This document shows, piece after piece, positions 1-64,000 of a stretch of DNA of 64,000 bases (position 1 is its first letter; every line of letters starts with the position of its first letter). The stretch is from assembly GCA_949710005.1 (NCBI GenBank), contig OX453279.1:23053009-23117008 (forward strand). The letters run 5' to 3'. The DNA is from Ricordea florida (taxonomy: Eukaryota > Cnidaria > Anthozoa > Corallimorpharia > Ricordeidae). The notes beneath the pieces are model-generated. The model ran no database searches, was not told where the DNA came from, and was given only the letters and a program-made list of their open reading frames with translations. A program made the position numbers and the translations under genes.

Positions 1-1340
1 CCAACACATTTAAAACCTTACCCTATTTGCGCACTGTGCAATCCCAAAATGCTGCAAGAAGAACGAGCCAACAATCTTTCAAAGCCACGCCTTAGGTTTG
101 AAGAGCTTGATGGGGTCCGCCTTCTCACAAGAAATTCTACGAGGCTTCCCAGAGAGGGTGGTGCGGGAACCGGAAGTTTTCATCCCAGTGGAGCACTCGC
201 TTTTGCAAGTCGTGTCCAGGTTCCTACGAAGAATGAGTTTAATTTCTTGATGATGAGTACTGTCGTGAATTGCCCCCGTCTCCAAAGATACCCACGACAA
301 GTCCCTTGATTTTAGCGTAGATTTTGATCAATTAGAGAATCCCGAACGCTCGCTACCCCAAAACAGAAAATAGTACAGTAGAACTCAGCGATTGCAGCAA
401 GCTGTTGCATGATAGAATGTCAATCATTTGATCTTAGGTTTCAAAGTTCAATGTTATCGTGTTGCTGTAACTTCATGAACAGTAACACAACAATATACCG
501 ATGTTTCGCGACAGTATAATCCCTCTTTTATTTCAGTGTAAGGCATATAAGGCAGTGCAATTCACACTTTAGCACAAGAAGTATCTCGATTGCTTCTGTC
601 TTGCGTTACTATGATTGCTGATTGGTCAACGACAATGATTAGCATTTTGTACTACATAGGATTTGTTGCGAATAGCGAGAGTAACTAGTTTCGAGAAAAA
701 TTATTTCGTTAATCCTTTCATCCCCAAACTAACATATAGAGGTGATAAATGGAGACGTCTGGGGCAGGCCACCCACCTTTGTGGGTACATTTTGAAATGT
801 TGTACAGAATTTCACAAGTCACTTTCGAAATTAAAATCGAGTGTTTTGCTATATAAAATAGAGAGGTCCAAGAGGAAAAAACACTTAATTGTTTGAAATC
901 AGTTAAACGGATGTCAAATTGTTTAACCCAAATGCACGACCCCTAGAACAAATCTAAGGATGCTTCCCGATTGAGGTACGAGCCAGAAAGTTGGCTGCAA
1001 GGTCAAGCTGCGCAAGAGGCCTTCCAAGGGATTTTGGCGACAAATTGCAGAAAATATAGCGACAATCTTGGTCCAGAACACCGACAGCCGACAGAACCTG
1101 ACGAAAAAAAACCACAATTTGCGACAGCGACAATCCAGTTTTGTGTGGCTCACACAAGGGGTGTAGCCTTATTATGGCAAGATCGGATTTTATTACGCGG
1201 GATGCCGAGGGCGAGCTCGTCAAGGTTTCGGGAGAGTGTTTTTTTTTTCTTTTTCATCGTAGTCACAAATTGGCACGTTTATTCAACGTTTCTCGCATCG
1301 CTCGAGAAGTGTTATTTACAACAAGAGAATAAGACATCAT
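1..1340. other. Intergenic DNA, no gene recognised
   Basis: Only short overlapping open frames occur on both strands here, with no recognisable domain and no run of splice-linked exons. I see no convincing promoter or RNA gene in it. Confidence 0.5.
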
Positions 1341-1425
1341 TTTTCAAGGTTTGAACTCGAGCCCTTGCGAAACATCAGATTGAATGGCAAGTGCGCTACT
1401 ACTGCGCCAACAAGGCATTTATAAT
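1341..1425 (-). repeat. tRNA-derived SINE head, degenerate
   Basis: On the minus strand the stretch reads like a tRNA-type RNA polymerase III promoter: an A-box-like TTGGCGCAGTAGTAGCGC followed about 40 bases on by a B-box-like GAGTTCAAACC. The fold and anticodon stem do not look like a functional tRNA, so a SINE remnant is the better call. Confidence 0.5.
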
Positions 1426-1464
1426 TCAAGCATGGCAAATTATTTCCTAAAGTGTTGGCGTAAA

Positions 1465-1498
1465 GCAGGAGCGAATCACCGGGGTGACTCGCTCCTGC
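1465..1498. repeat. Short hairpin, 16-bp arms
   Basis: Arms 1465-1480 and 1483-1498 are reverse complements with one mismatch and a 2-base loop (GCAGGAGCGA paired with TCGCTCCTGC). It is probably a tiny foldback element. Nothing ties it to a gene. Confidence 0.6.
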
Positions 1499-1499
1499 G

Positions 1500-3584
1500 T
1501 AAAGGCATTAAAAGCTGAGTTCTAATTCAGGAGGTGTGGATGGTTGCCATAGCACCCATTTCGAATAAAACCTTCCCCTTTTAATGAGTGTAATTACATG
1601 TAATCGACGTTTCCTGACCAAATGGCAACGAATTGTCAGACTCGACGCCAAGAAGCTAAATTCAAGCTTAGTATAGGAGGTAGGGAAAAGAATCCTCTCA
1701 ACCTACCGCACGGAACTCGGAGCAAAAGTATAACATGGCTCGGCGCGTGAATCGATCTTCTTTTACCACGTTTTTGTGTGTACTGAAAATGTGAATATTT
1801 GCTTCCAACTGAGCACCTCGTCGATTGAACCGTTTGACTTGTTTATTTTGAATTCCAGGATTCATTTGCCTTGTTTTTTCTTTTATTCTATCGTAGTCAC
1901 ATGTAGCCCTGTTTTTTAGTATGTGCGATATCACTGGCTCCAGTCCAGGCTGGAATCACGTTCACTGAGGTCAGGGGTTTATCAGTTTGGATAAATACAA
2001 GCGCTGATCACGCGCAACACTACTGGAATGTTCACCATAAGCAGAGAAAGAAGTTCTCTAGTCGAACTAGTTTGGTCACTTCTCAAGTAGTGACTGGAGA
2101 TTGAATTCTTGGATGATGTATTATCCCAGTTTTTTAGCTGTATTCAACTTACATATCCTCACAGGTTTCCCATTGGGGACCTGATCAGTTTCTCATTTTA
2201 TTCATGTAAGAAAATGTCTTTGGGAAGAATCAATTTGCACCGTTTTCAACACATGACCAGGCTATTGATATGACGCATCCCGCGTAAACGCCCCCAAGCG
2301 TCTCTTCTATTTATTTGTCCAAGAGAGTCAGCGCCTGTCATGTGGTCTAGTAAGCCACACATGTACGCATTGCGGACCTATTTTTAATTTCGGCAAAGCG
2401 ACATCTTTCATTTTGTAATTTCGACAGTGACCTGACCAATTAGGCCAGCGTGACTCTAAATCTTCTCTTCTGTTGGTATTTCTATATTTATTTAACAAAC
2501 CATTATTCAACACTTGACAGACTTGTTAGACAGTAAGGTAAGTTTGATCCTTTGTAACTTTAGCGATTTCTGTGATTTGTATTTACACTCTAGCCATTAG
2601 AGGCTAAAGTGGTTGATCTTTTAAAGAAGGAAGTTTTTACGGGCTCTTTAAATTAAAGAGCTTACTCTTTAAATTAAACGAAATTACAGGACAAAAAAAT
2701 TAAGCACGTTCAGCGAACATTTGTATTCTTGTGAAAAAATGACAGTGATAATTGTATTGCAACGAAAAAACGGCAGCGAAATTTTTCTCAAGTCACAGCA
2801 AATTTCTTTTTGGAAAATCTTTGAAAAAACTAGAGGATTGCGAAAACTACATTTGACAGAAAGTAACCAATTGCCCAAGAGTATGCGATCACGTGGCAGC
2901 CCAGTGGACGTACCGATTATAAAACTGAAGTTTCTTTTTACGTGTGAATTTCCCATTCAAGTGCAAGATGATTTCGTACCTTGGAGCTGTTCTGAAATCC
3001 GTAGTTTTTTTGTTGCGCTCGAGGGCTTTCAGTGGCGGTCGTCTGTTGCAGAACCTTTCTTGTGCAAATACTACGCGCAGTGGGTTTACCAAAAACAGCT
3101 GTGACGAAGGAAGAACGAAACCATGTCATGCAGTACATCTCGCCAGTTGTTGGTTGCAACGCTTTCTCTCGGTTGTTTTTTGAAATATAGTTTGATGCTA
3201 TAAAAAGATTTCCCCATATGTGGGGAAAATAGATACCGCATGCGAAGCTCATGTGATAGAATCGGAAACCTGAAACGGATTTTCTAGGAATCGAGGTCAT
3301 CTGACGGGGTTTTTCCTTCTGCACATGACGTCATCTTTAATGTTTATATATTTACCAATCGAATTTCCAGCTCTTTTACTTTGAATATATAGTAGTAGAT
3401 TTATACGACCGACACGTTCACTGCGGGTTGTGTTATTCTGTTATAGACTATTTCCAACAAATTGAATCCTCCTTCGACTTGTGAAAGATATTTGGTCCTC
3501 GGCTTAACACCCAAAACAACAAATTTGGTCAAATCCTTGCCGGATTCGTTCAACGTTCACGTCCTTAAACTGAAGAACTGAACT
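1500..3584. other. Intergenic DNA and upstream region of transporter 1
   Basis: No coding gene is recognised. A stretch at about 2305-2390 resembles intronic DNA of CDPS copies 2 and 3 (about 25155-25240 and 29635-29710), so it is an interspersed repeat. TATA-like strings occur at about 3197 and 3345, upstream of the transporter start, but I cannot choose a transcription start. Confidence 0.4.
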
Positions 3585-6500
3585 ATGGCTTTGAGTAAGA
3601 AGAACGTTGCAGTGGTGATGTTTGTCGGTTTTGTTAACTACCTGGAGTGGGCTATTGTCATGACTTCGATCTACCCTTACATAGAGTCGGTAAGTGATAT
3701 CACCTCATGTATAAACTGTTAAATCTCCGCTTGTATGAGCTTGACTGCATCCGTGCTTTTTGCATACCCGCTCTTGTCACCTATAGTCATAGTATGCGGA
3801 CAATTAAACTCACTAGAGAAGTAGTCGAGCGTTAGTCTTCTTGGGTATTCTTTTAAAATAAGCTGTCGCAATTTAGTATTTTGAAAACCGTTACATTCTG
3901 TCACGCAATCAACTCACCAAAGTTTCCAAAGGGCTGAAGGTCTATATTGCATGTCAAAGAAAAGTTATTTAAACGAACTCCTGTTTACATTTGATAGCTG
4001 GTTCGAACGTTACGCCTTAAGTGGCTTTTTTGTGGTGATACGATCTTGATGAGAAGCCGGCCCCAAAAACGCCATAACTGCAGGCACAAGTAGCTCAAGC
4101 TCATGAACAGTATGTGGGAAAGTTTATTGGCAATTTTTTAGGGACGGACCATTAGAAAAGTGATGGGGGGGTGGGTGGGGAATTTTCAGCTTGCACGAAT
4201 TTTTTTTTTCGCTCACTGCTTTTGCAAGATTTTTTTTTTTCAGGTGAACCTCTCTGCACGAATTTTTTTTACTACGTGTGAAAAAGTCACAATTGGACCT
4301 TCCTTCTGCATGAATTTTTTTTTTTACCTTCTTTTTTGCATGAATTTTTTTTTTGGCATTTTGCCTTGCATGAATTTTTTTTTGTTTTTTTCCCCAACCC
4401 CCCTCCCCCCATCACTTTTCTAATGGTCCGTCCCTTAGTCAAAATGAAAATGCAACAAAATTCGAAGCTGAAATTACACCACGACTTTCCTGTGTCCGTT
4501 CTTTGGGGCATACGAAAGGGAAAAGAGAGTAGGAGTTGGGCGAGGGTGAGTGCATGCATTCCTTTATGTCCTCGCTCTGGAAATTAATTCTGAAAACGTA
4601 TCCCGTTTGTTTAATCTCCTAATTGTTTCATTCCATCTACATAATCATTTGCTCTAACATCCGCGCGGAGGATCTAAGGCAAAACGACGGACTGCTCGCT
4701 TTCTCACAAGACTTGTTTTCTTAGGGACCGTTCATTCTTTTACGTGGGAGGGGGGAGGGCTGGTGGGATTGGGAGGAAGCATGGGAAGAAAACTGCTTTT
4801 GAGGGGGGGGCATCTCCAAAAAATTAGGGAAAAGGGGAATCACGTGAAACATTTAGCAACACTTTTATGTCATAATGTTTTAATCCGATTAGTGCTCTCT
4901 TATAAACAGCTCTCTGTGGTATTAGAAATTGAGGTGGACATCCGAAAAAATTACCGCTTCAAGGGGGGTCATGCAATTTTTTAACGGTGCTTTCCGAATC
5001 ACGCCAATCCCCCCCTCCCACCCCTCCTTCGTAAAAAATAAACGGTCACTTATATATCCTAATACGTCTTCGCTCCCACAGCTCAGCCTGAGTGAATCTT
5101 CGGCTACAGTTTCCCTGTCATTGGCTCAAAGTTTATTTCCCTTGGGACAAGGCATCTCCCAGCCAATAGCCAGCTTTGTTGTAAAGAAACTCTGTGAGAT
5201 TAAGATCGTCATTGTCGCATCTCTTGTCATTGCTATTTGCGGAAACGTCACATACATGACAGCAAGTAAAGCGAATTCTGTTGCTCTGATTATTTTGGGA
5301 AGAGCTTTGGCCGGGCTTGGTGCAGGTAATTAAGATATAAATATTTTTTATTAAAATTTGAAAATGAAAATAAATTAGGAAAAGTGGTCATAATCTTTGT
5401 ATGGAGTATTACCCGGCGGAAACCACTCGATTAGTATCACGAATCCTGCAATCTGATTGGCTGAAGTACCCCTTACTTATAATGTGATTAGATATCTATA
5501 GCAGCGAGTATCGAAAACGCCAGTGGTTGCATCACAGCAATTAACTTTATGAGATAAAATGATTATTTAACGATTATTAAGTGATTATCGGTGAATATTC
5601 ACTGAAAATCATTGAGCCTGAAGCGAATAAATGTTTTAGTATAAATACACAGGTGATTATTTTAAAAAAAAGAAAAGAAAAAGTATTGTACAACGCGAAA
5701 AAAAAAATTATTTCATCAAAAGCGCGCGTCACAATTGAAAAACGACTGGCAGCCATTTTGCTCGTCGAGGTGATTACCGGTTGATAATCCGAGATAGCGA
5801 ACCAATCAGAGCGCGCGATTTCGTATAATCACCTGAGTATTTATAGTAAATGTTGATATAAATAAACGGTATCGTGCAAGTTGGATAAGCGTTCGTAACG
5901 ATATTGCACGTAACCCAAAATAAAGCTATTTTGTTGTTGTTGTTGTTGTCACTGGCTCTTGTTGCCATCTTTGTTTTTCCTTATTTGTCTAATTTCTTTC
6001 ATACTGTTGATGAAATGATAAGTCATAAGTGAACACAGGAGCCTATGACCATGGGCTCCTGGTGAACATCAATAGTAACAGTAGATTCTACTACCTCTAC
6101 AAACACGAAAAGATTAAAAAGAATTTCAATTTATGGAAACCTCCGTTTTGCCTATGCGAACGTTAAAGTCGACATAGTTGAGCTGGCTGAAGAGGTGAAA
6201 TGACACACTCCAACAGTTTTTGTTTACCACCTCGACATTTCATAAGAACGTCTCGAAAAAAAATTTCAGTGAAAACTCGTTTTCGTATATAATAGTCGCT
6301 CAACAAATCCAAAGATCTTGATTACTACTCATCATTCTTTTAGGGAGTGGTGGAGTCGCTTATGGATTCATTGGCGCGAACACCAGTCGCGAAAACCGCG
6401 CGAAATTGATGTCCTACTACAGAGTCATCTGTATGTTAGGAGTCATGTCCTCGACCATTGGTAAGACTGTGGCACTTTTTTGAACTCATAATTTTATATA

Positions 6501-9500
6501 TCTTATTGACCGAGCACGATCGTTGTACTGGGAAACTAACCTTATGCCAAAGGGCCCATATTCTTCCAGATCGGTCCTGCGCAATTTTGGTCAACAAGAG
6601 ATGCGTATTACACCACTTCTTGTAGAAATGGCTGCGAAGAGATAGGAAATTTCTCTTGGAGGGTTTAGAAAGGATTTTCGAGTGAGCTCAACGAAATAGT
6701 GAAATATTTTCGACACCCCAAGAGAAATGTCGTATCCCCACGCGACCATTTGATGTTCTATTTGTCACCAATATAATGCCAAACCATTTAACGATGGCAG
6801 TTTTTGTAGTGCGAAGGCGCGATAGTTTATGTAACCAAAGCAACGTGTGATCTTTTTCACGAGTGAAGATATCATGTTTTCACCTGAAATCTCACCTCGT
6901 CTTCCACTGATGTACCCAATTTAACTTGGTTTTCGTTTTGTTTATCCTTCATAGCATCAGCAACATTTCTACCGGGTTTTGGTGAGAATGCTCTCGGTAA
7001 AGCGACCGGATTGGACAAGTTTTCAGCTCCTGCAGCTCTGACTATAGTGTTCTTATGCTCCGCGTTAATCTTGGTTGTATTTGTGCTGGATGAAAAGAAC
7101 TGTTCCCCAATAGGTAATACCTACTTCGTGTAGCTCTCAGTTTGCGTTGCACTAGGTTGTTCCAATTTTTTTCGAAATCCCACTTCCCAGTGCTGAAATC
7201 CCATCCCCCCTGGCAGAATTTGGAAAAAAAAAACATTCCCATTCCCAGTCCCAGTGGCTTAAATCCCATTTTCCCGGGGTAAAACCCGACCAAGCACAAA
7301 TCCCAACACGATTGTTCGTGGGAGTTTTTCTTTGACTGATCCGATTATAGTCGACGAGGTACGTAGCACCGAGTCGAGTCATGAAAGAAAGTCGACAAAT
7401 TGCTTCATGATCAGTAGAAACCAACTAGCATACTATTTTAATTTTTTAAGTTTTTAACTTATTAACTACAGCATTTTGTTGTTTCACTCGTCCGGAGTTC
7501 GAGCCCTAGTAATGGCACTGTGTTGTTTCCTTAGACAAGAAACTCCACTCTGTCTCTCTCCACCCAGGTGTATAAATGGGTACCTGTGATATAATGCTGG
7601 GGGTGACCCTGTGATGGACTAGCATCCCATCCAGGGTGGAATAATAATACTCCCAGGTGCTTCATGTTACAGAAACTGGGATAAGCTGCGGCCGTGTGCG
7701 CCTTCACTTTACTTGGTATTTCCTATCACAGAATACATAGTGAGTACGTTGCCCAATCAGATTGCAAGATTCGTGATAGTAGGGAAGTTGGTTTCTGCTA
7801 GCATTTTCAATCGGATTTTACAACACAACAGCTATGTGTTGCGAGATAATTTCATTAATTATTTGAGCTGTTTTAGCAACTGTATTTTGTATGTTCTGTA
7901 GGTATTCTTTCTTTTGCAGGCGAAAGTGATGACTCTGTTTCCATCCTCAAATCCCTCAAGTCACGTGGTGTACTCCTGGGTCTGATGCTTTTTCTTTTAA
8001 ATGGCTTTGTAACCACGTGGGTTGGTTACGTCATGCCATTGGTCGCATTTGATCATTTTAAATTCGATCTCGACGAGTTCGGTTGGTTGATGGTGGGTGT
8101 GTCAGGAACAGCAACCTTTGGTTCCCTCGCGATGACCTGGTTTTCCAAGCTTGAATTAACTAAAGACAGTAAAAACGGTGACTGGAGGGTTCTCGTGACT
8201 TGCTACACCTTCATGGTCTTGGGAATAGTTTTAACGTACCTCGGTGGACCGTCGGTAAGTAATTGAATTCGATTTATTACAATTGGCCATTTTACAGTTT
8301 TGTCCTTAGGGAACCTAGCCTTTGAATAGAAGCGAGGCTAGAGGTGACCTTGCTTGGTTACAAACCTCCCTGCCTTTCATGTGCAAATCATTTTTATCTC
8401 CAAATAAAGAACAGCAAGGTTTGTAACAAAACAAGGTAACCTCCAGCCTCACTTCTATTCAAAGGCTGGGGTGCTAATCACACAACTGTAAAATGGTCTA
8501 TTCAGTGCAAGTATTTCAAATGTATTTAGTATCGCCTGACGGGATGGGAAACCACGACAGCGAAGGTCAATTACGGTGGTCTCCGCAAATCTCCGGTTCG
8601 TATCGGAATTGGGAGGTATTGGTTTCCCTGGAGGGAGGGAAACCGAAGAATCCAGAGACGAGAAGGCGGGAATTGAACTCGAGTAACAGAGGTCACAGCG
8701 CGTGCTCTCACCACTGCGCTAAACTTGCTTCTCTTGCTTGTTTCGTTTTACTTCAAGAGTTATTGTAATGAAGACTAGCCTATCTCAGTGTCAGATGAGT
8801 CACGTTTTAGTTACGTTTCGGTTACGTCAATAATATTAGTTACGTAAAATTCAGAGAAGTGTCAAGTGACACTGTACGTGGGAGAAAACATTTTGACGAA
8901 ATCAATGAGAAATGTGGGCGGGATCGCCTCACAGAGAAAAAAATATTCATAGGGAAAGCGAGAAGGGTATTGGTTGAAGGGTTTAATGTTGAGCGTTGAT
9001 TAGCAATTAAAACGTTGAGTTTACCGTAAATATGTCGTGGTTATCATTATTGACGCTCAGAATCTATGAATAATTATGGGTAGTTTATGCGCTACTCTGT
9101 TTTCTCAATTAGGCTACTTTTAGAACATGGTTTTGTGAACGTGTGTTTTAAATATCTAATACCTAAGCACTTTCCAAACTAAGCTTCCGAATGTGGTGCA
9201 CCTCGTTGAAGTACGACCCCGTCTCTGAATTAACACCATCTCTTCTTCCGTGCGCTATTTTGTGTATTTCAAGGTATTCCCAAATAGCCCAAAATGGTGA
9301 AAGTGTGTGTAACATGGAAATAGTGTGGGAAATGCACGCTGACAGATCGCGGGCTGATTTTTACTTCTCCGAAAGGAGAGAAACTTGATTTAAATGCGCC
9401 ATCATGATACTTAAATATGATGCATATTTTTCTCAGGTGTTAACATCTGTTAAAGTGATGACTAAAGAAGGCCTGTTTTTAGCTGGAGCACTTACAATTT

Positions 9501-10557
9501 TTCTGACCTATTCTATGGCTGGTGTGGTATTACCTACATTAACAACCAAATATCTGGCTAAGTCGATGATGGTACGTAAAATTTGTGTTTTTTTATTTTC
9601 AATTTTATGTTGCTAATATTTGCTTTGTTGTATTTGTCTTATTGTAACTAAGAAACTGGGATGATTCTACTTTGTCTCTCCCTAATCCAAAAAAGAACTA
9701 CAATACAAAAGAACAAGAGTTAAAATCTTACTGTATTCCAGCAGTGCTGGTCTCCTGATTCCGGCAAGTTTTTTTTTCTCACGTAGCTTTGTGTATGTTG
9801 GGTTGGGGAATTCTGACTTTTCAAGTTACATTCATTGTTTCAAACCAGCAGAGCATCAAACTATGTCTGGTTGTCTACCTGTTTGCAATGTGCACTTTTC
9901 CTTTAGTTCTTTTGTGTTATTTCTTGTTTGTTATTCTCCAGCTCAGAAAATATTTCTAAAGCCACTATTCAACGAGATTGACGATATACCAATGACGCAG
10001 TCTCAGTGTCATCTCTCGGAAACAGCTGTAAAGCGAGAATTAACGCCTGCATTTTTTTTTTCTTTGACCAAACCTCACTTGCACAAGGATTTCCCAAAAG
10101 CCTTGGCATTATTCAACTCGTAGGAAGTGACCAGTGTTGTATATCTTGAGATAGTGAACCAGTCAGATTGCTCAAAATACCGACTTTACTGAGTTAGTAC
10201 ATTTGTTTCGCTGTCTCTCTCCAGCCCGTTATTATGCCTTACTGCATCGCTGCAATGTCAGCTGGCAAGGTGATTGCTCCTCTATTAAGCAAACTGGAAA
10301 TCGTCATTCAAGGCTGGGACCTGCTATTCATGGGCGCACTTGGCCTGACACTATTAGGCCTTCTCGTGTTTATCTGTTTGTACCGAGCACCCGAGCCCGA
10401 GGAAACGCCGCTCCTGCCCGACCGGAAACAACTGAGTTCCGACCGACGACAATCGGCTGATTCCGTAGACGACAACTTAGCCTGCAGAAGCGTCGTCTAT
10501 ACAGTCGAGGAAGGATTAGTTCACCAGCCAGGAAGAAGACAACAAGACATGTATTGA
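3585..10557 (+). CDS. MFSD8/CLN7-like major facilitator transporter 1
   Basis: A multi-pass membrane carrier of the major facilitator superfamily, closest by eye to MFSD8/CLN7-type endolysosomal proteins; its substrate cannot be read from sequence. Seven exons: 3585-3689, 5082-5325, 6344-6460, 6955-7113, 7920-8254, 9437-9571, 10225-10557. All introns are GT-AG and the phases 0,1,1,1,0,0 keep one frame, giving 475 aa. Helix 1 ends in IVMTSIYPYIE (MFSD8 has a very similar string). Exon 2 ends with LGRALAGLGAG, the family's helix-4 region. Exon 5 opens the second half with LKSRGVLLGLMLFLLNGF. The hydrophilic C-terminal tail holds EETPLL, which fits an acidic dileucine endolysosomal sorting signal. 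Start chosen because it places helix 1 immediately after a short basic leader, as in the paralogue at 41385-55808. MITEs and SINEs sit in the introns. It lies about 4.6 kb upstream of the CDPS array on the same strand. Confidence 0.88.
4138..4437. mobile_element. MITE with 30-bp TIRs and TTA target duplication
   Basis: Perfect 30-bp terminal inverted repeats at 4141-4170 and 4405-4434 begin GGGACGGACCATTAG. TTA flanks both ends (4138-4140, 4435-4437), which suits PIF/Harbinger-type insertion. The interior holds about five copies of a GCACGAA or GCATGAA motif followed by a T-run. It lies in intron 1 of transporter 1. A one-ended relative lies at 13862-14000. Confidence 0.75.
4721..5052. mobile_element. 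Second MITE with TTA target duplication
   Basis: The ends GGGACCGTTCATT (from 4724) and its imperfect reverse complement (to 5049) are flanked by TTA on both sides. The interior is G-rich near the left end and C-rich near the right. Its right end is only 30 bp from exon 2 of transporter 1, so it contributes to the DNA around that acceptor. Confidence 0.6.
5560..5850 (-). mobile_element. MITE family A, copy 1
   Basis: Related to 19192-19505 and 58472-58778, in opposite orientation. Shared landmarks are an AGTATAAATAC-type end, the CAGGTGATTAT motif, a GCGCGC-rich stretch beside CCAATCAGAGC, and AAAATGGCTGCCAG. It lies in intron 2 of transporter 1. Confidence 0.65.
7440..7710 (+). repeat. Interspersed SINE-like repeat
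   Basis: Contains GTCCGGAGTTCGAGCCC, which resembles an RNA polymerase III B-box, followed by a conserved-looking body (GATGGACTAGCATCCCATCC). A much-decayed relative is visible at about 33080-33190. It lies in intron 4 of transporter 1. Confidence 0.45.
8286..8498. mobile_element. Foldback element, about 80-bp arms
   Basis: The left arm (from CCATTTTACAGTT at about 8287) and the right arm (ending AACTGTAAAATGG) are imperfect reverse complements. Their inner parts carry AGCCTTTGAATAGAAG and its complement. It lies in intron 5 of transporter 1. Confidence 0.65.
8640..8750 (-). repeat. tRNA-derived SINE
   Basis: The minus strand shows an A-box-like TTAGCGCAGTGGTGAGAGC and a B-box-like GAGTTCAATTCCC at tRNA-like spacing, followed by a non-tRNA body. 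It lies in intron 5 of transporter 1. Confidence 0.6.
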
Positions 10558-12370
10558 TCGTTGAATATTGTTCCTTTAAAAGTTATAATATGGTCACAAC
10601 ATTTTAAGAGCAGTAATGGGGTACTGTTTGTTTTACCATGCAGTGTGGTCTAACTTTTCTTGACAGTGTATCAAACCATACTGTGTGACAATTCGCTGAA
10701 AATTAAGGTAAGTCGGCACTCTGGATCGACTTCAATGATTTTTGGAACAAACAAACGGTACCATTGTGGGACCTTTGTTTTTAAATGTTCCCTCTTAATC
10801 ATGAAGGCGCGCCATAAAAGGAGTAGCTCCACCCCATGCCTCCGCTGTGATTCAGCTCGAACTTGATGGCGACCAACGGTCAAACCAAACAATGACGGAG
10901 CACGTAGAAAATGTAGTTCAATTTCCTATTTGATGTCGAATAAGTGGATTTTGCTTAAACAGTTTTTTGCTTTCATCATTTTAACCAAAAATATATATCA
11001 TTAAGTCTCGTAAATTCCGGTGTATCGTCGAGGAAGTTGCACGATAGCATAATATATTAAGCAAACCATTTCGAATTTCAAAATTAACACAATATTACCC
11101 TTGGGAACAAGAAAGACAAAGAAATGCTACAGAGTGATTGCTAGGAGGCGGTCTTGTATTGCAAAATTTTCCGCACACAGCTTTGTATGCGTCAACGGTT
11201 GATGGACAAAAGATCCAGACGCACCTAAGGTACCGCGCCTTTTACAGCGAGTCTTCATTTTTAAACGAGATTTAGTTTTCTCTGATTCAGAGAAGTTTTC
11301 TTTAAGTTTGTAAGACCAAACGGAAGGAATTAACCTGGCCAATCAAAACAGATGTACCTAGTCCGATGAACCAATAAAAAATCAAAGGAAACACATGTCG
11401 TCAGCGTCAAGCACGGCAAAATGCGGCCGAGCCAATCACAATTGGTTTAAATTGATTAGGTATGATTGGTTAACAATGTAACGCGAATTTGTTGACCAAA
11501 TTAACTTTCGTAACAATGCATAATCGAAGTACTCTTGTCTTCTTTTTTATCGATCAATAAATAAAACTGTTTTAACACTTCGTAGTCTAATTTGATTTTC
11601 ACATCGAATGGAATGATTTATGTTTCAAACCCTCAACCACTACAGCTGTGTACAAAGTTTTAAGAAATAAGGCTGGAATTAATACTTTATTACGTAAATA
11701 ATTCAACGCAATTCTTTACTGGAGCCGGCAAAACTATTGTTGGTTATTAATTTTTTTAAAGATTTATTACATCATAAAGCCTCGCACGCGTGCGATTGGT
11801 CATAATTAATCACGTAAAACCAACATACTCTTGTCAAGTATGGAAAATGATGATAAACGTGGGAACGACAAACTCTTTTGAGAGGAAGAGATTAAAACTG
11901 AACTTTTTCCCTTTTACAGCAAAGTGTTCTTCGCACTTACTATGAATTACCATGTGAACATCAAAGTTGTCACAGGTGCCCGGTTGACTGGAAATGTATG
12001 GATTATATCATGATTGCAATGACACTTACGGAAAACTGATTTCGCCGCTGCAACAGTCAGTTACGAACCTGTTGTTAAAAGCAAAGATTGGCTCTTAAAA
12101 AAGACTGACAGTGGTTTTTGAAAGTGCTCCCTTGTCATTAAAAGACAAGGCGCCTTATTCTTTCAACACTTGCTTCAACATCCTTTCCATTTTGTTGGCT
12201 GGCGATATGTTGAAAGCGTTCGCCACCCCCTTTCAACCGTGTTGAAACGATGCTGAATCGATGTAGAAAGAGTTTAAAAGCGTTTGAACTTTGCTTCAAC
12301 ATCCATTCAACATTTCTTCTGTTCTCTGGAATGGTCGAAATGTTGAAGCTGAGTTGAAGTCGTTTGCCCC
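10558..12370. other. Intergenic DNA after transporter 1
   Basis: At about 10610-10700 there is one diverged unit of the 106-bp satellite that is tandemly repeated in P450 intron 3. Long AT-rich DNA follows with no recognisable gene. AATAAATAAA near 11557 is too far away to assign to the transporter with confidence. Confidence 0.4.
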
Positions 12371-12380
12371 GCTCTTTCAA

Positions 12381-12734
12381 GAGGGTCTGAATGGGGTTAA
12401 CCGACTACCGACAAAACGAGAAAAAAATTACTGACTACCGACAGAAAAAAAATTAACCGACTACCGACATGGACCGCCATTATCAATATTTGTTTTCAGA
12501 AAGAAGAGATCAGAAGAGCATTTGTATTTTTTGTAGCTTACGATGATGCAAGCTTCCAAGTTACAAGTTTTACACGTCATAAGGGCTGAAAGTCTTAAAA
12601 CTAGGTAAATTTTATAACAAACATTAATAATTAACATGCATTTTAATTATTAGAGATTTACCGGCAACCGACAAAGATCAAAAATTTTAACCGACTACCG
12701 ACAAGTGGACCCCCCCCCCCCCATTCAGACCCTC
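12381..12734. mobile_element. GGTCTGAATGG-ended element with ACCGACT repeats
   Basis: The ends are GAGGGTCTGAATGGGG and the complement CCATTCAGACCCTC. TTTCAA directly abuts both ends (12375-12380, 12735-12740). The interior carries repeats of AACCGACTACCGACA on both sides of unrelated AT-rich DNA. It shares its ends with the elements at 13441, 36363 and 49988. Confidence 0.6.
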
Positions 12735-13435
12735 TTTCAACGTTGTTGAGTCGGCGCATGTGCAAGTAAGAAGACGCAAATAATATGCAATGGCATGAGC
12801 CCATTACCCGGAGCGTGCAACTGCTATAGGTTTATGCAACGGCGTTTTCACAAGTAAGGTTATTTTTAGAGCGGCTTCTCCCGCGAAATAAGTTTCCGCT
12901 GTCTCAGCTATCTCATAGGAGCTACTATTCTCTGTGTAAATACTTTGACTATCGTCAGAAATGCTGTCCGAACACTCCGATGAAGACTCGTGTATGTCGG
13001 CTATGTTCGTTGTCGCTACAGGCGGTTATCATGCTACATATCAATCATGCACTAGCTTGTGATTGGCTCTCCCAAACCAATTCGCGGGAGAGACGATCTA
13101 AAAATAACCTTACTAGTGAAAACGCCGTTTCACAGACCTAGTATGGGAGTTGTAAATGTATGCTCCGGGGAATGGGCTCCTGGAAATGGCGATTGCAAAG
13201 CAAACAATTTTGTGTGGGGCTGTAGTACGTTCGAGCATTGTAAACATTGTATATCCAAAACGATTTTAGTCATATATCAGATACTGTACACACCCTAAAG
13301 ATAACGTGATTTCTACCGTAACGCTTTAGGTATCTTAGGAACTGTGAGATAATTATTAGGGATGGAGGTCTGAGAAATGGGCTTCAAAGGGAAAATTATT
13401 ATGTAGTGTCCCCACGTTCTCAAGAGCAGAATTAG

Positions 13436-13556
13436 AAGATCTCAATGGCTAACGGCTAACGGCTAACGGCTAACGGCTAAAAGTTTTCAATATTTACGCC
13501 TAACGGCTAATTTGTTTCCCGTTTTACGGCTAACGGTTGACCCCATTGAGACCCTC
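13436..13556. mobile_element. GGTCTCAATGG-ended element with CTAACGG repeats
   Basis: A left-end-like CTCAATGG is followed by about five GGCTAAC units, then a body, then CCCCATTGAGACCCTC. It has the same architecture as 36363-36529, with a simple-repeat interior. Confidence 0.55.
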
Positions 13557-24003: not shown

Positions 24004-26096
24004 ATGGCTTTAAATCTCGCTTGCAATGAAGAAACTCTTGTCTACAAAACAGGACAACAAGGGATGTCTACCAACGATGGAGTTGTGCTTTTTGGAATAA
24101 GTCCCGGAAATCCGTACTTCAAATCTGCTGTCATCCAGGACTATGTGGCTTACCTGGGACGGGAGAAGAGACGAATAGTGGTGGTTGTACCACAGCAACC
24201 AGCTGAGCACACCTACAGAGCTATGGGAAGCAAAGATCCAGTGAAACGCGCCAAGAGAAACGTTAGCAAACTGAAATCGCACTGCAAGAGAGCCATTGAT
24301 CAGGTAAACAGTATAAAAAGTTGTGTTCCTTTAAATTAAAATCTACTTAACAAGAACTAAATGTTGTTATAATACTTAAATGAACAAAATAAACTCGACG
24401 CTTTCTAGGATTTAAAAGATTTAAGAACGTTTTTGATTTATGAAAGAATGAAAATGATTTACGTTCGTTTGTCTATGCGCAAGCGCTCTTCTCATTTCCG
24501 TCACGTAATGTACCGCGCACGCATTCCTAACTGAGTCATTGTTCTTAAAACCCCACCCCAAAGCTTAGAACACTGCCATAAAATGGTGCCAGTATTTTCC
24601 CACAAGTTCTCTCCATATCATGCAAGAACTTTGCGACTTTGCGTCGTGCCTTCCGTTGTACATTTGTGCCCTCGTTGAAATGCAAACACAATTCCAGTTG
24701 AGGCTTCGTATAACTATTTTATTTCATTTTCCTATTTATTCTTTTGTTTTTATTTGCTCAATGACCTCGAATTCCGATTTCTTAATTTTCCAGGTCAACC
24801 AGAACAAAAAAATGGCTGGTGATTTCCACATGTTAGACTGGACTCGCGAAGTGGACACACACGAGGCTTACCTAGAGGCAATGAAATTCATTCTTAACCT
24901 TTACGAAGACAACTCAAAATTCCGCTCGGATGTAGCAGGAACAACCGCTAAAGTCCTGGGAAAAGGCTCCAACTCTTCTGATGAAAGCGGTTCAGGTTAG
25001 AAAGTGCTTTTTATGTATAAAGGTATCTGTTTTGTGTATATATATTACCATACTCTTTTTTATATTTCTTTTTTATCTATATTTATTCTGCAAAATGCCT
25101 TCTTAAGCCATTCTTGCTTGCCTTACACGAAGTTTACAACCACATTGTGGCACGATCGGATTTATTTATTTATTTGTTCACGAGAGTCAAACGCATGTCG
25201 CGTGATCTAGTAAGTCACTCATGTACGCATTGCAGACCTATTTTAAGTTATCTGATATGAGTTATTAGACAGCAGGAAATATTTCCCCCGAACTTTCAAT
25301 GTCTCGTGTGTCACTCACCTCAAGTGATCTCTGTGTTTTGGAATAGGCAATTGCTAAAATGTTTTACAACAAACCCTCTTCTTTTTTGTTGTGAGACGGG
25401 ACCTACGGTTTATCGTCTCTATCCGAGATGACTAGAGAGTCTAACCATTTTAAAGAAGTCATTACAAAGGCAGAACTTTCGCCTCAGTTGTTTAAAGATC
25501 CTAAGTACTAGTCCAGCCAGGGTTTCAACCCGCGACCTCCCGCACGGTAGTCCAGTGGTCTAAATGAACTGAGCTAACCGGTTGGCTGTTAGCACTCCAT
25601 GATTAAGTAGCGTCAGGTCCCCATAGAAGTTCTATGCTCTCACCTTGCACAGCATTACTTCTCTCGGCTTCTCACTAAACACAGAACAAAAGAAATAGCC
25701 TAGAAGAGAACGATGCACACAAAATGTGTGGGTAGAACTGTAGTCCAACCTTAAAAGGTTTATACTTGCATCACGTTTGCTGCAAAATCTTCTGTCTCCA
25801 AGCTTGAAGACTGTCATTTGATTAAATAAATGATAATATCTCTGTTTGCAGAATCCTCTGAGTTTGAAGATGACGAAAATGTTCAAGAAGGTGTCTACTA
25901 TTTGTTAAAAGAACTCGCCTTCCTCATCGCCAGCAAACAGATCTTCGCCACAGATCACGTCACTGTCATCTACTACCGGAGTTTTCTTGTGTACGAGAAT
26001 TTTGTCAATGGAGACTATGACGGGGAACCAAAGAAAGGACTGGGACTATCGATCATCAAGTACAACCACGAGCGACTGCGCAGATCATTTGAATAA
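24004..26096 (+). CDS. Cyclodipeptide synthase, copy 2
   Basis: Intact paralogue of copy 1 and probably the cleanest gene of the array. Exons 24004-24303, 24794-24995 and 25852-26096 have the same sizes (300, 202, 245) and phases as copy 1, giving 248 aa. The active-site string is FGISPGNPYF (Ser33, Asn36), and the basic helix, YLLKE pair and Tyr208 are present. I count about 20 substitutions against copy 1, clustered in the C-terminal ten residues and exon 2. The last residues are ERLRRSFE, more basic than in copy 1. AATAAA at 26218-26223, 122 bases after the stop, is a plausible polyadenylation signal. A tRNA-derived SINE lies in intron 2. Upstream DNA is shared in part with copy 1 and in part with copy 3, so this copy sits between the other two in the duplication history. 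Confidence 0.92.
25395..25590 (-). repeat. tRNA-derived SINE in CDPS copy 2 intron 2
   Basis: The minus strand carries a tRNA-like head: GGTTAGCTCAGTT (A-box) and GGGTTGAAACCCTGG (B-box). The body continues to about 25395. It is not a functional tRNA, because an extra stretch separates the A-box from the anticodon region. Confidence 0.6.
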
Positions 26097-26217
26097 GTCA
26101 AAGAAATGAAACAGAACTGAACAGTAAATACTTGTATCAAGTAAACGTTTATTTTATCCCGTCATGCAGAAGACCCAACTATTGAAGAAAATGAAATATG
26201 TATAAGTTGATGTAGAA

Positions 26218-26223
26218 AATAAA
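26218..26223 (+). terminator. Likely poly(A) signal of CDPS copy 2
   Basis: A canonical AATAAA lies 122 bases after the stop codon. The aligned position after copy 1 (about 18817) reads AAGTGA, so copy 1 lacks this signal. Confidence 0.55.
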
Positions 26224-26239
26224 CTTTTAGCCTCCACCG

Positions 26240-27470
26240 TAACAAAAATATTTCTTTATCAGTGACACGAACACTCATAAGAGATTAACCTTATATCAAA
26301 GAAACTTCAGTCCGTAAGTCTTGCAATAACTATTATTCTCCGTTGTCTTCAGTAACAAAAACCGGTAGCCTTGGACTAAAATATATCAAATTAAAAGTCA
26401 CTTGGAAGTTTAATTCACGCACTTACAATGTAGCAGAAAAATATCTATACCATTATTATTGTTCATGCATGTTAGTGACGTTTGGTCCGATCGTGATTGT
26501 AATTCAGTTGACGTTGTGATTGTATCAATATTTACAGAGGTTTATCCAGCCAAGTTCAACAGCCATGCTCGATTTTCCGCCACCAAAACAAGGCCTGCAG
26601 GACCAACAAAAGGTTCTTGCAAGACTGAGCTCTCCACTTAATTATCACAACTCACCAACCCTTATCCTCCAAGTTCTCGACCTACCAATGCCATCCGTAC
26701 ATTTACTCGGTTAATATTTACTGTTAATATTTTCAATTGCAATGACAGATTAAAAGAAAATATAATGTAATAAATTCTAAAATGATGGAAATTCACCCAA
26801 TAAAAATATTAATGAAATCAATTATTATACAATTACTGCCTTCGTTATGTTTAACTGTCAACATCCGCTCACAGCTCATTATCAATACAATCTGTAACTT
26901 CTAGTTCATATTGCTATTAATTTTTGACCAACCGCGCATCCAATAATGATGAGGCAAAGGCCAATTCAGTGCGTGTTTGTGTGGATATCCAAGGGCCCCT
27001 GTCAACTTTTTTTTAGATTCAAGGGAAAATATTTGTTTAGACAAATACCAGACTCTTCTGATGGTAGTTTCAATACCCATGCTATCTTGAATAAGGAAGC
27101 CCACATTGTGAATGAAAATATATTCAGTGTCGATAAATGTAACAAACAAATAGGAAAGTTGATTTGTGGTTGTGATTCCGAGGGTACAAATCACAGAGGA
27201 CACTTTCCAAATTATTGCTTAAGCCATGTTTTCAAAGGTTTCATATGCAGTTGATTGTTTAATTGAACTTTGTTTTACTGTTTTCATATGCCATCTAGTG
27301 AACATCAGCCACAATGAGTCAGTTTTTTTTGGAGATTATACACCAGTTATACACCTCCGGAAATTGGGGTGATTCTTAATCGCTTAATCCAATCCGCTCT
27401 TGATATATCAAATAATTGTTGATCAGTAATGGTAATAGGACTGAGTAAAGTCCAATTCGGTCTGTAATTA
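26240..27470. other. Spacer between CDPS copy 2 and relic 2
   Basis: Moderately long open frames occur (for example about 26946-27254 on +), but none shows a recognisable domain or splice context. I see no gene to support. Confidence 0.4.
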
Positions 27471-27475
27471 TACGA

Positions 27476-27649
27476 GTGATAACACTGAGATCGGACGACC
27501 CCTCCATGGCGCGAAAAAGGACCACCCTGGGAATGAGATTGCGGATTACCCGGACTCATTCCAAAAAGCACAACTCCGTTTTCCGTAGACATCACTTCAT
27601 GCTCTGTTTGGTTGAATGTGGTTTCTTCATCGCAACAGAAATTTAATAC
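27476..27649 (-). pseudogene. Antisense relic of CDPS exon 1 (relic 2)
   Basis: On the minus strand, 27649-27543 keeps the exon-1 reading frame from about residue 3 through the active site (VVLFGMSPGNP), with the Ser and Asn positions retained. It then runs straight into non-CDPS DNA that is also joined to relic 1. The start codon, the basic helix and exons 2 and 3 are absent. The frame stays open to 27347, but this looks like chance. Confidence 0.8.
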
Positions 27650-28204
27650 CAGCTTTTAATTATTTATATTTCGGTGCTCTTGGATTCTATCTGAGAGTAT
27701 CGCTCTGTAGAAACTATTGTAAGGACTGACTGCCTTATATGTCCTTACATTTATCGTAAGCTGGAAAGGAGTGGCTAGAACGAACTGAATCGGTAATGCG
27801 GTTAGAAATAAACATAAAATCCCTTGCATGCGCGTGACAACTGAATCATCATTTATAGTTGCGGAAGTAATTCAAGTTGATATTCATTAGCTGTTTTAAT
27901 ACTAGGGGACGCATTATCCGTCTGGACGAAGTTGGGCAAACATTCGTAGTTCGTTTGGCTATGCTTAGACCGAGAACAATAAACTTCCACGCGTAACTTA
28001 AATGACAAAAATATGATGATTAAAATTATGAGCACGGTTATCACTGAATTGTACTACACGAAGTCCAATTACCAATTATTGTGTCAATAACAAAATGCTA
28101 GAAACTCAGGAAGTAGTAAGGCTGTCAAAATCTAAAGAAAACATATCTGAATAAAAGTCATTGGACCAGCTAATTTCGTCCATTTTTGTTTTTAATCAAG
28201 ACTT

Positions 28205-28467
28205 GTCAACCTCCTCACTTAAGAAATTTTCCTTGATTTTGATTGGCTAGGATGAGCTAAGTAGTTAAAGCTTATTGGCTAATGGCATAAAGTGCTCAAT
28301 TCTTATTGGCTGCGTAACTGTCCGATTTGACTTTTCCGACTACGGCGACATATATATAGACCCGGGAAAGCAGCGTTAATTAACTGTTTCTGCGAGGTGA
28401 CCTGTTTGTTAAGAGTTTCCACTGTACTTTTTTTCCGTATCGAGTGCGCATAAAGAGAAATTCCAAC
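28205..28467 (+). promoter_or_regulatory. CDPS copy 3 promoter
   Basis: TATATATA at 28351-28358, then GACCCGGGAAAG and the leader, with the same upstream ATTGG boxes as copy 2. The leader holds an extra stretch (about 28411-28422) that copies 1 and 2 lack. The promoter looks intact although the gene behind it is broken. Confidence 0.55.
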
Positions 28468-29473
28468 ATGGCTTTAAATCTCGCTTGCAATGAAGAAACT
28501 CTTTTCTTCCCCAAACCGGACAACAAGTCATGTCTACCAACGATGGAGTTGTGCTTTTTGGAATAAGTCCCGGAAATCCGTACTTCAAATCTGCTGTCAT
28601 CCAGGACTATGTGGCTTACCTGGGACGGGAGAAGAGACGAATAGTGGTGGTTGTACCACAGCAACCAGCTGAGCACACCTACAGAGCTATGGGAAGCAAA
28701 GATCCAGTGAAACGCGCCAAGAGAAACGTTAGCAAACTGAAATCGCACTGCAAAAGAGCCATTGATCAGGTAAACAGTAAAAAAAAAGCTGTGTTGCTGG
28801 AAATTAAAATCGACTTAACAAGAGGTAAATGTTGTTATAATACTAAAGTGAACATAAATAACCAAAATAAATTCGACGCTTTCAAGAATTTAGAAGATTT
28901 AAGAATGTTTTCGAACTATGAAAGAGTGAAAATGATTTACATTCGTTTGCCTATGCACAAGCGCTCTTCTCATTTCCGTCACGTAATGTACCGCGCACGC
29001 ATTCCTAACTGAGTCACTGTTCTGAAAACCCCACCCCAAGGCTTAAAACACTGCCATAAAATGGTGCCAGTATTTTCCCACAAGTTCTCTCCATATCATG
29101 CAAGAACTTTGCCAGTTTGCGTCGTGCCTTCCGTTGTACATTTGTGCCCTCGTTGAAATGCAAACAAAATTCCAGTTGAGGCTTTGTAGAACTATTTTAT
29201 TTCATTTCCTTATTTATTCCTTTGTTTTTATTTGCTCAATAACTTCGAATTCCGATTTCTTAATTTTCCAGGTCAACCAGAACAAAAAAATGGCTGGTGA
29301 TTTTCACATGTTAGACTGGACTCGCGAAGTGGACACACACGAGGCTTACCCAGCAGCAATGAAAGGCATTCTTAACTTTTACGAAGACAACTCAAAATTT
29401 CGCTCGGATGTAGCAGGAACAACCGCTAAAGTCCTGGGAAAAGGCTCCAACTCTTCTGATGAAAGCGGTTCAG
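28468..29473 (+). pseudogene. Cyclodipeptide synthase, copy 3 (broken)
   Basis: Third tandem CDPS copy. Exon 1 lies at 28468-28769 and exon 2 at 29272-29473, with the same splice sites as the other copies. Relative to copies 1 and 2, exon 1 has a net +2-base change around 28500-28528, so translation from the usual ATG soon shifts frame. An in-frame ATG at 28530, equal to Met21 of copy 1, would restart just before the active site FGISPGNPYF. Exon 2 has AYPAAMKG where the others have AYL and no Pro or Gly. Exon 3, which carries the Tyr/Glu pair and Tyr208, is not found between 29474 and the P450 start, although intron-like DNA homologous to copy 2 continues to about 29870. The donor at 29474 is phase 1 and no downstream P450 acceptor is phase 1, so an in-frame fusion is not available. 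Confidence 0.85.
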
Positions 29474-29869
29474 GTTAGAAAGTGCTTTTTATATATAAAG
29501 GTATCTATTTTGTGTATATATCACCGTATTCGTTTTAACATTTTTTATCTCTATTCATTCTGCAAAATGCCTGTTTAAGCCATTCTTATTTGGCTTACAT
29601 GAAGCTGGCAGCCACATTGTGGCACGATCAGATTTATTTATTTATTTGTTCACGAGAGTCAAACGCCTGTCGCGTGATCTAGGACGCCACTCATGCACGC
29701 TTTGCAGACCTATCTTAAGTTATTTGATATGAGTTATTAGACAGCAGGAAATATTTCCCCTGAACTTTCAATGTCTCGTGTGTCACTTCTAATGTCAAAT
29801 ACGTCGCGCTCACCTCAAGTGATCTCTGTGTTTTGGAATAGGGAATTGCTAAAAGAGTCCTAAAATATT

Positions 29870-30394
29870 TTACAATAAATCCTTTTCGTTTTGTTTTCTT
29901 TCTTCTTTTTTTTTTGCAATCTTCAAGTTTTTTACTCAGCAATAATAAAAACATAGAATATACTTTTTTTCTTGGACAATTTTCCTCATTTTCTCTTATC
30001 ATATCAGACGGGGTTATGTTCTCTTTCTTCATTTTCTCCTGCGTCTAGTTAATAGATTCATTGACGTCATTGAATACGGAAGCTGATCTCTGATGCCCCG
30101 GGTTTTCCCCTGATTGACATGTCACCAGCCAGGAAGTAAGCTATGTTCTCTATAATCGCACCAGCGAAGGAATTTCCTATTTTCAATATAAACACTCGCT
30201 CAACACCTCGTGATTTTCACAGTATAGACTCTTATTTCTTCGAAAGTGGCAACATCACCTCGTGATTTCACAGTATAAAGACTCGTGATTTCCCAAAAGT
30301 GGCAAATTGATGCTGGGGTTAGCTTGACCGTTTTGGATCCGAAGGAATCGACCAAGAAAAGCGATTTTAATACATAAGAAGACGACCGTGAAAG
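29870..30394 (+). promoter_or_regulatory. P450 upstream region with duplicated 52-bp unit
   Basis: Two tandem copies of a unit starting CACCTCGTGATT (30204 and 30256) each contain a CAGTATA box. The second has TATAAAG at 30274-30280, 115 bases before the ATG, and is the best TATA candidate. Homology to CDPS copy 2 intron ends at about 29870. Confidence 0.45.
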
Positions 30395-33300
30395 ATGTTA
30401 ATAATCTTAGCTACTGCTGTTGCTGTTGTAGCAGCTTTGCTACTGTGGGCTGTTAAAAGCTTTAAAGAGGTAAGAGATTTTGAAGTTCATGAGAGCGATA
30501 TGCTCCAAGAATCCTAGTTTTACTTTTGGTCATGTCGCCAGAGAGTCATGTCGCCCTAAGTCATGTCGCTCTTGACTAGAGCCCGGTCGCATGAAATTTT
30601 TAGTCATGTCGCCTGAAACATCGAGTGATGTCGCCCGATGGAATATCATGTCTAAAATCAGGGTGACATAAGACATAGCGAACCGATAAAATATCTTGCC
30701 GATTCGGAAATTTCTTGGTCCTACTTCCATGTAATCTGGGTCTCATCTACGGTGCTCTCTGTCCTCTCTGAAGCAGGAACTCCAATGGAGAGGGCGTCTG
30801 GCATGGACGAGACTTGCGTTACATTACCGTCCAGAAATTGTGAAATTAAACGTGGAAACGGTCAACTATCACTTATTTTCACTGGGCGGTGTTCAAGTAT
30901 TTGCTGCTGTCGAATGCGGCTTTTATTTTCGCTCTTTAAAACTACTGAGGCGATTATAATAACAGATGTTTTTTTTTTCATCGAATTTTTTAGCCAGGTT
31001 TTTACGGTTTCGATTTATGTTGTCCAGGGGGTAACAAGTCGCTAATTCCGATAGTCAATAAACATCGACCGTAGTCGATAAAAGTCGATGCTAATCAATC
31101 GACAAATATAGGAAATCGCCGATAAAAGTCGATCAAAAAATTTCTTGTGGTTATCGATTTTGACCGACTTTTGGTGTTAGAGTTCGATTTCAATCGACTT
31201 TTATCGAAAAGTATCGAAAGATAAAAAATAGGGAGTCCAGGACTACATGTGGCTACTGCAATTTAGTAATTTTTATAGGCTGTGCACTTTATTTTATAGT
31301 AAGATTTGTCAAGTAATAATGCACCACGTTTTTCAATTTCTAACACTGATTGACTTGAAAGTCACTGAAGTTAAGATTTAAATTTAGTTTCTGAGGTAAT
31401 TGGGTCTGGTGTGAGTGCATAATAAACTATACACTTAGTTTAGTTGTCATTTCGTTGTTATTCTAATTTTAGAAAAGAAATTTAACATAACAAAACATTG
31501 TTAGCGTTGGATTATGTGCATTTTCAATATGTCGATGTAACTTCAATGGAACTTTCAAAATCGAGACCTACGTTACTGAGACCGCAGTCATCTTAAGTTG
31601 TGGCTGGGAAAAAAGTCTCCAAACAAACCTCAATACGCTCTATCTTATGCCTCACTTTTCCCCGATCTTAGACATTCATCGGGCGACATCACTCGATATT
31701 TCGGGCGACATGACGGGTTACCATAGATACCTTACTTTTCAGCAGACCGTGTTTTGTCGCCATCTTCCATTTTTGCAATACTGTCTACGCTGTAACTAAA
31801 CATCCATGCGCAAGCTGAGGGATGTGACGTGACCATATTCGCGAAATCTTTCGGAAAGTTTACGGTCTTTTCATATTCTTGTAACATGAAAACGCCTTAA
31901 AACTATCATGACAGGGGGAACGAGGAGAAATATTTATAAGCCGTGGTTTGAAAGTGTCTCAATCTAAAGCGATTTCGAAAACGTAAATTCTGATTTCTTC
32001 ACGTCGCGATCGGTTTCAGTGTAAGTGTTCGGCAATGCGACTATCAAAATTGAATCAAATACAACAAAGTTATGATCAAGGTGATTCTAGGAATCCTGAA
32101 AGCAGAGGTTTTTTTTTCAGCAATAAACTTTTCTTTTCTCTGATGGAGGCTAACATTCATCTTGGCTTAAAAATCACACCATGTGGCAGACCACACGTCA
32201 CCATATGTACAATTTGATATCCAATATTCTAGACAACTTACTGTCTGACGAAAACTCGACACCATATTTGGAAATCCGCAATGTGCAGCCATGTAGTGTT
32301 GTTTAGTTTTCATTTCTTCAAGTCGAAATAAATGAGAGACGATAATTTTGGAGACTTCAACTAGATATGTTAATCGATAACAATGTATCCCCCCACATTA
32401 TTATTCATGTAATTTATTTTTAGGTACTTGATATGTATACTTCGAAACAGCTTTTCCATGTTCTTCTTTTCCTCTCCATTGAGTGTCACAGGTTGGCTAC
32501 GCACTTGAGTCACGCTCCGTTATAAAGGTGTCACGCAAAGTAGTATGGTGCATTGTATTTTGGCATAGTTCATCAAAAGCCGATGCTGCAACGCTACTGC
32601 CCTTACCAAAATGAAAAGTAGTATTCAAACGACGCATAAGCAAAATACGCTCAGATAAAAAAAGCAAACTGAAATCTTATTCTAAAACGAAATCCACACT
32701 GTCATTACCCTCTCGCTCCCACTTTACGCAGTATAGTATAAATATAAACAAACTAACAAACGTAGCCAAACGAAAGCAAACGTATCATTCTTTTGTTTTC
32801 TTTCAGACTTATTTCTGGAAAACAGAATCAGGAGACGTGATTCAAGGATCAGGATTTCGGGCTTTTTCCCCGACTCTTATCGGCTGGAAGGACAGCAGCT
32901 TGACAAAATTCAGAGTGTATTTGCTTCGCTTCTTACCTGGTCCCCCGAAACTGTAAGTCTGTTGCTATAGTAATAATTTTTGGTACCTAATATTGATCAC
33001 TGAGTATTTTAGTCACCTCCCATAATGTTAGAAGGAGACACACGGTAGAGAAGCAGTTATTGTGTTAGACTCTCGAACAGGAGGTCGGATTGTAGCCCTG
33101 TAATTGACTAACATTCCACCCACAGGGGGGGTACTCTAATATAAATAATCCTAGATGCTTCATACTTCAGAAACATTGAGAAGCTCCAACTTTGCAGGCT
33201 CCATGGCCCTTGTGCACTATGTAAGAATCTCTATGCAAGAGGAGTATTGCATGGCACGTAAAAACTTGAACGTCTATTGATCCTAAGATAGGTAGTAACC

Positions 33301-34935
33301 AACCATAATGACGTCACGGACTACGCTGAAGACAGCAGAGAAGAAAAGGGTTATGCTATATTTGGTAGTTTTAAAGAGTGGTTCCATCTGTTTTGTTCCA
33401 ATTGGAAGTTACACGGTTCTTATTCTTTTCTTTTCTTGAGCTCATATAGGGAAACGTGCTGTGATGAAATAACGTGCTGCAAATATTAATCATAACCTCT
33501 TATCAACTTGATTTAACAGCATCATCACCGATCCACAAATTGCTGTCAAGTTCATGGCCAAACAGCACAAATACCTTCGCATGAAAGACTTTCGCCTTGG
33601 TAGCGTATTCCGCCGAATGTTTGGGGAAGCGGCTGGAGCGGCCAGTGGTCAGTCGCACAAGCGCATACGTAGTACGTTCGACAACTGCTACAGTTCCGAA
33701 AGTGTGGCGCAAAAAGTGGAGATGATGGTAGAGGAGTGTCAGCGGTATTTGCGCTTAGTAATTGAGGAGAAAAAGGTATCGCTGATACTAATGGGCCTAG
33801 AAGTGTGACCATTCTTTGTAAAGCTACTGACCAGTACTGTACTGTGTTACTGTTTGTTTTACTTTACAGTGTGGTTCTAACTTTTTCATCTGTGGATCAA
33901 ACCATGCAGTGTGACCATTCTTTGTAACGCTACTGAACAGTACTGTACTGTGGTACTGTTTGTTTTACTATACAGTGTGGTTCTAACTTTTTCATCTGTG
34001 GATCAAACCATGCAGTGTGACCATTCTTTGTAAAGCTACTGAACAGTCCTGTACTGTGGTACTGTTTGTTTTACTATACAGTGTGGTTCTAACTTTTTCA
34101 TGTGTGGATCAAACCATGCAGTGTAACCATTCTTTGTAAAGCTACTGAACAGTACTGTACTGTGGTACTGTTTGATGTACTATACAGTGTGTTTCTACCT
34201 TTTTCATCTGTGGATCAAACCATGCAGTGTGACCATTCTTTGTCAAGCTACTGAACAGTACTGTACTGTGGTACTGTTTGTTTAACTATACAGTGTGGTT
34301 CTAACTTTTTCATCTGTGGATCAAACCATGCAGTGTGACCATTCTTTGTAAAGCTACTGAACAGTACTGTACTGTGTTACTGTTTGTTTTACTATACAGT
34401 GTGGTTCTAACTTTTTCATGTGTGGATCAAACCATGCAGTGTAACCATTCTTTGTAAAGCTACTGAACAGTACTGTACTGTGGTACTGTTTGATGTACTA
34501 TACAGTGTGTTTCTACCTTTTTCATCTGTGGATCAAACCATGCAGTGTGACCATTCTTTGTCAAGCTACTGAACAGTACTGTACTGTGTTACTGTTTGTT
34601 TTACTATACAGTGTGGTTCTAACTTTTTCATCTGTGGATCAAACCATGCAGTGTGACCATTCTTTGTAAAGCTACTGAACAGTACTGTACTGTGTTACTG
34701 TTTGTTTTACTATACATATGGGTTTTTGACCAAGCGTGAGGTCAAGATGGCTGGATATTGGCTAAGTTCTTTTTTTTGCGTGTTTATCGACCGAGACGAA
34801 GTCGAGGTCCATAAACACGCAAAAAAGAATGAGGCCAATATCCAGCCATCTTGACCGAACAAGCTTGGTCAATAAAGGATTTATTGGATGAATTTTCCTT
34901 GCGGGACAAAGCCCTTATCCCGAGCGGGCAACCTA

Positions 34936-34966
<31 letters not shown>

Positions 34967-37900
34967 CAGCGCGAGATTCGATTCATCTTGCCCGCTCACG
35001 GAGCTAGTCATATAATAAAGTGTGGTTCTAACTTTTTCATCTGTGGATCAAACCATGCAGTGTAACCATTCTCTGTAAAGCTACTGAACAGTACTGTACT
35101 GTGGTACTGTTTGTTTTACTATACAGTGTGGTTCTAACTTTTTCATGTGTGGATCAAACCATGCAGTGTGACCATTCTTTGTCAAGCTACTGAACAGTAC
35201 TGTACTGTGGTACTGTTTATTTTGCTATACAGTGTGGTTCTAAATTTTTCATCAGTGGACTCAAACCATGCAGTGTGACCATTCTTTGTAAAGCTACTGA
35301 ACAGTACTGCTGTGTGGTACTGTTTTGTTTTTACTATACATATGGTTCTAACATTTTTATCTGTGGATCAAACCATGCAGTGTCAATGTGACCATCCTCA
35401 GGAAAGCTACTAAACATTACTTTATTTTAACGCAGTTAGCCATCGTTAGATTCTCCTTGTGGGTGTTAAGGGTATTTATCATGACTACATTTAGAGACAA
35501 AGCTGAGATCAAGCATTTATTATTTGACAAAAATCGCTCATCATACTCTCTAAATGACTAAGCCAAGTGTCTCGGTTTGCCTCTCACAGGCCACAGCCGT
35601 AATTACAAACCTAAATATTGTCCATGCTCCTAATTATAACGCAAAATGGCTCACAACTCATTTGGTAGCGCATACCACTGGTAATCCAAATAAGATCCTT
35701 TTGAACTCTATTCTTTTGTTAATTCTGAACTTTCACAATTGCAGGGCATTCTAACAATGGACGATATGATTGAACTGACCTTCCGAATGCTTGTGAAGTT
35801 CACATATGGAAGTGATGTCTCTGAGGACGAGATGCGAGAATTAAACGAGCTGAGGGCCCTTGTCTTCTCTCTCATCAGTGACAGTTTCACCAACCCCTTC
35901 GCTAAATTTCCGTTCTATGAATATCTTCCCACTGAAACAAATCAGAGATTGGCCGAGTTTAAGCACCGTTGGATGGATTTTAACAAAGTGTAAGAAATCT
36001 CGTATTTATCATAATTCTACACGATTCAACATGGTTTCTCTATTCATGTCTTGATGGAGACTATGACAACCCAATTTCAGATATGAAAAGCGATTTCAAG
36101 AAGGACGCCTGAAGGACCGAAGCTGTGTCTTTTACAAACTTCAAGAAACTCTATCGAGTAACCCGGAAGCTGTTACAGAAAAAGAGGTAACGACAAAATG
36201 ATGTCAGAATTTTTTTTCTTGGCATACACAGCCGCTTCGTTCCGCGTTCTTTGCCTTGCCTCTCAAGTTTATGTTTTACAAGTTGTTTTATTATTTTGAG
36301 TGGAGCAGGGTTGGCGCAGTGATGAGATCGCTCGCCTTCCACCAATGTGTCCCGTGTTGGAAGGTCTCAATGGGGTGATGACTTTTACGGCTAACGGTTA
36401 ATATTTTTGACTGTTATACGGCTAACGGTTAATATTTTTTCCGGCTAACGGCTACAATTTTTCAATATTTACGCCTAACGGCTAATTTTTTTGCCCGTTT
36501 TACGGCTAACGGTTAACCCTATTGAGACCCTCGTGTTCGATTCCCGGAGTCATATGTGGGCTGAGTTTGTTGATTCTCTACTCTGCTTTGAGGGGTTTTT
36601 CTTCGTTCTTTTCTCCTTTTTTCCCTTCTCCACAAAAACCAACATTTGATCTAATTTTATTTGGTTTAATTTAACATGATTTGATTCTATTTCATTTGTG
36701 CTTTACAGTGTCCCCAATTAGTACGTCAGTGCTAGATACAATTGGCACTCAAATAAAGTTCATTATTATTATTATTTTTATTATTATGACTAAACAATCG
36801 ACCAACTATGTTTCAGTCAATAAAAACACAAAAACGGATGAGTCCAATATGCAGCCATCTTGACCTCACGCTTGGTCAATATGCAGCCATCTTGACCTCA
36901 CGCTTGGTCAATATGAAGGCATCTTGACCTCACGCTTGGTCAATATACAGCCATCTTGACCTCACGCTTGGTCAATATGCAGCCATCTTGACCTCACGCT
37001 TGGTCGATAAACACATATATATAACTCGTCTTTGTCATGTAAAGCTTCAGCAGACGCTTGAAGAATCCTCCCTTGTTAATGTGGACATCACGTGCGGCGC
37101 CGCGGCCTGGCTTCTCTTTCACGTGGCTCTTCATCAAAATGTCCAAAATGAACTTGTGGAAGAGGTTAAGGACACAGTCGCTGAAGTAAGCTTTTGAACA
37201 GTTCTGTACTGTGGTACTGTTTTTTATGTGTTTGCTTGTTTTTAAGTGTGGTTAATACTATTTCTATGAAGAGTGATCATTCCTTGGAAACCAACAGTAT
37301 TGTGTTGTGTTACTGTATATTTCATTATGTGGTTCTAACAATTTCATTGCTGTATGAAACAAGGTATTTTTACCATTGTTTGGAGTTATTTGATCTTTTT
37401 TTCAATTGGTTTATTTTCTTGTCTTGTAAATAAATGATTAATTATTTATGATTGTTGTTGTTCATAGTTGGTTTTAAACCAAATCATGTCTCTTCAGCTT
37501 TCAGGTCCACTCACTCTAGATATCGTAAATAAAATGGACCATTTAGACAAAGTTGTTAAGGAATCAGCCAGGAAACGTCCTGTGATGGTAATTAGTATGC
37601 CGGAGTATATTCCATGTCCAATGATGATCGGTGACTTTAAAAGTCCTGCCGGGGTAAGTGCGACATGTAAAGTAAATTGTAACGTGACACATTTAGTATG
37701 ACAAGTTGTAAACGAACAGGAAGAATGCATTAGGGTAAATGAATTGTTCCCTCTACATGCACAAACTCAATCAAGAAAATTGCTCCGTACAAGGGAGATG
37801 CAGGCTGTTCAAAGTGAGGACCAATCTGTATCTGGCCGGTTATAGTATGGTCTGAAAAGCCAGATGCCAATGTAAAGGGGCTGCGAATTTCTTCATGTTT

Positions 37901-39743
37901 AGAAGCCTATTACCATGGCAACACGCCATTTAGAAACCACGTAACCCCTTCCCAAGTGGCTCGTGTAGTGTCTTTTTGCTTAACAGTGTGCTCAGTTCTG
38001 ATGCCTTCGTTTCAAAAACATACTTGCACAGTTGCACCAATCAGAACCAAGAAAAGAAAATTTCACGTTTCATAAGGCTAAAAAAGATTGATTCTGATCG
38101 GCTCAGAACCTTAACTATACCGCACCCAAAACGCTTCCCGAAACCCTTCACTTCACAAAAAAAAATTAATTCATCAAACCAACTGAGAAACGTAACTTGT
38201 TCCATCGCAAAATAAAGAGAGAAGCTGAAGTTGACATTTCGAGCGTTAGCATTTCGTCACACAAATTTATTCTATTGACCACCCAAAACTGACCATAGTT
38301 TTACTAGTTCGTATAGTTTGATCATCCGGGTGAGGGTAGTTCTGAAAAGAACTGTTGTTGATGACTGGCGTTTCGACTACCTGAGCGGAAGTCATCTTCA
38401 GAGTCAAATGAATAGTGTTTGTCAGACGATGATGTTATAAGTCTGGTCTGTTAAACGTGATTGGTCAGTTTAGCCATGATGGTATTGGCTGAAAGACTCG
38501 TGTAAAGTTTGTTACGAGTCATTGGTCGGTTTCGATTCGTCTATTGTTTGTCTTGCCTCGTCTGTTAAACGTGATTGGTCAGGTTAGCCATGATCGTATT
38601 GGCTGAGAGACTCGTGTAAAGTTTGTTACCAGTCATTGGTCGGTTTCGATCCGTGTATTCTTTGTCAAATAGGTCGGTTTTAGGTCCGTCTATAGTTAGC
38701 TAAATTATGTCGGTTTGTTAGAAGTCCGTTTGTCGGTTTTGTTTTCGTCATGGTAAGTCGTTTGTAAGGCGCCGGTAGTTGCTGACATCTGTTAAGAAGT
38801 GTTTGTTCTAGGTTGGAGTACCAGCTTTCCAGAGTAAGTCGTTGAAAATAGTTTGTACTGTAGGTTAAGCAATGAGCAATGAGCAATGAGTCCCAGTCAA
38901 TGTCATAGTTTTACTGTTGGATAGATAAAAAATTGCTGTGCAATATGAAAGACATCTTTTTTTTCTCAATTCGCAATTTCTTAGTACAGGTTTATTCGTT
39001 TTAGTTTTTAAGGCTTTCCATAGGTGAAAAGCCACTCTGTGGATATACTGTGAATAAGCCACTATTATTATAGTTATTGTTATTATTATTATTATTAATA
39101 TGTATATCCTTTCGCTCTTACGATACTTGTCATTAATGTGATTCAAATCATACTTAACATACAGTCAATCCCAGTGACCAACTCGAAAGCTTTTTGCTAC
39201 TTTGATCACTGTATTATCTCGACTAGCTCATTTCTATCTGAGTGTAATTTCCTATGCATTGACTCTGTCTATGTATGTTTAGGTTTTTTGTGAACAGTGC
39301 GCAATAAATAAAACTTACAAACGTAGAACACTCGATCAGTGCTGTGGCCGTGGTTTCGTGCTTTCCGTTGTTCACTTATCATTCATACATTCATTAATGA
39401 ACTATCATTTTGCTCTTTGTAGGTTGAAGTTTCTGTTGACAACAGCGCTGTGAACAGTGACCCAGAGGTCTGGGGCGAACCCAACGTTTTTAACCCCCGA
39501 CGATTTGACAACGAAACACCGAGCATGCGCAAAAGTCTGTGCCGGTTTGGGATCGGCCCGCGGCGGTGTATGGGATACAGGCTGGCCGACGCCTTTATGA
39601 AAGTCCTTCTTATCACCCTGCTGAGAAATTTTCGGCTTGCCTTGGAAACTAGCGTAACAGGTGACGACAACAGTGTGCCAGTTGATCACGTTGGGCCACT
39701 CTGCTTTCCACGTGTGCGATTTAAAATTGAACCTGTTCAGTGA
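30395..39743 (+). CDS. Cytochrome P450, divergent, microsomal type
   Basis: Haem-thiolate enzyme with a 20-residue N-terminal membrane anchor (MLIILATAVAVVAALLLWAV), so probably in the ER. Eight exons: 30395-30469, 32807-32952, 33520-33775, 35745-35989, 36081-36186, 37051-37185, 37498-37653, 39423-39743. Phases 0,2,0,2,0,0,0 agree throughout, giving 479 aa. Visible marks: K-helix ExxR as E343-S-A-R346; FNPRRF at 396-401 (PERF-type); haem loop FGIGPRRCMG at 415-424 with Cys422 as ligand. Oddities: the I-helix reads VNVDIT at 285-290 where the usual pattern is AGx[D/E]TT, so the Gly and first Thr are replaced; the C-helix WxxxR Trp is His (HKRIR). Such changes occur in P450s that rearrange rather than hydroxylate, but this is only suggestive. 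I cannot assign a CYP family. It follows the CDPS array on the same strand, which suggests tailoring of a cyclodipeptide. Confidence 0.88.
30530..31720. mobile_element. Inverted-repeat element in P450 intron 1
   Basis: A 37-bp block rich in GTCATGTCGCC-type repeats (30604-30640) recurs inverted at 31677-31713. The interior has a cluster of TCGATAAAAGTCGAT repeats at about 31045-31215. No transposase is seen, so it is presumably non-autonomous. Confidence 0.55.
33803..35395. repeat. 106-bp minisatellite in P450 intron 3
   Basis: About 12 tandem units of 106 bp (each with GTGACCATTCTTTGTAAAGC, a CAGTACTGTACTGTGGTACTG core and GGATCAAACCATGCAGTG). The period is exact where checked (GTGACC at 33805, 33911, 34017). 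A foldback element interrupts the array at about 34718-35012. Diverged single units lie at 10610-10700 and in P450 intron 6 at 37197-37370. Confidence 0.9.
34718..35012. mobile_element. Foldback element inside the 106-bp array
   Basis: Arms of about 60 bases pair (TGACCAAGC..., AAGATGGCTGGATATTGGC against GCCAATATCCAGCCATCTT) around CGACCGAGACGAAGTCGAGG. Further short inverted pairs (TTGCCCGCTCGGG) follow. The family recurs at about 36815-37015 and 56850-57020. Confidence 0.7.
36300..36625 (+). repeat. tRNA-derived SINE split by a later insertion
   Basis: The A-box side (GGTTGGCGCAGTGATGAGA, about 36308-36326) and the B-box side (GTGTTCGATTCCCGG, about 36533-36547) flank the 167-bp GGTCTCAATGG element. 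Removing it gives tRNA-like spacing. It lies in P450 intron 5. Confidence 0.65.
36363..36529. mobile_element. GGTCTCAATGG-ended element with CTAACGG repeats
   Basis: Left end GGTCTCAATGGGGT, right end ACCCTATTGAGACC. The interior is built of repeated ACGGCTAACGGTTAATATTTT-like units. It is inserted inside the SINE at 36300-36625. Confidence 0.7.
36845..37005. repeat. Five 32-bp tandem repeats before P450 exon 6
   Basis: Unit CAATATGCAGCCATCTTGAC plus CTCACGCTTGGT, five copies with few changes. It is one arm of the foldback family at 34718, amplified in tandem. The array ends 45 bases before the exon 6 acceptor. Confidence 0.85.
38290..38890 (-). mobile_element. Penelope-like or related repeat, 3-prime-type region
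   Basis: On the minus strand: CTGAAGATGACTTCCGCTCA, then GGTAGTCGAAACGCCAGTC, similar to 58905-59210, where the first box is CTGATGA. A 114-bp tandem duplication (TCTGTTAAACGTGATTGGTC at 38447 and 38561) follows. It lies in P450 intron 7. The family assignment is tentative. Confidence 0.4.
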
Positions 39744-41384
39744 AGTCAGGACCTACAATTACAAGACGAACTGGAAAAAGATACGTCACACCATCTTATC
39801 AGCAAGAGTATAACGTTCTGACACCATGTTCTGAAATAACTGTTTTTAAATTTTATTTTAAGATTCCCTTTTCCCGTTAATTACAGCAGTGCATTTGACT
39901 AGAAGAATCATCAGACCACGAATCAGACAGAAACGCGAACAACAGATTGTGCCGTAAGTCTGTCCTCCATATTTTTCGCCATATTATCTGTGGTACTAAA
40001 CATGGAAACCATTTTCCTGGGAAATTAGAATGAATAGAAATGCTTGTACGACTCCGCGATGAAAGGATTTAGAGATAAAAACTGAATAAAGCAGAAGTTG
40101 GAAAAATGTAGCTACACTGATACTTGTACCTCAACACAACACATTACAACCGAAGAGGCTCCTCTTATTTACTGAACTTACCGCTATCTAAAGCTGACTT
40201 TCTTAAGAAACCTTCAATTTACTGTAGAACATAACTGTGGAATTTGCTTCCATCAGCACCCTGAGACGGAACCTCAAACCCTTTATCTTAAATAATAAAA
40301 AAATAAACCGGCAATTTTTTCTGATATTTTTGGCCTGTTTAAAATTTCAACTGATCAAGAAAAAATACATTATCAACTGATTTCACATATAAACTAGACG
40401 CATATCTGCGTGAACTCGGGCTTCTTCTCTATAGGAACGCTAGTCATCTTTGCAACTTAGCGCATGAAAGCGTACTTTGTACTTCCTCAAAACTTGCTTT
40501 TTTCTTATTAGCAGAAGTTTTTGTTTGCGAGTTGCAAGGGTTGACCTTGAAGTGGAAGCGTTGCGTCACATGATCGAGAGCTCTTCCAACTAGCTCGATA
40601 TTTTATCTTATTTATACTTTGGAGAGATTTTCGGTAAGTGCAGAATACCCTACCATATTTTGTCCGCGTTACTGAAAACTGTGGCTATGCAGTACGCCGT
40701 GCAAAATATATTCAAGACTTGCACGTCTTCTACAAGCTGGCTACGCGTTACGCGGTACAAAATAAATACAAGAATTTGAGGTCTCGTAGAAGCTGGCTAC
40801 GCGGTTCGCAATACGCAGTGCAAATTGGATTCAAGCTATCTCCTTTTGTAAACGTTACAGTTTTGATTTCACGCTTAAAGAACGAGATGTACATTCTCTG
40901 TATCATACATTCTTTGTGCAGTTATAGTTTATGTCATAGAAAGTGCAACGTACTGGATTGTCTTCACGAGTTGTTTATGTCAAAAACACGAACCGACCCG
41001 TTCCGAAACCGCTTGACATATTTTAAGGTGGGTCTACCGCGAACGGCGTGTGCGTTTGTAAGTCGTTTGAGCTTATCCCAAATATATAAATCGAAGTATT
41101 CATGGGGGCCACCAAAGAACTTATAACGCTTCAGAAGAAAATGATCTTGACCATGTGTTCTTATGACTCATTCTATGCGTGCACATAATGAAAACACATG
41201 CGCTGTAAACACTAGGGCGATTTGTGACTGAACAGGTAAAAAAAATGAAGCTGAATACATATCTCGGGCATTTCTTCGGAAGAGACCCGAGTAAATATTG
41301 TGGAAATCGGACACCTCTGATGTGATTTTATAGTTGACCAGGCATGCGCGTATAAATTATTATTTTGCTTGCATGTCTTCTTAT
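39744..41384. other. Intergenic DNA between convergent P450 and transporter 2
   Basis: AATAAA at about 40083 is a possible P450 poly(A) signal. At 40690-40830 about two units of a repeat containing GCTGGCTACGCG occur. The stretch 40860-40985 is repeated inverted at 43424-43550. No gene is recognised. Confidence 0.45.
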
Positions 41385-44300
41385 TTAACACGAAAGGCTT
41401 GAAACGCGCGCAGCAAACGTTTCGCCCGATGAGGAACGAACAAGAGGATTATCTTGGGTTGGGACTCTCAGTGAATTGCACGGCGCCTTGTCCTCTTGTT
41501 CGGTTCGGGTGACCGACGAAGAATTACTAAAGATCGTCGGTTCGTCGGGTTCCAATTTTCGGTATAAGAAAGGAAAAAGAAAGAGAACTAGCACAACAAA
41601 CGTTGCCGTGGTAATGTACACAATGACCCAGCCGTGAATGGCAAGTTGTGCTCTTGTTAATAAAGGAGCCATGACTTTACCAGCTGACATGGAGGCCACA
41701 CAATAAGGCATCAAAGCCGGCTACAAAACAAAACACACAAATCATTAATTTCAAAAGCTGGAAAGTCAAAGAACATCAAGAAACAATAGTGGATAGGAAC
41801 AAAATCACGATCGACCTCCGTCTCTTCAACATTGGTGATCACTGGCACGACACCGCCCGAGACCGCGAGGCATGGAGGTGTGTCCTAAGGACTGGTAATC
41901 AGCTCTGTGAGGACCACCTCCAAGCACGAGCCGCGGAAGGAAGGAGGAAAAGGGCATCCAAGGGTCCCTCATCATCGGCCCGACGGGAACCATAAGAAGA
42001 AGAAGAAGAAGAATTTAAAGTAAGCCAAAATCATCTCCAGAAATCTTGGACACGCGAGCGATTGCGTAATCAAATTTCGTGTTTGGGACTGGATCATGTT
42101 CGCAAAATTCTATAGGGATTTGTATGGAAATCGTAAATAAACAGCAAATATTTTCCAAAGGAGTAAAGATAGCAAAAATGTGCAAGTGTGGCCTAATAGG
42201 CTGATATATAATGAGACATTTTTGAGAAAATCATGGCAAAGTAAACGAAATTAATGTGTATTTGCGAAATTTTTCTTTCCGAGTTGGAGTGCATTAAATT
42301 TAACAGGATCTGTATGACATTTTCAACGAAATCGGGAAGAAGCATAGTTTTTAAAATGCGATTTTCGATAAAGTAAGCATGATGGGAGAAATGTGCAACC
42401 AGACGTAATAAAAACATGCTTTAACCTAGCTGACAAAGCCGTTTATAAGCCGTGTAGTTTACCTTTCATGTGTATTTGCTCTGATTGAAAACCATCCACA
42501 AATGCCGTCGAGCAGAATCCATTGAATTCCCACGGTAAAATCCGCAAAATATGCCGAGTTCAAGAAGCGATATCTCGGCCACAATTGCCTCAAATTTCGC
42601 TCAAAAGGCATCATTTGAAAGGTTTTTTCTTCCATTTGTAAAATATCTATCGATCACGTTGGCCAGCAGTCTTTATAGGGGCATGCTTTCTGTTTTTCTC
42701 AACTGGTTTTGAGCATCGGCGTGCCCTAAAACATGAGCCCACACCCAAGCCTTGCGGTCAGTGGAAATTACCATTTTGGTAATGGTTCTTTGTTTTCTTC
42801 GAAAACGATATAAAACGAAAACAACCGATATGATTTCCCGTAATTATATTAGAACTACAGCACCAGATACTGCACAAAATTCATGATTACAGTACGTGCG
42901 AAGTATTTTTTTAAGCAAAGCCGCGCACCGGTACGCGGGCTCAAATGTCCAAGATTTCTGGAGATGGCTGTTCAGAACTTTCCTCCTCCAAACGAAAAAC
43001 CAAAAACAGGAGGAATGACACAGTTCAAGTTATGCAATACAGTACTGTTTCAAACGTGACAAGACCAGCGTACATCACGGCCTTTACAGCTTTAAACACA
43101 TGAACGCACTGCGTACCTATTTTAAAGTCCCGATACACGAACAGGGTATAACGTAAATGGAATATTCCAGGCATTTATCTCAAAGAAAGAATTGTAACTC
43201 ACCATGGCGGACTTGCGTGTTGTCTTGCTGGCCAACATAGGCAGGATAAGTCCGCACACAGAATAAGCAAAAAACACAAGAACTGCTCCCGTTATGAATA
43301 TCACCTCATTACTGAACCGTGGTGGGTGAAAAGTGTTCTACAACGAATAAAAAGATCAAATTTAGTCGTAAAACTATTCAAATCTTTGACATGTCATTTG
43401 TAAACAGCGACGTACGGCACAAGATTTGACATAAACAACTCGTGAAGACAATCCAATACGTTGCACTTTCTATGACATAAACTATAACTGCACAAAGAAT
43501 GTATGATACAGAGAATGTACATCTCGTTCTTTAAGCGTGAAATCAAAGGCTTCGTCTTTGACTGTTAGAATGGAGAGTGTAAATATTAAATAAAGGATAG
43601 TAGGCGTGCCTTCATTGGTCAACAGTACTGTTTATATTAGATTGTAAAAGATATTAGGCGTGTTTTCATTGGTCAACAGTACTGTTTATATTAGATTGTA
43701 AAAGATATTAGGCGTGTTTTCATTGGTCAACAGTACTGTTTATATTAGATTGTAAAAGATATTAGGCGTGTTTTCATTGGTCAACAGTACTGTTTATATT
43801 AGATTGTAAAAGATATTAGGCGTGTTTTCATTGGTCAACAGTACTGTTTATATTAGATTGTAAAAGATATTAGGCGTGTTTTCATTGGTCAACAGTACTG
43901 TTTATATTAGATTGTAAAAGATATTAGGCGTGTTTTCATTGGTCAACAGCACTGTTTATATTAGATTGTAAAAGATATTAGGCGTGTTTTCATTGGTCAA
44001 CAGTACTGTTTATATTAGATTGTAAAAGATATTAGGCGTGTTTTCATTGGTCAACAGTACTGTTTATATTAGATTGTAAAAGATATTAGGCGTGTTTTCA
44101 TTGGTCAACAGTACTGTTTATATTAGCCTATAAAGGATAGTAGGGGTGCTTTCATTGGTCAACAGTACTGTTTAGATTAGCTTGTAAAAGATATTAGGCG
44201 TGTTTTCATTGGTCAACAGTACTGTTTATATTAGCCTGTAAAGGATAGTAGGGGTGCTTTCATTGGTCAACAGTACTGTTTAGATTAGCTTGTAAAAGAT

Positions 44301-47300
44301 AGTAGGCGTGTTTTCATTGGTCAACAGTACTGTTTATATTAGCCTATAAAGGATAGTAGGGGTGCTTTCATTGGTCAACAGTACTGTTTAGATTAGCTTG
44401 TAAAAGATAGTAGGCGTGTTTTCATTGGTCAACAGTACTGTTTATATTAGCTTGTAAAAGATATTAGGCGTGTTTTCATTGGTCAACAGTACTGTTTATA
44501 TTAGCCTATAAAGGATAGTAGGGGTGCTTTCATTGGTCAACAGTACTGTTTAGATTAGATTGTAAAAGATATTAGGCGTGTTTTCATTGGTCAACAGTAC
44601 TGTTTATATTAGCCTGTAAAAGATATTAGGCGTGTTTTCATTGGTCAACAGTACTGTTTATATTAGCCTGTAAAAGATAGTAGGCGTGCTTCCATTGGTC
44701 GACAGTACTGTTTATATTAGCCTGTAAAGGATAGTAGGCGTGCTTTCATTGGTCGACAGTACTGTTTATATTAGCCTGTAAAGGATAGTAGGCGTGCTTT
44801 CATTGGTCGACAGTACTGTTTATATTAGCCTGTAAAGGATAGTAGGCGTGCTTTCATTGGTCGACAGTACTGTTTATATTAGCCTGTAAAGGATAGTAGG
44901 CGTGTTTTCATTGGTCAACAGTACTGTTTATATTAGCCTGTAAAAGATATTAGGCGTGTTTTCATTGGTCAACAGTACTGTTTATATTAGCCTGTAAAAG
45001 ATATTAGGCGTGCTTTCATTGGTCGACAGTACTGTTTATATTAGCCTGTAAAAGATAGTAGGCGTGTTTTCATTGGTCAACAGTACTGTTTATATTAGCC
45101 TGTAAAAGATATTAGGCGTGTTTTCATTGGTCAACAGTACTGTTTATATTAGCCTGTAAAAGATATTAGGCGTGTTTTCATTGGTCAACAGTACTGTTTA
45201 TATTAGCCTGTAAAAGATATTAGGCGTGTTTTCATTGGTCAACAGTACTGTTTATATTAGCCTGTAAAGGATAGTAGGCGTGCTTTCATTCGTCGACAGT
45301 ACTGTTTATATTAGCCTGTAAAAGATAGTAGGCGTGTTTTCATTGGTCAACAGTACTGTTTATATTAGCCTGTAAAGGATAGTAGGCGTGCTTTCATTGG
45401 TCGACAGTACTGTTTATATTAGCTTGTAAAGAAATGGTTTTGACGTTAATATCAAAGCGAGTAGCTAAACAATTTGTTTTTTTTTATCTATAAAAGAAAT
45501 CTTATTAACTGTGTTTATTTACACCAAAATGCGTTTGAGAGAAACAGGTATAAACAATCCACTTCGTTGTCGCGTTTGTACTATTGCCTCTTGAATTCTC
45601 CCCCGCGCACGTCGGTTTGTCTAAGCTTGTACAAACACGATAGAGGAGCTTTTGCGGGTGAATGTAAGTATCTGGGCAATTGTAACTTTTTAACTTATTA
45701 TAACTTGTTGGGTAGGGGAGAGGTAGGTGCACAATTGCACAGATACTTACATTGATCCGTTCTTTCTTAGTTAAGAAGTGTACCTGAGAACCGAAGTAGC
45801 ACAAGACAACACCAAGCAGCAGCAAACAACAGCTAAAAACAGTCCCTTTCCATTCGCCATCATTTGTAAACAGCGACGTACGGCACAAGTAAGCTACACC
45901 AAACGAGCCAATCACCGCGGTGCATGACACTCCAAGAAGAAGCCAACCAAACTTAGCTGAGGACCAATCAAATTTGTCGAACACGACTAATGGCATGACA
46001 TAAGCAATCCACGTGGTCATGTATCCAGTGAGAAAAAACAACAGAAATACAAGATAGACCGTTTTAGTTCGTAAAAGTTCCTTTATATTTGAGCCGCCTG
46101 GTTCGTTGTAGTCTAAAAAAGAAATCAATGTATCAGATCCGGTGGTTCGGTACCGTTGTGGAGTTAGTGAGAATTGAGAGGGACATTCGGGGGATCCAAG
46201 CACTGCAATACCGCACATAGAAAAGCAAGAACACCGCTATGCCGCATCGAGATTTACCAAAATCGCGAAGCCGCTTTGTCTTGTAATACCGTACTTTCAG
46301 ACGTAGATGTTTATGAAACTCGACAAGTTTCTTTGTTTCATGTTTTTGTCCGTTTTTTTGGCCTTGACCCTGCACAAAAACACACTTTTTTCGGTAGGAT
46401 AACCAATCAAAACTTTCGACTAATATATTCGCAAGTAACATGCGAAACAAAAACAAAAGACCGTGCAGGGTCACGGTCGATTCAACATATAATTGCGACT
46501 GCGCTGTTCTTGCTTTTGAAATTTCCAGGGTTTCATCACCAGTCCCTCGATTAGTCCCTCGTTTCAGATAAAAACTATTGCAATATCGTACCTAAAATAA
46601 CGAAATACCGTATTACCGCAAACTCTTACATCCTCCTCTGTTGGTGGTAATGGTTGCTTTAAATGTCAGGTCGGATCGGTAGTGGATCGGTAGTGGATCG
46701 GTAGCGGAGCGTTAGTGGATCGGTAGTGGATCGGAAAGGAGTAACTGGTGGTAGCGATGGTGGTAGTTAAGGCGGAAGCAGTAGCGGTGATGGCATTGGT
46801 TAAGGAGGTAGTCGTGCTTTTAGAAGTTGCAGTGGTAATATTAGTAATAGTGACTGTCGCAACGATATCGATAGTTAAGTGATAGAGATGGTAACATAGT
46901 ATGAGTGATGAGCTGGATAGGTAATGGCAGATGCGTTGCAATTGCTAACGTCAGTAGAAATCTTATTGTTTTGTGGTGTTGATAACGGGGGTGAAAGTGA
47001 AAGTGATAATAACAGGTGTTTTAATAGAGGCAGTACTGGTGGTAGTGGAAGTGCTGGTGGTTGTGGAAGTGTTATTAAGAGTGGTTGCTTTGCTAGTGAT
47101 AATGGAAGTGGCAGTGATAAAGGCAGTGGCAGTGGTGATGCTTTGGTAGTGATCGTGGTAGTAAAAGCGGTAGTCGTTGGTGCAGTCATGGTGGTAGTGT
47201 CAAGTAGTTGTAATTTAGTGGTGGTGCGGTTGGTCGTAGTTGTTTCAGAAGTATTAATGAAATGACTTACATACATAGTCTGCCCAGAGTACTCTAGCTG

Positions 47301-50300
47301 TACTGCATTACCTGTTGTTAGGGAATATCCGTCATTGAACACAAAAACCACCAACAATAAAGCCAGAGTTAAAAGAACAAAGGAGCAGGCTGGAGGAGTT
47401 GTGTAATCAGACAGAGACAAAGTTCCTATATTGATTTTACCGATCCTAGGGAAGATTGAAGCTGAAGCTAAAAAAAAATCACAAAATAAAAAAAAACACA
47501 GCGATAAGTAAATTAAATCATATCAAGATCAAAGTGCTTAAATTTGAGTGGTTCGGGACTGAAACAAATAAGACTTATGGGTTCCTGGGATCAATGTAAG
47601 TATCTGTGCAACTGTGCACCTACCCCTCCCCTAACCCAACATGAACCCTAACTTTTTAACTTATTATAACTTGTTGGGTTAGGGGAGGGGTAGGTGCTCA
47701 ATTGCCCAGATACTTCCATCGATTCGGTTCCTGTTGGTGAATAACCTGAATAAAGACCCAAACTGAACAATTTAGCCTGAATGATTCAGGTCTTTTAAAC
47801 CAAGAAATTTGAGCAGGATATTAGCCAATGGAACGTAACTGTCTAATTCTGCTAGCCAATGAAAATCACGATCAACACGTAAAGACTATGGGCTAGCGTT
47901 CCAAACATTAGCTCCCCTCTTATGTTACCATGGTAAAATCAGAAACCCATAAGACTTGAAACGTGGAACTCACGTGGAACCCACGTTCACAGCTTGTTCA
48001 GATTCAATATTACCCAAAGTACCATATTTGGAAACTGCATGCCCCAGTCTTTGAGTTCGTTGGCACTGATTGATTCATTTGGCTTCTTTTGCTTTCTTAA
48101 TATGGTACTGGGTAGATTGAAAGTGGACAAGCTGTGGTTGAAGACGTTCAAAGGCAGATACACGTTTCAAGTCTTATGGGTTTTTGGTAAAACTTATCAT
48201 TTCGTTTTCTAGACCCATTTTATGTGTTCGAAGCCGTGGTAACATAGCCTGATACTAACTATATAGTGAGCCAATTGGAGCGCGTGTTATCGATGTGGGA
48301 GAGCGCATCCTAAACGTTTCTTTCCGAGCAAAACCGCCATCTTGAACTAGTTTCGACACCGATTTTGAAGCCGCGAGTGTACTACATGTAACTCAAATTG
48401 CGTACTCTGACAACAAAAGCGCTCGAGAAAGAAAAACGGCAACAAAATGAAACAAGAAAGTTGGCAACAGTAGAATAGGAAAATAAATTCAATTGTTATA
48501 AAGCTGGCGTTTTTCCCGCTACAGGTCGTCCATTCATTGGCTACTTCGTGGTCACATTACATCTAACAATGAAACTGTTTACCGCCCAATGCCATAAGCG
48601 GGCAACACTGCGAAAACTATGACGTCAAACGGAAAACAGTTCACCATTACCCACGAAATGTTGACCGCTGTTGCACGTAGACGCGTGATTGTCAATAATT
48701 ATTTGTTCTCCACCGGTTTGACCCATTTGTTTTGCTATATAACAACTAGTCCCTTGGAAAACAGTTAATTTTGTTTCCCTGGAATCCCAATGTTTCCCTC
48801 GCCGAACATTGAGATTCGAAGGAAAAAAAATTCACTGTTTCCCTCAGCTTCCGTCGTGCTAGCTTCCTTCCTTCCGCAGACGCGTGCGTTTTCTCGGCTT
48901 TGTAACGCGTTCGTTCGTCAGAAAGGAGGAACGGGTAAGGAACGCGTGACGAAGCTCAGAAAACGTTTGCGTAGTAGGCTACAGTGGTGCCGCCCTTGGC
49001 GTTGTCGTCGGGTATACTTCAGGTTCCTAAATTAATTAGCACCTTAAAGCTCGTTATAGTAAAGCAAAATAAGAAATAAAACTTACCAAGAGTTGCAAGT
49101 ATAATACCAGCCATACACACCACTCTGTAGCCCATGATCAGTTTGAAACGATTGTCTCGCCAAGAATTAGCAGCAATAAATCCATAGGCAATACCACCGC
49201 TGCCTATGTATAAAGGGAATTTACACTGATTACAGTGGCTGGCAGCAATACGGGAGGGCTGACATTTTTTTAGTATGGCCTATCTACGAGCAGTGGTATT
49301 TCATATTGCACTTCGGAATTTATTACTGAAGGAATTACCCTGTTTTAAATAAAATTATCCTCCTCTGCAATTATATTTTGATTAAAATCAAAAAAATATG
49401 TGATAACTTTTAAGAGTTATCACATTTTAAGAATCACGTGCTTTAAGAATTTATGACTTTATAGATGTTGGTTTGATGTTGTTGATTTTGTAGTGATTCA
49501 GTGAATTATTTGTACTTTTACTTTTCAATCCATTCTTTGAAATATGACATAATCTAACCATTGGATTATAGGGTTACGTGAAATAAAATATTTCTCCGAT
49601 AAAATACCCATCATTCTTATGTTAACCCTTTAAGCCCCAAAAGTGTCTTTATAGATTTTACTCTGGCTAACGCCAGACGATTTTACTCGTCACAGGGAGA
49701 CTCCTCGGGGCTTAAAGGGTTAAACGAAACCATAACATCATTTAGCGCCAAACAATACGTACAATCAAGGGAGCACATGGGATGGAGAGGGACCCTGTCC
49801 AGCCCTTGGAATATAAAAACTTGAGAAAAGTTATTTTTGGACACCAAAGCCTGTTTTCTGAGAGGTCCGCATGCCTCACTGTGATGCTCATTGCGAACCG
49901 AGTAGAACTCTCGTTTGTAAATTCCGCCTGAATAATCCATAATTAGAGATACTCATACATATTCAGTAGCCGCTAGCGGTCGTTAACGAGGGTCTGAATG
50001 GGGTTTAATGTTTGGTGTTATTGTCGCATAATTTTTAGTGTTAAATTGGCCAATTTTTTAATGTTTACTGTTTCCGAAGTGTTTGGACGATTCTTCGGAC
50101 ATCTTCGGCAATGGTCGGAACGCTTCGTTAATCTTCGAAAATGTTTGACAGTCTTCGGAAATGTACGGCAGCCTTCGGAAATCTTCTGGAATAATCCGAA
50201 ATCATCGTAAAGTGGTCGAAAAACCCCTTGATAATATTGAAAACTAATATTGGCCTTTTCGGAGCCGTTTTGGCTTCTTTCTAGAAAAAAAATTGCTGTT

Positions 50301-53300
50301 TTATAAAATTTTTTAATGTTATTGTTAAAATGGCTAAAATTTAACTGTTTCATGTTACAAAGCCAAAAAATAAAGTGTTTAGTGTTATCGAGGTACCCCC
50401 TTTCAGACCCTCATTAACTACAGATGAGAACATCTCGGAAGCGTACTTCCGATTCTGTAAATAAATTTACTGAGGTTTTCACTGATCCCTGTCGACGCCC
50501 TGATTGTCCCTCTCTGTCCCTTATGTTCTCTGACTGGGAGTGTCCCTCTTTGTCCCTTATGTTCTCTTGCTACAATAAGAACCTTACCTGCTCCAATGCC
50601 AGCTGCAGCCCTGCCAAGAATGATTAAAAACAGCATGTTTTTTTCATCCGCCAGAATGTAACAGACATTTCCCGTCATGGACAGCAGTATCATCAACAAC
50701 AGAGCACCTTTCACGTGTGACAGTTTCTTAACCAGGATCGAGACTAGAGGCAAGGACAGACCTTGGCCGAGTGGAAAGGTGCACTGGGCAAGAGCGAGGT
50801 ACAACCCGCCTTCGTCTTTTTCAATCTGCAGTTAATTGAAGAAACGGTAAACGTGTAGTCTCCTCCGCAGCCGTTATCAGGATCGTCACGCAAGCGTTGC
50901 GTGACGATCCTGATAACGGCTGCGGAGGAGACTAGTAAACGTGCAGCGTCCAACCATCGAGTTATGGACGCACGCGGAAGGCTGCTAAGCTCGAAAGAAG
51001 CGTAAGAGTTGCTGGAGGCGCAGCCGAGAGCATCTCTAGCTTCTTGAGTGCTTAACAAACCTCTCTAGTGCGTCCATAACTCGATGGTTGCACAACTGCT
51101 GTGTTTACCATTTCTTTTATAACATAAGACTTCACTACTTTTATACTGGTCAACAACCTGACGTCATCATGCAACTCTTGAGCAAATGGATCGCGCATAT
51201 TAGCCAATCATAGCGCGCGCTTTCCCAAAGCTATGTTATAAATAACGTCTCGTTGTTTGAACACTAATGAAACACCAGATGAGCTTTCGCCCGAAGACAT
51301 GTAATATCTTCACAGGTGAAAATATCACAGGTGAAAATATCACCGTTATTATGGTTACATAATGAAATGGTGAAGAAATGGTTTAGTACTTCATTGGAGT
51401 TGATACAATAAATAGAATATTACATAGCCGCATAAGGAGACCATTTTTTTTTTTCAAGTTTTGAAAAATATTTCATTGAGTTGAGAAATGGCCCGTACAA
51501 AGGTAACACGTGTAAATGAAATATGGAGGAAAGTTCTTTTTTGCGCACAGCTTACTAGGCAGATAAATTGCTTTTTGCAAACATGTACCAACCTCTGCGA
51601 AAGCACGATCATTTCGTACGAAAGGTGTTTATAATTAGGACTGTCAAAACGCCCGATCAAGAATATAAGGGAGAGGAACGCTCTTTGTGACGGGCTCCTG
51701 TTCCAGCTGACTATTTCACCCACAGAAAACGAGGACGAGTTGTCTAATTGTCTCAGTAGAAACCACATACTTACATACAACCGTTCAATTCTATACCAAT
51801 ATTTATTGATTTATTTATTTATTAATTGATTTTCAAACCTTTCGATTGAAGTGGTTTACTTTGTCCTAGGCGCGGGTTTTCTCGATGTATTCTGGGACTA
51901 TTTTTGAAGGCGAAAGTGCTTGTTTTCTATCGTATCCGACATTTCTTATCAATTCAATCGCTAAAAATGGCGAAAATCAAACAATCGAATGATGCAATGC
52001 AATTCGACTAAGTCAGGAACAGTTTTTCGGGTCGGTACATTTCGCTGACCCCCAGTCCATGGACTACCACGATGGACTACCCAAATGGACTACCCAAATT
52101 CATTGTTCTTGTTTAATTATTCAAAATGGCGGCTAAAGGCCAGGTTGCAACGACGCACGCCATTTTGAATAATTAAACAAGAACAATGAATTTGGGTAGT
52201 CCATTTGGGTAGTCCATCGTGGTAGTCCATGGATTGGGGGTCAGCGAAATGTACCGACCCCAGTTTTTCGCGGAAGCCAGTCCCGATTCTTAATCTTATT
52301 GTATTTCATTTGAATCCGTTTCGGTTTCATTGATTTGCTCAGCCTTACCAGCGTTACTGCTGCCGAGGGTAAACAAAACGATACAAGGTTGAAAATTATT
52401 CAAATTCTGCTCTAGACTAACTAGGAACTTGCCAGGATATTGAAACCGGCATTGAAACCGCGTCGAACCTAAATATTCTCACACACGATTTACTTGTAAA
52501 CACCACTTCTAGACACAAAAACGTTTTGTAAGGATCTTCTCAATGAAGTTCGGTTTCTAGAAGAAGAAGGTTCAAAAGTTACCAAAACTCACAGACGTTA
52601 CTGAAAGGAATGCATTACCCCGTGATTTGGAAACACGGAACAGACATTTAATTTTAAGTTTTCCGTTTTAATGTCGGGAGAGGGGAATAACGTTAATTTT
52701 CTTTTGGAATAATGCAGGGGCGGATCCAGAGTAGTTCAAGTGATTTCCAGAAATCACTCAAATGTTTCCAAATCTGGGTTTGTTATTTCTCAGCTTGTTT
52801 CTTGAAGCTCAAGAAATCAATTATCCTTCTTGTTGCAGTGTTTATCATGAAATAAAACAGAAAAAAATCGTCGAATCTCGTTTTACCGTCGATTACACAG
52901 CAAACCCAGCCCATTCCGAACGAATTTGACGAATCTCCGTTCGCGCGCTTTCGTCCTTTGTCGAGACTTCGGAGAACAACACGAAAAAATTCGTAGGCAC
53001 GACCGGACAAAATTTGTACGCAGTGGGTGGGAGTGGTTAGTTTATCGATCTTTCCACAAATCACTCAAAACCCTCCTCTATTGGCCAGAATCACTCGCAT
53101 TGTCTTGCGAACTACTCAAACTCGGTTGTGATTGGCTATCCAGGACGCAAACTACCGTGCAAACTACTGACAATCGTATATAAAGGGAAGCCTCTCCCCG
53201 AAAGTCCCTCGTTTGTTCTTGCTCCGATCAGAGTTAATTGTTAAAGTAACTTGCTACGGAAGGAAGACAAGGGAAATTTTAATTATAAATGATGGTTCGA

Positions 53301-55808
53301 GGCGATCCAGTTTGTCGGAAGGAGGACTGTTCACAGTATGATGTTGGTTTGGTTTTCAAGGAAATCAACTCATATTCGGACCAGGACAAGTTCATAGAGA
53401 ATGTGTGGAAACCAGGTGAGCTATTTGATTTCCCAGCGTCAGTGGAATGTTCGAACTGTAGCCGTCATTTTGTGCGGAGCTGGCTGAAAAGATTTCCCTC
53501 GCTAGCATACTCTAAATATGTCGATGGTGCATTTTGTTTACCGTGTGTTTGTTTTGGAGTCCAGTGTGGGCGAAATACGAATAAACTAGACAAATTGTTC
53601 AAGTCTCCACTCACACTTTGGACGTCCGCCGCTTCACGTTTTACCAAACACGCCAGCGGGAAATGTGAGATGCATAATTTTGCAGTGATCGCAGTGGAGA
53701 CTTTTCTGAGAAACATGAGAAGAGAAGCGGTTCCAATTGATCAGCAGATCAACAATTTACTTCAACAGCAAATCAATAGAAATCGCGAAATTCTGAATCC
53801 CTTTTTAAAACAATAATTTTCTGCGGAAAAAACAACATAGCCCTCAGAGGTACACGAGATTATGATCGAGGAAATGGGAGTCTTTCCGGTTAGAAGCGGC
53901 GACCAAACACTAAAACATCACCTGGAAACCGCTCCCAGAAATGTGACTTATATTTCTAAAACCATTCAAAATGAGATGATTACAACTGTGGGTGCTATCA
54001 TAGTGAATAATTTGTCACAGGAAATCAGGGACAGCAAATATTTTTCTATTATGTCTGACGAAGCAGCTGACATATCAAATAAACAAAACCTTTCAGTGGT
54101 GATCAGATTTCTCGACTCGACCAAAACAGTCAGAGAAGAGTTTGTAGGATTCTACCTTTGTGAGGATATACTATACTTCAAATCCTGATCACTATTCCCA
54201 TTTCATCGGCATCTTGCGAAAGGTGCATTTCAACCCACCGAAATCTGAAGACGTATTTGAGGAGTACAATGGTCCAGGATAGACTGAATGGATTAGCACT
54301 GATGCATGCCCATAGGGAAATGGAATTAGATCTTGAACAAATTATAAATTTATTTGCTAATTTACATCCCAGAAGAATGAAAATGGAAAATATTTTAAAT
54401 GAATAATTTTGTATCAGGGAGTCACTAGTGTTTCTAGAGTACTTGTGAGTTATGTTCCATCTGGATGTAATCCTTAATTAAACTGATGGAGAACAGTACA
54501 GATACATAACTGGTGTCTGTGGTACAATTGTATTAATACTTATATCTGGACAAAAAAGTCATTCTTCATTAGTTTTTAGAGTTATTTTTCCACTGACACT
54601 GGGTATTTGATAAGCTTAAATGGTTTTCACATATTCTCTCAGTCTGAGCTCATTGGACCACATCAATTTATACACTGATCTAAAAGGCTGAAAAATGCAA
54701 GTATGATTCCAACTTTTCAGTTTTGCTGATACATTTCCACAACAATGTTTCTTAATATTCACTAATAAATCCTTATTTTTTATCTTCCATTCCCACTTTG
54801 AACTAACTGACCTGATTCCCATTGGAAAGTTATTTGCACCCCCACAAGCATCCAAGACAGCAATCCAGGCAGCAGATCTACTACATTTTCAACAGTAGCC
54901 CTCAATCTTAATTCACATGCTAGACTCCTTAGACAAAAAAAATTTAATGTTATTCTGGTTTGTCTGTGTAAATACACAGAATTGATTTTTTTGTACAGAA
55001 TTATGCCTTTCTGAGGAGGTACTATTAATGTGTCTGAATGGCTTAAAGTGCTACACAACCGAATTGCATTCTGGGAGCATTAAATTTCAAATTTTCTTGG
55101 GGGGGGGGGGGGAGCATGCCCCCAAACCCCCAAACCCCCAAACCCCGCTAGTTAAGGTGCTGCAAATCACTCATGTAAAATCCTGGATCCGCCCCTGATA
55201 ATGTGATTTTGTTGGACGGAATAACGACTTTCTCTGGAATAATCGATTTGTCAATTTTGAAATAATGAATGACAGTTGCACTATCTTCAATCTTAATATT
55301 GTGGAATACCGAAGAATTTCCGAGCAGGAATAATGAAATAATGAACACCAGATCATTCCTCTTCACCGCCTGATTAATGGTATGAAAACACGGGAAAGGA
55401 GGCGAACATTGACTAATTTTCCGTTCAACTTATAAATTAGTCATTTAAGGTATTGCATGCGAAACGAGATTACGAACCAACACGGGTGCCGACTCGAATC
55501 AAATTTTTAAAAAATCCTTTCGTTTTCTCGCTGCGGGAAGGAAGTGAATTGTTTAGAGGTCGAGCAAGAAATTCTCTTAATTCCAATATTTGGTCTCCTG
55601 TTGCATGGAAAAAGTTAATATTTTACCGATGTTTGAAACCTTCGGTTTTTGCTTGTGCAGTGTATTTCATTTCCGAAGCACAGAAATATGTACCCACCTT
55701 TTGAATGTAGGGATAAATTGACGCCATGATGACTGCCCATTCCCAGTAACTGACAAACCCGGTGACAAGCAACGCTACCAGATTACTCTTTTTGAAAGCG
55801 GAAGGCAT
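41385..55808 (-). CDS. MFSD8/CLN7-like major facilitator transporter 2
   Basis: Paralogue of the transporter at 3585-10557, on the opposite strand, 473 aa. Exons in gene order: 55808-55698, 50825-50588, 49203-49087, 47467-47312, 46112-45784, 43337-43203, 41720-41385. The phases 0,1,1,1,0,0 are identical to transporter 1 and exons 3 and 6 have identical lengths, so the two arose by duplication. Marks: AVIMASIYPYIQK at the end of helix 1, ILGRAAAGIGAG at the end of exon 2, GYMTTWIAYVMPLVVFD in exon 5 and a hydrophilic Ser-rich tail. The acidic dileucine seen in transporter 1 is not evident. The start is the ATG at 55808; there is no ATG upstream in frame nearby. Introns total about 13 kb and hold a hAT element, foldback elements and a 54-bp minisatellite. 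Substrate unknown; its place across the P450 from the CDPS array makes a cyclodipeptide-type cargo a reasonable hypothesis. Confidence 0.87.
41780..41998 (+). mobile_element. Possible LINE C-terminal remnant
   Basis: The frame contains WHDTARDREAWRCVLRTG, which resembles the DR-x-x-WR tail found at the end of many non-LTR retrotransposon proteins, followed by a (GAA)n tail. It lies in transporter 2 intron 6, antisense to the gene. Confidence 0.4.
43394..43550. repeat. Exon-5 fragment plus inverted duplication
   Basis: 43394-43423 is a 30-base exact copy of part of transporter 2 exon 5 (45860-45889). It is followed at once by about 125 bases that are the reverse complement of 40860-40985. The 54-bp minisatellite starts about 40 bases further on. 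Confidence 0.85.
43590..45432. repeat. 54-bp minisatellite, about 34 units
   Basis: Tandem units of 54 bp (GGTC at 43617 and 43671 gives the period). Each contains TTCATTGGTCAACAGTACTG. Within it AACAGTACTGTT is a perfect 12-base palindrome and ATTGG an inverted CCAAT box. Variants (AGATTGTAAAAG or AGCCTGTAAAGG, GGTCAACA or GGTCGACA) occur in blocks. It lies wholly in transporter 2 intron 5. Confidence 0.95.
45662..45756. mobile_element. Small TIR element, copy 1
   Basis: Ends AATGTAAGTATCTGGGCAAT and the near-complement of it, with a core TTTAACTTATTATAACTTG. A second copy lies at 47594-47722. It sits 28 bases from the donor of transporter 2 exon 5. Confidence 0.65.
46670..47265. repeat. 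Low-complexity GGTAGTGG-type region
   Basis: Tandem GGATCGGTAGT units (46676-46736) merge into a long region of GTGGTAGT-like trinucleotide repeats. Long open frames on both strands are by-products of this. It lies in transporter 2 intron 4. Confidence 0.7.
47594..47722. mobile_element. Small TIR element, copy 2
   Basis: Same ends as 45662-45756 (AATGTAAGTATCTGTGCAA), with an extra GGGGAGGGGTAGGTGC pair. It lies in transporter 2 intron 3. Confidence 0.6.
49988..50412. mobile_element. GGTCTGAATGG-ended element with TTCGG repeats
   Basis: Ends GAGGGTCTGAATGGGG and the near-complement CCCCCTTTCAGACCCTC. The interior carries TTAATGTTT/GGTGTTA motifs near the ends and about nine CTTCGGA-like repeats at 50075-50210. 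It lies in transporter 2 intron 2. Confidence 0.6.
50847..50943. mobile_element. Palindromic element with 9-bp target duplication
   Basis: Perfect 38-bp arms at 50856-50893 and 50897-50934 flank a 3-base loop. GTAAACGTG flanks the element directly on both sides (50847-50855, 50935-50943). A 9-bp duplication fits Mutator-like (MULE) insertion. It lies 22 bases upstream of the exon 2 acceptor of transporter 2. Confidence 0.85.
50951..51090. mobile_element. 140-bp MITE with 22-bp TIRs
   Basis: CAACCATCGAGTTATGGACG begins the left arm (50951-50972) and its exact complement ends the right arm (51069-51090). It is adjacent to the palindrome at 50856-50934. Confidence 0.75.
52020..52270. mobile_element. 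Long foldback element with 9-10-bp target duplication
   Basis: Arms of about 100 bases (GGTCGGTACATTTCGCTGAC at the left, complement at the right) enclose a short centre. CAGTTTTTCG occurs at 52020-52029 and 52261-52270. It lies in transporter 2 intron 1. Confidence 0.85.
52715..55197 (+). mobile_element. hAT-type DNA transposon, defective
   Basis: 15-bp terminal inverted repeats CAGGGGCGGATCCAG (52715-52729, complement at 55183-55197) are each flanked by ATAATG. It encodes a transposase relic on the + strand, opposite to the host gene. The whole 2.5-kb element lies in transporter 2 intron 1, and internal G/C runs and stop codons show it is no longer autonomous. Confidence 0.85.
53289..54188 (+). 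pseudogene. hAT transposase remnant, TTF-finger/DUF4371 type
   Basis: The first frame (53289-53816) has a TTF-type zinc finger: SRHFVRSWLKRFPSLAYSK followed by a CLPC motif. After a stop and shift a second frame (53862-54188) has FSIMSDEAADISNKQNLSV, the DUF4371-like start of the hAT catalytic domain as in ZMYM1-like proteins. The C-terminal dimerisation domain is not found, so the enzyme is broken and truncated. Confidence 0.8.
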
Positions 55809-57480
55809 CGTCGCAAATCCACGACGGTCCAAACTTCAACAGTTCCACGGCCCCGAACACAGAGTTTTCGAGGTCCTGATCGAGGCAGTCAAGTATAACA
55901 CGGGCAGACTACATTTCTGTTTGTAGAAGGAAATAATAAGAACACAAATTCTTAGAAAGACGAGTTCGAAGAAGTCACGTTCAAGGAACATTCAGCGATT
56001 AGTTATCCCTAGTGACATACGGTGGATATTTACCGCGTTCATTGTGAGACAGTGTCACGCAACTCTGAAATTTGGTCTCGTGACTCTAACGTGGTCAGGT
56101 AAAACATTTCTCTTTTTCTGCATCTGAGAAGGGAGGAGACATCTTGAATTATTTCTCACTTTAAATTTTGTAGAGATTTGCTGCATAGCATTTTACAAAT
56201 AAAACGTTTCTGCTAGATTCTCAAATTCTGTAGCCCTCCCCGTTCAAATGCCCGGGGTATGCCGGGAGGGGGGGGAGGGGGGGGTTTTGAAGCTTCGATT
56301 TGACCGGTCTTAACGTTCTCTAGAACACTGATACCGTGATTAATTTGTAATCAATTAGTCATTTTCGTCTGTAGCTTTTCACATTAAACGGTTGTAGAGA
56401 GACATGTAAAATCTGTTAGAGTTTTGATTCAAGAGCAGTTTTGTCCTGAGAAGGAGTAAAAAAAACCATTTCAGTTCGAAACTAATTCCCATTTCAGTTT
56501 CTAGAACTGACATTCTACCAGAACTAAAGCGCACAAGTTTAACGTATTTTATCTGCGGGCCAAGACGGATCTCGGAAGGTTATGATCCTGGAGCTTTGAA
56601 CTTCGTGTCTTTAACTGGACTTCGAATTGAACTTCGAGTTTTGTAAAAACTAAATCACCACAGTCCGAGAGAAAATGACAGCAATGATTCGTGTTTAAAA
56701 TATACTGCCTTTTCAACCAACTCTAAGATCTAGATCCCTTTATCACCCCAATTACTGGTTCGAATCCATTGGCTACAAAGATCGGGCAATTTGTCCGCAC
56801 GGGTCGTCCCGCGTTGTCCCTCGAAACAAAACAGAGCAAAATGGCCAAAATTAAATCCTTTATTGACCAAGCTTGTTCTGTAAAGGATGGCAGGATTTTG
56901 GCCTTGCTCTTTTTTGCTTTCCTTATTGACCGAGACGTGGTCGTGGTCAATAAAACGCAAAAAAACAACTCGGCAAATATGAAGCCATCTAATGCTCACG
57001 CATATTCAATAACGAATATATAATAACAACTGTGCAAGGCAAGAGTGAAAATCGGAACAGTGTTTTCTTAAACTGAACTAATTCGAACTAAACAAAGATG
57101 AAAGATCATTCAGTGGAACATGAATAGTTGTGAAAGTATAGTTTAGCGGTCAAGTTCGAAAACCTTGCCGAAGTCCCTTACATTTTCATAGCTAAATCAA
57201 AACGCAAATAAAAAAAAAATTACCTCGTGGAAAGTGTACTTGGACTTCACTTTTACGCCTTATACACATCAACCTGCTTGGGTGCAAAACTCAATAAACG
57301 GATCTATCAAGCCAACTGGGAGCTGACATTTTTCGAGTTCGTGATATATAATGTACCCGCAGAAGATGAAGATATAAATGTGAATATATAAAATTCCAAT
57401 CATAAATTTGAACTGCGGAATTTCAAAAGTGAAAGATAATTGGAGCTACGTACACAACTTAAAAGTCGCTCCGGTGATTT
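55809..57480. other. Upstream of transporter 2 and repeat DNA
   Basis: 55809-56100 is the likely promoter and leader of transporter 2, with no clear TATA box. 56262-56285 is a G-run. 56850-57020 is a relative of the foldback family at 34718 (TTATTGACC, CGAGACG, GTCAATAAA). No gene is recognised. Confidence 0.45.
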
Positions 57481-57488
57481 TGGTTGGT

Positions 57489-57600
57489 ACATCAAATGGA
57501 ACGGACCATTTCGGTTTGATCCGACCGGAATATTTGGGACCAGCTTTGAACTTGGTCCACTATGACCGGTCGGACCGAAATGTCCCTTTCCATTTGACAA
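57489..57600. mobile_element. Small MITE with about 24-bp TIRs
   Basis: TCAAATGGAACGGACCATTT on the left pairs imperfectly with AAATGTCCCTTTCCATTTGA on the right, around a GACCGGTCGGA-like core. Confidence 0.6.
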
Positions 57601-57839
57601 ATTTGTTGTTCCCAGTACCGCTCTTAAGTACCCTGCTCTCAAAGACAAAATGGCGGAATGCAGTGATTCATACGAGTGCTACAGCTGCGAAAACATATCC
57701 ACAGATTTACAAGTACTATTGATGCATAGTTGCTCATCGATAACAGGTGGGTAACTTTATAATGATTTGATAACTGTTTTCGGACCTTTTAAAATTTCTT
57801 TATCCGGCGTGAGCTTGTGCTTCAAAAATAATTTCGCGC

Positions 57840-58022
57840 GCTTTGAACTAGCCAGCGCAGCTTGGCGTTCTAGTCAGTCACGGAGAGCGAGAAATCGCGC
57901 GCGCGAGCAAAGCGATGGCGGGCAGAAAGAACGCCGCCTTCTTTCTCTCCTTTGCTCGCGCGCGCGATTTCTCGCTCTCTCTGACTGAATAGAACGCCAA
58001 GCTACGCTGGCTAGCTTTGAAC
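57840..58022. mobile_element. 165-bp palindromic element with 9-bp target duplication
   Basis: The element at 57849-58013 begins TAGCCAGCG and ends CGCTGGCTA, with about 75-bp arms (GCGCGCGCGAGCAAAG near the centre). GCTTTGAAC flanks both ends exactly (57840-57848, 58014-58022). MULE-like. Confidence 0.85.
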
Positions 58023-58471
58023 CAATTCGTTACCGAACTAAATTGAAGAAAGTACCGAGCGGTGGCCTGGGTCAGGTCTGTGCAACCGGAATGTACCGTT
58101 CCATTGAACACGTAGAGTTTCCGAAACTTCAAACCGGAATTTTTGTTGAATGGAAAGCACCCAAGGCCCGGAAAAATTCTGACTTGGACTGGATTTGAAC
58201 CTATGACCTTTACTCCGTGAAACGAGAGAGATTTTGCATTGATTTTATTAGTTTTCTTGTGATAATTAATCCGACGTTCACAGTTCGAGCCAGTATAACA
58301 ACAAATAAATACATTTACAACGCCAGATGAGCCATATAAATTAACTAGTTTCAAATACTTACAATACCAAACCTAAGGATTATCCTGGAAAAATGGAACC
58401 CATTTCGTTTCCGCAATGAATGGAATATCAGTTTATTCAATTTTCTAGCATAAACAGACCATGATTTATTA

Positions 58472-58778
58472 GGAATTAGTATAAATACTCAGGTGATTAT
58501 ACAAAATCGCGCGCTCTGATTGGTTCTCAGATTATCAGCCGATAATCACCTCGACGAACAAAATGGCTGCCAGTCTTTCGCGCGCTTTTGATAAAATAAT
58601 TTTTTTCGCGTTGTTCAATGCTTTTTTTTTCTTTTTTTGAAATAATCACCTGTGTTTTTATACTAAAACAATTATTCGCCTCAGGCTCAGTGATTATCGG
58701 TGAATATTCAGCTCGACTTCGTCTCGGGTGATATATTTACCTATAATCACTTCGCCTTCGTCGAATAATTGTTAATTG
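58472..58778 (+). mobile_element. MITE family A, copy 3
   Basis: Begins AGTATAAATACTCAGGTG and ends near CGAATAATTGTTAATTG. It is collinear with 19192-19505 over about 300 bases, with a few short indels. Confidence 0.75.
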
Positions 58779-58879
58779 ACAAAATGTGGAGCCAGTGTTT
58801 CTCTGGACACAGAAGCGAGTGAGTACAGTGAACGTAGAGATTTTGAAACTTGATCTCATTGCGTAGCATATTTTACGAG

Positions 58880-59215
58880 CATTGTTTTGAACGTTGACAT
58901 TTCATGGAATGAACTGATGAGGACTACCGCTCAGGTTGTCGAAAGGTCAGTCAACGTCATCAACAACCAGGGTTTTCAACAGTTTTGTGAAGTAGCGGAC
59001 ATATTTCAGAAAGCACTAGACGTGACCGTTTTCACGGTCGCCGCAAGGCGCCTTGTGAGCACCGAAAAACCCTCACAAATTGGTCTCAAAGTAACGGACA
59101 TGGAATGGGAAACGACCGAACGAAACGTCCGACCTCCGGCTTAAACGAAAACCCTGGTTCAACAGCAGTTCTTTTCAGACCTACTTACACCCAGACGATC
59201 AAACTGAACACAGTT
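58880..59215 (+). mobile_element. Penelope-like or related repeat with ribozyme-like core
   Basis: Same family as the minus-strand repeat near 38290-38440: CCGCTCAGGTTGTCGAAA followed by GTCAGTCAACGTCATC, and further on ACCCAGACGATCAAACTGA. No reverse transcriptase is preserved here. Confidence 0.4.
58905..58965 (+). ncRNA. Hammerhead ribozyme-like motif, degenerate
   Basis: CTGATGA (58914-58920) and GAAA (58941-58944) are the two invariant boxes of a hammerhead core. Between them GACTACC and GGTTGTC can form stem II with one mismatch around GCTCA. GTC at 58956-58958 could be the cleavage triplet after a very short stem III, as in Penelope-type ribozymes. Stem III has a G-G mismatch, so activity is doubtful. 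Confidence 0.4.
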
Positions 59216-59449
59216 AGTAGAGCGGACTACTATGAATTCAACAAACAACTGACCTACATTTTTTCTATTAGCTTCTTCCTAAACCTACAAGATACCCAAA
59301 GTACTCCAGCAAGAAGGACGAAACAGAGAATTAACTCCGAGTGTAAACGTTTATAGTGCTGCAAGTCACTTCCTGAAATTTCCAAATGAGCGTTAGCTCT
59401 TCAAAAGAAAATAAGTTGAATTAAACAAACAGGGAAAAATTTCTTTGAC

Positions 59450-59605
59450 CTCCGTGGGAACCGAACCCACGACCTTCAGAACAGATCTGCCGATGGTCTC
59501 CCGACTGAACTACGAGACCAGACGAGACGAAGACGTAGGTAATTCAGTTTTTTGTGTCTCGTGTGGCTCTTCTCTCAATACAGAGTTTCACGCTCAGTGG
59601 GAATT
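59450..59605 (-). repeat. tRNA-derived SINE
   Basis: The minus strand shows GTAGTTCAGTCGGGAGACC (A-box) and GTGGGTTCGGTTCCCAC (B-box, with a well-paired T-arm). The tRNA-like part is followed by extra SINE body, so this is not called a tRNA gene. Confidence 0.55.
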
Positions 59606-59841
59606 TTAGGAAGTGATGTGCAGCACTTTAATTTACACTCAGAGTTCGGTGTAGAATCTTTCACAATGGCGGGGCAAAGATTGACAATTGGCCAATTGTT
59701 TTACGTTTTGCTAAAGCTTTGGCTATAAACTGAGAAATACAACGCACCTTCAAGGAAATAAACAAATGTAGTCGGTTCAATGGAAGTGAGAGTGACTTTA
59801 AAACCCGACAGTGGCGCAGCTCTCATCAGCGTCTTATTTGA

Positions 59842-60426
59842 CTGAACACTAAATGATGCCGATACATTGTCGACAGAACTAGCGACTTGCGTGTGTTGTT
59901 TGTTATACCGTCCTCTACTTCGATCGCGAGATCTTAAAAAAGCTGCTACGTTTAACACCGTTTTCCATCGCCATGGAATTTGACATTCACACCCGAGGTT
60001 CTGTCGTACTGGGCCGGGTTGCTCGAAGCAAGGTTAAGGCAACCCAGGGTTAGTGCGAAATTTAAATGCAGATATGAGAGATTAAAAGCACATTCAGTAT
60101 AATTCTTTTTGAATACTATTTGACGATGGTATGCTCTGACAAAAAAATGGATAAAGTTATCGGTGAAAATGCTTTTTAACAAGAGGAAACGAAACCAGGG
60201 TTAAAATTTAACGCCAAGTCAGCGCTAGTCGGCCTTCGAACAATCGGCCCCTGAACACTAAATGATGCAGATACATTGTCCACAGAACTAGGAACATTCG
60301 TGTGTTGTTTGTTATACCGTCCTCTACTTCGATCGCGAGATCTTAAGAAAGCTGTTACGTTTAACAACGTCAGTTCTCCATCGCCATGGAATTTGATATT
60401 CACACCCGAGGTTCTGTCCTACTGGA
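59842..60426. repeat. 170-bp direct duplication flanking a MITE
   Basis: 59842-60010 and 60251-60426 match (CTGAACACTAAATGATG through GAGGTTCTGTC) with a few changes and a small indel. Between them sits a TIR element, about 60011-60251, with ends GGGCCGG..TTGCTCGAAG and CTTCGAACAATCGGCCC. Confidence 0.7.
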
Positions 60427-60483
60427 GTTGAAAATACCGTAAATATTTACATCACGAGTGCATGCGTCTTTGAAATTATTTTA

Positions 60484-63400
60484 CTAAAGTAAACCATCCA
60501 GATAACTGGCAAATCTGTCCAGTTCATCACCAGATGCCTTGGAGAACGGACTGCTTAGTTTGTGGACCTCCACTGCTCCGCTCTCGTACGCTAGAACCTG
60601 GGACAAAACACGAAGAACACAAAAAGGGTTAGTGCAGTGGAGAGCGCTCGCGTCTCAGCCCTTTGACCCGTATTCAAACCCCGAGATCTCATGTGGGTTG
60701 ATTTGTTGTATGTTCTCTCATTGTCCTTCGGGTTTTCTCCGGTCTCTCCGGTTTTCTTCCCCACATGACGAACAGCACATCTAAATGCCAATTTATTATG
60801 GATTCTACGAGCATTTTTTTGCTTTTTCACGCTTAAACGCGCTAGAAAGTGATAAAAGTATTAGCTATTGCAATGACAGAGCACTTAATAGTGCAAAACG
60901 AGTGCAAATGTGACACTGCATACACATTCGTTTCCGCGGTTTTACTAAAACATGCCCCCCCTAAAATCTGTGTTTCCACAGAGATTTACAGAGGAATATT
61001 TCTGTAAAAAAGAGTGTTTCAACAGGTATCCAAGCATGTCAGAGTGTGTGATTTCCTTTATCTTTGCCTGTAAATTCTCAAGACGCTTGATGTCACAGCA
61101 CATCTAATCTACAACGCGTCGTGCTTTCAAAACTCTTCAGGGTATTTCCTACGTGAATAAACACTATCGACACATTTTGATGCAATGAGTGATACAATGA
61201 GTGCATTTGGGAACCTACGCCATTACGCGGAGCGAACAACTAAGCTTTATCCCTGAGTAAGCTTCAGTACAGACCAAGCTATTTATATGTTGAAAGTTGC
61301 CGACAGAACCTGTTTACGCCATGCTCTCTCTATTCCAATATGCGTTATATTTTTCTCTATGGAAAAAGGAACTGTCGGGCACTGATTGGGTTATAGCAAC
61401 CAGGTTGGCGCGAAAAAGGTTTTAAAAATGACTAGGTCGATAAAAATGTTCACTCAAAGGGAGAGTAAGGAAGCTGCTTGCTCCAGGTAATGCGCACCTT
61501 GTGCATTAAAATAGGAAGCGAGTAGAAACGACAGTGGATGCACATACCAGTTCTGGGCTTCGGCCCGGTATTCCAATTCCTGATGCAGAGTAATCACTGG
61601 ACAAATCGAAGGAGACAACCCTGTAATAAGTCAAGATAGAGACAAAGTTAACAGGAAAGCCGCATCAGGTGAAAATCTGTTCTTCATTTCTCGCTGCTGT
61701 CTTGTACCTATTCAAATTCAATTCTTAGACCTCAAGAAGGCATTTGATACTGTTAATAATCAGATACTTATTGACAAATTAAACTTTTATGGTATCCGTG
61801 GTATTCCTCTAGTTTGGCTCACCAGCTATTTAGACAACCGACAACAGTATGTTATGGTCAATGGTCATGTTTCTTCTAATAATACTGTTGTGTGTGGGGT
61901 CCCTCAAGGTTCTGTTCTTGGCCCCTTATTATTCCTCCTATACATCAATGATCTTTTTCTTTATATAATTCCCTCTTTCTACCTTATATCAACTATTGTA
62001 ACCTCATCTGGGCATCTACATATGCCTCCTACCTTGAACCCCTCTATCTACTCCAAAAGAAAGCCATTCGAATTATCACCTTTTCTCCTCCAATAACTCG
62101 TTCTAAGCCTCTTTTTTCGAAGCTTAATATTCTTTCGCTCCATTCACTTTATAAATTTCATGTTTCCTGTTTTGTATTCTCACACTTTAATCGCCTTTTA
62201 CCTTCCTCTCTTTCCTCCCTCCTCCACTTTAATCGTGATTTTCATGATTATCTAACTCGTTCTCGTTTCAAATTGCATAAAATGTCTCTTAGGTATCAAT
62301 TTGCGATTAGTTCCCAATCCCCGACTATTTGGAACGATATCCCCTTGACTGTCTGTGAAAGCCTTACCACTACTAACTTCAAAAAGAAACTAAAACTTTA
62401 CTTTTTAAGCCTAAATTGAACTAGCGCAGGATTCTCATAGCTTATTGTTAGTTTATTTGTCACCAGTTATGAACTGTTATAGGACTATTATAGGACTGCA
62501 TGCATGTAAACTTATTTAATTTCAGTTTTGTACCTTGTTTTAGTTTTGTAGTTTAGCCTACAGTCTTCATCTCTATATAAAATAATTTCTGTCATTCTGA
62601 CCACAGGCCGTATAAGCCCCCGGCTTTGGCTTTACTGAGTTTGTACCATATGAGCGATAGAATAATAAAGTTAAAAGTTAAACCAAAAGCTATTTCGAAA
62701 AGAAAAGACTCATAAGAGGCTCTCGGCTTAGAAATTACTCTACGTAGTGAAAGACCGCGCATGATTCATTTGCGTTTTTAATTTCGTGTTACATGTAAAC
62801 AAGCGACTCACTGAATTCTATCAAAATGGAGCAGCGCAAGGAACCTTTGCATTTTTTCGACAATAAATATCGCTTCAATGTAGCATGATATCACTTGAGT
62901 CATACCGATATCCAATTTAAAATATCCTCACTTTCACTTTGTTTGCAAATAGTATATAAAAAAATACATATTTTTTTATTTACCCTCGGCAGTGGTTATA
63001 GCACTAAGGTTAGAGGGGTCGAGCAAATGCGTAAATAAATCAGGTGAAGTATATAAACTTCAGCTGGCTATTAACAAGCGTGGTCGACGATTTGAAACTC
63101 GAGATGACCGAGTCACAAATCCGGTAAGAAGTCATGACGGGAGATGAAGTCGGGATGACCAGATTTCCGGCGCCCTGACCATAAAAGTTTGTTTTTTTAA
63201 GCTTGACAATGTTCGCTAAATAGTTTACCCTGCAGTCAAAATAGATCCGTTTAGTTCCTCGGGAAACCAAACGAGAAATGAACTCGTGTTTATTGAAAAC
63301 GTACCGTCCATGTTTGAATTTCTCCACTGCCACGGGGCCTTGAATACTCTTAAGCAAGTCCCTAAAATTGAAAGAGCAAACTCAAGAGAGTTTATTCTAC

Positions 63401-63802
63401 GACTGAGCTGTACCAATACGTGAAGACGCATTCTAATTAGTTCTACACGAGCAGAAACCAGCAACATTTTGGGGCGAAAAACACCCATCTTCAGCCATAA
63501 AGCATTTTCAATTTATTATTGTTCCTTTTGTAGTTGTTGTTGTTGTTGTTATTATAGTCGTTGTTTTTGATGTTCTTTTTGTTATCGTTGTTGTTGTTGT
63601 TATCGTTGTAAATGGTCATGACATTGGTAGTGGTGGTGATAATTGCTAATATCGTTGCCACTGTGTTAGAGCGTTTCTTACCAAACATGCAAACATGAAT
63701 TTGCATCCAGCACGTAGAACACACTGGGTTTGCTGCGAGACCACTGCAACGATACCACTGCACTGCCATCTGTGGCACTAGACCAAGTAGAGAGCGGAGT
63801 TT
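60484..63802 (-). CDS. DYNC2I1: WD-repeat protein C-terminus, DYNC2I1/WDR60-like (partial)
   Basis: The last four exons of a minus-strand gene whose start lies beyond the window: 63802-63682, 63361-63305, 61620-61548, 60597-60484 (stop TAG at 60486-60484). All have AG/GT borders and phases 2,2,0 that agree. The joined frame reads as a final beta-propeller blade: [16 protein letters not shown], then [18 protein letters not shown] and [15 protein letters not shown], ending in [14 protein letters not shown]. The order SLQWS-R-x-VFxVLD-HVWDLL matches what I recall of the C-terminus of the dynein-2 intermediate chain WDR60, a retrograde intraflagellar transport subunit; another WD protein is possible. 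A LINE fragment and a SINE sit in its introns. It is probably unrelated to the CDPS cluster and marks its boundary. Confidence 0.65.
60615..60790 (+). repeat. tRNA-derived SINE
   Basis: GGTTAGTGCAGTGGAGAGCG (A-box) and GTATTCAAACCCC (B-box-like), followed by a body with CTCTCCGGTTTTC. It lies in the last intron of the WD-repeat gene. Confidence 0.6.
61700..62690 (+). mobile_element. Truncated LINE (CR1/L2-like) with RT fragment
   Basis: The frame at 61720-61965 carries reverse-transcriptase motifs: [20 protein letters not shown] and [19 protein letters not shown]. An internal deletion then removes the FADD region, and the typical C-terminal tail follows in another frame up to about 62418 ([13 protein letters not shown] then stop). 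The 3-prime end has an AGTTAAAAGTTAAA tail. It is antisense within the WD-repeat gene intron. Confidence 0.85.
63491..63640. repeat. GTT/TTG microsatellite region
   Basis: Imperfect GTTGTT runs (about 63533-63605) in the WD-repeat gene intron. They produce an Asn-rich minus-strand frame that is not a gene. Confidence 0.75.
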
Positions 63803-63930
63803 CTGCCGAGTACAAGCAGTATTAAAGCTGAGAAACGATCATGGCCGCTCCGCTTAGAAGTTGAACAGGGAAGAGGGTCTCTACATGGCTGCATTGACAC
63901 AATAAACCAAATCACGTACCCAAGAACAGT

Positions 63931-63953
63931 GGGGGGGGGGGGGGGGGGGGGGG
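63931..63953. repeat. Poly(G) tract
   Basis: A run of more than 20 G residues broken by one A, followed by GGATGGAGGGGGC. Length is uncertain because such runs are prone to sequencing error. Confidence 0.7.
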
Positions 63954-64000
63954 AGGGATGGAGGGGGCAAGAGGGCACGTGTCCAATCACTAGTTAAAAC

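Follow-up and report, generated by a model that had tools for sequence, protein, structure and literature searches.

Do the cyclodipeptide synthase (CDPS), cytochrome P450 and MFS transporter genes that lie side by side in the genome of the corallimorpharian Ricordea florida form a pathway, or did they come together by chance? CDPSs of fungi and animals were described in 2010, along with an annelid CDPS induced in the antibacterial response (excerpts of PMC2922099), and the coral, sea anemone and marine worm enzymes were placed in the NYH subfamily (excerpts of PMC5816076). According to the available part of PMC11610984, the eukaryotic phyla with CDPSs are Ascomycota, Annelida, Ciliophora and Cnidaria. 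The original prediction for this locus drew on an active CDPS in the sea anemone Nematostella and on bacterial loci where a P450 and an MFS protein accompany a CDPS. Both are in print: Nvec-CDPS2 of Nematostella makes Trp-containing products (PMC4159871; also PMC5816076, both in part), and the yvmC, cypX and yvmA genes represent the bacterial arrangement (PMC11610984, in part). Animal CDPSs, including those of corals, are therefore already known, and an animal CDPS accompanied by a P450 and transporters would be new. No such animal cluster was found among the titles and abstract openings listed in the literature searches, which cover few subscription papers. PMC12250223, which reviews the chemical defences of anthozoans, contains no word beginning with "dipeptide".

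Gene content of the window

The window, i.e. the whole stretch of DNA analysed, comprises 64,000 nucleotides (assembly GCA_949710005.1, contig OX453279.1, positions 23,053,009 to 23,117,008 of the forward strand) and contains no N. Gene models were drawn up manually on the evidence of reading frames, splice sites and comparison of paralogues (Table 1). The gene order is MFS1, CDPS-A, CDPS-B, the broken CDPS-C, P450 and MFS2, all on the plus strand except MFS2, with successive gaps of 4.6, 5.3, 2.4, 0.9 and 1.6 kb. The five intact genes (two CDPS, one P450 and two MFS) lie within 52 kb, of which their coding sequence makes up 11%, and all introns of these five models are GT-AG. The two cluster ends given by the original prediction coincide exactly with the starts of MFS1 and MFS2, and its assignments to the CDPS, P450 and MFS families all score above the Pfam cut-offs.

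Table 1. Features of the R. florida locus, in window coordinates
Feature	Position	Strand	Exons	Description	Basis
MFS1	3585..10557	+	3585-3689, 5082-5325, 6344-6460, 6955-7113, 7920-8254, 9437-9571, 10225-10557	intact, 475 aa, 7 exons	spliced model GT-AG, Pfam MFS_1
CDPS-A	15158..18696	+	15158-15457, 15747-15948, 18452-18696	intact, 248 aa	spliced model, profiles, catalytic residues
Relic E	about 19074..19121	-		CDPS exon-1 relic, inverted, short	local alignment score 53
CDPS-B	24004..26096	+	24004-24303, 24794-24995, 25852-26096	intact, 248 aa	spliced model, Pfam, alignments
Relic D	27542..27652	-		CDPS exon-1 relic, inverted	tblastn E 3.7e-11 with CDPS-A; DNA alignment
CDPS-C	28468..29473	+	28468-28769 (frameshifted), 29272-29473; no exon 3	broken partial copy	tblastn, DNA alignment
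P450	30395..39743	+	30395-30469, 32807-32952, 33520-33775, 35745-35989, 36081-36186, 37054-37185, 37498-37653, 39423-39743	intact, 478 aa, 8 exons	spliced model GT-AG, Pfam p450
MFS2	41385..55808	-	55698-55808, 50588-50825, 49087-49203, 47312-47467, 45784-46112, 43203-43337, 41385-41720	intact paralogue of MFS1, 473 aa, 7 exons	spliced model GT-AG, Pfam MFS_1

After the exclusion of ORFs rich in a single residue and of those overlapping modelled exons on the same strand, 199 ORFs of at least 65 aa were left. The longest 148 of these were scanned against Pfam and gave only RVT_1, DUF4371 and hAT dimerisation domains, in a census that is blind to domain-free genes and to genes with short exons. 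The prediction that, transposons aside, the locus has no other protein-coding genes fits this result for the ORFs scanned. Neither an Rfam scan at gathering thresholds nor a tRNA scan gave a match in the window. Among the transposon remnants, a broken transposase of the hAT type (53289-54403; fragments of DUF4371 and hAT dimerisation domains) lies inside intron 1 of MFS2, and the remains of a reverse transcriptase (61584-62093) lie outside the cluster. Together with the introns, these remnants indicate eukaryotic DNA.

The MFS genes bracket the CDPS and P450 genes and match Pfam MFS_1 (PF07690) with 94.4 bits for MFS1 and 67.7 bits for MFS2 (cut-off 33.4). Their description as two paralogous transporters was correct: both are intact, the proteins are 41% identical and the phases of the six introns, calculated from exon lengths, are the same (0,1,1,1,0,0), as would be expected if the pair arose by an old duplication. 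With a simple cut, ten hydrophobic segments are counted in each protein, fewer than the twelve expected in the MFS family. The tail of MFS1 carries the motif EETPLL, which may be an endolysosomal sorting signal, and no such motif is present in MFS2. Searches with both proteins, which the original prediction calls MFSD8-like, against PDB and NCBIfam gave no match. In an intron of MFS2, a 54-base unit is repeated in tandem about 34 times, with 94% similarity between the copies (43591-45430).

Where three tandem CDPS genes had been proposed, two are intact. CDPS-A and CDPS-B match Pfam CDPS (PF16715) with 79.5 and 77.5 bits, respectively (cut-off 27), and CDPS-A, the copy scanned against NCBIfam, matches TIGR04539 (tRNA-dependent cyclodipeptide synthase) with 99.2 bits (cut-off 45). 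The first exon of CDPS-C has 302 bases, compared to 300 in A and B, and runs into stops in the ATG frame. A tblastn search of the whole window for exon 3, which encodes the residues equivalent to Tyr178, Glu182 and Tyr202 of the CDPS AlbC, found it in A and B only. CDPS-C sits in a 1.88-kb duplicate that is 90.4% identical to 23563-25386, a source stretch that stops short of exon 3 of CDPS-B. Three working CDPS genes are thus ruled out, C being without exon 3. The original prediction did not list the two inverted exon-1 relics, D and E. Relic E has an alignment score of 53 compared to at most 30 in 200 mononucleotide shuffles, and the segment 19005-19100 beside it matches 27469-27579. The relics point to repeated copying and decay of the CDPS gene, and the tally is two candidate working genes and three dead pieces.

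The P450 gene encodes a protein that matches Pfam p450 (PF00067) with 157.4 bits (cut-off 22.8) and has both the ExxR motif (ESAR) and the heme loop FxxGxRxCxG (FGIGPRRCMG). Its N-terminus is hydrophobic, and the protein is probably membrane-anchored. In a gapless alignment with human CYP3A4, the I-helix reads VNVDIT instead of [AG]Gx[DE]T[TS], which could mean altered or lost activity. According to the available part of PMC8110760, I-helix variation is common in cnidarian CYPs, two coral CYPs having AGSDIT. The same source gives 1-3 exons as typical of cnidarian CYP genes, which makes the eight exons of this gene unusual. The heme loop FGIGPRRCMG occurs in no row of the motif tables in that part of the paper, which cover three species, Nematostella not among them. 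The intron that follows exon 3 of the P450 gene contains two tandem arrays with 106-base units (8.6 and 3.5 copies; 33802-35383).

A shared pathway or chance neighbours

We tentatively interpret the locus as a specialised-metabolite gene cluster that was assembled in the animal lineage and encodes a working pathway, an interpretation that has a nearly even chance of being correct. A set of synthase, oxidase and transporter is plausible given the intact genes, the retained active sites and the adjacency of the genes, which are co-located on one contig. The two near-identical CDPSs would convert two aminoacyl-tRNAs to a cyclodipeptide, the neighbouring P450, if anchored in the membrane, would modify its ring or side chain, and the MFS paralogues would carry the product across a membrane, in the case of MFS1 perhaps into an endolysosome-type vesicle. 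The metabolite cluster of the original prediction is supported in part, by its gene content and compactness and by the intact genes, active sites, adjacency and bacterial parallel; on the other side are the dead third CDPS, a P450 that is not of the bacterial type, and the upstream regions.

The upstream regions of the genes share no k-mers of 8-10 bases above control. This result is in line with the main alternative, which is a substantial possibility: the genes are neighbours by chance, the CDPS pair makes unmodified cyclodipeptides as in Nematostella, and the P450 and the transporters serve unrelated functions, e.g. detoxification and lysosomal transport. Nvec-CDPS2 is an active stand-alone enzyme in the available parts of PMC4159871 and PMC5816076. 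Furthermore, the P450 and MFS families are large and broad, so that any synthase with a P450 in its vicinity would give the impression of a cluster. Against chance, three compatible functions are adjacent and only transposon remnants were found between them. The probability that the four nearest genes would by chance include both a P450 and an MFS gene is crudely estimated at 7e-5 to 4e-4, with P450 numbers taken from the available part of PMC8110760, assumed numbers of MFS genes and of genes in the genome, and no correction for the many windows read.

Active site and predicted products of the synthases

CDPS-A and CDPS-B were aligned with the chain of AlbC and 51 rows from prokaryotes. Both window proteins retain Ser37, Asn40, Tyr178, Glu182 and Tyr202 of AlbC (Ser33, Asn36, Tyr184, Glu188 and Tyr208 in their own numbering). 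In contrast, position 203 of AlbC is occupied by Tyr (Tyr209) in both copies, by His in 50 of the 51 prokaryotic rows and by Gln in the remaining one (L048). Hence A and B depart from the NYH signature (Asn40, Tyr202, His203) by Tyr in place of His, a replacement that could alter or abolish CDPS activity. An NYY enzyme might still depend on aminoacyl-tRNA and yet release no free cyclodipeptides, acting e.g. in immunity by draining aminoacyl-tRNA or by making another peptide; the induction of the annelid CDPS in the antibacterial response (excerpts of PMC2922099) agrees with such a role. We consider this changed chemistry improbable, as all five of the other residues listed above are retained and the Pfam and NCBIfam models match nearly the whole CDPS domain.

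The proteins encoded by CDPS-A and CDPS-B are 92% identical. Their coding sequences differ at 35 of 744 positions (4.7%), compared to 34 of 187 aligned positions (18%) in intron 1 (Fisher p 1.3e-8). The codon-level comparison taken alone weakly suggests constraint (dN 0.036, dS 0.096; 12 synonymous and 20 changed codons; Fisher p 0.088). The 123 bases preceding the ATG are 93.5% identical in A and B, and a TATAAATAG box is present in both. Since the flanking sequences on either side (93.5% and 92.6% identical) come close to the exons in similarity, gene conversion between A and B is possible.

The predicted first pocket has a single difference between A and B, Phe or Leu at position 186, so that their products may differ. 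Compared by eye with Table 2 in the available part of PMC5816076, the P1 motif LGVPWFFV of CDPS-A is identical at 6 of 8 positions to LGIPLFFV (Trp), and LGVPWFLV of CDPS-B is identical at 6 of 8 positions to LGLPWFLF (Phe or Ile, flagged as uncertain). As a weak prediction, the first pocket would accept Trp, or else Pro or Phe. The pocket of copy A is nearest to the Trp motif, and the Nematostella enzyme Nvec-CDPS2 has Trp-containing products in the excerpts available.

Origin of the locus and its known counterparts

A scan of prokaryotic genomes, with patterns derived from a five-row alignment that included the two CDPSs of the window, identified 48 CDPS loci at 20-31% identity. Four plasmid records also match CDPS, three of which were retrieved; phage records and viral contigs gave no CDPS match. 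When four solved CDPSs were included in the tree, A and B belonged to a group of 17 rows (support 100/100), apart from AlbC, YvmC, BtCDPS and 2x9q; the same group has support 100/99 without the solved chains, and the program flagged long branches there. No XYP row and no animal sequence besides A and B was in the tree. The other 15 rows of the group comprise one archaeal MAG and 14 sequences from candidate-phylum bacteria, Melainabacteria, proteobacteria and unnamed bacteria, and all 15 carry N-Y-H. YvmC is among the nearest solved structures to the window CDPS.

Two features of the prokaryotic loci were observed along the way. All 13 scanned CDPSs of the loci L006-L018, from candidate-phylum bacteria, Melainabacteria and proteobacterial MAGs, match CDPS followed by a C-terminal SBP_bac_3 (amino-acid-binding) domain. 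These proteins belong to the closest relatives sampled for the window CDPSs, which have no SBP_bac_3. The fusion may be partly known already, as CDPSs fused to ABC-transporter domains are mentioned in the excerpts of PMC5816076. On two Streptomyces plasmids (L001, 5905-8825; L002, 5911-8831), the CDPS gene lies directly upstream of a heavy-metal P-type ATPase gene and is flanked by metal-responsive regulators, which hints at a role of the cyclodipeptide in metal handling.

The P450 scores 26.2 bits against TIGR04538, the model of bacterial CDPS-associated P450s, far below the cut-off of 500, and by this comparison it is not of that type. A relaxed motif scan detected an ORF with a heme loop and ExxR beside the CDPS at none of the 15 nearest prokaryotic loci (L004-L018) and at one of 51 overall (L051), and a stricter P450 motif scan at none of the 51; some of the stretches scanned are shorter than 12 kb, so that some P450s may be missed. 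Any P450 at all was found in three of the 15 genomes with the nearest loci, which may be incomplete, and P450 genes anywhere in the genome were found in 8 of 20 prokaryotic genomes scanned. Transfer of the whole set from bacteria as one operon, with introns gained later, was rejected as very improbable on the P450 family test and the single P450-like ORF among the 51 loci; bacterial loci with the same three functions do exist (PMC11610984, in part) and the CDPS is prokaryote-like, but the P450 gene has seven introns, each MFS gene has six, and few genomes of the nearest relatives have any P450.

The best solved relative of the P450 is human CYP3A4 (90.7 bits), and scores with a haloarchaeal P450 (97 bits, tblastn) and a bacterial NCBIfam model (78.4 bits) are comparable; the proposed animal origin is therefore argued from the introns and the N-terminal anchor, not from sequence kinship. 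A P450 search of viral contigs added nothing. Since the linkage is nearly absent from the prokaryotic relatives sampled, a working cluster would most likely have come together in the animal lineage, built around a synthase that had been acquired. We speculate, with more doubt than confidence, that the animal lineage took up a CDPS from a lineage near candidate-phylum bacteria or archaea, duplicated it repeatedly and recruited intron-rich genes of a different origin for a P450 and a pair of vesicle transporters, independently reinventing the bacterial CDPS-P450-MFS pathway for a modified diketopiperazine that would be kept in vesicles for defence or signalling.

Four known systems resemble the locus in part. 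Like Nvec-CDPS2 and the coral, anemone and worm enzymes, the window CDPSs are stand-alone family members of about 250 aa (published accounts available in part); the enzymes were compared by description, and a eukaryotic, intron-bearing host was assumed as a further likeness. The available parts of these accounts describe no adjoining P450 or transporter, whereas the window has both. The Bacillus pulcherriminic acid locus yvmA-yvmB-yvmC-cypX (PMC11610984, in part) likewise has a CDPS, a P450 and an MFS gene side by side. However, the window P450 is outside the bacterial CDPS-associated family, the window CDPSs group apart from YvmC, and the window genes are split by introns and transposons, with two MFS genes bracketing the set. 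In the yeast PUL1-PUL4 cluster, a eukaryotic example from the same source, a regulator and a transporter accompany an oxidising enzyme and the enzyme that forms the cyclodipeptide. That source distinguishes PUL1 from YvmC, whereas the window has a true CDPS, and no regulator was found in it. Finally, clusters made by animals from animal genes are described in the excerpts of PMC12833800 (sponge alkaloids, the oro bundle) and PMC12685057 (octocoral terpenes). As in the window, spaced intron-bearing animal genes place oxidative enzymes near a core enzyme. The core enzymes differ, and for those clusters enzymes have been tested or the linkage is conserved, whereas the window holds a candidate cluster seen on one contig.

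The locus offers one type of synthase, one oxidase and two carriers as candidates to be tested jointly for the physiological product of animal CDPSs. If the cluster is confirmed, tRNA-dependent diketopiperazines would join the chemistry encoded by animals, and the same pathway logic would have arisen twice, from different P450 stock.
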